Virus record (IMG/VR): IMGVR_UViG_3300005826_000055 | Coordinates: 1-49,527 of that record | Origin: a virus | DNA length: 49,527 bases | Direction: 5' to 3' (one strand) | In this document: positions 1 to 49,527 of the stretch, one piece after another | Numbering within the stretch: position 1 is the stretch's first letter | Layout of the letters: each line of letters opens with the position of its first letter | Notes under the pieces: model-generated | Told to the model about the DNA's origin: nothing | The model's input: only the letters and a program-made list of their open reading frames with translations | The model's database searches: none | Made by a program: the position numbers and the translations under genes

Positions 1-132
1 GCCTCCATGTCCATGATCTTCATGTTCGCGGCTATCGCAGAGCTGGCCGCATACCTGGAACCGTCGCTTCGAAAGGATGACACGGATGAGCGAAGACCAA
101 TTGACCATACGGGACACGAAAACGGAGCTTGA
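1..132 (+). CDS. C-terminal fragment of an unknown gene (runs in from the left edge)
   Basis: Reading frame 1 is open from the first base to a TGA at 130-132. It gives a short hydrophobic stretch rich in Met, Ala and Leu followed by a charged Asp/Glu/Arg tail. It would overlap the start of the next gene by about 46-56 bases. Frame 3 is also open from the edge and stops at 78-80, forming an ATGA overlap with an ATG at 77, so either frame could be the true upstream gene. No family is recognisable from so short a piece. Confidence 0.3.
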   Translation, partial: ASMSMIFMFAAIAELAAYLEPSLRKDDTDERRPIDHTGHENGA

Positions 133-823
133 GAGACAGCGGGCGATGCTGACCCGCGACAACCCAAACCTTCAACTGTGGTTCACGTTCTACGACACCG
201 ATCCCGAGATGGTGAAGAACGCGGACAAAGGTTCCTACAAATTCTCCACCGTCGATGCGACCTACTCGCGGTACCGCCTCACCGCACTGTGGGGACCGTA
301 CGGCGAGAAATGGGGACTGCGAATCAAAGGCCATGAATTCACGAAGGAGGCAGACGGCCGGCTCGCGGAGATGGTGATCATCGCAGAGTTCTTCTACCCC
401 GGACGAGATGGGAAGGAGGTCTCGTTTTCAATCATCAACGACTGGCCGTGGCGGCGCGCTGGCGAGACAGCCAAGAAGCTGCAGACCAATACCATCACAA
501 AGGCCTTGTCCTACCTCGGCATCTCCGCTGACTTGTGGGACGGCAAATTCGAAGACGACCCCTACCTGGAGTACCAGACCGGTGGAGTCGCGGCCAAGGC
601 CATGAAGGCTGAAGACATTATCGACCACCTCCGTACGGCGCCAGACTTGGAAACCCTGGAACGATACTGGGCAGCGGCACAGAAACGCGGACTCAATCGG
701 CACAACTACGGGAAAGCTAAGGCTGCCTACGAAGGGCAGAAGACCACGATCGAATCACGCGATGTATTCGGGAGCAACGACGATGTTTCAACGGATTTGG
801 AAGATGCTGATGGGGTCTTCTGA
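86..823 (+). CDS. Putative ERF/Sak-like single-strand annealing protein
   Basis: About 245 residues. The central part, with aromatic-rich strands followed by KLQTNTITKALSYLGIS and then a short acidic segment (DGKFEDDPYLE), resembles phage ERF/Sak-type recombinases, which anneal complementary single strands during phage recombination and replication. In those families a TKALSYLG-like helix closes the core fold. The C-terminal third is a helical, charged tail of the kind seen in annealing proteins that contact SSB. I prefer the ATG at 86 because AAAGGA lies 9 bases upstream; an in-frame ATG at 77 is also possible. The gene leads a tight rightward group with the next two genes. Family assignment is from motif memory only; a generic phage recombination protein is the fallback. 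Confidence 0.55.
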   Translation: MSEDQLTIRDTKTELERQRAMLTRDNPNLQLWFTFYDTDPEMVKNADKGSYKFSTVDATYSRYRLTALWGPYGEKWGLRIKGHEFTKEADGRLAEMVIIAEFFYPGRDGKEVSFSIINDWPWRRAGETAKKLQTNTITKALSYLGISADLWDGKFEDDPYLEYQTGGVAAKAMKAEDIIDHLRTAPDLETLERYWAAAQKRGLNRHNYGKAKAAYEGQKTTIESRDVFGSNDDVSTDLEDADGVF

Positions 824-1016
824 TGCGGAGAACGGAGAACCTCCCATCATGTACTACCGTGGGTACAGGATCGAACGAAACCCGTACCAGTGGATGGACG
901 ATCGGTGGATGTTTTCGCACGAGGACTACGACGGCCCAGGCGACAATCGGTTTGGCACGGCCGCGACCGTCGAGGAGGCCAAAAGGGAGATCGACTTCAT
1001 TGAGGACGACGACTGA
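783..1016 (+). CDS. Small conserved phage protein, unknown function
   Basis: About 77 residues from the ATG at 783, which has GGGAG 8 bases upstream; the gene overlaps the 3' end of the annealing-protein gene. The centre reads YYRGYRIERNPYQW followed by a FSHEDYDG motif and an acidic end with VEEAKREIDFIEDDD. Small phage proteins with this RGYRI...HEDYDG...CKREID layout are widespread and usually sit among early genes; no function is known to me. The stop overlaps the start of the next gene (TGATG at 1014-1018), suggesting translational coupling. Confidence 0.65.
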   Translation: MFQRIWKMLMGSSDAENGEPPIMYYRGYRIERNPYQWMDDRWMFSHEDYDGPGDNRFGTAATVEEAKREIDFIEDDD

Positions 1017-1693
1017 TGCCCCTCTCTTGTCCGAAGTACCAGATATACACAACGTGCGACAACTGTTGGCGTGAATTCGTCGCCATGAAGTTTCATTGGC
1101 GGTGCCCGTGGTGTGGCCATCACCAGCGATGCAATCGCTACGTCGCTAACACTGGATTCAAGCGAAAGATAAAGGGCCGCACCGTGCGATGCGGCCCGGC
1201 CATCTACAAGGAGCTCCCCAACGTCGTCGCGCAGGGCTCGAACCATTGGTGGGTCTGGTACATCGACTACGATTTCTTGCAGCGACACCCGAGCTTCCAC
1301 ACCATCATCATCCGAGAAAGTGAGGCTGACATGACATTCGATGAAATCACCGAAGTATCACGTCGCTCGATGACGATGCTTCCACCGGCTCCGGATGTTT
1401 GCCAGCTCTGTGCCAGGAAGCACGAACGGGATGGGGCTCACGATGCACTGAGTCTGTTCTACTGCATGCGATTCCAGTTGATGTACGGACGCAGCCCGAC
1501 CTGGGCCGATGCAATCCACCATTTAAGCAACAACCTGAGGTCACTATGGAGAGTCGCCCTTGATGAACACAATGCATGGACAGAACCCGACGGCCACCTT
1601 ATTGCGGAGACCCCCTATGTCAAAGACGAAGCCGAATCAACCGTCGCCCCAGCATTGGATGGGCGATATCCTCCCTACCTCGTGCGGCGTTAG
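1016..1693 (+). CDS. Zinc-ribbon phage protein with C-terminal HDA-SLFY / PTWADA module
   Basis: About 225 residues. The first 40 residues carry two Cys pairs (CDNC near residue 14 and CPWC near 30, then another Cys), a likely zinc ribbon. Residues about 128-175 read CQLCARKHERDGAHDALSLFY followed by YGRSPTWADA, matching a small widespread phage family of unknown role that pairs a CxxC-H knuckle with an aromatic-rich helix. The protein may be a fusion of these two modules. Translation is probably coupled to the upstream gene through TGATG. It ends six bases before the convergent leftward gene at 1700, with no terminator visible between them. Confidence 0.6.
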   Translation: MPLSCPKYQIYTTCDNCWREFVAMKFHWRCPWCGHHQRCNRYVANTGFKRKIKGRTVRCGPAIYKELPNVVAQGSNHWWVWYIDYDFLQRHPSFHTIIIRESEADMTFDEITEVSRRSMTMLPPAPDVCQLCARKHERDGAHDALSLFYCMRFQLMYGRSPTWADAIHHLSNNLRSLWRVALDEHNAWTEPDGHLIAETPYVKDEAESTVAPALDGRYPPYLVRR

Positions 1694-1699
1694 TTGTCT

Positions 1700-1888
1700 C
1701 TATGGACCCTTCGGCCCCTTCGATGCAAACCACGTTTCGGCCACCTTCATCGCCCCCATGACAACTGCGGCCATCGCAACACCAACTCCACTCTTCGCGA
1801 ACTCGTCACCATCCAGCTCGTGAGCCATGATGAACATGGGAGCCAGCACACAAGCACCCACCACGATGTACTTGATGCATTCTGCCAT
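1700..1888 (-). CDS. Small membrane protein, unknown
   Basis: 62 residues with two hydrophobic stretches: IKYIVVGACVLAPMFIMA near the N-terminus, and a second Gly/Ala/Val/Met-rich one in the C-terminal half. Probably an inner-membrane hairpin. GGAGGG lies 8 bases before the ATG, a strong Shine-Dalgarno sequence that argues the gene is real despite its size. It is the last gene of the leftward group 2762-1700 and ends convergent with the zinc-ribbon gene. Size and topology would fit a holin or antiholin, but no endolysin is adjacent, so that is only a possibility. Confidence 0.55.
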   Translation of the reverse strand: MAECIKYIVVGACVLAPMFIMAHELDGDEFAKSGVGVAMAAVVMGAMKVAETWFASKGPKGP

Positions 1889-1892
1889 CGGT

Positions 1893-2195
1893 CTACCCTC
1901 CTAGAGGTTCGTAGATTCTATCGAACAACTCCTTGTAGCCATCCTTGACGAACATCAGCATCAAGCCTGGGTCGACGAACTCGCCGGTCGGAATCGCCGG
2001 CGCGAAGTCCCACACCTTCTCGTGCTTCTCGTTTGTCTTGGACCACTGTGGTTCGTAGAGGATCAGGTGGTCGTCGTCCGTGGAGTGGACGCGACCGATG
2101 TTTGTGACCTGGGACCAGTCGTCATCCCACGGGGTAATGGTCGTGCCGTCTTCACGTCGTGGTAGGCTGTCGAAGACGCTCAATTGGTTTCCCAT
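1893..2195 (-). CDS. Hypothetical acidic protein
   Basis: 100 residues, no recognisable domain. The protein is rich in Asp, Trp and Tyr, with a WDDDW cluster near residue 25 and a C-terminal helix ending FDRIYEPLGG. The start overlaps the 3' end of the gene upstream (2180-2467), which supports translation as part of one leftward operon. The Shine-Dalgarno is weak (AAAGAA). No paralogue in the window. Confidence 0.5.
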   Translation of the reverse strand: MGNQLSVFDSLPRREDGTTITPWDDDWSQVTNIGRVHSTDDDHLILYEPQWSKTNEKHEKVWDFAPAIPTGEFVDPGLMLMFVKDGYKELFDRIYEPLGG

Positions 2196-2467
2196 GAGTT
2201 CTTTCGCTTCGTAAGTTCCTCAAACGACATCTCCTGACTCTTAACCTCAATCCCCTTGCTTTTCAACCACGCGGTGTAACTGCGATATCCAACAGAACCC
2301 ATGGCGATCACATCTTTCTCAGTATGCATGGCGACCTGCGTCGGCTTAAAGTCCGGAACATGAATGATAGACACACTTCCTCGACGCGATTCGGCTTGCA
2401 TTGTGAATTCCGCCGCGTCACCAGGATCATTGAGATCGCCGATCAGCCAGCCTGATTCTTTTTTCAT
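2180..2467 (-). CDS. Hypothetical protein
   Basis: 95 residues from the ATG at 2467, which has GAGGG 8 bases upstream; a TTG one codon earlier is less likely. The middle contains IIHVPDFKPTQVAMHTEKDV and the C-terminal half a basic helix (YTAWLKSKGIEVKS). I recognise no family. It overlaps the next gene by 16 bases. Confidence 0.5.
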   Translation of the reverse strand: MKKESGWLIGDLNDPGDAAEFTMQAESRRGSVSIIHVPDFKPTQVAMHTEKDVIAMGSVGYRSYTAWLKSKGIEVKSQEMSFEELTKRKNSWETN

Positions 2468-2510
2468 CAATCATCCCTCGCTTTCATGGAGCAACTGATT
2501 GGGTGCGTTT

Positions 2511-2762
2511 TCAAAACCTTCTCCCTTTGTTGAGGCCACATCTCTTGGCTGCGTCCACGTACCTTGCGTGCAAGGCTGGACTGCACCAAACCACATTCTC
2601 CTTTCCATCGGGGTCGAACTCAAACTCCCATCCGGTGAGGTCGTCTCGCCGAGCCAGCACAAGCTGGCCCGAGGCTGGGTCGTCACTGTGACTGATGAAC
2701 ACCTCCCGGTCGTCGGAGTCACTCATGTCACCACGCATATTCCCGTTTGCAAGTTCCAGCAT
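2511..2762 (-). CDS. Small acidic protein, unknown
   Basis: 83 residues. The ATG at 2762 has AAGGTGA 8 bases upstream. The sequence has a DSDDREVFISHSDD segment, then GWEFEFDPDGKENVVW and a basic C-terminal end. Strongly acidic small proteins like this are common in phage early regions and some act as inhibitors of host or defence proteins, but nothing specific is visible here. It is the first gene of the leftward group that ends at 1700; its promoter should lie in 2763-2860 near the paired inverted repeats. A competing leftward frame (2471-2722) is Ser/Thr/Pro-rich and looks like a shadow. Confidence 0.45.
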   Translation of the reverse strand: MLELANGNMRGDMSDSDDREVFISHSDDPASGQLVLARRDDLTGWEFEFDPDGKENVVWCSPALHARYVDAAKRCGLNKGRRF

Positions 2763-2811
2763 TTGAGTTCACCTTCCACTAAGACAGTACGAGCGCAATC
2801 CGGCTAAGAGG

Positions 2812-2856
2812 GACTGCTTGCATGCAGTCAGCTTTTTGCTGAAATACAGCAAAAAG
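2812..2856. repeat. Two adjacent perfect inverted repeats upstream of the 2762 gene
   Basis: Directly visible. GACTGC (2812-2817) and GCAGTC (2824-2829) are separated by 6 bases. CTTTTTGCTG (2832-2841) and CAGCAAAAAG (2847-2856) are separated by 5. The second could fold into a 10-bp hairpin; its T-run is inside the stem rather than after it, so it is not a classic terminator in either direction. Position between two leftward gene groups, just upstream of the first gene at 2762, fits an operator pair or a processing hairpin. Confidence 0.7.
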
Positions 2857-2995
2857 TTTGGTCGGCCGTACCCGATGCCGCATCATCGAGCAGACTATTT
2901 CGGATGCCTCTTGATGCGTCGGACTCGCAGGCCGGTTCACACGGGCTGCCCTGCTACACTCCAACTGCCGTCACATACCATCCTGCGACCAAAAG

Positions 2996-3100
2996 TACCC
3001 CCGGCCCGAATCGAACGGGCGATGCACGGTGGTCGCGATCCACCGCACACGTCTACCGGCTACGCAAGCCCGGCTGGTTGACCAATTCCCACACGGGGGC
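2996..3100 (-). tRNA. tRNA-like element, 105 nt, probably degenerate or non-standard
   Basis: Read leftward from 3100, the 5' end GCCCCCG can pair with CGGGGGT just before a 3' A at 2996 (seven pairs, one G-U), like an acceptor stem plus discriminator. Beside it is a perfect T arm, GCCCG TTCGATT CGGGC. A D arm of the type II (Leu/Ser) pattern follows the acceptor (TGGGAATTGGTCAACCA). The middle is too long: two candidate anticodon arms exist, CGGGC TTGCGTA GCCGG (one G-G mismatch) and GGTGG ATCGCGA CCACC. CCA is not encoded. It may be a tRNA with an insertion, a decayed tRNA, a tRNA mimic or an attachment-site remnant. I do not assign an amino acid. Confidence 0.4.
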
Positions 3101-3382
3101 AAAACGGCCGGTTTACGATACCGGCAAACGCGCAGACGACCTAGCTGATGTCTCGCTCTGGGCCGCACGATTCGCGGCTCGATCTACGGTAACCGAGAAC
3201 ACTCCGGGCACGGATCGGCGTCCCGGTAACACCCCGGTATTTTCGACGGGTACTACCCGCCAAGATTTCGGTTTTCCGATGTCGGTTTGTCACGAATGGG
3301 TTCACGCCGTCCGCTTCCCACCGTCAAGACATCTTCCCACCGCCGCATGTCGTCTTAGGCGGACTCTCCATCTATGCTGTGC

Positions 3383-3427
3383 AAAAGTGCCCCGCCTGGT
3401 GATTCCACTGCGCTAGGACGGGGCCAC
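3383..3427 (-). terminator. Probable Rho-independent terminator after the 3448-3879 gene
   Basis: Leftward, GTGGCCCCG (3427-3419) pairs with CGGGGCAC (3394-3387) with one bulged G, and TTTT follows (3386-3383). The loop of 24 bases can hold a small inner stem. It lies about 20 bases after the stop of the last gene of the 8104-3448 group, exactly where an end of transcription is expected. Confidence 0.55.
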
Positions 3428-3447
3428 TAGCGACCGGATCGAACGTG

Positions 3448-3879
3448 TTACGAAACGCTGGCTGACTCGACTGGCTGCTCGTCGGCATGGAGCTGCTCAG
3501 ACACGATGTCCAGCATCCTCCCTACAGCAACCGCCTCGTCGATCCGGCCGTGCTCGTGAGCAAGCCGTTTCTGTGCCTTCAACTCGCCACGCAATCTTTT
3601 CTTGCGACGAATCGAAATGACGTCCACGTCCTCGCCAGTCAGTTTGCTGACCGGCTTCCACTTCTTGCCGATGGTTTCGATCAACCCTTCGGTCCTGAGA
3701 GATGACACCGCGTTGCTGACTTCAGCAGCCCAGAATGCCCTCAAGACTTCGTGGTAACCAGCATCCGCAAAAGATGCCTCGGCAAGCTGCATCAGTTTCT
3801 CGAAGTTTCCTTCGCCAGCACTGACTAACTGGAGGACTTCTTCTCGGAAGCCCCTACGGACTCGACGTAGTTTCGCCAC
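3448..3879 (-). CDS. Hypothetical basic helical protein
   Basis: 143 residues from a GTG at 3879 with GGAGGG 6 bases upstream; an earlier in-frame start at 3939 would overlap the upstream gene and is less likely. The protein is helical, with a central RRKKRLRGELKAQKRLA basic stretch and a C-terminal acidic helix. The middle (about residues 60-90, SNAVSSLRTEGLIETIGKKW) could be a winged-helix-like region. Possible nucleic-acid binding protein; no family recognised. It is the last gene of the leftward replication block and is followed by a terminator. Confidence 0.55.
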   Translation of the reverse strand: MAKLRRVRRGFREEVLQLVSAGEGNFEKLMQLAEASFADAGYHEVLRAFWAAEVSNAVSSLRTEGLIETIGKKWKPVSKLTGEDVDVISIRRKKRLRGELKAQKRLAHEHGRIDEAVAVGRMLDIVSEQLHADEQPVESASVS

Positions 3880-3890
3880 GTCAGTCCCTC

Positions 3891-4583
3891 CTATGAAGGT
3901 TGGTAATGTGCGAGTACAAGCTCCACTTGTACCTTCCACAGTTCGTCAGCCGCCGCGACCTTCTCGCACGTCGACTTCCGTCGAAGGCTTCGTACCTTCG
4001 CTTTGTCCAGAAACTTGGCCGCGCTTTTCACGCGAGCCATGTGCATGTCCAGATCCAGCTCGAACGTGTCCTTCACGTCCTTAGGGAAAAGGATCTGATT
4101 GATCTTGTTGTTCTTCTTGTCGGTCGTCTCCTTTATGACGCCGGCCTCGACCGCCTTGTCGACGGCGAACTCCGCCGTGGCCAGTCGCTTCGCTGCATCG
4201 ACGGAGTGGCCTTGCGTTAGGTAGCTATCCAGCACCGGTTGGAACTCGTCCGCGTCGGCACCCTCGATCTCAACCTCGGAATTGGAATCGTGTTGCGTGA
4301 CCTTAACGTCCGGCTTGAACTTCCGAATTAACTTGGGCAGCTCCTTTTGGACGTTTGTTCCCTCGCCACCCGTCAGGGGGTGGTGGCTAGACACCACCTC
4401 GCCGGCCCCGGCAAAGTCCAACTGCATCCTCACCCAAGACCTGGAGAAGCCAAGAGCTTCTGCCACCCACGAAACTGTATGCCCGACGCAGTACCTCGCC
4501 ACAGCCTTGCCTGTCTCAATCCGATACCTACGCTGTATACCAGCCCAATCCTTTTGGACCTCCGCTTTCGTCATCGTTCTCAT
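3891..4583 (-). CDS. HTH-containing protein with helical C-terminal domain
   Basis: 230 residues from the ATG at 4583 (AAAGGTGA upstream). Residues about 35-55 (TVSWVAEALGFSRSWVRMQL) form a clear helix-turn-helix like those of ParB/Noc and sigma-70 region 4 folds, so DNA binding is likely. The remainder is helical with many Lys, Asp and Val, including a DAAKRLATAEFAVDKAVEAG segment. It lies two genes downstream of the helicase and ParB-like genes, which suggests a role in replication or its control. The 5' leader resembles that of the gene at 4614-4991 (AAAGG.TGATTC.CATGA), perhaps a duplicated translation-initiation region. Confidence 0.55.
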   Translation of the reverse strand: MRTMTKAEVQKDWAGIQRRYRIETGKAVARYCVGHTVSWVAEALGFSRSWVRMQLDFAGAGEVVSSHHPLTGGEGTNVQKELPKLIRKFKPDVKVTQHDSNSEVEIEGADADEFQPVLDSYLTQGHSVDAAKRLATAEFAVDKAVEAGVIKETTDKKNNKINQILFPKDVKDTFELDLDMHMARVKSAAKFLDKAKVRSLRRKSTCEKVAAADELWKVQVELVLAHYQPS

Positions 4584-4613
4584 GAGAATCACCTTTCATG
4601 AAATGGAACTCAC

Positions 4614-4991
4614 CTACTGCATCAACGACATCACACCTGGATAGCGACGTTGGAACTCATGCACCCACGACAGGAATTGTTTCTTCTGTTCCTCGGTCGG
4701 CGTGCTTTCGTCGCATACCCACTTCGGCGTCTTGCTCTGGATCCAGTCCTGGATCTGCTCCTTGGTTTGGTTCGGCGTTTCTATGCACCCGTCCTTCCAG
4801 ATGTCGTAGGCGCACTCGTGGGTTGCAGACACGATTTCGTATCCCGCGAGCTCCGGAACAGGAGACACCGCAACGAGAACGTCCCCAGCGGCTTGAATGA
4901 TCGCAAGAACCCCATAGCCCTTGCGGTCCTTCAGGGCCATCAATCGCTTCGCCTGCTCCTCGTGCGACGGCATCTCATTCTTAGTCATCAT
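4614..4991 (-). CDS. Hypothetical protein
   Basis: 125 residues from the ATG at 4991, preceded by AAAGGGTGA; a start three codons earlier is possible. The N-terminal half has a beta-rich hydrophobic pattern (YGVLAIIQAAGDVLVAVSPV), followed by a Trp-containing helical part with WIQSKTPKWVC. No family recognised. It sits between the helicase and the HTH gene in the same leftward group. Confidence 0.5.
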   Translation of the reverse strand: MMTKNEMPSHEEQAKRLMALKDRKGYGVLAIIQAAGDVLVAVSPVPELAGYEIVSATHECAYDIWKDGCIETPNQTKEQIQDWIQSKTPKWVCDESTPTEEQKKQFLSWVHEFQRRYPGVMSLMQ

Positions 4992-5036
4992 GTGAATCAC
5001 CCTTTGTGTTATACCTCAACCTCTCCAGTGCAAGGA

Positions 5037-7277
5037 TCAGATCTGAGACCTCCTCACCTGCCCTGCATGGACCATGTCCTGCCACTCCTCGCGAGTGTAC
5101 CGATGGCGAAACTTAACCATCTCCTTCCCGATCCGCGTCAGCTCGGTGTTGTCCTTGGCGAGCTTAATCGCATTCTTAACCTCGTACGCAGACATCCCGC
5201 CGCCGTACAGTGCCTGGTCGATTAACTTCGAGGCCTCGAACGGCGTGATGTTGGGGAGCCACCTGATGCCCTTCTTGGTCATCAAGAACTTCTGTTTGTT
5301 CGAGGCGACGGCCCGCTCCCAATCGTGGTCTTCGAGCTTCATCACCATCGCCGTATCTTTAGGCGACAATCCCTTGTCTTTGAGCAACGTGATCATCTGC
5401 TTGGCCTGCCTGCTGCTTGGCTCCCAGCCAATGAAATCCATGCCGAGGAAGTGGAGGAACCTGATCTGTTTTTCCGACGCCACGCCCGGCGAAGAGCTGC
5501 CGTGATAGCCGACCTCGTGCTCGGTGTACTCGGCGGTCGCCCCAGCGGCGGCTCGTCTCTCCGCCTCCTTGCGAATGTTCTCCTCCAACTCCTTCCTTCG
5601 CTTCTCCTCTCGCCGTTCCTCTTCGGCGATCTCTTCCGACGCCTCTTCGACGGCCTTGTTGACGTCCTCTTCCCCGGCCAGAAGTTTCTCTTCAGCCCGT
5701 TCCTTGATGTCGTCACGGATGCCCTGGGCATAGATCTCAACCGTGCTGGCGGTCTCCTGGAGGCCCGAGACGCCCACCAGATCGATGATCAGGCAGTCTG
5801 GCTTGTCACTCGCCGCGATCGCCGCCTTGCGTTCCTCGGGCGAAGTGAGGCCTTCCACGGTGCCCTTCAGTGGACGGGCGCCGCGACCCTTCATTTGTTC
5901 AGCCAAAGAGACGGCCGCCTTGGAGACCGGCCGGAACACCGCGACGGCCGCAATGCTGACATCGTTGTATCCCTCGCGGCAGAGCTGGCAGGTCGACAGG
6001 AACTGCATGGCGCCGTTCTGGTGCCGGTTGTAGATCTGCTGGCGGTCGGCGTGGGGGATGTCACCCCAGACAGCCTGTGCCTGTATCTGATCCTCGTAGG
6101 TCACCGCATCGTCGACGCATAGGATCCTGGTGCATTCATCAGTGCGGCATCTTGCCTGAGCTGACCTCAGCACCTCGGTGGACCACCATTGGATGTGGGA
6201 GCAGTCCGGGCACACGCACTTCCGCCGCGCGTTGATGAACTCCGCCACTTCTCTCGCCAGCTTCACCGAGGGGCTGAAGATCAGGCATTGGCGATCACCG
6301 ACCATGTTTAGCGTGGGGTCACATAACGTGGTCAGCTGCTCTTCCAGAGCCTTCGCCACCGAGGCATCCCATTTGCCTTGGCTCGTGCCATACAGCCGCT
6401 TGATCTCCTTGAAATCGATACCACTGACCTCAACGAACCGTTGCCTCAACGGCACGGAGTAGCCCTCGCTCACAGCACACTTGGCGACAGGGCTGTTCAA
6501 CGGCATGTCGATGGCGACCCCAGGAAACAACCGCGACAAGCTGACCTTGTCGTATCGCCTGGGAGTCGCGGTCAAACCCATCGCACGATACTTGGGGTTT
6601 GCCTCAAACCAGTCGATCAGATGTGTCATCGACCGCATGGTGTGCGTGTATTTGTGAGCCTCGTCGTAGACCACCATCCAGTTCAGCTCGTTGTCGAACT
6701 TATGGATTCGGCTGACCTGGTGCCGGTCGTGATCGCATCGGTAGTCGTTGTTCCACGCATCAACCTCTTCAACCAGTTGGCGCGCGTCGATACCTTTCCG
6801 GCCGGCCTTGATCAGCGATTCGGCTCGCCTACTGGTGAGTAGGCCGAAGTCGTCGACCCCGTACTCTCGAAGCTGGTTCTTCTGCTGGTCGGTCGCTAGC
6901 GGATGAAGGGCCAGAGACTGCCGGCTGGCCACAACGATCTTGGGCATCTCGCCCATTGGATCAACTTGCGAATCGCCCTGTTCGATCGCCGGTGTGATCC
7001 GCAGAACCTCCTCGATCTCTTGGGCGAACTGGTGGACCAATTGCACCTCGTAGCTCAGCACCATGGCCCGATAGCGAGGGCCGAGGCTGAGCCAGTAATC
7101 CATGAGCATGCATGCGAGGATGGTCTTTCCGGCACCAGTGAACAGTCTCTGGAGGACCCCCCGCGTTCCATTGTTCCAGAGCTCGATGGTCTTCGTGTAG
7201 GCCTTGAACTGGTAATCCCGAGGCACAATGGTGTACCTCGGTTTCTCTTCAGGAAACAGTTCGGCCTGGTGTTGCAT
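5037..7277 (-). CDS. DEAH-box superfamily 2 helicase with zinc-finger insertion
   Basis: 746 residues. Motifs in order: Walker A TGAGKT at 47-52, DEAH at 205-208 (VVYDEAHKY), motif III TATPRR near 236-241, and a motif VI QMKGRGARP in the second RecA domain. This is an SF2 nucleic-acid translocase of the type III restriction/DEAD family used by many phages to open or remodel replicating DNA. Between the two RecA domains is an insertion with four Cys (CVCPDCSH and later CRTDEC), a probable zinc finger. After a long Glu/Arg-rich coiled coil, the C-terminus has a SEKQIRFLHFLG segment seen in other phage helicase tails. Its start overlaps the stop of the ParB-like gene (TGATG), so the two are probably coupled. 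A dedicated restriction enzyme is unlikely because no nuclease or methylase is present. Confidence 0.85.
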   Translation of the reverse strand: MQHQAELFPEEKPRYTIVPRDYQFKAYTKTIELWNNGTRGVLQRLFTGAGKTILACMLMDYWLSLGPRYRAMVLSYEVQLVHQFAQEIEEVLRITPAIEQGDSQVDPMGEMPKIVVASRQSLALHPLATDQQKNQLREYGVDDFGLLTSRRAESLIKAGRKGIDARQLVEEVDAWNNDYRCDHDRHQVSRIHKFDNELNWMVVYDEAHKYTHTMRSMTHLIDWFEANPKYRAMGLTATPRRYDKVSLSRLFPGVAIDMPLNSPVAKCAVSEGYSVPLRQRFVEVSGIDFKEIKRLYGTSQGKWDASVAKALEEQLTTLCDPTLNMVGDRQCLIFSPSVKLAREVAEFINARRKCVCPDCSHIQWWSTEVLRSAQARCRTDECTRILCVDDAVTYEDQIQAQAVWGDIPHADRQQIYNRHQNGAMQFLSTCQLCREGYNDVSIAAVAVFRPVSKAAVSLAEQMKGRGARPLKGTVEGLTSPEERKAAIAASDKPDCLIIDLVGVSGLQETASTVEIYAQGIRDDIKERAEEKLLAGEEDVNKAVEEASEEIAEEERREEKRRKELEENIRKEAERRAAAGATAEYTEHEVGYHGSSSPGVASEKQIRFLHFLGMDFIGWEPSSRQAKQMITLLKDKGLSPKDTAMVMKLEDHDWERAVASNKQKFLMTKKGIRWLPNITPFEASKLIDQALYGGGMSAYEVKNAIKLAKDNTELTRIGKEMVKFRHRYTREEWQDMVHAGQVRRSQI

Positions 7278-8104
7278 CAGAAATTCGCCGCCTCAAGAGT
7301 TGATCGGTCGAGGAATCCCGTGTGCCGGCAAACCTTGCATCCGTCGCCATCGCACTTGGGACATGGGCCGTGACCCTTGCACGTCTTCAGAGTCTTGATT
7401 GCGTTGGACAGAGTTTGCGTTGCGGTATTGATCCGACCCGCGTCCCTGACCCAGGCATGACGGTCCCCGAGAGGCTTGACCTTTCGTCGCCAGAACTGCT
7501 GGACCTCGCGGCATGCGTCGTCGATCTCCTTGTTCATGGCCTTCATCCGATCCGTCGGGCTCATGTCTTCGAGAGCTTCTTCGCCCTCGTAGGACACCGA
7601 CTCCTCAACCGCATCGACCGTCTCGACATCCTCGTCGACCGACTCTTGGCGCCTTTCCAATGCGCGACAGAGCCCCGACACGAACGAACGGGAAAACCCG
7701 CAGACCTTCGACAGTTCGGCAATGGATGCCTGGTTGTACTTTGGGTCGCTCAGCAGTCGCGAGACGATGACCCGCTTGTCGTCCCGCGAGTATCTCAGCC
7801 CGTGCTCGCGGTTGTCCTGCATCGCATCCATGCGGGCCTCGTCCATGGTGCCCGCGTACCTTTCGACCGCAATCTCTTTGATGTTGGTCCTTCGGAGAGC
7901 GGTCAGCCGATGAAAGCCGCGAGTCAGCACATCCCGGTTGCCGACCTGATACGTCCGCATCGGAGGCATCTTCTCCGGCTCGGCCTTGTAGATGTCGATG
8001 TAATCCGAAATCACCTCCTCCGACAGCTTCTTCCTGGGCTGCACATCGTCCAGCACCTCCGGCCGGTCGATACTCATAACCTCCGTCCCTATAAACTTAG
8101 CCAT
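7277..8104 (-). CDS. ParB/Srx-fold DNA-binding protein with DnaJ-like zinc knuckle
   Basis: 275 residues. The N-terminal domain matches the ParB/sulfiredoxin fold, with the GFHR box at 63-66 corresponding to the ParB GxHR (CTPase/nuclease) motif. A KorB-type helix-turn-helix follows (IAELSKVCGFSRSFVSGLCRA). Near the C-terminus is a CPKCDGDGCKVCRHTG knuckle like a half DnaJ zinc domain. In phages such proteins serve as replication-associated or regulatory DNA-binding factors rather than true partition proteins; no ParA is present. The ATG has AAGGAGGG upstream and lies about 24 bases after the -10 of control element copy 1, so this gene is the first of a leftward unit running to 3448. Confidence 0.8.
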   Translation of the reverse strand: MAKFIGTEVMSIDRPEVLDDVQPRKKLSEEVISDYIDIYKAEPEKMPPMRTYQVGNRDVLTRGFHRLTALRRTNIKEIAVERYAGTMDEARMDAMQDNREHGLRYSRDDKRVIVSRLLSDPKYNQASIAELSKVCGFSRSFVSGLCRALERRQESVDEDVETVDAVEESVSYEGEEALEDMSPTDRMKAMNKEIDDACREVQQFWRRKVKPLGDRHAWVRDAGRINTATQTLSNAIKTLKTCKGHGPCPKCDGDGCKVCRHTGFLDRSTLEAANF

Positions 8105-8127
8105 CCTGCCCTCCTTTTCAGGTCCAA

Positions 8128-8156
8128 TTATTACAGATGTCGCACGACATCCCCTC
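8128..8156 (-). promoter_or_regulatory. Control element copy 1: G-box, palindrome, -10 (leftward)
   Basis: Read leftward: GAGGGG (8156-8151), 17 bp containing the perfect palindrome GATGTCGTGCGACATC (8151-8136), then TAATAA (8133-8128). The geometry equals a promoter with a 17-bp spacer whose spacer is filled by an operator. A start site near 8120 would leave an ideal Shine-Dalgarno leader for the ParB-like gene. The element begins right after the stop codon of the preceding gene (8157). Three further copies share this structure. Confidence 0.8.
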
Positions 8157-8534
8157 TCACGGGGTATTGGCTGACTTAACCGGAAGATCTTTGACGCGCG
8201 GCCACACCTTCTCCGCGAATCCTCTGGACCGTTTCGTCACATCCTTGAGCTCGGCGTCCAGGGCGCTCAGCTCATTGAGGATTCGGTCCATCTTGTCGTT
8301 GGCCTCGCCGAGCTTCTTGAGCAGGAACTTGTGGGTGACCTGCTCTGCATCGCCGTTGTACGTCTCGTAGGCCGAATCCAGAACCTTCTCGGCCTTATGC
8401 AGAACTGACATCAGCAGCCGGTTCGTCGACTGGTCCAGCGTCAGGGGAGGCTCCGGTGGCAACGTCTCCGGCGGAGCTTCGGGCGGGGACTGTGGGTGGC
8501 TCGGACTGCTGTTCTCCGCTGGCTGGCTGCTCAT
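8157..8534 (-). CDS. Hypothetical protein, Pro-rich N-terminus and coiled-coil C-terminus
   Basis: 125 residues. The ATG at 8534 has GAGGAG 7 bases upstream. The first 30 residues are a Pro/Glu/Ser-rich tail; the rest is a long amphipathic helix (LLKKLGEANDKMDRILNELS) consistent with a coiled coil. No family recognised. The N-terminal 45 codons overlap, in another frame, the C-terminal part of the upstream gene, and both stretches are low-complexity and Pro/Glu/Ala-rich. It ends just at control element copy 1. Confidence 0.55.
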   Translation of the reverse strand: MSSQPAENSSPSHPQSPPEAPPETLPPEPPLTLDQSTNRLLMSVLHKAEKVLDSAYETYNGDAEQVTHKFLLKKLGEANDKMDRILNELSALDAELKDVTKRSRGFAEKVWPRVKDLPVKSANTP

Positions 8535-8760
8535 TCGCTTGCTCCTCTACGTCCTTTACGATGAATGACTCGATGATCTTCCGTTTCTGCCCGAACATGG
8601 CAGCTACGTCCTCCAGTGCCTGATTAGCTTTCCCGTAAGCGGGGATCAGCGGGCACTCGCGAGCCAACACCCTCAGTGTCAGCTGGACGCGATCAATGCG
8701 CGCCACATCGTGCCCGTCCAGCGTCGTGGTCTTTCCCTTCTCGGTGGTTACGATTCGCAT
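8395..8760 (-). CDS. Hypothetical protein with disordered C-terminal tail
   Basis: 121 residues. The N-terminal two thirds look folded (TTLDGHDVARIDRVQLTLRV, then a helical segment), and the last 45 residues are a Glu/Ala/Pro-rich disordered tail. That tail overlaps the next gene by 140 bases in a different frame. No domain recognised. It follows the small HTH gene in the leftward early group. Confidence 0.5.
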   Translation of the reverse strand: MRIVTTEKGKTTTLDGHDVARIDRVQLTLRVLARECPLIPAYGKANQALEDVAAMFGQKRKIIESFIVKDVEEQANEQPASGEQQSEPPTVPARSSAGDVATGASPDAGPVDEPAADVSSA

Positions 8761-8766
8761 CTTGCT

Positions 8767-9000
8767 TCACTCCTTGGCCTCCACGGCCTGCTTCTGAAAA
8801 TTCGGATTCCCCGCCGGAATCCGATCCTCCTTGTACATCTCGACACTCTCACGCGATACGAGTGGGAACTCTCCACCCACGTACGCCCGCTCAAGCACTC
8901 CACGAGATGCGTAAACCCGCACACTGCTGATCGAGAGGTTCAATTCCCGAGCAGCCTGCGCATACGTGAGCCAGTCTCTCAGTTCCAGTTTCCGTGCCAT
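8767..9000 (-). CDS. Small excisionase/MerR-like HTH regulator
   Basis: 77 residues. Residues 9-45 (WLTYAQAARELNLSISSVRV followed by YASRGVLE) are a winged helix-turn-helix of the AlpA/excisionase/MerR N-terminal type, which binds DNA to control transcription or excision. It is the first leftward gene from a good promoter at 9037-9064, so it is probably made early. Because it is transcribed from a sigma-70-like promoter while the other leftward groups carry the palindromic element, it is a natural candidate for the factor acting at those elements. That link is inference. Another possible factor is the XRE-type protein at 9781. Confidence 0.65.
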   Translation of the reverse strand: MARKLELRDWLTYAQAARELNLSISSVRVYASRGVLERAYVGGEFPLVSRESVEMYKEDRIPAGNPNFQKQAVEAKE

Positions 9001-9036
9001 GCCTCGTTACCTCCTGTACAAATGGTGGCGAATGGA

Positions 9037-9064
9037 ATTATACTGTCGCATATTATTGACGCAA
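9037..9064 (-). promoter_or_regulatory. Leftward sigma-70-type promoter
   Basis: Leftward TTGCGT (9064-9059), a 16-bp spacer and a perfect TATAAT (9042-9037), placed about 37 bases before the ATG of the HTH gene at 9000. The spacer includes TGCGACA directly before the -10, resembling half of the palindrome in the four control elements, so the same protein might bind here. Confidence 0.6.
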
Positions 9065-9083
9065 CCCAGGCGTGAAACCTGGG
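9065..9083. repeat. Inverted repeat in the divergent promoter region
   Basis: CCCAGG (9065-9070) and CCTGGG (9078-9083) flank 7 bases. It lies between the leftward promoter and the rightward gene at 9114, so it could be an operator or a 5'-leader hairpin for the rightward cassette. Confidence 0.5.
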
Positions 9084-9113
9084 GCAATTACCACCTTTTG
9101 AAGGGAGAATCTC

Positions 9114-9770
9114 ATGCGAAGTCTGTTCTCACTCGCCCTGCTTCTGGCACTCGTCGTGCCGGCTCCGGGGCAGACCGTCATCGTCGATGCGGCCGGCGCG
9201 TCGAGCGGCAAGTATTGGATCGAAGTTTCGGTCGTCGACGGCAAAGTGAATGCCGTGGTCGTCAGCTCCGACCAGGTCGTTGTCCTCCGTGGTGAGGACC
9301 CAGGCGGAGGCGGCCCAGTGGACCCGCCTGTCGACAGTGGTATCGCTGCTGTGTCGCTCAAGGCCAAAGACCTTGTGACCGACCCGAAGAAGAGCGCCAA
9401 CGCGGTGAAGGTGAGCGCTGTCTACTCGACCCTCGCGAAGGAAATCGGTAGCCAGTTCACCTACGAGGGTGGAGACGCGCCGTGGCAGAAACTGGCAAAC
9501 GCCACCAAGGTAGTGCGCGCGACAATCCTCGGTGACTCGTCCGACAACTGGGAGCCGTGGGTCGCAGCCATCGGAAAAGCCCTCTCGGCCATGGAAGACG
9601 CCAACAAGCTGGGCTCCGACGAAGAGATGCAGAAAGCCTACCAAGACATCGCAGATGGACTGGTGGCGGACCTGTCGCAGGAAGAGCTCAATCCAATGTG
9701 GATCGAACTCATTATGCAAATCGTCAAACTCATCCTTGAAATGTGGACCTCCGGAGGTTTCGGGGGATAG
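9114..9770 (+). CDS. Exported protein with signal peptide, unknown
   Basis: 218 residues. A clear signal peptide (short basic start, LALLLALVV core, then a likely cleavage after PAPGQ near residue 20) is followed by a beta-rich stretch, a GGGGPVDPP linker near 65-75, and a helical C-terminal domain with DSSDNWEPWVAAIGKALSAM. GGGAG lies upstream of the ATG. It is the first gene of a rightward cassette that runs to a terminator at 11813. The linker and signal type resemble exported planctomycete proteins; a role in host-surface change or in lysis is possible but not shown. Confidence 0.6.
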   Translation: MRSLFSLALLLALVVPAPGQTVIVDAAGASSGKYWIEVSVVDGKVNAVVVSSDQVVVLRGEDPGGGGPVDPPVDSGIAAVSLKAKDLVTDPKKSANAVKVSAVYSTLAKEIGSQFTYEGGDAPWQKLANATKVVRATILGDSSDNWEPWVAAIGKALSAMEDANKLGSDEEMQKAYQDIADGLVADLSQEELNPMWIELIMQIVKLILEMWTSGGFGG

Positions 9771-9780
9771 GAGACATCCA

Positions 9781-10038
9781 ATGCGAAAGTTATCCAAGGA
9801 TTACGAACGTGCATTGGATGCGCTGGTCGATGAGATCTACGAAGCGGCTCTCTACGATCACGACTGGTCGTGGGGCGACCTGGCGGCACACGCCGGCTTG
9901 TCCTACTCGACCATTGTAAAGTTGGGGGAACGGACAACTCGCCTACCCCAGCTGAGGACGATCTACCATTTGGCGAAAGCCGTTGGCATGGATGTCGCTG
10001 TTATCAAACAACGACTCAAAATGCGAAAGGTTGCCTGA
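9781..10038 (+). CDS. XRE/Cro-type HTH protein
   Basis: 85 residues. Residues about 30-70 (WGDLAAHAGLSYSTIVKLG followed by LPQLRTIYHLAKAVGMDV) form a helix-turn-helix of the Cro/C1 type. Such proteins repress or switch phage promoters. It lies 10 bases after the exported-protein gene and its stop overlaps the next start (TGATG). Together with the divergent HTH gene at 8767 it makes this the most likely regulatory switch region of the window. Confidence 0.7.
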   Translation: MRKLSKDYERALDALVDEIYEAALYDHDWSWGDLAAHAGLSYSTIVKLGERTTRLPQLRTIYHLAKAVGMDVAVIKQRLKMRKVA

Positions 10039-10334
10039 TGGCAAAGAAACGAAGAGCAAGGAAGGTGGGCGGCATCACGAAAATCCAACAAATCGTGGAC
10101 TACATGACCGCCCACCCAGACGTCCCATCTCGTGACATATGCGTGCAGTTTGGGGCCGTCAGTTCCCAGATAAGCCAGGCTCGCAAGAGGATCGCGGCGA
10201 GCCAAGGCGGAAACGGATATTCGCACGACGACCCAATTGGCGAGTTAACGAAGGACGTCCGTATCATCAAGAAAATGGGAATCGTACGAGCGAGGCAGGT
10301 GATCTCGCTCATAGAGTCAATCCAAGGAGGATAA
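10038..10334 (+). CDS. Small HTH-like basic protein
   Basis: 98 residues, starting at the ATG that overlaps the previous stop. The N-terminus is strongly basic (KKRRARKVGG), followed by KIQQIVDYMTAHPDVPSRDI and CVQFGAVSSQISQARKR, a winged HTH pattern in which the second part would be the recognition helix. The C-terminus is helical. It probably binds DNA and may work with the XRE-type protein before it. No family name is certain. Confidence 0.55.
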   Translation: MAKKRRARKVGGITKIQQIVDYMTAHPDVPSRDICVQFGAVSSQISQARKRIAASQGGNGYSHDDPIGELTKDVRIIKKMGIVRARQVISLIESIQGG

Positions 10335-10335
10335 G

Positions 10336-11262
10336 ATGCCGACCGACTGGAACCCTGAACTAACGCCATCCCAGGCAGCAATTCGCCTCTGGCAGTACGG
10401 ATACTTTCACGACGGGCAGCTAGGCGAGGAGCAGGAGGCGGTGCATGTCGCCGACTGGGAAAACGGAAGTCTTACTGATGCCCTTGAGTATTTCCAAGGC
10501 AAGTATCACGACACGCTGGCTGCGATGGCCTCGGCCGAAGACGGAGAATTCGAGGACGATGGACTGATTGACCCGTTCACGGAGCAGCTCCTAACGACAC
10601 CACGCTGCGGGTTCCCTGATACCCGCGAGGCAATGAGGTCTCGCTACGGTATCGATCCGGAAGAAGCCAGATGGCCGGACCCATGCAAGGATGACCTGAC
10701 GTTCGCCCGTCTGTTTGACACGATCAACCAGAGCCTCGACAAAGCGGGAACCGATGAGGCGTACAAACTGGCTTGCTGGTCGTGGACGGAAGAGTTGCAG
10801 CTACGATTGCAAGTTGACAATTCGCTCGGCAAGGGTGCGTCTATTTGGGCGGACAAAGGCTCGCTGAGTGGAGGCGTGCTGGCCTGGTCCTACTTGGCCC
10901 AGAACTCGTGTGCTGCTCACCTGGAGCAGCGATATAACACGAAGGTCGACTGGAGCCAGCGATACCTGAGAGCAGTTGCATGCCACGAGATCGGCCACGC
11001 AATCGGGCTCGGGCATCTCAACACGCAATCGAGCCTCATGTACCCGTACGCGAGGATCAGCGTCTATCAGCCACACGCGACTGACATCGCTGCCGCCCTG
11101 CAACTCGGGTACAAGAAACGTACCAACACTCCCGATCCGCCCGACCCGCCGGAGCCACCAACCGGCGATCCGATTGTTCGGACTGAGGTCGTGTTTCAGA
11201 GTGGCAAGCGGGAGTATTTCACCCCAGCCGGATCCGGTGGAGGAAACGGCACAGACTGGTAG
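10336..11262 (+). CDS. Matrixin-type zinc metalloprotease with cysteine-switch propeptide
   Basis: 308 residues. The catalytic zinc site is HEIGHAIGLGH at 217-227, with a matching Met-turn SLMYP at 233-237, the pattern of matrixin metzincins. At 89-95 is PRCGFPD, which matches the cysteine-switch motif (PRCGxPD) that keeps matrix metalloproteases inactive. The N-terminal ~85 residues could be a divergent peptidoglycan-binding-like prodomain (SLTDALEYFQGKYHDT), as in matrix metalloproteases. After the protease a Pro-rich linker (PDPPDPPEPP) leads to a short C-terminal segment ending in Gly/Asn. No signal peptide is seen, so it would need a holin, a lysis event or the virion to leave the cell. 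Possible roles: lysis, entry through a protein-rich envelope, or virion maturation. Confidence 0.8.
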   Translation: MPTDWNPELTPSQAAIRLWQYGYFHDGQLGEEQEAVHVADWENGSLTDALEYFQGKYHDTLAAMASAEDGEFEDDGLIDPFTEQLLTTPRCGFPDTREAMRSRYGIDPEEARWPDPCKDDLTFARLFDTINQSLDKAGTDEAYKLACWSWTEELQLRLQVDNSLGKGASIWADKGSLSGGVLAWSYLAQNSCAAHLEQRYNTKVDWSQRYLRAVACHEIGHAIGLGHLNTQSSLMYPYARISVYQPHATDIAAALQLGYKKRTNTPDPPDPPEPPTGDPIVRTEVVFQSGKREYFTPAGSGGGNGTDW

Positions 11263-11272
11263 GAGAATTTCA

Positions 11273-11734
11273 ATGAGACGAGGGAAGTTACATGCCTGGC
11301 TGCTGATCGCGATGTTCGTCATCGCTTTCGCCGCCATGGTGACGTTCGGCGAGGCAGGGACGAATTGGAACGGCAGTACGCCCAACGTATCCCCCTCCCC
11401 GATTCCGCCGGCGCCTGGTGCCCCGACTATGCAAGCTAGTCTTGCGTCGGCGGATACCACGGCACCCAAGGGAGATCCGGTGCAGCCTGACACCGAATGT
11501 GCGGTGCAATGTGTTCAGCAGGTACAATGCGTCCAAACGCAATACGTGCCTGTCAGGACCGTCCGGTACTACAACGTGGCATCGGCCGCACCGCAGTACA
11601 ACGTTGGATGCGCCGGGGCTGCGGCGGTCAATGTGGGCTGCCAGCGGGTTGGCCTGCTGAACCGCTTCCGCGCGAGACGGGCACTGTTCCGGTCGAACGC
11701 GCAGGCGTATGCTCATGTCGGCTGCGGAGGATAG
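11273..11734 (+). CDS. Exported Cys/Tyr/Val-rich protein, planctomycete-like
   Basis: 153 residues; TAGGAG lies just upstream of the ATG. An N-terminal membrane signal (HAWLLIAMFVIAFAAMV) precedes a Pro-rich linker and a mature part with repeated Cys-Val-Gln and Tyr-Val motifs (CAVQCVQQVQCVQTQYVPVR), then Gly/Cys clusters and an Arg-rich end (LLNRFRARRALF). Exported proteins with this composition are common in Planctomycetes; function unknown. It is the last gene of the rightward cassette and is followed by a strong terminator. Lysogenic conversion or a lysis accessory role are both possible. Confidence 0.6.
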   Translation: MRRGKLHAWLLIAMFVIAFAAMVTFGEAGTNWNGSTPNVSPSPIPPAPGAPTMQASLASADTTAPKGDPVQPDTECAVQCVQQVQCVQTQYVPVRTVRYYNVASAAPQYNVGCAGAAAVNVGCQRVGLLNRFRARRALFRSNAQAYAHVGCGG

Positions 11735-11771
11735 CCATCTCTTCTCCGCAACCGTGGCACGGAGGTCAGAA

Positions 11772-11813
11772 GGGCGTCAGGCTCGGTGCATTGCCTGGCG
11801 CCCTTTTCTTTTT
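11772..11813 (+). terminator. Rho-independent terminator of the rightward 9114-11734 cassette
   Basis: GGGCGTCAGGC (11772-11782) pairs with GCCTGGCGCCC (11793-11803) through 11 pairs including one G-U, with a 10-base loop and the T-rich tail TTTTCTTTTT (11804-11813). It separates this cassette from the convergent leftward gene ending at 11820. Confidence 0.85.
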
Positions 11814-11819
11814 GCCGCT

Positions 11820-12311
11820 TTACGCCTGCGCGGCTTTTTCGGCGACCTCTAAGACGTTGTCCATTTTGGACGACACCAGATTGATGGCTTCGATCAAGTT
11901 CGTGCCTTCGCAAAGGCAGGGTCTCTTGTCCAACGCATCGACCAGTCTCGATAACGCTGCCGAATTTTCGGTAATGGCAGCTATTGCGCTTTTGTTCAGG
12001 ATAACCAGTTCGGATTGGTTGAACCGTTCCAGTTCGGTGACACGATTTGTAATCCTCTGCTCTCGCTCAATTGCGTTCCTTTCAGCGCGTTCTTCTCTGG
12101 TCCACGAAGCCCAGACAAAGAAGACTACGAGTGCTACAGGGAACCCGAAGTCTTTCAGTAGCGAATGCCACTCAGACTCAGCGGCAGCCGCTGCCCCGAG
12201 AACCGCGAATAGCGAACTCCCGATCCCAATTTTCATTCCCGCGCTGAACATTCTCTTTGTCTTTCCTTGGATTAACGTAGGTCCCATGGAACCCGCTCCA
12301 ATCTCCCCCAC
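11820..12311 (-). CDS. Membrane protein with coiled-coil tail (holin-like candidate)
   Basis: Up to 163 residues from a GTG at 12311. An ATG about 20 residues in (MFSAG), preceded by AAGGAAAG, is a good alternative start. One or two membrane segments: a Gly/Ala-rich stretch (GSSLFAVLGAAAAA) and FPVALVVFFVWASW. The cytoplasmic C-terminal part is a long charged helix (REERAERNAIEREQRITNRV) ending in a CLCEG motif. Single-span proteins with coiled-coil tails in this position are often phage holins or spanin-like proteins, but sequence alone does not decide. It is the last gene of the leftward tail region, just downstream of the fibre gene. Confidence 0.5.
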   Translation of the reverse strand: MGEIGAGSMGPTLIQGKTKRMFSAGMKIGIGSSLFAVLGAAAAAESEWHSLLKDFGFPVALVVFFVWASWTREERAERNAIEREQRITNRVTELERFNQSELVILNKSAIAAITENSAALSRLVDALDKRPCLCEGTNLIEAINLVSSKMDNVLEVAEKAAQA

Positions 12312-12326
12312 CCGTGCTCCCTTCCG

Positions 12327-15143
12327 TTACGCAATATCCGTCCAAGTCAAACTGTGGTCCGTCGCCAGCTTCCCGCCTATCTCGTTTAGCTCGTCCGTGG
12401 TGAGTGCACCATCGTTGATCGCCAACTGACGGTATGTCCCCTTGGCGTACTCCGAACTTCCGCCGCCAATCACCCCCACGCTGACGCCGGTCATCGTCTC
12501 GGCGCCGGCACTTTCCACCTCGCCCGTCCCTCCATCCTGATAGACTGCGGACGACGCACCGTTGAAAACACCAAGGATCGTATGCAGCGTGCCATAGTCC
12601 GCCCCGATGGTCGTGGAAGCCGCCGTGCCGCCATCGATCCGCAGCAAGTCGCCAGTCGAGTTGACCTGCAAGGCTTGCTCGCTGGTCGCCGCAATGCCGT
12701 CCACAAGAACCTGGTCGGCCGAGTTGTCCGTGATGTTCATGGTCAAGAAGATCGTGTTCGGCTGACTCAGGGCACCAGCAAAAGCGGCAGATACCAGAGA
12801 GTCATCCACACCGTCATACTTCAGTCCGTAACCCGTGCTATCCGCTACCCGGACCACCTCCGGACGACTGTACAGCGATGTTTGAGTAAGGTCATTTCCG
12901 TTGGACGTCTGGTCGGACACCAAAGCAACCAGGCCGCTTACCGTGTGCCCCGCAGGAATCCCTGGCTCGTTCGATGGCGACCCGGTCTCTGTGAAGTCCA
13001 AGGAACCGACCTGATCCTCTCCCGCGCCGGTCACATTGTTTGCCGACAGATTCCACCAGCCAACACATGACTTCGCGTTGAGTTGATCGCTGCCGTCAAG
13101 AACCGTGGACAACGCACCGATTCCCGCCACGTACAGATCGTCCACATCGGCTTGTGCAAGCTGCGACGACCAGATCGACACCTCATCCAGCCTCCCTTGC
13201 AGTAAACCAGCCGCTTGATGCGACGATGCCAAGTTTTGCGTTCCTCGACTGCCGACGTCCGCAAACCACTGACCGTCGTCGTTCCCGGACACTGCCACCG
13301 ACGATCCATCTACCCAGGCCAAGTAAGCAGTGCCGCTAGACACAATCACAAGATGGTGCCAATCACCGTCCCGTAAATCCGTCGATCCGAACGTTGTTGC
13401 AGTTGCCGCACCACCACCTATGACACGATTGACCTCGGGGACGCCGTCCGTCAGGATCACCGAAAACTCGTTGTTCGCCGACGCGGTCTCTCCGGAATCA
13501 AACAGGTAGATCAACGCCCTGTCTGTCTGAGATGTTCGGAACCATAAAGATATCGATCCACTGGAGTCTGACGATCGATAGTTTGCCGACACATTGGTGA
13601 GGTAGTCAGACGACCCATCAAACTCAAGACAACGATCCTCGACTCCCGCCGTGGCGTTGACCGTCCCTGCTACCCTATCCGGACCTTGGGTCAAATAACC
13701 GTCTTCACTTGTGACTGTGTTGACATCTGTCAATGTGTAGCTGCCGTATGTATCGACCCGGTTTTGTCCGCTTGCCTCGTTTAGCTTCCAGAGATGGTCA
13801 GGAACGCCGGGATTATCAGGATGGGGATCGTTCGCCATTTCATAGGGCGAACGACCCTTGCCGTAGTTGTATAGCCAGAGATGATTGGCCTTCGTCAATG
13901 CGATCGGCCAAATCATCGCAAACTGTGCTCGACCCGTGTAATACTGCGAGTCATTCCAAGCACCGATACGGAACTCTGCCGCAGATCCTGGGCTCGCTTC
14001 TGTTGTGTCGAGGTTGCCTTCGGCACCATCGCAATAAGCTTTTGTACTGGTCGAACTAGCGAAGACGCCCGTGCCCATATGCCAGTTATCGTCCTGATAA
14101 TTGCCAGGAACAGCAGACGCCGTTGTCGTTACTGCCGCCTCCCGCTTCTTCGCCCCAAACGTGTCGTCCGCCAACAGATAGGTAATGTAGTAATCGGCAC
14201 CCGTTGCAATCTCATTGCTCATTAGGTTCGCCAAGACACCCGTATTCGATGAACGAAACCAGCAGACCATTGACAGGGGCATACCCGTTTGCGGACTCGA
14301 TGCCGTGTTCCGAAGTTGCTCCGAATTAGACCCAGTGAAAATGGCACAATCTCGCCCCGTGCCGGGAGTCAAATGCATCCCGTTCCCACTGACGTCGATC
14401 GCTACGTAATCCTTGTGATCCATTCCCCAGGCGGCCTTGATGTTGGCCGGATCAGGGCAGTTCGTCGCGCCCGCCGCGAACTGAACCACCAACTGATCGT
14501 ACGTTGGCTTGTTCGTCTGCATGTACGCCACTTCGGCATCCGACAGAGCCACGTTGAAGATCATCGCGTTCTGGATCGTGCCGTCAAAATACTCGGCCGG
14601 TGAAGACCTGGCTGTCCGACCGATGGAGGTCCGGTTGTACGTCGCCGTGATGCCAATAGACGTGGTTTTCTCGACCGCCGCCGCGTCATCCAAGTAAACC
14701 TTGCGGGATGTGGCCGACGTGAAGACGGCACACCCGAAACGCCAAGTGGAGCCCGTGGCCCCCCCCACACTCAATGCGTTATCCCCGGTGTTTCGATAGG
14801 ACTGCGCGGCCAGTTTCCCTGAAGTCACGATGAGTTGCTGGTAATCAAGCAGGGCATCCTTATCGCCCACCCAGATTAACGACCCAAGCGTGTCCGCTGT
14901 ATTAAACCAGCACAGCATGGTCATCGGGTAGGCAGAGACGGCCGCCGCTTCACGCTCCAGATAGTTCGAGCCGTCAAAGTCGTGGGCCTCGGACGAGAAC
15001 ATCGAAGACAGTGTCGTGAACGTGAAGCGAGCCGCCAGATTTGGATAATCGTCCCAACTGAATGGTGCGGCGGCTTCGACCGATTCTTCAACCTCAAGGA
15101 CAGGCGTAACACCCGTCGCCAATCCTAATTCCAAACCGTCCAT
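12327..15143 (-). CDS. Tail fibre or adhesin with four LamG/ConA-like domains
   Basis: About 938 residues. Four copies of a concanavalin/LamG-type sandwich are visible, at roughly residues 55-215, 255-430, 490-680 and 790-930. Each has a start such as CLEFDGSSDYL or CAIFTGSNSEQL, a central SISLWFRT-like or TMLCWFNT-like strand, a DGDWHHLVIV-like or STWRFGCAVF-like strand and a GRLDEVSIW-like or GTIQNAMIF-like end. These folds bind carbohydrates, so host-surface glycan recognition is likely. GGAGG precedes the ATG at 15143. The size, the position after the tail-tip genes and the repeated lectin fold support a receptor-binding fibre. The first two domains are closest to each other, suggesting internal duplication. 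Confidence 0.75.
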   Translation of the reverse strand: MDGLELGLATGVTPVLEVEESVEAAAPFSWDDYPNLAARFTFTTLSSMFSSEAHDFDGSNYLEREAAAVSAYPMTMLCWFNTADTLGSLIWVGDKDALLDYQQLIVTSGKLAAQSYRNTGDNALSVGGATGSTWRFGCAVFTSATSRKVYLDDAAAVEKTTSIGITATYNRTSIGRTARSSPAEYFDGTIQNAMIFNVALSDAEVAYMQTNKPTYDQLVVQFAAGATNCPDPANIKAAWGMDHKDYVAIDVSGNGMHLTPGTGRDCAIFTGSNSEQLRNTASSPQTGMPLSMVCWFRSSNTGVLANLMSNEIATGADYYITYLLADDTFGAKKREAAVTTTASAVPGNYQDDNWHMGTGVFASSTSTKAYCDGAEGNLDTTEASPGSAAEFRIGAWNDSQYYTGRAQFAMIWPIALTKANHLWLYNYGKGRSPYEMANDPHPDNPGVPDHLWKLNEASGQNRVDTYGSYTLTDVNTVTSEDGYLTQGPDRVAGTVNATAGVEDRCLEFDGSSDYLTNVSANYRSSDSSGSISLWFRTSQTDRALIYLFDSGETASANNEFSVILTDGVPEVNRVIGGGAATATTFGSTDLRDGDWHHLVIVSSGTAYLAWVDGSSVAVSGNDDGQWFADVGSRGTQNLASSHQAAGLLQGRLDEVSIWSSQLAQADVDDLYVAGIGALSTVLDGSDQLNAKSCVGWWNLSANNVTGAGEDQVGSLDFTETGSPSNEPGIPAGHTVSGLVALVSDQTSNGNDLTQTSLYSRPEVVRVADSTGYGLKYDGVDDSLVSAAFAGALSQPNTIFLTMNITDNSADQVLVDGIAATSEQALQVNSTGDLLRIDGGTAASTTIGADYGTLHTILGVFNGASSAVYQDGGTGEVESAGAETMTGVSVGVIGGGSSEYAKGTYRQLAINDGALTTDELNEIGGKLATDHSLTWTDIA

Positions 15144-15158
15144 CACATCCTCCGATGA

Positions 15159-15479
15159 CTACATGGGCGCGGCGCCGGTGATCGCAACGACACCCCAAGC
15201 AACTTCGGCTGTCGCGGCATCCGTAGCAGAGAAGGCTTGACACTCCTTCAACTTCCCATCGCCAAACCGAATGACCGTCGTCTTCCCCGGCGCGAGATGG
15301 AGCCCGGTATTGGATGACGAATGAACTCCGGTGACCTGAATTTTCGCCGCAGAAGACGCAGCAGCACCAAGGTTCCACACCTGGATGGAGGTTGCGCCCC
15401 TCACGCCAGTCTCGCTGTAGATCGTGCCGCCATCGTTGTCGACGGTTCCCGTGCCGCCGGTGCCTGCTGTTACAGCCAT
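15159..15479 (-). CDS. Small beta-rich structural protein, unknown
   Basis: 106 residues, Gly/Thr/Ala-rich with alternating hydrophobic pattern (SIQVWNLGAAASSAAKIQV, then GKTTVIRFGDGKLKECQAF). It probably folds as a small beta-sandwich. The ATG has AAGGGG upstream. It directly precedes the fibre gene, so an accessory fibre or tail-tip component is likely. No family recognised. Confidence 0.55.
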   Translation of the reverse strand: MAVTAGTGGTGTVDNDGGTIYSETGVRGATSIQVWNLGAAASSAAKIQVTGVHSSSNTGLHLAPGKTTVIRFGDGKLKECQAFSATDAATAEVAWGVVAITGAAPM

Positions 15480-15508
15480 GGTAGACCCCTTAGAATTGGC
15501 ATGTCGTA

Positions 15509-15550
15509 TCGATCCCGATGGTCGCCAGTATAACGCACAACCGGGATCGA
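15509..15550. repeat. Inverted repeat in the promoter region of the glycosyltransferase pair
   Basis: TCGATCCCG (15509-15517) and CGGGATCGA (15542-15550) are perfect 9-bp arms 24 bases apart. They lie between the leftward gene at 15479 and the rightward gene at 15587. TATAAC lies between the arms (about 15530). This could be an operator that controls the rightward glycosyltransferase genes. Confidence 0.6.
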
Positions 15551-15586
15551 CAGAACTTTAAGATCCACATCGCACGGAGGTGAACC

Positions 15587-16417
15587 ATGAAACCGCGCGT
15601 GCTCGTCTCTCTTCCATTGTACGGTGGCGCCTGCTATGACCGCTTCCTAAGCAGCTTCAATGATCTGCTCAATTGGGGCAACCAGACTGGAACTACATTC
15701 ATCCTTCAGGTGATCTCCAACGAATCCCTACTGCCACGGGCGAGGAATCTGGGGGTCCAGAAACTCCTGGAACACCGCGAGGAGTTCACTCACATCCTGT
15801 TCGTGGATGGGGATATGGGATTCAAGCCGTACCGTTTCGAGCGGCTACTCCAATGGGACAAGCCAATGGTTGGCTGCCCTGGCCCGGTGAAATACATCTA
15901 TTGGGACCATGTCTACGAAGCTGCCCTGAAGGGGAAGGACCTCCAATCGTTCGCCCTGCGATACGCGGTCAACTTCCTCGGCGGTGACGGATTCCAAGCC
16001 ACCAACGGATTTGCGAAGGTGCGAGACCTGGGGTGCTGTTTCTTCCTGGCGAAGAAGGAGGCCATCATCGAGATGGCCGACCGCTACCCTGATCTGCGAT
16101 GTCACTCCATGTCCCACGTCAACGGCCAGTCGGTACCTGGAGAGAACTGCTACACGTTCTTCGATACCGCGAAGGATGAGAACGGCCGATATTTGGAATG
16201 CGACCATGCATTCATGCACCGATGGCGGACGATGGGCGAAGGCCATGACATTTGGGCCGAAATGACCGGCGATCTCGTTCACGTCGGCATGTACCACTTC
16301 AAAGGTTCCATGTCGGAGTATTACTTTGGGGAAGAGATGGCCACGCAAGTGTCGGCCGTGACGACTAGATGGGGATCCGAATTGCCAGAAAAAGAGGAGG
16401 CCGCAGCCAATGGCTAA
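15587..16417 (+). CDS. GT-A fold glycosyltransferase
   Basis: 276 residues. The N-terminal half reads as a nucleotide-sugar transferase: LVSLPLYGG near residue 5, RARN near 51-54 and FVDGDMGF at 72-79, where DGD is the metal-binding DxD motif. The family transfers sugars from nucleotide donors to glycans or proteins. GGAGGTGA lies upstream of the ATG. The gene is rightward within the leftward tail region and overlaps the next gene by 8 bases, so the two form one unit. Targets may be host surface glycans (superinfection exclusion) or virion proteins. Confidence 0.7.
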   Translation: MKPRVLVSLPLYGGACYDRFLSSFNDLLNWGNQTGTTFILQVISNESLLPRARNLGVQKLLEHREEFTHILFVDGDMGFKPYRFERLLQWDKPMVGCPGPVKYIYWDHVYEAALKGKDLQSFALRYAVNFLGGDGFQATNGFAKVRDLGCCFFLAKKEAIIEMADRYPDLRCHSMSHVNGQSVPGENCYTFFDTAKDENGRYLECDHAFMHRWRTMGEGHDIWAEMTGDLVHVGMYHFKGSMSEYYFGEEMATQVSAVTTRWGSELPEKEEAAANG

Positions 16418-17306
16418 GTTTCACATTACTACGATTCGCGAACCGCAGAACATGTTTCCAATGTGCTTCCGCGAGATGGCCCGACTTCTTCAGTGGGGAC
16501 TGGAGAGTGCCGGCCACGAGGTGACTCGGGCAGAGAATTCGTTCCAAGAGGGCCGGACGAACATCATCTTCGGTTTTCACGAGTGGTTCAAACCCACGGA
16601 GAATCCGCTGGCTTACATCCGGGACTACGACTGCATCATCTACCAGGCCGAGCAGTTGGCCCCCGGCGGCCGACAGATGCCCGACTGGTACTTTGGAGCC
16701 CTGCACCACTGCAAGGCTGTCTGGGACTACTCACAGGACAACGTCGACATTGCCCACCGCAACGGGATTACGTCCATCCACGTCCCGCCAGCGTGGCACC
16801 CCAAGTACACCCCCATCGACAACGTGGGAGACCAGCAGGACATCGACGTTCTGTTCATGGGCGCCCTGAACGGCCGGCGGTCGTTTGCCGTCCAGCTCCT
16901 CGGTCACCTATTCGATGAGGTCCACGTCCTGCAGTCCACCTGGGGTATGGAGCGGGACGAATTCATGGCTCGCGCGAAGATTCTTCTCAACGTCCACTTC
17001 TACAAATCACAGACACTGGAGTTGCTACGAATCTCCCACGCCCTGAACAGCGGCATTCCAGTCGTCAGTGAGGAATCACCAAGCAACCCATGGCCAAATG
17101 CGATTGAAGCGGTGCCTTACGAGGGGCTCGCCAGAAAGGTGATGGAACTACTCCATTCACCGAACGAGCTGATTGAGCTCGGCCTTCGAGGACAAGAGGT
17201 TTTTCACTCTACAAGCATGACTGACGTCGTGACCCAGGCGTTAGACACCGAACCGGCCGCTACACAAGAGGATCTGCCTCAACCAGTGTCAGCACCGCTT
17301 CCGTGA
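16410..17306 (+). CDS. GT-B fold glycosyltransferase, CgeB/DUF3880-like
   Basis: 298 residues. It has the pattern of the CgeB-like family: an N-terminal acceptor domain with FHEWFKP and YDCIIYQAEQL, then the donor-domain segment DVLFMGALNGRR, the ARAKILLNVHFYKS stretch, and LRISHALNSGIPVVSEES, in which the E/S-rich loop contacts the nucleotide sugar. The acceptor is unknown. It is translated from an overlap with the upstream GT-A gene and ends 47 bases inside the 3' end of the convergent leftward gene (17260-18141). Confidence 0.7.
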   Translation: MAKFHITTIREPQNMFPMCFREMARLLQWGLESAGHEVTRAENSFQEGRTNIIFGFHEWFKPTENPLAYIRDYDCIIYQAEQLAPGGRQMPDWYFGALHHCKAVWDYSQDNVDIAHRNGITSIHVPPAWHPKYTPIDNVGDQQDIDVLFMGALNGRRSFAVQLLGHLFDEVHVLQSTWGMERDEFMARAKILLNVHFYKSQTLELLRISHALNSGIPVVSEESPSNPWPNAIEAVPYEGLARKVMELLHSPNELIELGLRGQEVFHSTSMTDVVTQALDTEPAATQEDLPQPVSAPLP

Positions 17307-18141
17307 TGTTTATGTCGACTGTGTTGAATACCCAGAGTTCGTAACGGTCACTGGCCGAGGCTGTCGAGTAATCAACTATCTCACTCGCCACAAACCGGGT
17401 CTTAGGGAATACCCCGTCAGTGCCGAGCACGGACTGATTGGCCCATGTTGGGTTCTGAATCGAACCATTCCGCCGGATCGAGAACTGAACGGCCCCGACA
17501 ACGGTAAAGGTTGCTGACGCCCCTGTATCGGTGTGGGCGTACACCGCGTTGGCGGTGACCAGCAGAGTTGGCGCCGCTTCACTACAGTCGATCCCGTCGT
17601 TTACTGTGTCTGCCGACAGAATCCCTCCATTGTCCGATCCGCCCGTGAACGTCACCTGCCTCCAGGTACTGTCCCCAGTGAATGACTGGGTGGAGGAGTC
17701 GTTGACTTGCCCCCAGTCAGGCAACTGGGCTGGGGCGCTCGTGCCAGCAGCAACCTGGACAACTTCACCCAACAGCAGGCCGCGATTGTTCGGCTTGTTC
17801 CCGAAGGAATAAAACCCTTCGCCACTCGTGCTCAATGTCCATTCACCGTCGACCGGCCCCACCTGCGTTCCGTAACTCGGCGCGCTCTCATGGGCGGCGA
17901 TTGCTTGTTGACTGAACGTGCATTCGCCGATCTGGTTGGCGCCGACAGCTGCAGCACCATTGATCGGGTAATACTTCTGCTGGGTTGAGTTTGGTTTCTC
18001 CACGGTGAAGAATGGCTCGCCATTGCGAGCGGTCGTCCCCGTCACCCGCAACACGGAGTACGGCGGGATGGTCTCGCCACTGTTGTTGACAAACTTCACC
18101 CAGAGGCATTTGTCGAGTTCAGTATGTTCGCCAAGTGGCAT
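17260..18141 (-). CDS. Tail-tip or fibre-associated beta protein
   Basis: 293 residues from the ATG at 18141, two bases after the stop of the tail-hub gene. The N-terminal 130 residues resemble the conserved phage head/tail fibre base (CLWVKFVNNSGETIPPYSVL, then YPINGAAAVGANQIGECTF), followed by a Thr/Ser/Gly-rich beta domain with FTGGSDNGGILSADTVNDG. It probably connects the tail tip with receptor-binding proteins. Its last 47 bases overlap the convergent glycosyltransferase gene. Confidence 0.6.
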   Translation of the reverse strand: MPLGEHTELDKCLWVKFVNNSGETIPPYSVLRVTGTTARNGEPFFTVEKPNSTQQKYYPINGAAAVGANQIGECTFSQQAIAAHESAPSYGTQVGPVDGEWTLSTSGEGFYSFGNKPNNRGLLLGEVVQVAAGTSAPAQLPDWGQVNDSSTQSFTGDSTWRQVTFTGGSDNGGILSADTVNDGIDCSEAAPTLLVTANAVYAHTDTGASATFTVVGAVQFSIRRNGSIQNPTWANQSVLGTDGVFPKTRFVASEIVDYSTASASDRYELWVFNTVDINITEAVLTLVEADPLV

Positions 18142-18142
18142 G

Positions 18143-20086
18143 CTACGGATCCTCTTGTTCTCTGGCCAACCGACGTGCCCACGTCCGCTCCGACGCCACG
18201 GTAACCTTGTCTCGCAACTTGCGGACGGCTGCACTCTGTCGCAGGATGGCGAGGTTCGCCTGACCGTAGCCCGGCACGTCCTGATCGAAGTCGACCATGG
18301 TGCGAATCGGCGCCGTGCTATCGGTCACGTCGATCTGGAATGACACCTGACGGAGAGCCCCGTCGAGTTGGATCTGCGGATAGAAGCCCGCGTACTCGAT
18401 TCGGACCGGACGGTCGCCCGAGAACGTGCTGGCAATCACATCGAAATGCTCATCGGTGAGTTTCTTGACCGCCGGGTCGTTCGTGTCGACCCTGACGTCC
18501 TGGAACCGTGTTCCCAAGAAGACGGCCTCGCGGACCGGCGTGATGTCGGGCCGTCGAATGATGAGCGGCTCCGTGTTAAGGTGCGGCTGCGGGAGGCTCC
18601 GGAAGTATTGCTCCACCTTCCATGTCCCGAAGTAGTCCCGCCAGTTGAAGGCAGCGCGTAATCGCAGCTCTGCCGGCGCGTACCAATTGTCGGCATCCAA
18701 CTGAGCAATGCCCGCCTGATTCGTAAACTTGACGATCCCCTTCCGAGTGTCGAGATAGTAGTCGTAGTTGGCTATCATCTTCTCGGTCTTCTCGACGGCC
18801 CCGTTTCGCCCCTTTTGGGTGATTGGCAACGGCACAACTCCCGAGATGTTGTTGTCCGTCCCAATGGAGAACTTTCCATAGACCACCGGCGGCTTGGTGA
18901 CTACGAATTTGTCCTCCACCGTGGTAGCTGCCATCGCATTGTGGATTGGCGTAATCTCCTTGACGTTCTCGATGTCGTACCATTGAATGTTGCCGTCTTC
19001 GTCCTTGAACTGCGATGGGAACCGGAACGGGGTCTTGATGCGGTACCACTTGAACACCGAGCCGGTCGCGAGTTTTCGTTGCTCTTCGTCCAATTCGGCG
19101 GCATTGGAGATGCCGGTGGCCTGGCCCCAGATGCCATTAGGTCCACCGAAACCACCGTCAGATCGATTCTTGTCTGGTGCGTAGGAGAGCTCGTTAAGAG
19201 CCTTGACGGCTCCGTCCGTATCCAGCCCGCACGCCTCCAACTCAAAGTCCCACTGGAACATCGTCGGGGCGGTGATGATCATCAGGCGATCCGGTCGCTC
19301 GTTGTTGTCGACAGATTCGGAGTAGCTGATGACTGGCATAACATCGGGCAGTGGCGGATTATCTCCACCGCCGTAGAGCCTCGCGAGTCTCTGCGCGCGA
19401 CGGTCGGCAGCCCGGTCTTGAGGATTTTCCCATTCCTTCTTCTGTGCGGTATCCCCGATGGATTGCCCGAGCCGCCAGATCTTCACCCGGTTGTCCCAGT
19501 CCATGACGACCCGGCAACCGAACTGCTGGCAGAGTTGATCCAGTTCCTGGGCTGGATTGTCCCACATCCACTGGACCTCTGGACCTTCGCCTTCAGGCAG
19601 CGCGTCAACCTGTTCATTGAAACTGTTCCCAGACAGCTCTCTCATGTCGATGAGGAGCCGCTGGGCCATCCGGCGGATTGTCATGCTCCTGGACCACTCG
19701 CGGCGACGAACTCTCAGCTCCTCGCCTGGCGCGATAAGCTGGCCTCCGAAGTTGGTCCTGTTGAAGTGGCCGGTCGCGTAGCCGTACCGCCACTTCCACC
19801 GCTTATCGAACAAGATCAGAGTGCTCACGAGATTGTCGCGGTTGAGAACCATGCTGGTGGCGTCGATGACGCATTCCTTCATTTCCAGCACGGCACCGTC
19901 GTACTCGACCCGTAGAGTGCCCTGTCTGCCGCCGTACGCCACGTTTGCGGGGTCGAACGGCACGACGTCGAGTCTTATGCCATTCGGAGCTACGCCGTGC
20001 GAACGGGCCACCACGGCCCGTATGACGGCAATCGGAGCCAAGCCAGTCCGGTCGCGGATGAACTGCACCTTGGGAGGATTGGGCAT
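18143..20086 (-). CDS. Tail hub / baseplate-like protein
   Basis: 647 residues. The order (after tape measure and distal tail-like genes, before fibre genes) and the content suggest the tail-tip hub. The N-terminal region has GIRLDVVPFDPANVAYGG and LILFDKRWKWRYG, like phage hub proteins; ELDQLCQQFGCRVVMDWDNR near residue 180 recalls the D-domain pattern of gp27-like hubs. The C-terminus is a charged helix ending RRLAREQEDP. GAGGGG lies upstream of the ATG, and the gene is the first behind control element copy 2. Confidence 0.6.
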   Translation of the reverse strand: MPNPPKVQFIRDRTGLAPIAVIRAVVARSHGVAPNGIRLDVVPFDPANVAYGGRQGTLRVEYDGAVLEMKECVIDATSMVLNRDNLVSTLILFDKRWKWRYGYATGHFNRTNFGGQLIAPGEELRVRRREWSRSMTIRRMAQRLLIDMRELSGNSFNEQVDALPEGEGPEVQWMWDNPAQELDQLCQQFGCRVVMDWDNRVKIWRLGQSIGDTAQKKEWENPQDRAADRRAQRLARLYGGGDNPPLPDVMPVISYSESVDNNERPDRLMIITAPTMFQWDFELEACGLDTDGAVKALNELSYAPDKNRSDGGFGGPNGIWGQATGISNAAELDEEQRKLATGSVFKWYRIKTPFRFPSQFKDEDGNIQWYDIENVKEITPIHNAMAATTVEDKFVVTKPPVVYGKFSIGTDNNISGVVPLPITQKGRNGAVEKTEKMIANYDYYLDTRKGIVKFTNQAGIAQLDADNWYAPAELRLRAAFNWRDYFGTWKVEQYFRSLPQPHLNTEPLIIRRPDITPVREAVFLGTRFQDVRVDTNDPAVKKLTDEHFDVIASTFSGDRPVRIEYAGFYPQIQLDGALRQVSFQIDVTDSTAPIRTMVDFDQDVPGYGQANLAILRQSAAVRKLRDKVTVASERTWARRLAREQEDP

Positions 20087-20105
20087 CGCACCCCTCTACA
20101 GACAA

Positions 20106-20134
20106 AAATTACAGATGTCGCACGACACCCCCTC
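20106..20134 (-). promoter_or_regulatory. Control element copy 2: G-box, palindrome, -10 (leftward)
   Basis: Leftward GAGGGG (20134-20129), 17-bp spacer with GGTGTCGTGCGACATC (one base off the perfect palindrome), then TAATTT (20111-20106). The ATG of the tail-hub gene follows 20 bases later. The element starts two bases after the stop of the upstream gene (20137). The -10 is the weakest of the four copies. Confidence 0.75.
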
Positions 20135-20136
20135 TA

Positions 20137-21459
20137 TCAGGCGGTGGCCGCTCGTGTGATTCGGAAATCGGTCCCCAACTCAAGGTTGGTCATATCGGAG
20201 ACCTCATTGTTGTCGATCCGCAGATTCGTCACCACCTTGTTCGGATCGACGATGCGGCTGTTGTTCGAATACCGCTCGATCGGATTCGTCACCGTCTTGG
20301 CATCTGCGTCCTGGCTGAAGTCAAGCACACCGGCGCCGCCAACTTTAGGACTAGCCAATGTGCCTGTACTCTTCCAGATCACCTGACCGCCCTGAACGTC
20401 GAGGAAGGTGACGCCGATGTTCCCGTGGAACTCCACGACGCCAGCACGGCTGACGCAACTCGCCACTGTTCCACCGTCCGTGTTGACGAACCGGAGCTCG
20501 CCGCCACTCTTGTTGATGTTGTCGATCCGGCCTTTGGTGCCCACGTAGACCAACGCATCAGTCGCCACCTGAGTATTGTACGTCATCTCTAGCGTTGCCA
20601 CCGACGCCGAGTTGCTCGCGGTCGCGGCAAGGGACAGGGATCCCTGACGAATCGCTACCGTCGCGCCAGCCATGTTGACCAAATCGACCGCTGCCTTGGT
20701 GCCACTCTCGGCCGAGGCAGTGAAGTTGATCACCGCTTGGACCGCTGTCGTCGACGGGTCGAGGTTGATGCGTGGAGACCCGTTCCCAGGACCACCACCA
20801 ATCACGATCCCTCTCGCGGCCGTGGTCGGAATGATCGCCAAGTGGCGCTGGCGGTATTCGTCATAGTTGTTCGCGTTCCTCGGCGCCAACCCAATGCGAC
20901 CAGTGAAGCTAGAGTCGATCTGGATCGTGCAGTTGGTGACCGAATACTGACTCAACCCGTAGAGACAATCGATGGCCGAATCTTGAAAGACGATCTGATC
21001 TGCAGCCACCGGAACAGCACCCGTGCTCCAGTTGTCGTCATTGTCAAAATGGTTGGGTCCCGTCGCAGCCGTCGTGGTTGTCGCCGAGATGTCGCCGGTC
21101 GATGCGGTTGACGGCGTGGGCCAGGTTGTCGTGAATGGCATCCCTGCCGTATTGCCTTCGAGAACGACCTCCGTCGCCGTATTGCTGGCAGTGATCTCGG
21201 TCAGCTCAGGCAACTCCTGTCCACCGAAGTTACGAGTCTCGGTGCCAACCAGACTGTCAGTCTTTGACGTGGCGTTGATCGCCGCAGTGACTGCTTCCGC
21301 CACATCCGCGACAGTCGTTGCCGCGCCGATAGTGACCACCAGCCGGCTACCGTTGATCTCCAGGTAGGCCTCGTCGCCTGCCGTCCACGTTCCACTGACG
21401 GTTGCTGTGTCCACCTGCTTGATTCCGACCGCCGTGCCTCGCCAAACTTTAACTGCCAT
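20137..21459 (-). CDS. Beta-rich tail-associated protein with NWST motif
   Basis: 440 residues. The first 120 residues contain strands such as DEAYLEINGSRLVVTIGAAT, followed by the motif DNDDNWSTGAVPVAADQIVF and then a long Thr/Ala/Gly-rich beta domain that looks like a parallel beta-helix. The NWS...P...D..VF motif is common in autotransporter-like beta-helix proteins of Planctomycetes and Verrucomicrobia and recurs in the protein at 28406-29881. A tail fibre or adhesin role is likely. GAGGTGA precedes the ATG. It is the last gene of the unit that starts at control element copy 3. Confidence 0.55.
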   Translation of the reverse strand: MAVKVWRGTAVGIKQVDTATVSGTWTAGDEAYLEINGSRLVVTIGAATTVADVAEAVTAAINATSKTDSLVGTETRNFGGQELPELTEITASNTATEVVLEGNTAGMPFTTTWPTPSTASTGDISATTTTAATGPNHFDNDDNWSTGAVPVAADQIVFQDSAIDCLYGLSQYSVTNCTIQIDSSFTGRIGLAPRNANNYDEYRQRHLAIIPTTAARGIVIGGGPGNGSPRINLDPSTTAVQAVINFTASAESGTKAAVDLVNMAGATVAIRQGSLSLAATASNSASVATLEMTYNTQVATDALVYVGTKGRIDNINKSGGELRFVNTDGGTVASCVSRAGVVEFHGNIGVTFLDVQGGQVIWKSTGTLASPKVGGAGVLDFSQDADAKTVTNPIERYSNNSRIVDPNKVVTNLRIDNNEVSDMTNLELGTDFRITRAATA

Positions 21460-21467
21460 GTGTCACC

Positions 21468-22247
21468 TCACCTAAGCGAAACAGGTATCGACGCCGGACG
21501 AAGGGTGCCAGGCAGCGATACGTTCTGTGTTTGCATTCCGAATGTGTAGTCCCAGGTCGTCGTGTACACGGTGACCTTTCCGCTCGTTCCCTGAATACGG
21601 ACGCCAGCCGTTGTCTTGGCCACCGTATTGTCGATCAACGTCGCCACGTTCGTTACGTCAAGAATGAACGCGGGAGCAATAGGCCATCCACCGTAAGCAG
21701 AACATGACCCAGTCTGCCGTACCGTTGTCGGCGATGCCCCAGCCACTCGCTGACGAACCGGCAACGTGTTGATCGTCGTCACAAGCACGTCGATAGGGAA
21801 CCCGCCTCGCACAGCAATCGTCTCTTCCCAATTGATGATTCCGCCGCCAATGATGCTCCCTGTCTGAGTCACGGCCTCGATCTGAATCGAATAGGTGCGG
21901 AATGTCGAATACTCAGCACCGATGGGGTTGTCGTAGCTCGGCGGCCTGAGAACTTGGATACCCGAGATGGTGTTCGACCCATCCATGACATGCGCGGTCG
22001 CGGCTCCCGTGTTCGCGAACTCCAACGCCACCCGGCTAACCCTCTTGTTGTACGCTTCCTCTAGCTGCTTAATCTTCGTCGTCAGCTCGGCCTGCGTGTC
22101 AGCTTCAAGGCGACCGGTAATGTCCCACACCTGCCGTATGGCCCATATCTCGCCCTCATCGTTCAGCAGCCCCTCCTTGTGGATCGAGACCGCCGCTTCC
22201 GATGCGGGATGTGCGTAGCTGCCGTATTTGAGTCTCAGTTGGGACAT
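21468..22247 (-). CDS. Distal tail-like protein
   Basis: 259 residues, mostly beta-strand. The position, directly downstream of the tape measure gene and before the hub, is that of the distal tail (Dit) protein. Features: an N-terminal YGSYAHPASEAAVSIHKEG, a helical segment QAELTTKIKQLEEAYNKR, and a beta-rich second half with QVLRPPSYDNPIGAEYSTFR. The ATG overlaps the tape measure stop (TAATG). Assignment rests mainly on gene order. Confidence 0.55.
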   Translation of the reverse strand: MSQLRLKYGSYAHPASEAAVSIHKEGLLNDEGEIWAIRQVWDITGRLEADTQAELTTKIKQLEEAYNKRVSRVALEFANTGAATAHVMDGSNTISGIQVLRPPSYDNPIGAEYSTFRTYSIQIEAVTQTGSIIGGGIINWEETIAVRGGFPIDVLVTTINTLPVRQRVAGASPTTVRQTGSCSAYGGWPIAPAFILDVTNVATLIDNTVAKTTAGVRIQGTSGKVTVYTTTWDYTFGMQTQNVSLPGTLRPASIPVSLR

Positions 22248-24139
22248 TACTGCTGATCCTGTTGTGCTTGCTGAATGGCTTGAGCTATGGCCGTGGCGAG
22301 CGCGTCCTGATCGACCCTCTTAGCTTTCCTGATCGCCTCGGCGACCGCTGCGAGGAACGACACGAACTCTTTCTCCAACTCCTTGATCTTCTCGGTCTGC
22401 TGTTCAACAAACGTCGCCAGATCCTTCTGCGCCTGATCGGCGGCCTGCTGGGCTGCGCCTACTGCCCCACCAAACCCAGTCAACGCGATGGCTTCTCCAA
22501 TTCCCTGTTGTTGCCGGTACATCCGCTCGAACCGCTGCACCTTCTCCGGCGACCCTTGAAGAATCATCGCACCCAACGCACCCGTCAGCTGGTCTCCTCG
22601 TGGCACCGGTACCTGGCCGGCGTCGATCTGCTTGTACCGCTTAATAGCAGACTTCACCTCAAACGGACTGTAGCCAGCCAGCGTGAACGTGAGGTTCGCC
22701 TGCATGCCCTGTATGCGTTGGAGATTCTCTTGGGCAGTGCGGATGTTTTGCTCGCGAGCGTTGATGCCCTGCTGGAGGACCGTTTGCTGCTGATTGATGT
22801 AGTTCCCGTATTGCTGGGCACCGATTGGGCCGAGAGCAGCCTGGTCTTGATACGTCTGATTGATTCGCCCTCGAAGCAGATCGATGGGAATCATCTGCTC
22901 ATTCATCCGCGACTGGACCGCGCGATTCCTCGGCCCGTAGTTCCCTGTGATGTTCTCCATCCTCGCCGCAGCTGGAGTGTAGCCACCGAAACCGACTACG
23001 TTGGTGTTGAAGTAGTCTTCAGTAACACGTATTAGCCCAGGTCGACTCCGATTCCCTGAACCAAGCTGGCTAACTAACTTCGCCTCTTTTTCCTGCAGTG
23101 TACGCCTGGTCGCAGCGATGCCTCTCCACTGACCCTGAAAATTTCCCCAGTATTGATCGAACGAGATCTGGCCAAGCGAAAACAACGCCTGGTTCTGGTA
23201 TGCCGACCCAGCGTACCTGGCCTGCATGTTCGCGTTTGAAATCTGAGCTCCGAGACCCTGGAACTGAGCGGAACTCCTCTGTCTCGTCTGAAGAGATGCA
23301 ATCGCCTCCATGTTGTCCGCATTGATCAACGCCTTCTCGCGAGGACCAAGGCTTCCCATAGGTCCACGCATCATAAAGTTGTTGGTCAACCGGTCCATAA
23401 ACCCGGCGCGACCCGCCCTGCTCCGCAAAGCCGCGACACCCTCGCCGCCACTCATCATCTTGTCTAGCAAGTACGTGCCAGCAAGGCCGCCGGCTAGACC
23501 CATGCCAGCGAGAGCAGTTCCTGAGACAAGAGGGATGCCGTACTTTGCTTGGGCCTCCGCCATCATCCACGTCCCCATGGTGATGGGACGCGACCACGTG
23601 GTTAGCCGAATGAACTCCAGCGTGCCCTTACCGAGCGTGTTGACCCAGTCGTCCGTCGTCTTCTTGATCTTGCCCATTGCGTCGGCCATCTTGTTAGCCG
23701 CATACAACGAGCCCTGCATTCCGCTTCTCGCGCCAAACCCAAAACCACCACCGCCACCACCGCGGATTGACGAGATTTGCGTGAACGCAGGAGATGGGTC
23801 TGGGCGACGGCGAGCGGGAGCCTCTGGGGTGCCCCGTGACCGAAACGGATTTCCCGATGGATAGAAGTAAGCACCACCGCGAGCGCCGCCAGGAATGCCG
23901 TATCCCATCGCTTGGCCGCCATCTTCTGATGACGAGCCGAACGCGGGCATGGGGCCGGCTGCGGTTGGTATCCCAGTGGCAGCCGGAGTGCCGCCACCGG
24001 GAATGCCGCGTTGAGCCGCAGGAGCAAAGCCACGGGAGCCACCACCAATGCCGGAAGGGCCTCCGACTCCGGTCGGCCCTTGCACTCGCACTACGAGGGT
24101 TACCTCGCGGACAGCCCCTGACCCTCCTCCTGATGACAT
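22247..24139 (-). CDS. Tail tape measure protein
   Basis: 630 residues, on the short side for tape measures. It starts with a Gly-rich region (residues 1-130), then helical segments with a hydrophobic GTALAGMGLAGGLAGTYLL stretch near residue 210, and a long helical part rich in Gln, Ala and Arg (INQQQTVLQQGINAREQNIR), ending in a Gln-rich coiled coil. It lies immediately after the frameshifting chaperone gene, the standard place for the tape measure. AAAGGA precedes the ATG. Confidence 0.75.
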   Translation of the reverse strand: MSSGGGSGAVREVTLVVRVQGPTGVGGPSGIGGGSRGFAPAAQRGIPGGGTPAATGIPTAAGPMPAFGSSSEDGGQAMGYGIPGGARGGAYFYPSGNPFRSRGTPEAPARRRPDPSPAFTQISSIRGGGGGGFGFGARSGMQGSLYAANKMADAMGKIKKTTDDWVNTLGKGTLEFIRLTTWSRPITMGTWMMAEAQAKYGIPLVSGTALAGMGLAGGLAGTYLLDKMMSGGEGVAALRSRAGRAGFMDRLTNNFMMRGPMGSLGPREKALINADNMEAIASLQTRQRSSAQFQGLGAQISNANMQARYAGSAYQNQALFSLGQISFDQYWGNFQGQWRGIAATRRTLQEKEAKLVSQLGSGNRSRPGLIRVTEDYFNTNVVGFGGYTPAAARMENITGNYGPRNRAVQSRMNEQMIPIDLLRGRINQTYQDQAALGPIGAQQYGNYINQQQTVLQQGINAREQNIRTAQENLQRIQGMQANLTFTLAGYSPFEVKSAIKRYKQIDAGQVPVPRGDQLTGALGAMILQGSPEKVQRFERMYRQQQGIGEAIALTGFGGAVGAAQQAADQAQKDLATFVEQQTEKIKELEKEFVSFLAAVAEAIRKAKRVDQDALATAIAQAIQQAQQDQQ

Positions 24140-24143
24140 CCAA

Positions 24144-24559
24144 CTATCCTTTCTGCGGCAATGCTTTCGTCATTGCCGACAAGTGGGCCGCCGTCTGCTG
24201 CAAGGTCGTGAGCGTCAGCTCCTGCTGCCGGTCGTACTTCGCGACCTCTCGCTCGACCATCTGCAAGATTGCCGCGTGCCGCCTCACCAGCGGGTCGTCC
24301 GGAAATTGACCTATTGCCTTGCATTCCAGGTAATGCTGCACGCACTCCATGTTTGCGAGTGTCAGTGTCGCGTGTTTATCCGGCCCCTGCTTCGGGCACT
24401 TCTTGCACGGTGGAGGCACGCTGCGTGGCCTCCTGGCCGGCTTGCCTCTCCACTGTTCAGGCTTCCCCGTCTCGATGTCATACAAGAACTTGAAGCACTC
24501 ATTGCAGTCCAGCTTCGCTATCTCGGGGCGAGCCCACAGTAGCATCGCCCCGTACGCTA
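24144..24559 (-). CDS. Tail assembly chaperone, C-terminal (T-like) extension read by -1 frameshift
   Basis: An open frame of 138 codons that continues the upstream chaperone after a -1 shift at 24560-24566. A free ATG at 24545 exists but has only a weak ribosome site. The extension has LDCNECFKFLYDIETGKPEQW and CKKCPKQG, a likely zinc site, then a helical region with HYLECKAIGQFPDDPLVRRH. Similar Cys-containing proteins sit just before tape measures in many prophages. The fusion product of about 288 residues would be the analogue of lambda gpGT, which binds tail tube subunits to the tape measure during assembly. Confidence 0.7.
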
Positions 24560-25009
24560 GTTTTTTTCGAGGGCCTCTTGTTTCGTCTCCTCGGAGATGT
24601 CGACAACGTTCTCCGTCTCGGCCCGCCTTTGTCGTTCAAACTCACCTTCCCTTGGGTCTAGGTCGCCGCCGTCCGTATTGTTGATCACGTTCCATAGCCG
24701 CGTGAAAATCGCGGGACGCATGTGCATCACCTCATCAACGTTCGTGTGATCCACCGCCGTGCCGTTGGGCTTGGTCAGGTTCCAACTGACCACCTGCTTG
24801 GCAATCCACCTGGCGGCCACCCAGTTGCGGCGTTCCCAATTGTCGCCCGCTTGCTCCAAGTCTCGATTGACTGCCGAATGCTGGTTGATCGAGAGAGGCC
24901 GGTACGTGGCCCTGAACTCCCCATGCACTCGCCTGAACTCGGCGAAGTAAACGTCCTCCGTGTAACCGTCCGGAATGTAACTGGCTGTCTGTCCGTTGCT
25001 GCTCGGCAT
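24557..25009 (-). CDS. Tail assembly chaperone (G-like)
   Basis: 150 residues. Helical and charged, with DVYFAEFRRVHGEFRATYRP near the start and RRNWVAARWIAKQVVSWNL in the middle. It lies between the tail tube gene and the tape measure, like gpG of lambda. Its last codons before TAG are GAA AAA AAC, giving a canonical A AAA AAC slippery heptamer, so part of the product should be extended into the -1 frame. Sequence identity to known G proteins is not visible; the call rests on position and the frameshift. Confidence 0.75.
   Translation of the reverse strand: MPSSNGQTASYIPDGYTEDVYFAEFRRVHGEFRATYRPLSINQHSAVNRDLEQAGDNWERRNWVAARWIAKQVVSWNLTKPNGTAVDHTNVDEVMHMRPAIFTRLWNVINNTDGGDLDPREGEFERQRRAETENVVDISEETKQEALEKN
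24560..24566 (-). promoter_or_regulatory. Programmed -1 ribosomal frameshift site A AAA AAC
   Basis: Leftward the codons are GAA AAA AAC TAG. The heptamer A-AAA-AAC (24566-24560) fits the X XXY YYZ slippery rule exactly in the zero frame, and the stop follows directly. A -1 slip leads into CTA GCG TAC GGG GCG ATG, in frame with the 24144 reading frame. No strong pseudoknot downstream was worked out. Confidence 0.85.
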
Positions 25010-25026
25010 CGTGGTTCCTTTCGTGG

Positions 25027-25941
25027 TTATGCCGTCGAATCATTCGTTACGACCAACTCCAAGGTCGCTCCGCTGGATCGTGCCATGTAGTCATTACGTA
25101 GCACGATCTCACTCTTGCCGCCGACTACCGGCGACTGGTCTGGCCCCTTGAGGCTGGCGAAGTCAAACCTCAAGGACATGTTGCCATTCGTGAATTTGAC
25201 AAAGGCCGGCCCCTTGTCGTCTGACTGCAAATGCAAGGCTGCGTTGGATGCGTCGAACGGTGAAGTCGCACTCACCGAAACAATGCGGTCCTGTTGCCGG
25301 ATCGACGTGACCGTCGGGCAATTCACGAACCGTGAGTCCATGACATTGTCGATGGAGATGGCGATATCGAAGATTTCACGAGCCGTGCCGCTAGGCAGCT
25401 GCACGTTCCCGCACGCGTCGTGGAACACGTACGGGTACGCATTGTCGGCCGTCGATAGCGACGGACCGTTCGTGGGTGTGCTTACGTTCTGAAACTCGTC
25501 GCCGCCAAGAATGGTGAGCGCCATTTCGAGAAACCCGTTCGGCTGCGACCGAAACTCCGCGCGCGTCACCTTGCAGTGGGTGTACTCAAAATTCTCCTGG
25601 TCCCTGGTCACGAGAACAGAAAACTCGTTGAACGTCTCGCCCAGGCTAAACGTGTCGGTCGATTCCGCAGTTCCCAAGATCCTCGGCAGCCACTTGTCCA
25701 GGTCCGCCGGCGATGGGTGCATCACGATCGTGCCTTGGACCGCACGGACGCCAAGCCGGGTCCGCTCCTTGGGCATGGACCTGGTCCCGCGAATGCCACC
25801 CGTGTCGAGGACCTGGCGAGTCATTCCCAAATCTTCACTCAGGAACTCATACGTCTCGGCGGTGGCGTCGTACAACTGTTGTCCGGAGCCCTCTTTGACG
25901 TAGAGCCTGGAGTACACACCTTGGGATGCTTGAGATGACAT
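25027..25941 (-). CDS. Major tail tube protein
   Basis: 304 residues. The N-terminus (QGVYSRLYVKEGSGQQLYDA, then YEFLSEDLGMTRQVLDTGGI) and the beta-rich body match phage tail tube proteins, which stack as hexamers around the tape measure. The position, right before the chaperone genes, and the size agree. The C-terminus has LRNDYMARSSGATLELVV. A tail-spike role is less likely because of the location. Confidence 0.7.
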   Translation of the reverse strand: MSSQASQGVYSRLYVKEGSGQQLYDATAETYEFLSEDLGMTRQVLDTGGIRGTRSMPKERTRLGVRAVQGTIVMHPSPADLDKWLPRILGTAESTDTFSLGETFNEFSVLVTRDQENFEYTHCKVTRAEFRSQPNGFLEMALTILGGDEFQNVSTPTNGPSLSTADNAYPYVFHDACGNVQLPSGTAREIFDIAISIDNVMDSRFVNCPTVTSIRQQDRIVSVSATSPFDASNAALHLQSDDKGPAFVKFTNGNMSLRFDFASLKGPDQSPVVGGKSEIVLRNDYMARSSGATLELVVTNDSTA

Positions 25942-25951
25942 GTGATTGCTC

Positions 25952-26443
25952 CTATAACTTTCTGATGATCGCTTCGGCCAGCTTCTCGGACAGTCCCCTG
26001 ACGTCCTCGCCAGTCACACCCAGGAACGGACGCGCCGCGACCCTCGTGTTTGATCGAGTGTTCTGGAAGCCTGCTTGGTGGTACTTGGCATACGGAACGC
26101 TAGTTCCAAACTCCAACTCCCGATGTCTAACCTTACGGATAGCTCCGGCGCCTCGCTGGCCAAGACTGTTGTACAACGCACCTGTCTCGTGGAGGATTCG
26201 GTCGAATCCCTTTTTTGCGATGGTGTATGGGGACAACGCCTTCCACGGCTCGCCGCTCGGACTCGCTTCCGATGCAAAGTGTCTCGCGTGAATCGCTTCC
26301 AGATCCTTGAACATGTCACCCAAGAACTCTTGCCACGGCATGCGGGTGACCTCTTTCCGGAGCTCATGCACCGCGACTGCAATGCCCCGACTGATCTCCT
26401 GGGGTGAGGTGTTGTAGATGTCCACGACGATTGACTTAGGCAC
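25952..26443 (-). CDS. Tail completion / virion morphogenesis protein (Mu gpG-like)
   Basis: 163 residues from a GTG at 26443. It contains SGEPWKALSPYTIAKKG, HETGALYNSL and a PYAKYHQAGF motif near the end, which together are typical of the phage virion morphogenesis family (Mu gpG, HK97 gp10-like) that closes the head-tail junction or tail tube. It overlaps the upstream gene by 8 bases (stop TAA at 26438-26436), suggesting coupled translation. Confidence 0.75.
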   Translation of the reverse strand: MPKSIVVDIYNTSPQEISRGIAVAVHELRKEVTRMPWQEFLGDMFKDLEAIHARHFASEASPSGEPWKALSPYTIAKKGFDRILHETGALYNSLGQRGAGAIRKVRHRELEFGTSVPYAKYHQAGFQNTRSNTRVAARPFLGVTGEDVRGLSEKLAEAIIRKL

Positions 26444-27002
26444 GGCGTTCCCTTGTCCAGCACCGAATGACCATCGCAGACACCCAGATGTTGGCCTCTA
26501 AGAAATCATTTGAACGAACAACTTCACCTGGCTCGATAGTGCACCTGTAAACGGAAGGCATGGACGACGGGAGCGATAGTCGCTGGTTGATAAATTCATT
26601 CCGGATCTGCTGCCGCCATAAAAGCTTTTGGTCGTAACGGAACGCCTGGTCCTGTGTTCCGTCGTCCGCATCCTCAGGGAGCCCCGTGCTCGTATCTTGC
26701 CTATCTGCGTCAAGGATCAGCACACCAACAGGATATCCAACGTCGTCGCTGCAAGTCGTACCCTCATCGATTGCAATGTTTTCTGAGCTAATTGGAAACA
26801 CCAACACACCTGGCAGCCCAGGCTCCACTGTCTCTCGAAAGTTCTCCACCTTGATCAGTTTGATGTTCGCAGCCGGCATGTCAGTCAGATCAAGCCCCTG
26901 GATTGCGCTGAGCACCCCGCTGAGGATGTTGTAGTAGATCGACGTCGTGACTGTAGCCGTCCCGCCGCCCTCGATCCCCATGTACGCATGCCAGAAGGAC
27001 AT
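26436..27002 (-). CDS. Tail terminator-like or minor tail protein
   Basis: 188 residues. An N-terminal helix (IYYNILSGVLSAIQGLDLTD) and a beta-rich middle (LPGVLVFPISSENIAIDEG) with VGVLILDADRQ suit the small head-tail connector or tail terminator folds. The position (between capsid/decoration genes and the tail completion gene) supports this. No strong motif, so confidence is moderate. Confidence 0.55.
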   Translation of the reverse strand: MSFWHAYMGIEGGGTATVTTSIYYNILSGVLSAIQGLDLTDMPAANIKLIKVENFRETVEPGLPGVLVFPISSENIAIDEGTTCSDDVGYPVGVLILDADRQDTSTGLPEDADDGTQDQAFRYDQKLLWRQQIRNEFINQRLSLPSSMPSVYRCTIEPGEVVRSNDFLEANIWVSAMVIRCWTRERRA

Positions 27003-27017
27003 CAGCTAACCCCATCC

Positions 27018-28379
27018 TTAGTTGTAGGCGTACGTCACAATGTTTTCGTTCGCACTCACCGCCCCCGTATCCGAATCCGCCGCGCCAGTTGTCAAGGCAA
27101 ATGCAATCCCAGTCGAAAACGCGATGCCTTGCGATGGGATCGGAACCACAAAACCAGCACCAGCCGTATTGCCTGGAATAGCGAAGACCATCACCGGCGT
27201 ATCCGTCCCGACTGTTGGCGCCGACGCCTTGTTGTAGAGCTTGAGGTATCGAACCGCCGCATTAGTGTTGAAAGCACAAAGGGCGAACAACGTTCCCGCA
27301 GACGCCTTCACGCTCGTGGCGTTCGTACTTGCAGCAGAGATCAGTTTTCCGGGCGTTGCTCCGCCGGTCGCGGTCGCTGCCGTCCGAACGTGCAGTTGAC
27401 CAAGCGAGTTGACCCGTAGTGGCGTGTAGTCGCCCGCCGCAGGAGTGATTGCCGCAGGGGTATCAAGACGGACTGCCAGGCTCGCGACTCCGGTATCCGA
27501 CCCGCCAGCCACCGCATCCACCGCCTTGCCCAATGATGTCGCTGACGTACCAGGAATAGCAGACGTGATCGTGGACGACGTCCAGAGCCTTCCAGCGGAC
27601 ATTTGCAGCGGCTCATAGTCACCGTCTGTGCCCGATCTGTTTGCCGGCGTATCCGTCCGAACAGCCAAACCCATTACACCAACGTCCGCCGTGGTGTGGG
27701 CCGCGTCTTCTGCTTTACCGAGATTCGTCGCACCCGTTCCGGGGGTCACCGCCGACACACTACTGACCGTCCCGACAGTTGTGACCGTCGTGATGGTCCC
27801 GGACGAGATCACGACTGCCCCGGTGTTGACAGCGGTGATCTTCCCGTCGATCGAGGCAAGCGATGCGATTTCTGTTGCCTGGTTTGCGGCGGTTGATGCA
27901 CCCACCGGCAGCGTAATAGTGCCACTGGCAATCACCACGGCGCCCGTGTCGCACGCCGTGATCTTGCCGTCAATCGAAGACAAGGACGCATTGGCCGTGC
28001 TTTGATTGGCTGCCGTCGAGGCACCAGTCGGCAAGCTGATCGTGCCCGATACGTTGGTGATGTTCCACGTACCAGACTGAGCGGCAGACACCAACCCAGT
28101 ACCGTCCGTCGGCAGCGTTACACGGACAGCGGTCGCCTCCAGTCCAGCCCCAATCGGGACCGCCGCACCTCCAAGCTGAGACAGGTTGGTGACGGTACTA
28201 ACCGTAGTCACTGTCCCAGACAGCACCTCGACCGGCAGACCTACTCCCGCAGTTACGATCGTCTGCGTGTCGTCAGCACCAAACGCGATCTTGCTGTACG
28301 GCCAATGCGCGGTACCGTCGTCGTCCGTCCGGAGTGTTGATCCACCAGAACCGGCGTTGAGTGTAATATTGTCAGCCAT
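27018..28379 (-). CDS. Repeat-rich decoration or fibre protein
   Basis: 453 residues, Ala/Thr/Gly-rich. There are at least two adjacent copies of a repeat of about 37 residues (GASTAANQST, then SLSSIDGKITACDTGAVVIA) around residues 115-190. Shorter related units follow (TPGTGATNLGKAEDAAHTTA, then AVRTDTPANRSGTDGDY, and again with GTSATSLGKAVDAVAGGSDT). The C-terminal 120 residues are a separate beta domain (YLKLYNKASAPTVGTDTPVM). Similar GASTAANQ repeats occur in phage virion surface proteins. It probably decorates the head or tail. Confidence 0.6.
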   Translation of the reverse strand: MADNITLNAGSGGSTLRTDDDGTAHWPYSKIAFGADDTQTIVTAGVGLPVEVLSGTVTTVSTVTNLSQLGGAAVPIGAGLEATAVRVTLPTDGTGLVSAAQSGTWNITNVSGTISLPTGASTAANQSTANASLSSIDGKITACDTGAVVIASGTITLPVGASTAANQATEIASLASIDGKITAVNTGAVVISSGTITTVTTVGTVSSVSAVTPGTGATNLGKAEDAAHTTADVGVMGLAVRTDTPANRSGTDGDYEPLQMSAGRLWTSSTITSAIPGTSATSLGKAVDAVAGGSDTGVASLAVRLDTPAAITPAAGDYTPLRVNSLGQLHVRTAATATGGATPGKLISAASTNATSVKASAGTLFALCAFNTNAAVRYLKLYNKASAPTVGTDTPVMVFAIPGNTAGAGFVVPIPSQGIAFSTGIAFALTTGAADSDTGAVSANENIVTYAYN

Positions 28380-28405
28380 TGCTTAGACTCCGGATTTTTG
28401 AAACA

Positions 28406-29881
28406 TCACGATCCGACCCCTAGAAGCATGAGGTTGGAACTTGTCGCCGCCGCAGCACCAAAATCCCAGTTTGAGTTGTTGCCATTGTCTGTCCATGACG
28501 TCGCCGTGATCTCGGTGAACCCTGACGCATCTGAGTACGCCACCGCACCCGATCCCGAAGCTACAGCCGTACCCGTCACCTCTAGATACCAAGCTGCCGT
28601 GGCGTTGAGTGTTTGACCGTCTGCTGTGAAGTTGCCGCCAATGTCCCAAGTGCAGCCGTTCATGGCGTCGGAGTCAGTGACAAACGCAAAGGAAGATGCC
28701 CACGAACAATTGCCGGACGTATCGACTTCCTTACCGTTCGGATCAAACTTGCCAGTCCCGGTAGATGTCCCGGTGAACGAGTCGGTGTACACGTTCCCTG
28801 CTAGTGTGACGTTTCCAGCCGTCTTGTTGATGACGATATCTTCGAGACGGTCAGTCCAACCGGATGGTGTTGTGATGGTTTGATTGTTCGAGCCACTGAA
28901 TGTGATCGTGCCGGTGCCCTTGGTCCATGTCAGCGTCCCGGCAGTTTGATCGATCGTGAAGTTTCCCTGGAACACGTGGCTGTAGTTGCCGCTATTGTTA
29001 AACGTTATCACGCCACCAGCATTCGTGCATTGCAGCGTGAATCCGCCGGTAAACGTAAGGGCTCCATTGACGGTAACTGAGCGAGTGTATGCCCCTGCCA
29101 CGCGGATCAGCCAGGTGCCTCCGTACGTACCTGCACCAATCGTTAAATCTTGGTCGCTGGTTACTGTCGTAGTGGCCCAGGTCCCGCCCGCATTCGTAAC
29201 TGTGTTCGATAAAATGGTGACCGCGTTGATTGAGATTGTGCCCGTGGCCCCCAGGGCAATGGTCGTCCCAAACGTTCCATTGAGCGTACTAGTGCCTGTC
29301 AGCGTGCCGTTAATCGTCACGGTACCACTTCCTGACGACCATAACGCAACAGTCGACGCTGTCAGGGTTGACCCGCTGTCGATCGTGATATCACCAAGAC
29401 ACTCCAATCGGTTTGAACCAGCTAACGAAACGCTGGCGTTGTTGCTGATCTGCACACTATAGATGTCTTTATTGAACTGGCTGGTAATCGTCGTCCCGTT
29501 GCCTGTCATTACCAGTAGCGATGTGCCATAGGTGTACGTCCCGACGTCTTGGTTGTCAAAATTTCCAGCACAAGTTATCGTCGATGACCCTGCATTGACA
29601 GTCGCCGACCCGCCGTACGTGCAATCGAAACCACCAGACCCAATTGACAACGCGAAGGTGGACAGCGACAGAGTGCTTGCGTATGCCGATCCACTCTGTC
29701 CAATCTTAAGCGACAGACACGCAGCGTTTGCGTCTAGAGTGCATGACCCAGAATTGGAATCAAAGATCGCGTCATCAGCCGACGTTGGAAACGACGCACC
29801 ACCAGCACCACCCGAAGTAGTGGACCAATTGGAGTCAGTGTTCCAGTCTGAACCAGACCCTATGTAGTACCTCGTCGCCAT
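28406..29881 (-). CDS. Beta-helix adhesin or fibre protein with NWST motif
   Basis: 491 residues, starting RYYIGSGSDWNTDSNWSTTS and continuing with an FPTSADDAIFDSNSGSCTLD segment. The rest is a long series of short strands in Gly/Thr/Ser-rich repeats (SGTVTINGTLTGTSTLNGT, TVTNAGGTWATTTV) like an autotransporter beta-helix. The protein ends with WTDNGNNSNWDFG. It shares the NWST start with 20137-21459. Likely an exposed virion structural protein that contacts the host; binding target unknown. Confidence 0.6.
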   Translation of the reverse strand: MATRYYIGSGSDWNTDSNWSTTSGGAGGASFPTSADDAIFDSNSGSCTLDANAACLSLKIGQSGSAYASTLSLSTFALSIGSGGFDCTYGGSATVNAGSSTITCAGNFDNQDVGTYTYGTSLLVMTGNGTTITSQFNKDIYSVQISNNASVSLAGSNRLECLGDITIDSGSTLTASTVALWSSGSGTVTINGTLTGTSTLNGTFGTTIALGATGTISINAVTILSNTVTNAGGTWATTTVTSDQDLTIGAGTYGGTWLIRVAGAYTRSVTVNGALTFTGGFTLQCTNAGGVITFNNSGNYSHVFQGNFTIDQTAGTLTWTKGTGTITFSGSNNQTITTPSGWTDRLEDIVINKTAGNVTLAGNVYTDSFTGTSTGTGKFDPNGKEVDTSGNCSWASSFAFVTDSDAMNGCTWDIGGNFTADGQTLNATAAWYLEVTGTAVASGSGAVAYSDASGFTEITATSWTDNGNNSNWDFGAAAATSSNLMLLGVGS

Positions 29882-29884
29882 CGC

Positions 29885-30469
29885 CTACACCTCGACTGGA
29901 TCAATACGCATGTGTGCCGCCACTGTCAGGCTTGCTGAGCTTGCCCGTGACGACACGACACCGTCAATTAAATGCTCGCACGTCGTGACGCCTGTGATTG
30001 TTTCAACCGCTGCCTCAAGTGCCGTGATCTTGGTAGCGTCCAACGCCGATGGTACTCGCACGATGACTACCGCCCACCATTTACCAAGCGGAACAGATTG
30101 GGTTTCGTGTGATCGCTCTGCAACGTCAAAACTGTCCGCACCGCCAATAGCAGCCAACACGTCCGCTGACACGTGTAGGATCGGTTCGTGCCCTGCCGCC
30201 TCAATCGTCGCTGGGATTTTGCCTAGCAGTTGATCCCCGTGGACAGACGTCACCTCCGAAAGCGCAGTCAGTCCAGGCACCAGAGTCCCGGTAATCATCG
30301 CTGGAGTCACTGGGTCTGGTGCAAACACGCAACCAATCACGGCCCACGCCGTGCCCGCTGGAACAGACGGAAACGTTGTCCGCAAGTTGAGGTTGCCGCC
30401 AACATTGCTGTTGTAGTTGTTCAACTGCTGCTGTTCGGCAGTTGGTTCGGCCAGCTCGATTACTGCCAT
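29885..30469 (-). CDS. Hypothetical structural protein
   Basis: 194 residues; AAGGAG precedes the ATG. A short helical start (EPTAEQQQLNNYNSN) is followed by a beta/alpha domain with WAVIGCVFAPDPVTPAMI and KWWAVVIVRVPSALDATKIT. The regular strand-helix order could be a fibre-associated or tail accessory domain. It lies between small genes and the beta-helix protein in the tail unit. No family recognised. Confidence 0.5.
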   Translation of the reverse strand: MAVIELAEPTAEQQQLNNYNSNVGGNLNLRTTFPSVPAGTAWAVIGCVFAPDPVTPAMITGTLVPGLTALSEVTSVHGDQLLGKIPATIEAAGHEPILHVSADVLAAIGGADSFDVAERSHETQSVPLGKWWAVVIVRVPSALDATKITALEAAVETITGVTTCEHLIDGVVSSRASSASLTVAAHMRIDPVEV

Positions 30470-30496
30470 CTACCTTTACTCCTTAAATTGGTGGAC

Positions 30497-30706
30497 CTAT
30501 GTCAGGCCCGTTGTTTCAACCTCGAACGGACCCTCGGTGTCGGTCGCCGTTTGGTCCAACGTGGGAGACGCGAGCAGTTTCTCGATGGCTAACAACTCGG
30601 CGTACAGACCCTGCTTGTACTGGATGTGACGATCAGTGTTCTCGACCGCCTCCAACTCAAGTCCAATCTTCCTACGTCGCTCAACCAGGCTTTCGCGTAT
30701 TCCCAT
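30497..30706 (-). CDS. Small helical protein, unknown
   Basis: 69 residues with GGGAGG before the ATG. The first 50 residues form an amphipathic helical hairpin (LVERRRKIGLELEAVENTDR, then KQGLYAELLAIEKLL), the rest is an acidic Thr-rich tail. Possibly a small virion assembly factor. Confidence 0.5.
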   Translation of the reverse strand: MGIRESLVERRRKIGLELEAVENTDRHIQYKQGLYAELLAIEKLLASPTLDQTATDTEGPFEVETTGLT

Positions 30707-30727
30707 CCCGTCCTCCCACCTCGACCC

Positions 30728-30758
30728 GGCGGGCGATCACACTTCGTGACCGCCCGCC
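30728..30758. repeat. Strong hairpin between two leftward tail-unit genes
   Basis: GGCGGGCGATCAC (30728-30740) and GTGACCGCCCGCC (30746-30758) pair with a single mismatch around a 5-base loop. No T-run follows in the leftward direction, so it may attenuate or stabilise the RNA rather than terminate it. Confidence 0.65.
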
Positions 30759-30771
30759 TCGCGACACGGCC

Positions 30772-31170
30772 TTAGCCAATGACCTTTTCGGCCTCGCCAG
30801 TTTTCACCATGTTCTCAACGTCCTCAAACTGCTCCTGTTGGATCGCGTCGAGAGTCCTCTCGCCCTCGCTACGCGGAGTCAAGCATTCGACCGCGTCCTG
30901 GGCAGCAGGATGATCTCGCGGTATCTCAACCGCCGTGACCCGGTAGCGATAGGTCTTACCGGTCAGTGCATGCCAGCAGAAGAACTGCCTCGCCGCTTCC
31001 AGTGCGTCGTGACAATGCACGACCAGGTCCTTGTGTGGACGTGGTCCCGCTATCTGCCGAACCCCCCAATACCGTTTGGGTAGGGGCGCCTTGCGAGACT
31101 TTCCCTGTCGTTCAGCAAACAGCTCATTCAACGATGGGTGCTTCGACCCAATTTCTCTCTTGGCGGGCAT
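30772..31170 (-). CDS. Hypothetical protein, first gene of the tail unit
   Basis: 132 residues. AAGGAGG lies 7 bases before the ATG. Basic N-terminus with KSRKAPLPKRYWGVRQIAG, a middle part with HCHDALEAARQFFCWHALTG, and an acidic helical end. The ALTGKTYRYRV segment could be a small beta barrel. No family recognised. It is preceded by an untranslated leader of about 100 bases from control element copy 3. Confidence 0.5.
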   Translation of the reverse strand: MPAKREIGSKHPSLNELFAERQGKSRKAPLPKRYWGVRQIAGPRPHKDLVVHCHDALEAARQFFCWHALTGKTYRYRVTAVEIPRDHPAAQDAVECLTPRSEGERTLDAIQQEQFEDVENMVKTGEAEKVIG

Positions 31171-31280
31171 TTGCTCGCCTCCTTGCGGCTCCAGCTAATA
31201 AAAGCAAGGGAAGTCTCCACGCCGCGAATGGCCGACCCTGCGAACAGTACCTAAGTCTTTGCTGCGTAATGGCTGCCCAT

Positions 31281-31309
31281 TTATTACAGATGTCGCACGA
31301 CATCCCCGC
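31281..31309 (-). promoter_or_regulatory. Control element copy 3: G-box, palindrome, -10 (leftward)
   Basis: Leftward GCGGGG (31309-31304), a 17-bp spacer carrying the perfect palindrome GATGTCGTGCGACATC (31304-31289), then TAATAA (31286-31281). It lies in the 213-base gap between the major capsid gene and 31170, downstream of a hairpin, so it should start the tail unit. Confidence 0.8.
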
Positions 31310-31329
31310 TACCGGGTGGTCGCACGGTA

Positions 31330-31363
31330 GGCGACGGGAGCGCAGCCACGGACTCCCGCCGCC
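31330..31363 (-). terminator. Hairpin after the major capsid gene
   Basis: GGCGACGGGAG (31330-31340) and CTCCCGCCGCC (31353-31363) pair with one mismatch around 12 bases. It follows the capsid stop codon by about 20 bases. No T-run follows, so it may be a weak terminator, or protect the capsid mRNA 3' end. Confidence 0.5.
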
Positions 31364-31383
31364 ACCGGCGAACCACGATTCCG

Positions 31384-32616
31384 CTAGGCGGCGCCTGTTG
31401 AGCGAACCACGTGGCGGGGGTTGATCACGGAAGGGACACCGAACTCGCTGACCTTCCAGGCACGCACGATGTCGTTCTGGAACTCCCACTCGCTACTGCT
31501 CGGCAGTTGAACGGTGGAGAGCGGCCACACCTGCATGTAGGCGAAGGCCTTCTTGAAGTCTCCGATCCACCAGTAGGCAGCGCTCAACGAACCAGCGACG
31601 GCACGGATGCCGACCCATGGGTTGCTGAGAATCTCCATACCCGTGGACTGGGCGCCCGCACTGCCAGGAGTCGAGAGCGGATTCGCGCTCACCGTCTCCA
31701 AGTTGGCGGTTGAAGTCCGAATCTCGGTAGCGTTCAGGATCCTCCGGCTGGAGTACAGCAAAGCTGTCGGCACGACGATCTGATTGACCGTGTTAACGAC
31801 CGGCTCGCCGGTGTTCGGATCAGTGATGGCATCGAAGGCCAGCATCGCTGCCTGGATGTCCGTGTAGTCCGCCAAGAGATTGGTGATCTGGTTGTCAAAG
31901 TTGGCCGGAGCCGTCGTGGAATCGTGGTAGGTCGCCGTGGCAACCGAACCGTTGTACTTCCACGTGGTATCGATGCCGAGCACCGTGTCGAGGATCCGCT
32001 TCTCCTTGTTGATCCGCATCGATGTGGTGATCGTCGCGGCCTGGTTTAGCAGTCTCGCCGTCCTATCGGCGATGATCACCTCCCGAGTCAACGGAATGAT
32101 GTGACCTCGCTTCACGGGACGTGGAGTCTCGACGTACTCCTCGGTGACACCACTCAGCGGATAAGGCTGAGCTTCGCCAATCGCCTCAGCATCGTCGGCA
32201 ACGTTCGAAATACCGGCCATCTTCTCGCCGTCAAGGAACGACGTCGGGATGGTTTCGACCAACATGTCACCGATGAATGCCGGGTTCTCCCATGCGTCCA
32301 GAATCTTGTTGTAGATGATCTGGCCAGTGATGTTGCTGAACGCGGCAGTTGTCACCGCGCCCACCCCAGCCTCGTCCAGCTCGCTAACAGCGAGACCGCC
32401 TTCGGGCTTCCACGTCTCCATGATCGCCCGACCACACGCATCGCCTTTGTCATCGCGGACGAACGACTCGAAGAGGCCCCGGATAGAGAAATCCATGGGC
32501 GTGACATTCCCCTTCTGAAGGTCAGTTGCCACGTCATCCCAGAACTTCTGCTCGTCCGTCCGACTCCCTCGGGCCGCCTCGTACAGTCGTGCGTACTGCC
32601 TTGTGATACGATTCAT
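31384..32616 (-). CDS. Major capsid protein
   Basis: 410 residues from the ATG at 32616, which has AGGAG 8 bases upstream. Content fits HK97-fold capsid proteins: an N-terminal helical arm (TRQYARLYEAARGSRTDEQK), a beta-rich core with VSELDEAGVGAVTTAAFSN, a long helix near RLLNQAATITTSMRINKEKR, and a C-terminal strand region with WWIGDFKKAFAYMQVWPLST. It lies downstream of portal and protease genes, as expected. The 3' side is closed by a hairpin and control element copy 3. The protein has no obvious delta domain; a separate scaffold may be the C-terminus of the protease gene. Confidence 0.8.
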   Translation of the reverse strand: MNRITRQYARLYEAARGSRTDEQKFWDDVATDLQKGNVTPMDFSIRGLFESFVRDDKGDACGRAIMETWKPEGGLAVSELDEAGVGAVTTAAFSNITGQIIYNKILDAWENPAFIGDMLVETIPTSFLDGEKMAGISNVADDAEAIGEAQPYPLSGVTEEYVETPRPVKRGHIIPLTREVIIADRTARLLNQAATITTSMRINKEKRILDTVLGIDTTWKYNGSVATATYHDSTTAPANFDNQITNLLADYTDIQAAMLAFDAITDPNTGEPVVNTVNQIVVPTALLYSSRRILNATEIRTSTANLETVSANPLSTPGSAGAQSTGMEILSNPWVGIRAVAGSLSAAYWWIGDFKKAFAYMQVWPLSTVQLPSSSEWEFQNDIVRAWKVSEFGVPSVINPRHVVRSTGAA

Positions 32617-32686
32617 CAAATTTTCTCCTGTCCATTCGTGATGACCGTACAAGCCGGCCAACTTAAAAAACCCAACGGCTCGTGAA

Positions 32687-33481
32687 CTAGTCAGTCGACG
32701 TGCCGGTCACTGGATACGATTTGCGCGTCTGCCACGCGCCCAAGTAATCGATCGTCAACACTTCGTTGGACGCGCCCGTCGCCTTGATGCCGGCGAAGAG
32801 ACTGAGCGAGTTCGTGGTGGCAGCAGGTTCGGTGTACGTCATCTTGTGCTTGATGAGGTTGCCGTTGCTGTCCTTGAGCATCTTCCAGTTCTGGCCGCCG
32901 TCGGCATCCGCGTAGAAGCAGACTCGCTTCTCAGTCGCACTGAGAGGCTCGATGGTGATCATCATGGAATACCAATTGCCATCGACGGTGACCTCGGTGG
33001 ACGAGGCTTGTCGAGTGCCAATCGCACTGCTGTCCGACACCACGCCCAGGTTCTGCGCGTTGGTCGCGCCGCTGTTCATGGTCATGACGCAGCAGTTGCT
33101 GGTCGCCGGACCACCCTCGTCGTCGACCAATGCGTTGGCCGTCGGGTTGGCCATCAGACCCCAGATGGTTGCCGCCGAGTTGGCAGCACTGAGAGTCGCC
33201 TTCTGACGAATGATCGCGACAAGAGGCATGTCGTTCTTGATAGAGAAGACCGGGTTGGTCGTCCGAACATACGCTTCCGTGTTGTCCGTCGAGGCATTGA
33301 GCTGGACGAGGCCATTGGCCGCATCGCTACCTTCCCCGACCGCGACAACCGCCGCACTTGCATCGTTCTCCACGGCAGTGAAATCTTTGTATCCACTGGT
33401 GAAGGAGATGAAGTCGTCAAAAACCTCAAACTGCCGGATGTTGTCCAGCCGAGGTTCCCTGTTGAGTAACTTAACCGTCAT
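32687..33481 (-). CDS. Putative capsid decoration protein, paralogue 3
   Basis: 264 residues. Beta-rich sandwich pattern: FEVFDDFISFTS near the N-terminus, NTEAYVRTTNPVFSIKNDMP in the middle, then VCFYADADGGQNWKMLKDSN and NLIKHKMTYTEP. It is similar in order and motifs to the proteins at 34592-35389 and 35386-36195, so the three form a family. Position between capsid and protease genes suggests an exposed virion protein that binds to the capsid. The fold looks LamG-like; no known family name. Confidence 0.6.
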   Translation of the reverse strand: MTVKLLNREPRLDNIRQFEVFDDFISFTSGYKDFTAVENDASAAVVAVGEGSDAANGLVQLNASTDNTEAYVRTTNPVFSIKNDMPLVAIIRQKATLSAANSAATIWGLMANPTANALVDDEGGPATSNCCVMTMNSGATNAQNLGVVSDSSAIGTRQASSTEVTVDGNWYSMMITIEPLSATEKRVCFYADADGGQNWKMLKDSNGNLIKHKMTYTEPAATTNSLSLFAGIKATGASNEVLTIDYLGAWQTRKSYPVTGTSTD

Positions 33482-33529
33482 GCTTTTGCTCCTAACTTGC
33501 GCTCCAAACCGAACCGCCCGCGCCCCGAG

Positions 33530-34450
33530 CTACACTGCTCGGCTCAACCTCGAACTGCGACGGCTTCTGCTAAACTCCTCACGGAGCTGGCTGTAACTGC
33601 TCGCCTGCTCGGACGGCGCCCGAGGGGTTCGGCGAGTCATCTGCGGAAGAGACTCCACAAATGCTTCGATCTCTTCGCGAGTTGCCTTTGATCGCAACTC
33701 AGTCATCTGAGCTTCCGTCATGGACGAGACGTCCACGTTGCCCGCGAGAAGGGCCTCAGAAATGTCCAGGCGACGTTGCAAGCTGTTGAGGTCTCGCTGC
33801 AAACTCTCGACCGTTGGCGCGTCCTCGGCCGGCGGCGATTCCTCTGGTGGGTCTTCTGCCGGGGGATCCTCGGCGGGAGGATCTTCGGCAGGTGGATCAG
33901 CCGGTGGATCCTCGGCTGGCGGCGTTTCTGCCGGCGGGTCTTCCTCTTCCGTGAGGTCTCTGACGACCACGACCTTCAGGGGCTCAGGCTCAACCGATTC
34001 GAATAACCCATTCGTCGTCGCCGGGTAACGAACCACGTCGACCGAGTTGATCCGCGTGATCTCCTCCACGACGACCTGGTCGCCCTGCTTGGAAATTTTC
34101 CCTTCGGCGGAATGGGACAGGCCCACTTGCTCCGGCATCCTCTGGGCTGACTCAATAAACTGACCAGCGAATGGGTGGGCCTTGAGGTACTCCAGGTCGC
34201 CATAAAGACCGTCTTCCCGCAGCTCCACACCTCGGAGACGACCGAATCCATCGCTGACCCTCCGGTTGCCCCGCTGATGATCAAGGTTGATGCCCATGCC
34301 CTCATACAGCTTCTTCGCTGCTTCGACGGCCTCAGGCTTGTACGTGCGATTGTTCTTGGAGCTCAACCCAAGAATCTTTACACCCTTGATCACGCCGGCC
34401 TCCTCGTCTATCGAGTTGGAAGCCCAGGACGTGTGTTCGATCAGTTGCAT
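33530..34450 (-). CDS. Prohead protease fused to Pro-rich linker and scaffold-like tail
   Basis: 306 residues from the ATG at 34450 (AAGGAG upstream). The N-terminal half has NRTYKPEAVEAAKKLYEG, LDHQ (His58 candidate), GLYGDLEYLK and GLSHSAEGK (Ser112 or Ser114 candidate), then INSVDVVRYPATTNGLF. This is the layout of U9/S78-like head maturation proteases that cut scaffold and capsid during maturation. Residues about 190-235 are a tandem Pro-Ala-Glu-Asp array (PPAEDPPADPPAEDPPAED), followed by a helical scaffold-like tail with a basic end (RSRRSSRLSRAV). The fusion suggests the protease and scaffold are one protein. Confidence 0.7.
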   Translation of the reverse strand: MQLIEHTSWASNSIDEEAGVIKGVKILGLSSKNNRTYKPEAVEAAKKLYEGMGINLDHQRGNRRVSDGFGRLRGVELREDGLYGDLEYLKAHPFAGQFIESAQRMPEQVGLSHSAEGKISKQGDQVVVEEITRINSVDVVRYPATTNGLFESVEPEPLKVVVVRDLTEEEDPPAETPPAEDPPADPPAEDPPAEDPPAEDPPEESPPAEDAPTVESLQRDLNSLQRRLDISEALLAGNVDVSSMTEAQMTELRSKATREEIEAFVESLPQMTRRTPRAPSEQASSYSQLREEFSRSRRSSRLSRAV

Positions 34451-34476
34451 AGTCAGTCTCCTTGAAAAACCGGGCG

Positions 34477-34532
34477 AGCGCAACAAAAAAAGCCATGCGG
34501 GAATGCGGCCCCGCATGGCTCTCAGTTGCGCT
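34477..34532 (-). terminator. Nested-stem terminator between the decoration and protease genes
   Basis: AGCCATGCGGG (34491-34501) and CCCGCATGGCT (34510-34520) form a perfect 11-bp stem; leftward it is followed by seven T. An outer pair AGCGCAAC (34477-34484) and GTTGCGCT (34525-34532) encloses the whole hairpin and T-run. The inner stem fits a Rho-independent terminator; the outer stem could compete with it, which would reduce stopping in the middle of the late operon. Confidence 0.8.
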
Positions 34533-34591
34533 GGTTTCGCCGAACATGATCAGTGCTCGACGTCGCCCTTACCAAATTGTGTCATGGATGA

Positions 34592-35389
34592 TTACGATAT
34601 CGCCCCGCTCGTTACTATCGCTGCGCGAGGAACGTTTACACTCCACCAGTCAATCCACACTCGCTGCTTCGCGTTCGTGGCGTTGTTGACTACTACATGT
34701 AGGTACGCCGATGTCGGGTCCGATTCGTCACGAATGTGCCTTATCAACTGATTTGACTCGTCGCGGCATGGTGCCCAATCCCCATAACCAGTGACGTCAA
34801 TGAAATACTTGATATAAGACACATCGCCAGGGCGGTCCTCAACAACCACCCGTAGAGTCTGCCACCCTTGCTTGGTCTGGCCTTCGCTTTCGTTCACCTT
34901 AAACGTCGATCTTGTTTCCTCCGACGTCCCGGCGTTCCTGCTTGAATTGACACACCACCAGTACGGGTCATCTGCTTTTTTGAAGAAACCGGCGAACTCC
35001 CTATTGGTCCAATTGACCGACAAGCAGTCTGCGGCAATGGAGGCATTCGGGTCTCCGGCAAGATACCCGTACCCAATAAGCATTGCAGCTTTTCCTGTCC
35101 CGGTCTCGTGCTGGTGAATCCTGAAAGCAGCTTCTTGGATTCGCTGCTCATAATCATCAATCAAACTGGCTCCGGTTTTCCCGGATATCGCTGCCGGTTG
35201 ATTTGCCGTCCCACCTGTCGTGATGCTCGCGCAGCCAGTTCCCCCGCCACTCGAAACAACGACGGCAGCACCCGTTGCCAAGTCTTCACCCCACTCGACA
35301 TCCTTGCCTTCGTTGTCGAAGTCGTAGAAATGCCGCATGTTGTACAAGTTCTCTGGCGGAACCCCAGTCAACAGTATTTGCCTCGTCAT
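34592..35389 (-). CDS. Putative capsid decoration protein, paralogue 2
   Basis: 265 residues from the ATG at 35389, which overlaps the upstream stop (ATGA). It shares the scheme of its two paralogues: MRHFYDFDNEGKDVEW at the N-terminus, a central part with AGFFKKADDPYWWCVN, then WQTLRVVVEDRPGDV and LIRHIRDESDPTSAYLHV. Beta-rich, no signal peptide. A virion surface protein is most likely. The downstream terminator with its nested stems follows. Confidence 0.6.
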   Translation of the reverse strand: MTRQILLTGVPPENLYNMRHFYDFDNEGKDVEWGEDLATGAAVVVSSGGGTGCASITTGGTANQPAAISGKTGASLIDDYEQRIQEAAFRIHQHETGTGKAAMLIGYGYLAGDPNASIAADCLSVNWTNREFAGFFKKADDPYWWCVNSSRNAGTSEETRSTFKVNESEGQTKQGWQTLRVVVEDRPGDVSYIKYFIDVTGYGDWAPCRDESNQLIRHIRDESDPTSAYLHVVVNNATNAKQRVWIDWWSVNVPRAAIVTSGAIS

Positions 35390-36195
35390 ATCGTATCTCC
35401 GTACCGCCTTGCCGCTTGAACGATTCCGCCCATCGCATCGACGCGGAGCAGACACGTATCGTTGGTTTCGCCGAGCTTGATGCCGCAGCCAATCGCCATG
35501 GCCGACGACGGGTCATAGAACATCGAGTGTTTGATCGGCTTGTTGGTCGCACGGTCGCGACACTGCTGGAAGCCAAGTTCCCCGCCTTCATCCACCGAGT
35601 AGACGACATCGAAGTTCTCGTCGCCCCTTGGAAACACCTCGATACGCAAGCTGATGAAGGGGACGTTTCCTCCCGCTGGGTCCACTTGCTGCTTGCTGTC
35701 CGTCTCGGTGATCTGCACCGTGGAAGCGCTAGTAGCCGTACAGACACTCAGGTACTCCGTGCCGTTTGGCTTGAAGAACATGGCCGGGTCGCCGGTCGTC
35801 ACTCCGAGCCCGAGGCCACCATCGGCAATGAGGTCGCCAGCACCGAAGACAGACGCGGCATTGAATCCAGCAACCCACGCATTTGCCAGGTCCAAGTCGC
35901 CGGTGTCCATGTCAGACACCATGCGGCCCTGGAACACCATTGGCAGGTCACCGTTCCACTTGAAAACGGCCGGGCTGTACATGTAGGCTTCGTCGTTCAG
36001 CGTGTTGACGATTTGCAGGTTGACAACACCACCACGGCCCGTCGTCTGCCATTCGACTGTGGCGCCGCCGTCCGTCTCCAACGTATTCCACCTGGAGAGG
36101 CAATCCAACTCCATGAAGTGGTCGAAATACTCGGCCTGGGTCATTCGCTCAAACGCAGACCCCTGCCTCAGCATCCGCCCGCCTGAATACGTCAT
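35386..36195 (-). CDS. Putative capsid decoration protein, paralogue 1
   Basis: 269 residues. N-terminal AEYFDHFMELDCLSRWNTLE, then NDEAYMYSPAVFKWNGDLPM and SLRIEVFPRGDENFDVVYSV, then KPIKHSMFYDPSSAMAIGC at the end. Closest relatives in the window are the genes at 34592 and 32687. Encoded directly after the portal gene, so probably part of the head. LamG-like beta-sandwich is my guess for the fold. Confidence 0.6.
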   Translation of the reverse strand: MTYSGGRMLRQGSAFERMTQAEYFDHFMELDCLSRWNTLETDGGATVEWQTTGRGGVVNLQIVNTLNDEAYMYSPAVFKWNGDLPMVFQGRMVSDMDTGDLDLANAWVAGFNAASVFGAGDLIADGGLGLGVTTGDPAMFFKPNGTEYLSVCTATSASTVQITETDSKQQVDPAGGNVPFISLRIEVFPRGDENFDVVYSVDEGGELGFQQCRDRATNKPIKHSMFYDPSSAMAIGCGIKLGETNDTCLLRVDAMGGIVQAARRYGDTI

Positions 36196-36197
36196 CG

Positions 36198-37898
36198 CTA
36201 CGACCCTTCTTTGCTGCCCACGTTGCCGGGCTCGTCGGCCTGTGGCTGGAACTCGTTCTGACCAATGCCAACACCGAGACCTATTTTCCTGAGTCTCGCC
36301 GCTGCCCTACGGTCGCCGCGAGCTGTCTTCTGCACCTGCACAGGCTGCTTCTGGCCTGGTTGCTTCTGCCCAGGCTGCGAGGGGCCAGGATTCTCTGCCT
36401 GTGCCGCCATCGCCTCGACCTGGAGATCAAACTGCGCCGCTTCCATGGGATCGATGTACAACAGCGGCATCTCGGTGGCACGCATCTCCTGCTCGTGCTC
36501 GTATGACAACTCTTCCTTGGCGGACCAGGTTGGACCGGATAGCAGGCCGTACTCGAACAGGATGGACCGAATCTTGGTCTCTTCGAGGCGATTGCGGACC
36601 GACACACGCGGGACCTTCACCTCCAGCTTGAGCCGTTCCTGGAGCTGCCGGCGGGTGTAGATACCCTGTCCAGTGAATACTCCAGCACGGGCGGCAATCC
36701 CAAGCATCTTCCACATGAGGGACCGGTACGCGCAAGAGAAGAACACCTGCTCGCTCTCCATCGCCTTCACGAACGGTGACTCAGCGACCAAGATACTCGC
36801 GAAGTTGGTGTTGCCCGTGTCGCCCGAAATCATGAACTCGGGGATGTTCCACCGGAGCCCGGCGTATCGGAGGATCGCTCCTGACACATCGATGAAGGTC
36901 GTGCTCCCAGAACCCATCGGACCAGGTTTGTACTGCTGTCCGTTCCGCACGTCGAGAATGGTTCCCGGAAGATAGACCTGCTGACGAGTCGTCCGTGAAG
37001 AGCCACCAACTGTTGGTCTGTCGTACTCGTACTCAGTCTTTCCGGTCCCAAGCGAAAGTACCTGCGACCCGGTAGTCCCAGCAGGATGCTCCCTGATCCA
37101 CGCGATGGCACTCTGCAACGCGGCGCCATCGCCCGTGTTCCGCAAGACCTTCTCTGCTCGTCGCAATGAGCCGGCAACAGGGTAATAGTCGGATACCCCC
37201 CTCTTGCAGTTTGCGACCACGTTTCGCTTGACATGTACCATCCGCTCCTCTGGCACGATGTCCCAGTCCTGCTGGTCGCCACTCAGGTCCACGAAATAGG
37301 CCTGGGGCTTCGATGGTCTGCCAATCGGGGTGCCGATCCCGAAGAGCCAGTCCAAGGAATACGCACCGATGTAGTCATCGGCCGCTCGCTTATCGTGAGG
37401 CTCGGTGATCGCATCTGCCTCGTGGAAGATAGGTTCGCATCGCCCGCCACCAATGGGCATGAGTTCGACGAACGGCTCGCCGTCCTCGATAGTTCGCCCA
37501 TGCATCTCTCGCTCGTGCAGCGGCCAGTCGGTTCGCTCAATGAACTCCTCGATCCAGTCCTGGACCTTGTTCACCAGTCGAATGTTCCCGCGCGGACTGA
37601 CCTTCTTCTTCAGGCTGACCTCATACTTCAAACCGGTCCCGATGGTGAAGTTGGCCAGCGTGTTCTTGGCCCCGATCCCCGCTTCGTTCTCGGTAGCCAG
37701 AAGCCTCGCATCACCCCGAATCGCGTTAAGGTCGTCCTCGACCTCGTAGACTGGGTAGTTGCGGCCGCGTTGGCGATCACGTAGCTGGGTGACGTGTGCC
37801 GTGCCGCCTACCGATGGGGCCATCCGGTTGTCATCCCACAGATACCCATTGCGAAATGCGTTGATGTCTTGCGCCGTCTCTTCCATCGTTTGTCGCAT
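36198..37898 (-). CDS. Portal protein
   Basis: 566 residues from the ATG at 37898 (AAGGAG 7 bases upstream); an earlier start at 37964 is unlikely. The body has the pattern of phage portal proteins: ARLLATENEAGIGAKNTLAN near residue 65, WIEEFIERTDWPLHEREMHG with GRTIEDGEPFVELMP, and later VAESPFVKAMESEQVFFSCA, and the C-terminal Gln/Pro-rich tail (QPGQKQPGQKQPVQVQ). The protein forms the dodecameric ring through which DNA enters the head. It is separated from the terminase by the sugar/radical-SAM cassette. Confidence 0.8.
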   Translation of the reverse strand: MRQTMEETAQDINAFRNGYLWDDNRMAPSVGGTAHVTQLRDRQRGRNYPVYEVEDDLNAIRGDARLLATENEAGIGAKNTLANFTIGTGLKYEVSLKKKVSPRGNIRLVNKVQDWIEEFIERTDWPLHEREMHGRTIEDGEPFVELMPIGGGRCEPIFHEADAITEPHDKRAADDYIGAYSLDWLFGIGTPIGRPSKPQAYFVDLSGDQQDWDIVPEERMVHVKRNVVANCKRGVSDYYPVAGSLRRAEKVLRNTGDGAALQSAIAWIREHPAGTTGSQVLSLGTGKTEYEYDRPTVGGSSRTTRQQVYLPGTILDVRNGQQYKPGPMGSGSTTFIDVSGAILRYAGLRWNIPEFMISGDTGNTNFASILVAESPFVKAMESEQVFFSCAYRSLMWKMLGIAARAGVFTGQGIYTRRQLQERLKLEVKVPRVSVRNRLEETKIRSILFEYGLLSGPTWSAKEELSYEHEQEMRATEMPLLYIDPMEAAQFDLQVEAMAAQAENPGPSQPGQKQPGQKQPVQVQKTARGDRRAAARLRKIGLGVGIGQNEFQPQADEPGNVGSKEGS

Positions 37899-38023
37899 GT
37901 GGGTCTCCTTACACCACCAGTAAACATGATTTGCGGAATGAAAGCCAGTGCGAAGCGGTAGCATAGATGCGACGATAGCAACGCCGACTCCGACTTCACA
38001 GAATGGCCTTCCGTCTTCACAGA

Positions 38024-39070
38024 TCAGATGAAGGCGCCGTGTTTGATCGGCTTAGCGATCTCGTGCAAGACGACGTTCGGCATGTGGCCGCGACACATCA
38101 CCCTGCACTTGTCGTCAACCTTTGCGATTGGGCGGTCGGCCCACACTTCGGAGAACGGCTTTTTACTCAAGTCGCCAAGGCAGTGGCCGTCGAACCCTCG
38201 CTTGTTGCAGCACGTCCAGAGACACCCGTTGGGAGAGATCACCGCCTGAAGTCCAGACCACAAGCACCGGTCGTAACCATGGCCCTTCCAATCGGCGAGC
38301 TGCTGGAACCGCTTACGGTCAAACTCCACCGGGATGCCGACGTCTGGCAATACGATCTCCGACATGTGCTTGAGCCACTTACGGGAGGAGGTCGGCTGAT
38401 TTGGGGTACTCGGGTCGAAGTGAATAGCGGGCCGGAACTGGACGTAGCTCCCGCCAAGGCTTTCCGCCAGTACGGCCATGTCCAACATCCGCGTCCAGTT
38501 CTTTTCGTGGAGGAGGAAACCCACTCCGACCACCGAAACCTTGGCCTTGGCCATCAGCCGAACCGCATTGGTCGCGGCCTCGAAGCGATCTACCCGCTTC
38601 TCCTTTTTGTAGGTCTTCGCGTCGGCACAGTCTAGCGAGACGTAGACCCAATCCGCCGTGTTTGACAGAAGACCAGCGAGGTGTGCGTCCATGTGGACCC
38701 CGCTCGTGTACAGGCCCTGCGCGAGCCCAGTCACGGACGTCAATTGAATGATCGAGCGAAATTGCGGGTGAAGTGTCGGCTCGCCTCCGCCGGTCCAGGT
38801 GACTGATCTGACACGGCTGCTCGCCAGGTCGTGGATGATCCGGCGCGCAAGGGAATAGTCCATCAGGTCGCCAAGATTGTCCTCCTTGTCCGCGATCGCC
38901 AACGGCCCCTTGGTGTGGGTGTAGGCGAAATGGCAGTCCTGGCACCCGAGACTACACCGGTTCGACAGGTCAATCTCGACGTTGACCGGGGCATTGGTTC
39001 GACCGGCCAGCACTCCAGCGACCCGGTCAAGTTGGAACAAGAGCTTCCGTTCGTAGTTCGTGTACTGCAT
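38024..39070 (-). CDS. Radical SAM enzyme with SPASM-like C-terminus
   Basis: 348 residues from the ATG at 39070, one base after the upstream stop. The radical-SAM cluster motif is NRCSLGCQDC at 37-46 (CxxxCxxC), and the SAM-binding GGGEP box is at 93-98 (TWTGGGEPTL). Further Cys in the last 100 residues (GYDRCLWSGL, CLWTCCNKRG, CRVMCRG) fit an auxiliary iron-sulfur cluster as in SPASM enzymes. Such enzymes modify peptides or sugars, or mature other enzymes. It is the last gene of the five-gene cassette that separates the terminase from the portal. Confidence 0.8.
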   Translation of the reverse strand: MQYTNYERKLLFQLDRVAGVLAGRTNAPVNVEIDLSNRCSLGCQDCHFAYTHTKGPLAIADKEDNLGDLMDYSLARRIIHDLASSRVRSVTWTGGGEPTLHPQFRSIIQLTSVTGLAQGLYTSGVHMDAHLAGLLSNTADWVYVSLDCADAKTYKKEKRVDRFEAATNAVRLMAKAKVSVVGVGFLLHEKNWTRMLDMAVLAESLGGSYVQFRPAIHFDPSTPNQPTSSRKWLKHMSEIVLPDVGIPVEFDRKRFQQLADWKGHGYDRCLWSGLQAVISPNGCLWTCCNKRGFDGHCLGDLSKKPFSEVWADRPIAKVDDKCRVMCRGHMPNVVLHEIAKPIKHGAFI

Positions 39071-39071
39071 C

Positions 39072-40403
39072 CTATGCCCACAATGATTGGAAGACCTGCT
39101 GGATCCGCTCCGCCGGGTAGTCTGGATAGTCAACCACCGCGTGCATGCCATCGTACTTCATGAGATTGGTGGTCGTGAGCCAGCCCTTGGTCGCGGCGTC
39201 CCGATAGAACGGGGTGCCAGGCTGCGGGGTCGAGATACTGCACTGCCATCGGGGCATCAGGCCCTGAGTCTCCCACGCCCTAATCTGAGCGACGGTGGAC
39301 GCGTCCTCCTCCTCGGACGAGCCCTGGGCGCCCACCTGGAACGTCCCATAAGCACAAATACCGTTGTCCCTGCACAAATGCAGGAACTGTAACAGGCGGT
39401 CGGCATTCACATTCTTCTTGATCGCACGGCCAGACCTCTCGGAAAGGTTTTCCACCCCCACCCGTAACTGCTGGTAGCCGGCATCCGAGGCCAGCCTGAC
39501 AGTGTCCTCGTCGAAATTCCAATAGCCGCACATCGCGTCGTACACGTACCGGTCCAGATTCCGCTTGATCAGCTCCTGACAGAACTTGACGAACCACTCC
39601 TTGTCCGCGTTATGCGTCTCTTCGTTGAAAAAGCACCCGTAGAACCGATCCTCGTACTTGGTGGCCAGATAGTTGATCTCCGCACAGACGTAGGCTGGGT
39701 TCCTGGTCCGGTGGCTCCGCGAGGTGTTCCCGTGGCCACCGTAGTAGAGTGGGACCGCACAGAACGTGCAACTGAGAGGGCATCCGCGAGTCGGGAACAC
39801 CTGAATCATGCCCGGCATGTTCCCGAGCGGGTTCGACCGCTCCCAATAGTTGATCCGGCTGATGTCCTCATCCTCAGGCCATGGCAACGTGTCGATGTTG
39901 ACGAGTTTACCCGGAACGGTGGCCGAATCATGGCTCCCCACGATGTGATTCAGAACCTGGTATTCGTACTCGCCGGGGAACACATGGTCCCAGCCGTCCT
40001 TCAGGGCCTGTTCCGGATTGTACGTGGCGAACGGCCCGGTCAGGATGATCTTACAGCCGGTCTGGAACTTGACCTCCATGCAGCAGTTCGTCATCGCCTT
40101 ATACGACAACGCGCTACATTCGGTAATGACCACGTCTGGCTGCTCCGCGACCAGGTTGAACGCATACTGCATGGAATCCCACCCGAACCCGACATCGTCC
40201 GGCCTGGGGAGATTGCCGTCCACCATCTTCACGTCATGTTCAGGGCACGAGACCTTGAGCAGGCTCGACAGGTAAGCCAGCTCGTACGGGTAGTAGGCGA
40301 AGTCTTTCCGACCAGGGATCGCAGCGTCCCACCGTGACGGAAATAAGACCAGGCTCTCGCCCGTGGACAGACGGCCGACCGAATTGGCAACGAGAATCTT
40401 CAC
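39072..40403 (-). CDS. B12-binding-type radical SAM enzyme
   Basis: 443 residues from the GTG at 40403, which overlaps the upstream stop (GTGA) and has GGGGAG upstream. The first 170 residues look like a cobalamin-binding-type Rossmann domain (FAYYPYELAYLSSLL, then IILTGPFATYNPEQALKDGW), though the classical DxHxxG base is not visible. The radical-SAM motif is TRGCPLSCTFC with Cys at about 208, 212 and 215. The rest fits the (alpha/beta) barrel (CGYWNFDEDTVRLASDAGYQ). Members of this family do methyl transfer or carbon-skeleton chemistry on lipids, sugars or peptides; the substrate is unknown. Confidence 0.8.
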   Translation of the reverse strand: MKILVANSVGRLSTGESLVLFPSRWDAAIPGRKDFAYYPYELAYLSSLLKVSCPEHDVKMVDGNLPRPDDVGFGWDSMQYAFNLVAEQPDVVITECSALSYKAMTNCCMEVKFQTGCKIILTGPFATYNPEQALKDGWDHVFPGEYEYQVLNHIVGSHDSATVPGKLVNIDTLPWPEDEDISRINYWERSNPLGNMPGMIQVFPTRGCPLSCTFCAVPLYYGGHGNTSRSHRTRNPAYVCAEINYLATKYEDRFYGCFFNEETHNADKEWFVKFCQELIKRNLDRYVYDAMCGYWNFDEDTVRLASDAGYQQLRVGVENLSERSGRAIKKNVNADRLLQFLHLCRDNGICAYGTFQVGAQGSSEEEDASTVAQIRAWETQGLMPRWQCSISTPQPGTPFYRDAATKGWLTTTNLMKYDGMHAVVDYPDYPAERIQQVFQSLWA

Positions 40404-40942
40404 TCTGGGGCTCCCCTGCTGACCTGCATGGCGAAGTAGCTCAACCGGTCGAACCACTCGAACCGGAGCCCTCGCTCGAACTGCTTGTTGATGAAGTGAT
40501 AGTCGCCCTCATACGAATCAGGCCAGTCGTCCGCGTTCGCCACCCAATACTTCCGGCGAACCACGAAACAACTCAAGTCGATGTGGCACTCCATCGGTCG
40601 ATTCTGCCAACAATGGACGGTCGGGTAGATGATGTTGTTGATCTTTCCTCGCCAGATAACGACGTCCGGCCAATCCCGGCATTCCACGAAGTCACACAAA
40701 TCCATGGCGACGTCGCGGTCGAGGAGGCAATTGTCGTCACTAAGGACCACAACGTAATCTCCGTGGACCTTGTGGGCGTGGTTTTGGATGTCGCGATACA
40801 TCCCCCCCACACCCAGACCGACTGTGTCCTCCACAATCACGTGCTGACAGGGGAGCTCTTGGGTCGCGACAGATGCCTTGCACCGCTCCAGTAGTGTCGG
40901 TCGCTTGTACGTCGGGGTGTACACCGAAAGGAATTCAGTCAT
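40400..40942 (-). CDS. Family 2-type glycosyltransferase
   Basis: 180 residues, short for a GT-A enzyme. The N-terminus SVYTPTYKRPTLLERCKAS is the standard beginning of family 2 transferases, and VVVLSDDNCLLDRD at 64-77 has the DDN variant of the DxD metal site. The C-terminal part has FVVRRKYWVANADDW and GDYHFINKQFERG, like the acceptor side. It overlaps the neighbouring genes on both sides by 4 bases, so it is part of one translated unit. Confidence 0.75.
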   Translation of the reverse strand: MTEFLSVYTPTYKRPTLLERCKASVATQELPCQHVIVEDTVGLGVGGMYRDIQNHAHKVHGDYVVVLSDDNCLLDRDVAMDLCDFVECRDWPDVVIWRGKINNIIYPTVHCWQNRPMECHIDLSCFVVRRKYWVANADDWPDSYEGDYHFINKQFERGLRFEWFDRLSYFAMQVSRGAPE

Positions 40943-41628
40943 GTTTCAATCGCTGCCTCCGACCGCCTGGATAAATGGGCTGACAACTGCTTTGCGTGGT
41001 TGCTGTCCCTGGCCCACAACTCACTCGCGAAGATGCTGCCGGGGATGAACCGCCACGGTATCTCATACCTGTCCAGTAAGTGGGTCATACTGATCTGGTC
41101 GTTCGAGCAGAACAGCAACTGATGGAGCAGCCACTCGGCCTCCATCGGGCGAAACCTTGGGTGCCGCCGGCGGATGATTAGGTTGCCGCAGGAAACGCGT
41201 TTCTCCACATTCAGCCCGAGCAATCGGTAATACTCCTCTTGCCCAGGCAGCGTCTCCTTGCCGTGGTACAAGGACGTGCAAGCCTTCATTTCCTGCCGGA
41301 TGGTCCGCTTGTCGTCGTGCTGGAAGAAGGCCGCCAAGCAGTCTTCTAACTGCGACAGGCACCACTGCACGAACTCACTCGACCGAATCTTGACCAGCCC
41401 GCATGTCCAGATCGTCACGTCGTAATCGGGGAACAACGTTGACGCCAGGGCCTTGGGGATCCTCGATGTTTCGAGATTGGAGAACTGCTTCATCTTCGGC
41501 AGTTTTCTCCGCTTCCACCCATCGGCCTCGGCACCGTAGATGAAGAAATCCGCGTCGACCGTCTGTGTCGGCGCCGGCACAATGTCATCCACCTGGCCGT
41601 AGTTGGCCGTGAACACCGCAACGCGCAT
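40939..41628 (-). CDS. DUF616-like glycosyltransferase
   Basis: 229 residues. Resembles the DUF616/TOD1-type transferases: VAVFTANYGQVDDIVPAP at the start, FFIYGAEADGW, the middle SRIPKALASTLFPDYDVTIW in which the usual WxDG is WTCG here, and FQHDDKRTIRQEMKACTSLY near residue 100. The replaced acid in the metal motif is odd. It is one base before the epimerase gene's stop and overlaps the next gene by 4 bases. Sugar addition to an unknown acceptor is likely. Confidence 0.65.
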   Translation of the reverse strand: MRVAVFTANYGQVDDIVPAPTQTVDADFFIYGAEADGWKRRKLPKMKQFSNLETSRIPKALASTLFPDYDVTIWTCGLVKIRSSEFVQWCLSQLEDCLAAFFQHDDKRTIRQEMKACTSLYHGKETLPGQEEYYRLLGLNVEKRVSCGNLIIRRRHPRFRPMEAEWLLHQLLFCSNDQISMTHLLDRYEIPWRFIPGSIFASELWARDSNHAKQLSAHLSRRSEAAIET

Positions 41629-41629
41629 G

Positions 41630-42631
41630 TCAGAGCTCCAGCCAGCGTGGATTGTCCAAGGTCCACCTGATGGTCTTCTCCAGGGCGTCGTCCACGGTCA
41701 CGGGCGGAGTCCACCCGTAGTTGTGCAGCTTTGCCCCGTCCAACGCATAGCGGAGGTCATGGCCTGGCCGGCTGGAATGGAAGTCCACCATCTCGTATTT
41801 GAGATCCTTTCCCAGTACCTCCGCGATCTTGCGGGCCAGCGTCAGGTTATCCCACTCCTCAGGGCCGACGATGTTCCACTTGCCGCAGCTCGCGTCCTCG
41901 TTATCCAGTGGCATCGGCAGGTTTTCGATGATGTGCATCACCGCACTGGCAACGTTTCGCGCGTGGATGTAGAACCGCGAACCTGGGACCGTCTTGTCCT
42001 CGTTCGCGTGGATAGTGATCGTCTCCTCAGCCAGAATCTTCCGGATACACATCGGAATGAACTTTTCCGGGTGCTGTCGCTCGCCGAACACGTTCATCGT
42101 GTTGGTGATCGCGATCGGCATCTGGTATGTGTTGCTGTACGCATAGCAGAAGCACTCGGCAGCCGCCTTGCTCGCGGAGTACGGATTGCCAGGCAGGAAC
42201 CGTTCACCCTCCTTGTAGGCTTTCTTACCGGGGGCAGGGCCGTAGACCTCGTCCGTGCCGAAGTAGATCACCCGCGAATTCACCGTCCGGGCGAAGTTGA
42301 GCAGGTTCACCGTGCCCATCACATTGGCCTCGGCGAACCGGTTCGGGTACATGATCGACCGGTCGACGTGACTCTCCGCCGCCATGTGGATGATGACGTC
42401 GGGGCGCCCCAGCTCGGACGCCAGACCGTCACAGATGGGCCGTACCAGGTCATGCGAATGGCACTCGACATTGCTCACCTGGTAGACCTGGACGTCTCGG
42501 AGACGGTCCCATCCGCCCGAGGCGAAGGATAACGCATCAAGGACCGTGATCTTCCAGTCCGAGTTCTTCAACAGGTGCTCCACCATGTGGTGGCCAACAA
42601 ACCCAGCACCGCCCGTTACCAATACATGCAT
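41630..42631 (-). CDS. NAD-dependent epimerase/dehydratase, dTDP-glucose 4,6-dehydratase-like
   Basis: 333 residues, full length for the family. TGGAGFVG at 6-13 is the GxxGxxG NAD site; AAESHVDRSI at 84-93, FGTDEVYG at 124-131 and YSASK at 151-155 give the Thr-Asp-Glu and Tyr-Lys catalytic motifs of the RmlB-type sugar dehydratases. It converts a nucleotide hexose into a 4-keto-6-deoxy or epimerised form. It is the first gene of the five-gene cassette, following the terminase, and should supply the sugar donor to the two glycosyltransferases. Confidence 0.85.
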   Translation of the reverse strand: MHVLVTGGAGFVGHHMVEHLLKNSDWKITVLDALSFASGGWDRLRDVQVYQVSNVECHSHDLVRPICDGLASELGRPDVIIHMAAESHVDRSIMYPNRFAEANVMGTVNLLNFARTVNSRVIYFGTDEVYGPAPGKKAYKEGERFLPGNPYSASKAAAECFCYAYSNTYQMPIAITNTMNVFGERQHPEKFIPMCIRKILAEETITIHANEDKTVPGSRFYIHARNVASAVMHIIENLPMPLDNEDASCGKWNIVGPEEWDNLTLARKIAEVLGKDLKYEMVDFHSSRPGHDLRYALDGAKLHNYGWTPPVTVDDALEKTIRWTLDNPRWLEL

Positions 42632-42640
42632 GGCTGACTC

Positions 42641-44050
42641 CTAGATTCCTGCTAGTTCAATTCCAACCTCGGCCGATCCGTCCAACCCGTACTGCCTCAA
42701 GTGCGTGGCCAACTCCAGACCCATGGCCAGCGAATCCGGACCGTCATCGTACTTGTGGCCAGGGAATCCCTTCAACTGCTCCAACAGGAGAGCCACCCCA
42801 GGCGATTTCCTCTTGAAGTGGAGCGATCCGGTGGACAGGAAGGGCGTGATCGCCGCACGAATCTTCATCTTCTTCTCGCGTGTGGACTGAATGGTGTGAA
42901 TGTGGGGCCAGTAGTCCAGCTCGCGGCACCGCCGGCGGAACATGCCGACCAAGACCTTCGCGAATGCGTTGCCCTCGATGCCGACCGCGACAACCGCATG
43001 CTTGGCCGCGACAGCTAGCAGTAAGTCCACCTGCTTCCATGCGTCCATGCGATCCAGCCAGGCGTCCACCCAGACGTGGCCGGCCGGGTCGACCGTGAGC
43101 AGCGTCACGGCCGCGTAGTCGCTCTTGCTCGACTCACCCACAGATGGGTCTAGGAATGCGATGGAGAAGTTTTGACCGCCTTGAGGCATCTCCTCGAACA
43201 TGATGCGGTCGTGGAAGTATTCCGCGTCCCACTCGCTATCCAAGACCAACGGTGGGCGTTGCTGATAGAGGGCGTCCCACATCCAGTGATAGCCACTCTC
43301 CTCGTATCGGCGTTTGATGCGGGTCAGCTTGTCGAGCGGCCAGCGTTCAGGCCACAATGCCTCGCCACCATCGCTGATGGCCGGCATCATGATCCGTTCC
43401 CAATGCTCACCGCTCCGCTCCGCCTCCTTGAGCACGAAGCCAATCAGATCATCGACATGCCACCGCGTGGCAAGGATGACGACGGAAGCCCCCGGCTCGG
43501 CCCGAGTAATGCACGAGGTCAAATACCATTCTTGCAACTTCGACCGCTGGACCTCGCTCAAAGCCGCTTCTACGTCCTTGAAGAAGTCGTCCACGATCAA
43601 TAGGTGGCCACCAGCACCCATCGTTGCCCCGCCACCAACACCAGCAGCGTAGACTTCACCCTCGTGTGGACCGGTACCGGCGAGCTTCCATCGCTCCCAT
43701 GAATGCGTCTGCTCGTCGATCTTTGAACCAGCCTGAATACACAGACTACGCACTGCGACCGAACTGCGCTGAGCCAGACGTGATGTAGCGCCCCAGAGCA
43801 TGATATTCCGGGTCGGAAAGAGCGAACGATACCACGCCGGGTAGTACATTGATGTGAGGGTACTTTTCCCGTGCCGTGGCGGCATCTCGACGATCACCCG
43901 ATAGTCGGGCGTGGTTGCAGCTCTCACAAGTGCATCGTCTAAGATCGACAGATGATTCGCCATCCTCCATTTGCCTTGGCTGTTCTCGTGAGCCCAAATC
44001 CCTGGACTCGCGAACTCCCCGAACGCTGGCAACTTGATAGCAGGCACCAC
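42641..44050 (-). CDS. Terminase large subunit
   Basis: 469 residues from a GTG at 44050 with GGAGG 6 bases upstream. The ATPase Walker A region is MPPRHGKST (56-64), the Walker B is HLLIVDDFFKD, and the coupling motif SVVILATRWHVDD follows. The nuclease domain has FLDPSVGESSKSD, VVAVGIEGNAFAKV and KYDDGPDSLA, giving the acidic residues for two metals. It cuts concatemers and drives DNA into the head through the portal. No small terminase subunit is obvious; the small genes just upstream are candidates. Confidence 0.9.
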   Translation of the reverse strand: MVPAIKLPAFGEFASPGIWAHENSQGKWRMANHLSILDDALVRAATTPDYRVIVEMPPRHGKSTLTSMYYPAWYRSLFPTRNIMLWGATSRLAQRSSVAVRSLCIQAGSKIDEQTHSWERWKLAGTGPHEGEVYAAGVGGGATMGAGGHLLIVDDFFKDVEAALSEVQRSKLQEWYLTSCITRAEPGASVVILATRWHVDDLIGFVLKEAERSGEHWERIMMPAISDGGEALWPERWPLDKLTRIKRRYEESGYHWMWDALYQQRPPLVLDSEWDAEYFHDRIMFEEMPQGGQNFSIAFLDPSVGESSKSDYAAVTLLTVDPAGHVWVDAWLDRMDAWKQVDLLLAVAAKHAVVAVGIEGNAFAKVLVGMFRRRCRELDYWPHIHTIQSTREKKMKIRAAITPFLSTGSLHFKRKSPGVALLLEQLKGFPGHKYDDGPDSLAMGLELATHLRQYGLDGSAEVGIELAGI

Positions 44051-44126
44051 ACATGTCCTCCGTGAACAACCCTATCCGTCCGCATTTCCTGCATGGTAGC
44101 AGCTCTAATGGTCGCGTGTCTCGCAT
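43746..44126 (-). CDS. Zinc-ribbon ORF overlapping the terminase start
   Basis: The ATG at 44126 comes right after the preceding stop (TGAGATG) and GGAAGAG lies upstream. The first 32 residues contain CRKCGRIGLFTEDMCGACY, a CxxC...CxxC zinc ribbon. The reading frame then stays open for 300 bases inside the terminase gene in another frame, with several more Cys. Either it is a short zinc protein whose 3' part overlaps the terminase, or the terminase is reached from it by frameshift. It could also be a chance open frame. Confidence 0.35.
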   Translation of the reverse strand: MRDTRPLELLPCRKCGRIGLFTEDMCGACYQVASVRGVRESRDLGSREQPRQMEDGESSVDLRRCTCESCNHARLSGDRRDAATAREKYPHINVLPGVVSFALSDPEYHALGRYITSGSAQFGRSA

Positions 44127-44127
44127 C

Positions 44128-44379
44128 TCACTCTTCCTTGGGCGTGTCGACCTGAGGGTCGACTTGGATCTGAATCGGTAGCTTGCCACCCTGTCCGGCA
44201 AGCATGTCTTGGATGAAATGCTCCACTCCGCCCGGAGGGATCACGAGGTTAATCGCGAAACCGTCCTGGATGTCTTCGATCAAGTCACCCGCCAGCAGCG
44301 TCAACTGCTGGACCCCCGTCATCGTCTGATTCGCCTGACCCTGCAATTGATTCAAACGACCCCGCAATCTCCTGAACAT
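44128..44379 (-). CDS. Small phage protein, unknown
   Basis: 83 residues with GGAGG 8-9 bases before the ATG. Helical start (RRLRGRLNQLQGQANQTM), then LAGDLIEDIQDGFAINLVIP and PGGVEHFIQDML, and an acidic end. It overlaps the previous gene by 95 bases in a different frame. Could be a terminase small subunit or an accessory packaging protein; no motif to decide. Confidence 0.5.
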   Translation of the reverse strand: MFRRLRGRLNQLQGQANQTMTGVQQLTLLAGDLIEDIQDGFAINLVIPPGGVEHFIQDMLAGQGGKLPIQIQVDPQVDTPKEE

Positions 44380-44569
44380 TGAACGGTTCCTCCATGCATG
44401 CCTTGTGAACTGCCTTGAACGTCAACATGAGAGTCTTGGACGCGGCGCGAAGCAACGGGTCCTTGCTCTCCTTCATCGCCTCCACCCCACCCTCGAAACA
44501 GATCTTGTAGGCCACCAACTCGCGGCAAATCGAACACATCTGATCGCCGGTCATGTGCGGGCACTTCAT
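44285..44569 (-). CDS. Small zinc-binding protein
   Basis: 94 residues. HMTGDQMCSICREL has a CxxC knuckle, with more Cys later (YKICFEGG, KACMEEP). The centre is a helix (DPLLRAASKTLMLTFKAVHK). The tail is Gly/Ser/Asp-rich and overlaps the next gene. No family recognised; gene order suggests the packaging region. Confidence 0.5.
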   Translation of the reverse strand: MKCPHMTGDQMCSICRELVAYKICFEGGVEAMKESKDPLLRAASKTLMLTFKAVHKACMEEPFNVQEIAGSFESIAGSGESDDDGGPAVDAAGG

Positions 44570-44579
44570 CGTCGCAGCC

Positions 44580-44795
44580 TCAATTCAATTCGTGGAGCCT
44601 GTTATTGGTGTCGGGTGCTGGCGCCGACACGGACGCTACGTCATGGTCGCGGATGTACGTGTGCTCCAGTCGCGCCAATCGCGACTCCACCAGCCAGCAC
44701 CGCGTCTCAAGCCGGTAGACCGCATGGTGGTGCCACAGGAGGCAGAACGCAAACAACATCCCGACACCAAGGATCAAGAGTTCAGTAGACGCCAC
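44580..44795 (-). CDS. Small membrane-anchored protein
   Basis: 71 residues from a GTG at 44795 with AAAGGGG upstream. ELLILGVGMLFAFCLLW near the N-terminus is a single membrane span, followed by a basic helix (RLETRCWLVESRLARLEHTY). Small proteins of this sort in late-operon leaders can be holins, spanins or host takeover factors. No lysin is next to it, so the role is open. Confidence 0.5.
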   Translation of the reverse strand: MASTELLILGVGMLFAFCLLWHHHAVYRLETRCWLVESRLARLEHTYIRDHDVASVSAPAPDTNNRLHELN

Positions 44796-44841
44796 CTTAA
44801 TACCCCTTTCGTTATTTCCATCTCACTCATCATTCACCTCG

Positions 44842-45039
44842 TTATCCTCCTGGATGCAGCCTGGCCCGGACTGCCGCATCCTTTGCTTCGAGAAGTTTAC
44901 GAAGTGATACCGTCCGCTCGGGGCCTGGCTCGCATGAATTGCAGACGCTCGTTGCGAGTTCGCAAAACGGCAGTGACACCGCTTGTAAATGCTCTGGTAA
45001 ATGTGCACACTCAAACCATTTCAACATTCGATCGTCCAT
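44842..45039 (-). CDS. Small helical hairpin protein, resembles Acb2/Tad1-hairpin family
   Basis: 65 residues: LKWFECAHLPEHLQAVSLPF, ELATSVCN, then GPERTVSLRKLLEAKDAAVR. Widespread phage proteins with this F-x-[YH]-LP...ELA...P.ER..AL.KLLEAK pattern form two helices; I believe the family is related to the Acb2/Tad1 hairpin domain (DUF7681), known for phage sponges that sequester cyclic nucleotides made by defence systems. The order of motifs fits; the specific binding residues were not checked. The ATG at 45039 lies one base after the upstream stop. Confidence 0.65.
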   Translation of the reverse strand: MDDRMLKWFECAHLPEHLQAVSLPFCELATSVCNSCEPGPERTVSLRKLLEAKDAAVRARLHPGG

Positions 45040-45040
45040 G

Positions 45041-45214
45041 TCATTCCTCCACTACTTTGGCGTACTCAACCAAGTCCGGCCATTCACCGGACCACTCTTG
45101 CTTCAAAAACCAAACCAGATAATGATCTGGCACGTTGCCCAGCCGCTCACCCTTGTACTTGCCGAACGGCATAATGTCGTCATCGGTCAAGGCGTGGGGG
45201 TTCCGCTCACTCAT
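45041..45214 (-). CDS. DUF3820-like small protein
   Basis: 57 residues, too short for a long-ORF scan but with a typical motif, DDIMPFGKYKGERLGNVPDH, followed by LVWFLKQEW. The MPFGKYKG...VP..YL.W pattern marks the DUF3820 family, found in phages and bacteria with unknown activity, sometimes fused to exonucleases. ATG overlaps the upstream stop (TGATG). Confidence 0.65.
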   Translation of the reverse strand: MSERNPHALTDDDIMPFGKYKGERLGNVPDHYLVWFLKQEWSGEWPDLVEYAKVVEE

Positions 45215-45381
45215 CACTCACCTCGCTGTTGGTCAAGAATTACCTCATCGATTGATGGCACGCCGTCGTAATCCTCCGAAGCCCGTAGGACCACCCTCGT
45301 CACATCGTTCCATTGCTGGTCCGTCGCTTTGCCGGACTCCAACAGTTCTCGCACAGCTCGCCGGTACTGATATGCGTCCAT
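45214..45381 (-). CDS. Small hypothetical protein
   Basis: 55 residues: MDAYQYRRAVRELLESGKAT, then WNDVTRVVLRASEDYDGVPS, a short acidic helical protein. Its stop overlaps the following start, which supports translation. Function unknown. Confidence 0.5.
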   Translation of the reverse strand: MDAYQYRRAVRELLESGKATDQQWNDVTRVVLRASEDYDGVPSIDEVILDQQRGE

Positions 45382-45420
45382 CACGCGACTCCCTTCGGCG
45401 GCCGGCGAAACGATTCGATG

Positions 45421-45570
45421 TCACAGAGAATAGCCCTCATCGTCCCCCTCCGGCCCCGGAAACACGTCCCCAATCATCATCCACTCCTCGTCCTGACACT
45501 CCATACAGATCGGGGCGACCAGGTCGTCGCACTCTTCTCCCATCTCCCGATCACACACTATGCATCTCAT
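45421..45570 (-). CDS. Small zinc-knuckle protein, first gene after control element copy 4
   Basis: 49 residues with two Cys pairs, CIVC (3-6) and CMEC (22-25), forming a likely zinc ribbon, then an acidic end (VFPGPEGDDEGYS). Only about 28 bases separate its ATG from the -10 of copy 4 and there is no clear Shine-Dalgarno, so it could be near-leaderless. Function unknown. Confidence 0.5.
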   Translation of the reverse strand: MRCIVCDREMGEECDDLVAPICMECQDEEWMMIGDVFPGPEGDDEGYSL

Positions 45571-45598
45571 GGCCGCTTATTGTAGCCGCTATTTGCAA

Positions 45599-45627
45599 TT
45601 ATTAAAGATGTCGCACGACACCCCCCC
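45599..45627 (-). promoter_or_regulatory. Control element copy 4: G-box, palindrome, -10 (leftward)
   Basis: Leftward GGGGGG (45627-45622), a 17-bp spacer with GGTGTCGTGCGACATC (one base off the perfect palindrome), then TAATAA (45604-45599). It heads the head-and-packaging group (45570-31384), so it is the probable main late promoter or a control site for it. Confidence 0.8.
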
Positions 45628-45656
45628 CGGCGAGCCGTCCGGCGGCGGGACAAAAG

Positions 45657-45866
45657 CTACTCCGCCTGGTGCCAACGCGGGTGACACACCACCTCCCGAC
45701 CATCCCGCTGTGCCCGGCGAAGATAACGACCCTCAAGAGTCCGCAATAACCTCCGACCACACGAACAGTGACACCACCAAGTCATCCCTCCAGAACCACG
45801 ACGGCCGCGACCAACAACCAACAATGAACCCGCCCGCTCACACTCCATCTCAATGATACGACCCAT
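45657..45866 (-). CDS. Small Cys-containing protein
   Basis: 69 residues from an ATG at 45866 behind a G-run. The C-terminal half reads WWCHCSCGRRLLRTLEGRYL and ends with CHPRWH, similar to small phage proteins with a C.CxCG...C pattern. It lies upstream of control element copy 4 and would be transcribed from the non-coding region to its right. The opposite-strand open frame (45560-45856) is Pro/Asn-rich and looks less convincing. Confidence 0.4.
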   Translation of the reverse strand: MGRIIEMECERAGSLLVVGRGRRGSGGMTWWCHCSCGRRLLRTLEGRYLRRAQRDGREVVCHPRWHQAE

Positions 45867-46281
45867 GCCAATTACCCCCCCAAAAACCTTCAAAAGCGGA
45901 GCCTACGACACGATTTCTGCTTTACCCGATAAAAAGGCTCGCCCCGGCGATATGAGTACAATTCCGTCAAAAATCTTACCAAAAAACCGTAAACGACGTA
46001 GCTGAACGTCAAAAGACGGGGGCGGCGGTATTTGGCGGGATATTTTTGTTTTGACATTTCGGGGGAGAAAGGAATCAGACACAGATGGACCCCTCTCGGT
46101 GAACCCAAAATTTTTTTTGCTGCATGGATGGGTGGAGACCGGCAGAGGCACCCCACCCCCCCGCTTCAGAATGTGCAAGGCACGTGCCAGACGAACGCCC
46201 CAGGGCAGGGGGACGCCGAGAATCGGTACCCCAGGGCCGGCGCGTCGATGGCGGGGGCGCAGGGCCACCGGATGGACGTCC

Positions 46282-46306
46282 GGGGCAGGGCAGGGGCGCA
46301 GGGGGG
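46282..46306 (+). other. Potential G-quadruplex motif
   Basis: Four G-runs on the + strand: GGGG (46282-46285), GGG (46288-46290), GGGG (46293-46296) and GGGGGG (46301-46306), with loops of 2, 2 and 4 bases. This meets the standard G3+N1-7 rule. It lies in the G-rich core of the non-coding region. Confidence 0.6.
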
Positions 46307-46467
46307 CCATAATCGGCCTGAAACGGGAAGAATGGGCCTCAGAGGGCCATGAGAGGGCATGGGCGTGCCGGTGAATCCTGGGGCCGAGAGGGGGCGTGCC
46401 CCAAGGCCATGGCATGCTGAGAACCACGTACCCCAGCATAGGGCAGGGTACAAGACACGGACCGCTG

Positions 46468-46479
46468 ACCTACGTAGGT
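46468..46479. repeat. 12-bp perfect palindrome
   Basis: ACCTACGTAGGT at 46468-46479 is fully self-complementary. It lies in the divergent non-coding region and could be a protein-binding site. Nothing else of this sequence was noticed. Confidence 0.5.
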
Positions 46480-46647
46480 GGCTGTATCGCTGGCGTGACG
46501 TCCTATTCTAACGCTGCCATCAAACCACCCATAACGATAGGCGTATCCTCAGACGTACCCTATCCCTGCCTCTTATATGGTCTTGTGTAACGGTGGACTA
46601 GAGGCCACCCAGAAACAAGACCACCCGGTGAATGGTGCCAGAACGTT

Positions 46648-46686
46648 CCCCAGGGTACTACGCCACCGGTAATCGGTACCCTGGGG
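46648..46686. repeat. Perfect 11-bp inverted repeat
   Basis: CCCCAGGGTAC (46648-46658) and GTACCCTGGGG (46676-46686) are perfect complements around 17 bases. The GGTACC core recurs elsewhere in the same non-coding region. Operator or origin structure is possible. Confidence 0.7.
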
Positions 46687-46697
46687 TATTGTCCTAT

Positions 46698-46725
46698 CCT
46701 ATCGTCTGATTACAATAGCGATAGG
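46698..46725. repeat. Inverted repeat before the first right-arm gene
   Basis: CCTATCG (46698-46704) and CGATAGG (46719-46725) flank 14 bases that include TACAAT. It ends about 45 bases before the ATG at 46771, a natural place for an operator over a rightward promoter. Confidence 0.5.
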
Positions 46726-46770
46726 TTTGACCACCGTTTCACTATTCCTATTCAAGAGAGGAACCATTCC

Positions 46771-46968
46771 ATGTCACAAGCGACCCACGAAACCGCCACT
46801 AGTTGGGCACCCCAAGTTATCGCAGATTCTACCGGCACTTGGTCCGGTAACGCGCTGCGGTTCGCGTCTGAGAACGAGGCCATCGAATGGGCACAAGGCC
46901 TATTCATGCGGTGGACTGCGGTCCGCGAGTGGCGCGTAGTGCCATCCAATGACGAACCGAACCGATAG
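46771..46968 (+). CDS. Small conserved phage protein, unknown function
   Basis: 65 residues. NALRFASENEAIEWAQGLFM followed by RWTAVREWRVVPSNDEPNR matches a small family frequent in phages and mobile elements, in which an R...A..W.R..RVVP..E..N pattern is conserved; no function is known to me. Leader CAAGAGAGGAA provides the ribosome site. First gene of the rightward right-arm block. Confidence 0.65.
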   Translation: MSQATHETATSWAPQVIADSTGTWSGNALRFASENEAIEWAQGLFMRWTAVREWRVVPSNDEPNR

Positions 46969-46978
46969 GGGCCAAACC

Positions 46979-47239
46979 ATGGATCCGAACGAACTAAAGC
47001 GCGTTCTTGAAGAACTACGCCACGAAAGAAACCAACGCATAGGCAACGTTGCGCGATGGCTCGCCGTTACCGTTGCGTTCTTTCCCCTCGTGGCGCTGAT
47101 TGTCTCGTCTGAGGTATCTGGCTTCTCAGACAACGTTCACACGTTGTTCAACCACTCGGCCATCGTCCCGGTGATTGTCTCGGCCGTCATTGTAGCGGCC
47201 GCGTTTCTCTTATTCGTAGCAAACCACAAGAGAGGGTAA
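46979..47239 (+). CDS. Small membrane protein with two spans
   Basis: 86 residues from the ATG at 46979 with AGGGG upstream. An N-terminal charged helix (ELKRVLEELRHERNQR) is followed by WLAVTVAFFPLVALIV and IVPVIVSAVIVAAAFLLFV, two membrane spans with a short loop, ending in a basic tail. Holin-like topology, but it lies among accessory genes. Function not determined. Confidence 0.6.
   Translation: MDPNELKRVLEELRHERNQRIGNVARWLAVTVAFFPLVALIVSSEVSGFSDNVHTLFNHSAIVPVIVSAVIVAAAFLLFVANHKRG
47224..47235. repeat. CCACAAGAGAGG leader repeat (also 48225-48235, inverted 49269-49280)
   Basis: The 12-mer CCACAAGAGAGG precedes the gene at 47245. An 11-base copy is at 48225-48235 before 48245, a shorter one (TTCAAGAGAGGAACC) is at 46751-46765, and a perfect inverted copy is at 49269-49280 before the terminator. 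The GAGAGG part is the ribosome site; the rest is beyond what translation requires. Confidence 0.65.
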
Positions 47240-47244
47240 CACAC

Positions 47245-47583
47245 ATGTCCACAAGCACGAAAACGATCGAACATGAATTTGAGTTTGACAACGGGGGGCA
47301 GATTCTCGTGGCCCATTGTGAATTGACGTACGTCATTCGCCACGAGGCTGCCACCCAACGATATCCGCAATCGGATCTCGGTTGTCCGGCCTCAAGTAGT
47401 CCAAAGCTACTCGAATTGACGGTTGACCGGGTTTCGCTATTCCCTCGTGGAACGGACGACATCGTCGAATTGACGGACCATGGAACGTTCGGTCCGTTGT
47501 TTGCCTATCTCGGAAACCAGATTGTCTCGACAACGGACGAATCCGAATTTGAATCCATTTACGATTGGAAGGCTGACCGATGA
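47245..47583 (+). CDS. Hypothetical protein
   Basis: 112 residues: TIEHEFEFDNGGQILVAHCE, then LLELTVDRVSLFPRGTDDIV. A beta-rich small domain, with an acidic C-terminal end. The leader CCACAAGAGAGGG is shared with the genes at 46771 and 48245. It overlaps the next gene by 4 bases. No family known. Confidence 0.5.
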   Translation: MSTSTKTIEHEFEFDNGGQILVAHCELTYVIRHEAATQRYPQSDLGCPASSSPKLLELTVDRVSLFPRGTDDIVELTDHGTFGPLFAYLGNQIVSTTDESEFESIYDWKADR

Positions 47584-48170
47584 CCAAGTACCGATTCTAT
47601 GCCGATCCAGCCCATGCTTGGCTGCGCGTTCCGGTTGCCCAACTGGCCGAGTATGGCATTGCGTCCAAGATCTCTCGGTTCTCGTATCGTAAAGGCCGAT
47701 GGGCGTACCTTGAGGAAGACTCCGATGCGCCGTTATTCATCCAAGAGTACGTTCGGAAACACGGGGCAAGGCCTCGTGTCACCGAATCTGTCTGCAATGG
47801 CCGATCCGCCATACGTTCCTATCCGGCCTACCATGCCGATCCGCCAATCCGTCAACCGGATCCCGTTCTTGATCCCATGCGCGCCGAGTTGACGCGCCAA
47901 CTTCTCAAAAGCGCGGCAGGCCGCAAGATCTTCTGTGATTGCGGTAAGGCACTGAATTGGTCCGATACGGTTATTCTCACCCCCAAACACGGGGCGGCTA
48001 TTTCTTGCTGTCAGTGTTGGATTGATGGAAGCAACCAAGCGCTCGAGAAGTATGGACAGCATGCCATCGATCAATTCAATGAATGGTCCGAATCAAACGT
48101 TATCGACAGTGCCTACAATTGGCATTTTGCGGATGGCAAGATGACTAAGGGCGCCCGATTGATCAAGTAG
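47580..48170 (+). CDS. Hypothetical protein with Cys-rich region
   Basis: 196 residues. N-terminal YRFYADPAHAWLRVPVAQLA, then a middle part with Pro-rich stretches, and Cys motifs FCDCGK and SCCQCW, possibly a zinc site. The C-terminus has NEWSESNVIDSAYNWHFADG. A WLRVP...L...I..IS..SY start is seen in some phage proteins of unknown function. Followed by a strong terminator. Confidence 0.5.
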   Translation: MTKYRFYADPAHAWLRVPVAQLAEYGIASKISRFSYRKGRWAYLEEDSDAPLFIQEYVRKHGARPRVTESVCNGRSAIRSYPAYHADPPIRQPDPVLDPMRAELTRQLLKSAAGRKIFCDCGKALNWSDTVILTPKHGAAISCCQCWIDGSNQALEKYGQHAIDQFNEWSESNVIDSAYNWHFADGKMTKGARLIK

Positions 48171-48182
48171 CTTCCGTTTTGA

Positions 48183-48218
48183 GGCCTTCCCCCTATTGAC
48201 CACCAGGGAAGGCCTTTT
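48183..48218 (+). terminator. Rho-independent terminator
   Basis: GGCCTTCCC (48183-48191) and GGGAAGGCC (48206-48214) are perfect arms, followed by TTTT (48215-48218). It comes 12 bases after the stop at 48170 and separates it from the gene at 48245. Confidence 0.85.
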
Positions 48219-48244
48219 CCCATTCACAAGAGAGGAACACTACC

Positions 48245-49012
48245 ATGCCAAAACGTCGACCAAACGGCCTAGTCTTATTCGAGGGGCCAAGCGCACTGGA
48301 CGATACGCCAATCGTGGCCATTGCTACCGGTTTCGCTCGCAAGACACGAAACGAGGAAACCGGGGACATGATCCAAGTATGGATTCTGCAGCAAGACTAC
48401 GCGCCACTTGAGGCGCGAGAGCTCAAGCAAGATCGTGGCATATGCGGCGATTGTCCGATTCACGAGGCCTGCTATGTCCAATGGGAACGGGCGCCAACCG
48501 CAGTATGGCGGGGGTGGCAACGTGGCATATACGAGACGTGGGAATATTCCACCCATGCTTCCTGGATATCAGACGAGCGCCGGAAAGTACGCTGGGGCGC
48601 GGCCGGCGAACCAACGGCCCTGCCCTATGGCCTCGTGTCGCGTATCTCGCGACGTTCGGCCGGATTCACCGGATATACCCATCAATGGCAACGGTTCGCG
48701 TCTCACGAGGGCTGGAAACGCCTACTAATGGCGTCTGTCCAATCCGAACGAGAGAAGGCCATCGCGAATGCGCTAGGTTGGCGTACGTTTCGGATCGGCA
48801 AACCGGGCGCCGATGACATGGCCGATGAATGCCATTGTCCAAAGGCTGCCGAATCTAACGGAACTACGGTTTGTGCTGATTGTCTCTTGTGCGCAGGAAC
48901 GAGCGCCACGGCGCGAAACGTTCATATCTGGGGCCATGGTTCGGCCGCGCGTCTGTCGGCTTTGCTACCGGTAATCGATGCATGCGAACGAGGCGAGAGG
49001 GGGGCGCAATGA
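48245..49012 (+). CDS. DUF7227-like conserved phage protein
   Basis: 255 residues. The N-terminus (FEGPSALDDTPIVAIATGF, then MIQVWILQQDYAPLEA) and the Cys cluster GICGDCPIHEACYVQWERAP match a conserved phage family (GPS.LDG.PIVAI.TG...KTG.M.Q..IL..D..P), and the C-terminal region has further Cys (ADECHCPKAAES, CADCLLCAG). The role is unknown; one or two zinc sites seem likely. Leader CACAAGAGAGGAA. Confidence 0.65.
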   Translation: MPKRRPNGLVLFEGPSALDDTPIVAIATGFARKTRNEETGDMIQVWILQQDYAPLEARELKQDRGICGDCPIHEACYVQWERAPTAVWRGWQRGIYETWEYSTHASWISDERRKVRWGAAGEPTALPYGLVSRISRRSAGFTGYTHQWQRFASHEGWKRLLMASVQSEREKAIANALGWRTFRIGKPGADDMADECHCPKAAESNGTTVCADCLLCAGTSATARNVHIWGHGSAARLSALLPVIDACERGERGAQ

Positions 49013-49260
49013 CTATTCGCCATTTCGGGCCGCAGAATCGCAAAAAACGTTCGGCGCCTTGCCCATCGTGCAAAGCGCGACGTCATGCCATCAAACACGG
49101 AGAAGGCTATCTTCACCCGGGATACGTTGTCGCGGTCATCTGTCGTCGATGTGGCGCGGCCGGCCATATCGTGATACCGAACGAGGTTGCGGAGCGTTTC
49201 TATCATCGCGCGCCGAATAAACACGAATGGTCTGGCCAAGCTATCATCCCTAGGCGCTAA
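49009..49260 (+). CDS. Small zinc-ribbon protein
   Basis: 83 residues; ATG overlaps the previous stop (ATGA). Two Cys pairs, PCPSCKA and CRRCGA, about 30 residues apart fit a zinc ribbon, with a basic N-terminus (RHFGPQNRKKRS). Possibly a nucleic-acid binding factor. It is followed by the terminator at 49280. Confidence 0.6.
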   Translation: MTIRHFGPQNRKKRSAPCPSCKARRHAIKHGEGYLHPGYVVAVICRRCGAAGHIVIPNEVAERFYHRAPNKHEWSGQAIIPRR

Positions 49261-49279
49261 GCTGGCGCCCTCTCTTGTG

Positions 49280-49306
49280 GGCCGGCCCGCGTTGGGCCGG
49301 CCTTTT
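49280..49306 (+). terminator. Rho-independent terminator of the right-arm block
   Basis: GGCCGGCCC (49280-49288) and GGGCCGGCC (49294-49302) form a perfect 9-bp stem with loop GCGTT, then TTTT (49303-49306). Just before it is an inverted copy of the leader motif CCACAAGAGAGG. Confidence 0.9.
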
Positions 49307-49341
49307 CTATGCGCCCTCGTGGCCCCTCGTGGACGTCCGAA

Positions 49342-49410
49342 AACGTGACAGATTACCGTTCGCGTTCTGTCACGTTCCGGAACGTTCGGTAACGTTGTCG
49401 AACGTTCGGC
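49342..49410. repeat. Inverted repeat plus AACGTT cluster
   Basis: AACGTGACAG (49342-49351) and CTGTCACGTT (49367-49376) are perfect 10-bp arms 15 bases apart. Directly after it come three AACGTT palindromes within 30 bases, two of them inside the larger GAACGTTC. The cluster looks iteron-like, as in origins or operator arrays. Confidence 0.6.
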
Positions 49411-49496
49411 CAGTTATCCGAACCGATTACCGAACATGCTAGGGCGTCGAAAACGCTGTTTTCCCTGGGTTTTCCTCGTGTTCGGTCCGTGTTCGC

Positions 49497-49527
49497 GAAC
49501 GGACGAACGGACGAACGGACGAACGGA
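49497..49527. repeat. 8-bp tandem repeat at the right edge
   Basis: GAACGGAC is repeated almost four times and runs off the window end, so its true length is unknown. A complementary GTCCGT lies just upstream, so a hairpin is possible. It may be a replication or terminal structure, or the reason an assembly stops here. Confidence 0.7.

Follow-up and report, generated by a model that had tools for sequence, protein, structure and literature searches.

The recurrence of one short sequence at distant places of a viral genome, always on the same strand and between genes, raises the question of whether these sites form one regulatory system and how they would be read.

The element and its four copies

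The window analysed here is the whole virus record of 49,527 bases, about 10% of which is non-coding according to the gene calls of this analysis. GNGGGGRTGTCGTGCGACATCTKTAATWWWTG occurs four times in the window, always on the leftward strand and always inside a non-coding gap. The complete element comprises 33 bases and stands at the starts of four gene groups, most likely as a shared promoter with a binding site for one phage protein. A sequence-only reading of this DNA had reported four such sites in gaps, all pointing the same way and each with a G-box, 17 bp and TAATAA (TAATTT in copy 2), and these observations were all confirmed:

8128-8156, minus strand: copy 1, GAGGGG-17-TAATAA; 16-bp inverted repeat at 8136-8151; gap of 52 bp ahead of the ParB-like gene
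20106-20134, minus strand: copy 2, GAGGGG-17-TAATTT; inverted repeat at 20114-20129; 50-bp gap
31281-31309, minus strand: copy 3, GCGGGG-17-TAATAA; inverted repeat at 31289-31304; gap of 213 bp that separates the capsid gene from the following one
45599-45627, minus strand: copy 4, GGGGGG-17-TAATAA; inverted repeat at 45607-45622; ahead of the head/packaging group

A leftward start codon follows 23, 19, 110 and 28 bases beyond the ends of copies 1, 2, 3 and 4, respectively, the last of them at 45570. The consensus of the four copies is GNGGGG-R-TGTCGTGCGACATC-T-K-TAAT-WWW-TG. TGTCGTGCGACATC matches the window exactly four times, on the leftward strand only, and the reversed pattern used as control gave no match. 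With a weight matrix derived from the four copies, these score 59-63 bits and the best non-site in the window 8.2 bits; none of 60 dinucleotide shuffles gave any 14-mer at three copies. The window element gave no match when viral and genome collections were scanned for its pattern, and 117 matches to the 14-mer elsewhere, all without the boxes, were dismissed as chance.

The 16-base core of the window copies, GATGTCGTGCGACATC, is an imperfect inverted repeat of the form 7+2+7 with two unpaired central bases (TG). The 16-bp palindrome of copies 1 and 3 had been described as perfect, but it has seven of eight positions paired, and copies 2 and 4 (GGTGTCG...) have six of eight. The proposed exact spacer of 17 bp holds if TAATAA is taken as the -10 hexamer; however, AATAAT, which is shifted by one base and has TG ahead of it in copies 1 and 3, is closer to an extended -10. 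Copy 2 has a poor -10 whichever hexamer is chosen. All four copies carry the G-box at the -35 position, where a sigma-70 consensus promoter would have a TTGACA-like hexamer, and a sigma-70 scan did not report copies 1, 3 and 4, which lay in the scanned regions (copy 2 lay just outside them).

Other repeats are found towards the right end of the window. An inverted repeat, CCCCAGGGTAC-N17-GTACCCTGGGG, is located at 46648-46686 in the gap before the rightward genes, with a related copy at 46198-46236 and a sigma-70-like promoter nearby at 46689-46716. At 49333-49527, an array of CGTTC-type repeats with a period of ten bases is followed at the contig end by four CGAACGGA units in tandem.

The same site in a relative

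Comparisons of DNA (first 25 kb), portal and capsid revealed no close relative among named phage records, and terminase relatives reached only near 30%. The only close relative that we found is L131 (same contig as L130), a sequence of 11,482 bases with a 93% identical capsid and 47-92% identity in other proteins, in which one orthologous site, the gap of copy 3, could be compared. In an equal-length alignment with copy 3, the left frame with the G-box is identical at 11 of 12 positions and the right frame with the TGTAATAA box at 15 of 18, but the 16-base core at only one of 16. The distance from AGCGGG to TGTAATAA is 22 bp in both sequences; anchoring on the shared GGGATG instead needs an indel of one base and still leaves a different core in L131. 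The sequence-only reading had expected the core to be conserved in related genomes, which taken literally fails, although the frame around the core is kept. A mobile repeat was rejected as an explanation, since L131 keeps the site in place though its core differs.

The L131 core contains TGAAACGTTGCA, another imperfect palindrome with 5/6 positions paired. Random sequence reaches this value in about 5% of cases, and the palindromic nature of the L131 core is suggestive only. The change of the core within a kept frame suits an operator of altered specificity.

The comparison also bears on whether the element acts as RNA, for example as a hairpin by which the leftward transcripts are processed or antiterminated. 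GAUGUCGUGCGACAUC of the window core does fold, with -6.1 kcal/mol and a z score of -2.7, whereas the L131 core at the orthologous site has no RNA fold (z -0.5). How a structured RNA is maintained between the two phages can be seen right beside this site:

31330-31363, minus strand: RNA hairpin with a 12-bp stem, immediately downstream of the capsid gene and ahead of copy 3; no U-run

Its stem is kept in L131 through two compensatory base-pair changes. Since it lacks a U-run, this hairpin is not a standard intrinsic terminator; it is probably a transcript end or a stability element. A function of the four-copy element as RNA is thus highly improbable, and a DNA site is favoured because only the window core folds. 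With the boxes kept, the core replaced and the RNA fold lost in L131, the element resembles a promoter frame, formed by the boxes, around a core that would serve as a DNA operator with a different specificity in each of the sibling phages.

More distant sequences added little. A generic pattern of the frame matched only L131 and two contigs with 36% GC, which share no protein with the window and were set aside as chance matches. In 14 contigs with 37-44% identical capsid proteins the element is absent, and no multi-copy palindrome family of such kind was seen there. One distant relative, L137, carries paired palindromes, GGCACACGCCGTGTGCC, at 12964-13020 and 15088-15133.

Genes behind the element and candidate regulators

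The genes that follow the four copies, and those that might encode a protein reading them, are:

5037-7277, minus strand: superfamily II DNA helicase, second gene after copy 1
7277-8104, minus strand: ParB-like protein with HTH, 275 aa (PHROG 1033, E 6e-9), first gene after copy 1; candidate binder
8767-9000, minus strand: 77-aa HTH_17/excisionase/MerR-like protein; candidate regulator
9781-10038, plus strand: 85-aa Cro/C1-type HTH protein, weak matches; candidate regulator
18143-20086, minus strand: 647-aa protein, first gene after copy 2; no informative match
30772-31170, minus strand: 132-aa protein, first gene after copy 3; 81% identical in L131
31384-32616, minus strand: major capsid-like protein, last gene of the copy 4 group
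42641-44050, minus strand: terminase large subunit (PHROG 38, E 7e-76), copy 4 group
45421-45570, minus strand: ORF of about 49 aa with CxxC...CxxC, first ORF after copy 4

The late genes sit in the leftward groups. Of the functional groups proposed earlier, those of copies 1, 3 and 4 are supported: ParB-like protein and helicase follow copy 1, connector and minor tail genes follow copy 3 (with the capsid gene before it), and the group of copy 4 comprises small ORFs, terminase, epimerase, radical-SAM genes, portal, protease and capsid; the "tail hub" assigned to copy 2 found no profile support. The stretch between portal and terminase (38024-42631) contains a nucleotide-sugar epimerase, genes with a weak likeness to glycosyltransferases and two radical-SAM genes, of which one matches a B12-binding domain weakly, and a strong intrinsic-terminator-like hairpin is located within the head gene group at 34488-34523 on the minus strand. 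The host may be a member of the Planctomycetota, a guess based on similar proteins.

The G-box, present in all copies and in L131, might together with TAATAA be read by a phage-specific sigma factor or RNA polymerase. This is very unlikely: sigma region 2 was not found in the window, the HTH protein at 8767 is a 77-aa excisionase/MerR-like domain, and the swapped palindrome would be left unexplained. A search for a single-subunit RNA polymerase was uninformative, as its controls were silent.

The ParB-like protein might bind the repeats and combine gene control with DNA organisation, copy 1 then serving autoregulation, since its gene is the first one after this copy. parS sites are typically 16-bp inverted repeats, which is the length found here. 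The parallel would be KorB at the operators of plasmid RK2, a ParB-family repressor (PMC11790492). However, the Pfam ParB_N profile did not match the ParB-like protein, a ParA partner was not found in the window, and a G-box and a -10 in fixed orientation at each copy would be superfluous for a pure centromere site. We therefore regard this reading as improbable. The quality of AlphaFold models for the ParB-like and HTH proteins was too low for use.

Activation or repression

On balance, we moderately favour the four elements as promoters of one phage regulon, at which a dimeric phage protein would activate late and replication genes in the manner of P1. The 16-bp inverted repeat, located between the -35 and -10 positions and centred some 22-23 bp before the expected start, would be bound by this protein, which would recruit the RNA polymerase of the host to an TGTAATAAT-like extended -10 with a G-box where a usable -35 would otherwise stand. 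The replication (ParB-like/helicase), tail and head/packaging groups would thereby be switched on together, as by Lpa at the P1 late promoters. Identical cores within the window are what a single trans-acting protein reading every site would require; taken with the different core in the sibling, they suggest one reader protein whose specificity differs between the two phages. The element agrees with the P1 late promoters in the position of the repeat, in lacking a -35 and in serving late genes, and we therefore favour an activator. Several observations count against it: the palindrome across the spacer suits a repressor as well, searches found no Lpa or Ogr homologue, the -10 of copy 2 is poor, and copy 1 precedes replication-type genes. 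Such genes are often not late.

A repressor is the most probable rival. The inverted repeat would then be its operator, and a Cro/C1-like protein bound between the -35 and -10 positions would shut all four promoters, comparable to P1 C1 at its dispersed operators. An inverted repeat of 16 bp across the spacer is a common position for a repressor, a Cro/C1-type HTH protein is encoded at 9781-10038 (with weak matches), and the specificity of the core differs between the siblings much as the operator consensus does among heteroimmune Cluster A phages (PMC6550527). If this were true, the L131 core would mark a different immunity type. On the other hand, integrase and resolvase were not found in the window, which is possibly an incomplete record, so that no resident repressor is indicated; a bare promoter without a -35 hexamer would be weak; and well-studied phages control their late genes positively (PMC10695390). 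We consider repression a possible but rather unlikely explanation.

The earlier proposal of one regulon with promoter/operator elements bound by a dimer thus fits best and is strengthened by the single relative, whereas its special sigma factor and the novelty claimed for the layout are not upheld. It is also conceivable, though we would put it forward only tentatively, that the G-box and extended -10 form a fixed frame with an exchangeable palindromic cassette, and that siblings exchange this cassette at every site along with the regulator and so avoid cross-talk.

Comparison with known systems

In the KorB/KorA regulon of RK2, a ParB-family protein and its partner exert global control through palindromic sites; this is however a plasmid system, and ParA was not found in the window. 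The operators of P1 C1 and the operators and stoperators of Cluster A mycobacteriophages resemble the element in that numerous sites, scattered and mostly oriented, serve one phage protein, with a specificity that differs among relatives. Those sites are asymmetric and the stoperators lie mostly off promoters (PMC6550527, PMC9283540), whereas the window has an inverted repeat fixed in a promoter frame.

At the late promoters of P2-type phages, one phage activator (Ogr/Delta) serves several late promoters through a dyad with TGT...ACA ends. This dyad is located near -55, unlike the repeat in the window, and no Ogr_Delta domain, as in the Ogr/Delta zinc-finger activators, was found in the window.

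The best match is provided by the late promoters of P1, which depend on Lpa (gp10) and host SspA and which we compared base by base. No phage system with such a layout had been thought to be described, yet P1 has it at 11 places under one activator: the 11 late promoters annotated in AF234172 have an inverted repeat (the "-22 region") bound by Lpa just upstream of the -10 and no annotated -35, and they are dispersed ahead of the head, tail, lysis and packaging groups. In P1, this is mostly the 9-bp inverted repeat AAGTNACTT, then four bases and a TA...T -10 box, whereas the window repeat has 16 bp, ends 2 bp before TAATAA and is preceded by a G-box. AAGTNACTT itself is absent, its place being taken by the window core and, in L131, by the core with TGAAACGTTGCA. 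Furthermore, all window copies point one way, and tblastn and phmmer searches of the window with Lpa gave no match. If the activator reading is correct, the P1-type plan, with one activator and a repeat in the promoter spacer, would extend to an unrelated phage in which no Lpa homologue was found. The layout thus has a precedent in the P1 late promoters, and the relative found here differs in the binding sequence within the same frame. This would be a clean case in which the operator specificity changes and the promoter frame stays, and the co-evolution of regulator and site can be tested once more copies in the L131 genome are known.

Follow-up and report, generated by a model that had tools for sequence, protein, structure and literature searches.

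A radical SAM and glycosyltransferase cassette inserted between phage terminase and portal genes, a putative module for virion glycan modification

A viral contig of 49,527 bases, which makes up an entire record and is referred to here as the window, carries five minus-strand genes wedged between the terminase and portal genes (Table 1), and we judge it probable (roughly 60%), on sequence evidence, that these genes form a late-expressed module making a radical SAM-modified glycan on a virion protein. All five open reading frames lay at the positions given by an earlier sequence-only reading and were as tightly packed as it had described, with junctions that, from the RmlB-like gene to the SPASM gene, consisted of a 1-base gap, two successive 4-base overlaps, and a 1-base gap. 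The end of the terminase gene was separated from the RmlB-like gene by 9 bp, and the portal gene, starting at 37898 or 37964, lay 59 to 125 bp 3' of the SPASM gene. A consensus scan of positions 36000 to 46500 found no promoter-like sites, with 3.4 expected, a result that would fit the co-transcription that we infer for the cassette. Judging from its relatives, the arrangement is not due to chance, because a related contig, L008, keeps the gene order at 52 to 54% identity (GT2, B12-type, SPASM, and portal proteins) and because relatives show no variation in the catalytic residues.

Table 1. Cassette genes and flanking genes in the window
Feature	Coordinates	Strand	Evidence
Terminase large subunit, 5' flank	42641..44050	-	phrog_38, E 7e-76
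RmlB-like dTDP-glucose 4,6-dehydratase, 333 aa	41630..42631	-	TIGR01181, E 3e-73; PDB matches; active-site motifs
TOD1/MUCI70-type (former DUF616) glycosyltransferase, 229 aa	40939..41628	-	PF04765, E 0.0094; L008 homologue above cut-off
Minimal GT2-family glycosyltransferase, 180 aa	40400..40942	-	Homologues adjoining SPASM genes; alignment; Pfam on members
B12-type (Rossmann + radical SAM) enzyme, 443 aa, GTG start	39072..40403	-	TIGR03471 HpnJ, E 7.6e-31, below cut-off; fold AprD4
SPASM radical SAM enzyme, 348 aa	38024..39070	-	Pfam Radical_SAM + SPASM; invariant Cys; predicted fold
Portal protein, 3' flank	36198..37898	-	phrog_21, 1.3e-33; PF05136, 3.4e-15

The comparison with cassette-free relatives that the sequence-only reading had proposed indicates that the cassette is an insertion at a normally near-empty junction, because terminase and portal nearly adjoin in those relatives. 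A portal-alignment search of viral contigs yielded 65 loci, 44 of which were cassette free and had portal and terminase on one contig; the two genes were 136 to 319 bp apart in 42 of these 44, and about 1.8 kb of small genes separated them in the other two. When the window sequence was the sole query, a terminase search among viral contigs gave no matches. In L008, the order was terminase, TOD1-type glycosyltransferase, GT2, B12-type radical SAM enzyme, methyltransferase, SPASM radical SAM enzyme, and portal. In a further relative, L014, the order GT2, SPASM, portal was kept, and upstream of it were an opposite-strand glycosyltransferase gene and a SPASM-like open reading frame lacking an intact radical SAM motif.

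When 2.9 million viral contigs were searched with a profile, the SPASM enzyme proved to belong to a close family represented on 46 other contigs at 39 to 52% identity, below which identity fell sharply to 24 to 28%. Together with the window, these make 47 contigs, 33 of them distinct at 90% identity. A recognized head or tail gene occurred within 7 kb of the SPASM gene in 42 of the 47 (on both sides in 21), counts to be read in the light of many contigs being short and of viral contigs being rich in structural genes. Neighbor clustering with PHROG and Pfam assignments identified portal, protease, major capsid, head-tail connector, neck, major tail, and tape-measure genes around the SPASM genes, and only 3 of 582 neighbors were on the opposite strand. 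A recognized glycosyltransferase was present on 44 of the 47 contigs and a B12 enzyme on 13, and a small GT2 gene stood directly upstream of the SPASM gene in 19. The small GT2 gene and the SPASM gene form the core of the cassette, a pairing that the sequence-only reading had missed. Our own grouping according to structural genes distinguished about seven arrangements, in which the module occupied the terminase-portal, capsid-connector, or neck-tail junction. The placement within the virion operon that had been claimed for the window, where terminase and portal flank the cassette, recurs in several phage lineages. In a tree of the SPASM proteins, single clusters were formed by the terminase-portal group, by group C, and by group D, and group E was nested among group B rows, so that exchange or shared descent between arrangements is possible. 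The genes of relatives were called with a simple script, frameshift cases (L006, L009, and L041) included, and the L041 row of the tree is a frameshifted artifact.

The sequence-only reading had named consistent occurrence of homologues in host cell-wall gene clusters as evidence against itself; the close family, as far as the searched sequences indicate, is viral and nearly absent from cells. Among 84,980 cellular genomes, a scan keyed on two short conserved peptides, which divergent relatives can escape, found a single close relative (45% identity), and this match was on a 3.9-kb phage-like contig of a Chloroflexi MAG that encodes a B12-type radical SAM enzyme, a GT2, the SPASM enzyme, and repetitive virion-like proteins, in that order. 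In a comparison with 50,697 phage records, identities of only about 19 to 28% were obtained for the SPASM and B12-type enzymes, and nothing matched the small GT2, the portal protein, or the tail-linked GT1 described below. In the literature searched, the terms radical SAM, SPASM, bacteriophage, and glycosyltransferase occurred together only in a survey of conflict systems.

A variant of the module was tied directly to a tail gene. In lineage C, the order was neck, GT2, SPASM, GT1, and major tail, and a tail-protein search showed that a GT1 gene (PF13524) was immediately upstream of the major tail gene, mostly within 30 bp, at 59 of 62 loci with an upstream gene; the major tail proteins of this survey fell into 52 groups at 90% identity. 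The content of the neck-GT1 interval varied and comprised the SPASM pair, TylF (macrocin O-methyltransferase, from a family of sugar methyltransferases), methyltransferases of other kinds, several GT2s, or a B12 radical SAM enzyme with a clear B12-binding domain. Phage DSL-LC06, which encodes a protein distantly related to the tail protein, had no glycosyltransferase at the corresponding place. In an independent case on the capsid side, the podovirus-like metagenomic phage MW202801, the capsid gene was followed by a single small gene and then by genes for a SPASM homologue (26% identity), a glycosyltransferase, PhyH, a methyltransferase, a NodB-like protein, and a further glycosyltransferase. 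By gene content, the theme shared across these loci is sugar attachment and sugar tailoring within the virion operon.

The RmlB-like protein had the NAD motif TGGAGFVG and the active-site motifs GTDEVYG (TDE) and YSASK (YxxxK), and its nearest solved relatives were dTDP-glucose 4,6-dehydratases in the PDB (to 5.5e-60), with an NCBIfam equivalog score of 246.7 bits, under the cut-off of 365.1. Among close relatives, RmlB occurred only in the window contig and the other cassettes lacked it; the gene fits the module but is not part of the core. The sequence-only reading had combined two radical SAM enzymes with a sugar supplier: both radical SAM motifs are conserved, and the supplier is peculiar to the window. 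Both glycosyltransferase assignments were sub-threshold in Pfam on the window proteins (E values of 0.0094 for the TOD1-type protein and 0.024 for the GT2), and we accept them because homologues exceed the Pfam cut-offs: the L008 homologue of the TOD1-type protein, 28% identical, scored 26.5 bits against a cut-off of 21.4, and the homologue of the small GT2 in contig L020 passed at 5.6e-9. Alignment of relatives showed that residues D39, D69-D70, and D147 of the small GT2 are invariant.

Pfam Radical_SAM matched the two radical SAM enzymes at 1.3e-9 and 3.7e-14. In the B12-type enzyme, the CxxxCxxC cysteines C208, C212, and C215 were invariant in the alignment of relatives. Its top NCBIfam family, HpnJ, was matched with 107.5 bits against a cut-off of 577.6, and the AprD4 equivalog NF033070 with 31.4 against 500. 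The structural model (pLDDT 81) matched AprD4, the radical SAM diol dehydratase of apramycin biosynthesis, best and over nearly its full length (Z 31.1, rmsd 3.0, 402 residues aligned, 19% identity), the next fold having a Z of 24.3; AprD3, the reductase partner of AprD4, was not identified in the cassette. AprD4 deoxygenates paromamine (PMC5461906), and HpnJ converts a glucosamine that a glycosyltransferase has already attached into a cyclitol ether (PMC12583986). The predicted fold and the nearest families favor sugar chemistry for the B12-type enzyme.

The assignment of the SPASM enzyme came from a Pfam SPASM score of 22.6 bits, above the gathering score of 21.5, and from cysteines invariant in 25 sequences, namely, C39, C43, and C46 of the CxxxCxxC motif and C269, C287, C322, and C326 in the C-terminal part. 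Two-cluster SPASM peptide maturases carry seven C-terminal cysteines, whereas the auxiliary cluster here has four. DesII, which matched the model (pLDDT 92) with a Z of 25.2, acts downstream of an RmlB-type step. The peptide maturase SkfB (24.6) and BlsE (24.2) followed, and SuiB and anSME, also peptide maturases, were among the closest solved folds. Identity to DesII and BlsE was 13 to 15% (DesII, 13%). DesII and BlsE, the top or tied folds, both use sugar substrates, a TDP-deoxyaminosugar in the case of DesII (PMC11434129); with these enzymes and SkfB within 1 Z, the predicted fold does not divide the substrate classes. The tie with SkfB and the lack of RmlB in the other cassettes count against a glycan module. 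Of the sugar or peptide modification suggested by the sequence-only reading, the sugar is favored for the B12-type enzyme, and the SkfB and SuiB folds keep the peptide in play.

Several known systems resemble the cassette in part. Its glycosyltransferase genes are tied to structural genes, as in phage virion glycosylation systems. Virion glycosylation has been reported for mycobacteriophages of the Che8 group (Freeman et al. 2023, cited by PMC11256854); the Che8/Rita phages, like the cassette, have phage glycosyltransferases, linked there to glycans on structural proteins. In Maravista, which is related to Che8/Rita, the glycosyltransferase genes are located close to the genome's 3' end and no radical SAM gene is mentioned (PMC11256854), whereas the cassette has glycosyltransferases and two radical SAM genes inside the head operon. 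In the HpnI-HpnK-HpnJ pathway to bacteriohopanetetrol cyclitol ether, a sugar attached by a glycosyltransferase is changed by a B12-type radical SAM enzyme, as we propose for the cassette, but the acceptor is a lipid of bacterial membranes and there is no SPASM partner.

The main rival explanation, which we consider unlikely, is that the cassette remodels a host surface polysaccharide, for superinfection exclusion or receptor change. Phage-borne radical SAM cassettes are also found in pelagimyophages and in Campylobacter phages CP220 and CPt10, the former of these two being rich in radical SAM genes (PMC2853527), and there the genes are located in a host-recognition region or metabolic island and have been read as serving host-surface or host-metabolism functions (PMC7029224, PMC2853527); in the pelagimyophages, radical SAM and glycosyltransferase genes share the host-recognition region and the glycosyltransferases have been read as modifying the O-chain (PMC7029224). 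In addition, large marine phages and bacterial genomes encode distant SPASM relatives (21 to 28% identity), some of them near rmlB-like, glycosyltransferase, and sugar genes. However, the cassette is at the terminase-portal junction and not at the host-recognition or tail-fiber location expected of a host LPS-modification cluster. The close family is on the coding strand within the virion operon, its junctions are tight, no promoter-like site was found, and this placement recurs in several unrelated arrangements, one variant being tied directly to a tail gene. Genes for surface modification are as a rule expressed earlier than head genes or separately from them, a timing that argues further against a host-surface role. 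Somewhat less likely still is that the SPASM enzyme modifies an amino acid residue of a virion protein (a thioether, an epimer, or similar), with the glycosyltransferases decorating the same residue or acting independently. The SkfB, SuiB, and anSME folds would agree with this, but the four auxiliary-cluster cysteines, the AprD4-like fold of the partner enzyme, and the lack of any recurrent small open reading frame or precursor-peptide gene adjoining the SPASM gene in the neighbor clustering argue against it.

Two other explanations are much less probable. Known phage DNA-hypermodification pathways include radical SAM and glycosyl-transfer enzymes, and a modified base could be glycosylated and then altered by radical chemistry. 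Nevertheless, a scan of the longer window genes turned up no gene for base modification, whether of the thymidylate-synthase-like, nucleotide-kinase, or another type; the cassette lies within the virion operon, and its relatives are found next to tail and capsid genes. None of the classified genes points to DNA modification, in agreement with the sequence-only reading, and we regard this explanation as very improbable. Least probable of all is that a small molecule or ribosomal peptide is made and secreted during infection. Natural-product clusters contain B12 radical SAM enzymes, SPASM radical SAM enzymes, and glycosyltransferases, and the sub-threshold NCBIfam matches point in the same direction, but the five enzymes fill the cassette completely, and genes for a precursor peptide, a ligase, an exporter, or immunity are absent from it.

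For the virion-glycan module that we prefer, RmlB would supply a 4-keto-6-deoxy nucleotide sugar, and the two glycosyltransferases would attach a short sugar to a structural protein, for which capsid, portal-region, and tail proteins are all candidates; no single one is pointed to because the insertion site differs between lineages. The B12-type and SPASM enzymes would alter the sugar by radical chemistry, either on the protein or earlier on the nucleotide sugar, with diol dehydration, deoxygenation or deamination, and epimerization or rearrangement as candidate steps, as in AprD4, HpnJ, and DesII. The benefit would be surface disguise or altered adhesion.

A broader proposal, which we put forward tentatively and at a little under even odds, is that the particles of uncultivated tailed phages carry glycans that radical SAM enzymes have made or edited, by means of a GT2-SPASM core with an optional B12-type radical SAM enzyme in variable slots of the virion operon (terminase-portal, capsid-connector, or neck-tail tube), and that in one widespread group the major tail gene is paired to a glycosyltransferase of its own. 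Few phages are known to have glycosylated virions, and the module, if the proposal is true, would represent a new type of virus-particle modification; if the radical SAM enzymes build the sugar, particle glycans would be made by chemistry hitherto known from antibiotics and membrane lipids. The enzyme set, almost absent from named phages, might be mined for new sugar-editing enzymes. Furthermore, the GT1-tail pairing offers tail-tube glycosylation as a hypothesis for a large group of uncultivated phages, and such glycans may bear on how phages evade host defenses or immune recognition or adhere to surfaces.

Outside the radical SAM and sugar-transfer cassette, the window contains further candidate glycosylation genes. 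Two adjoining glycosyltransferase-like genes lie on the strand opposite to that of the tail genes around them, and the first of them matched only phrog_1574 (unknown function); the pair may add further sugars. Three proteins encoded near the portal and capsid genes may decorate the capsid surface as decoration proteins do, and so may be candidates for carrying the glycan. None had a family match, and two of the three clustered, at about 30% identity, with a single-copy gene of the relatives' loci L008, L009, and L014. The 938-aa lectin-like protein is probably a fibre or adhesin. The window also carries a phage-borne Matrixin-type (Peptidase_M10) metalloprotease.

Coordinates of the features discussed
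Feature	Contig	Position	Strand	Remark
Two glycosyltransferase-like genes	Window	15587-16417, 16410-17306	+	Our reading
Three proteins alike in size	Window	32687-33481, 34592-35389, 35386-36195	-	Near portal and capsid genes
938-aa protein	Window	12327-15143	-	Three Laminin_G_3 (concanavalin-like lectin) stretches
Metalloprotease gene	Window	10336-11262	+	
SPASM radical SAM gene	L048	10-1929		639-aa ORF
Glycosyltransferase and SPASM-domain ORF	L014	1601-2377, 2325-3122	-	Both in terminase-portal slot

In the SPASM radical SAM gene of L048, NRCVLGCQAC is followed by FPPGTLVETEASGRI within one ORF, which looks like an intein inserted directly after the CxxxCxxC motif. The SPASM gene call in L049 also starts late. 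In the L014 slot, the glycosyltransferase is on the opposite strand, and the SPASM-domain ORF lacks an intact CxxxCxxC motif.

Among the loci retrieved with the lineage C major tail protein (L176-L253), 59 of 62 have a PF13524 glycosyltransferase gene immediately 5' of the tail gene. A search of 50,697 phage records gave no relative of this tail-linked enzyme. The pairing merits separate study as a possible case of tail-tube glycosylation.
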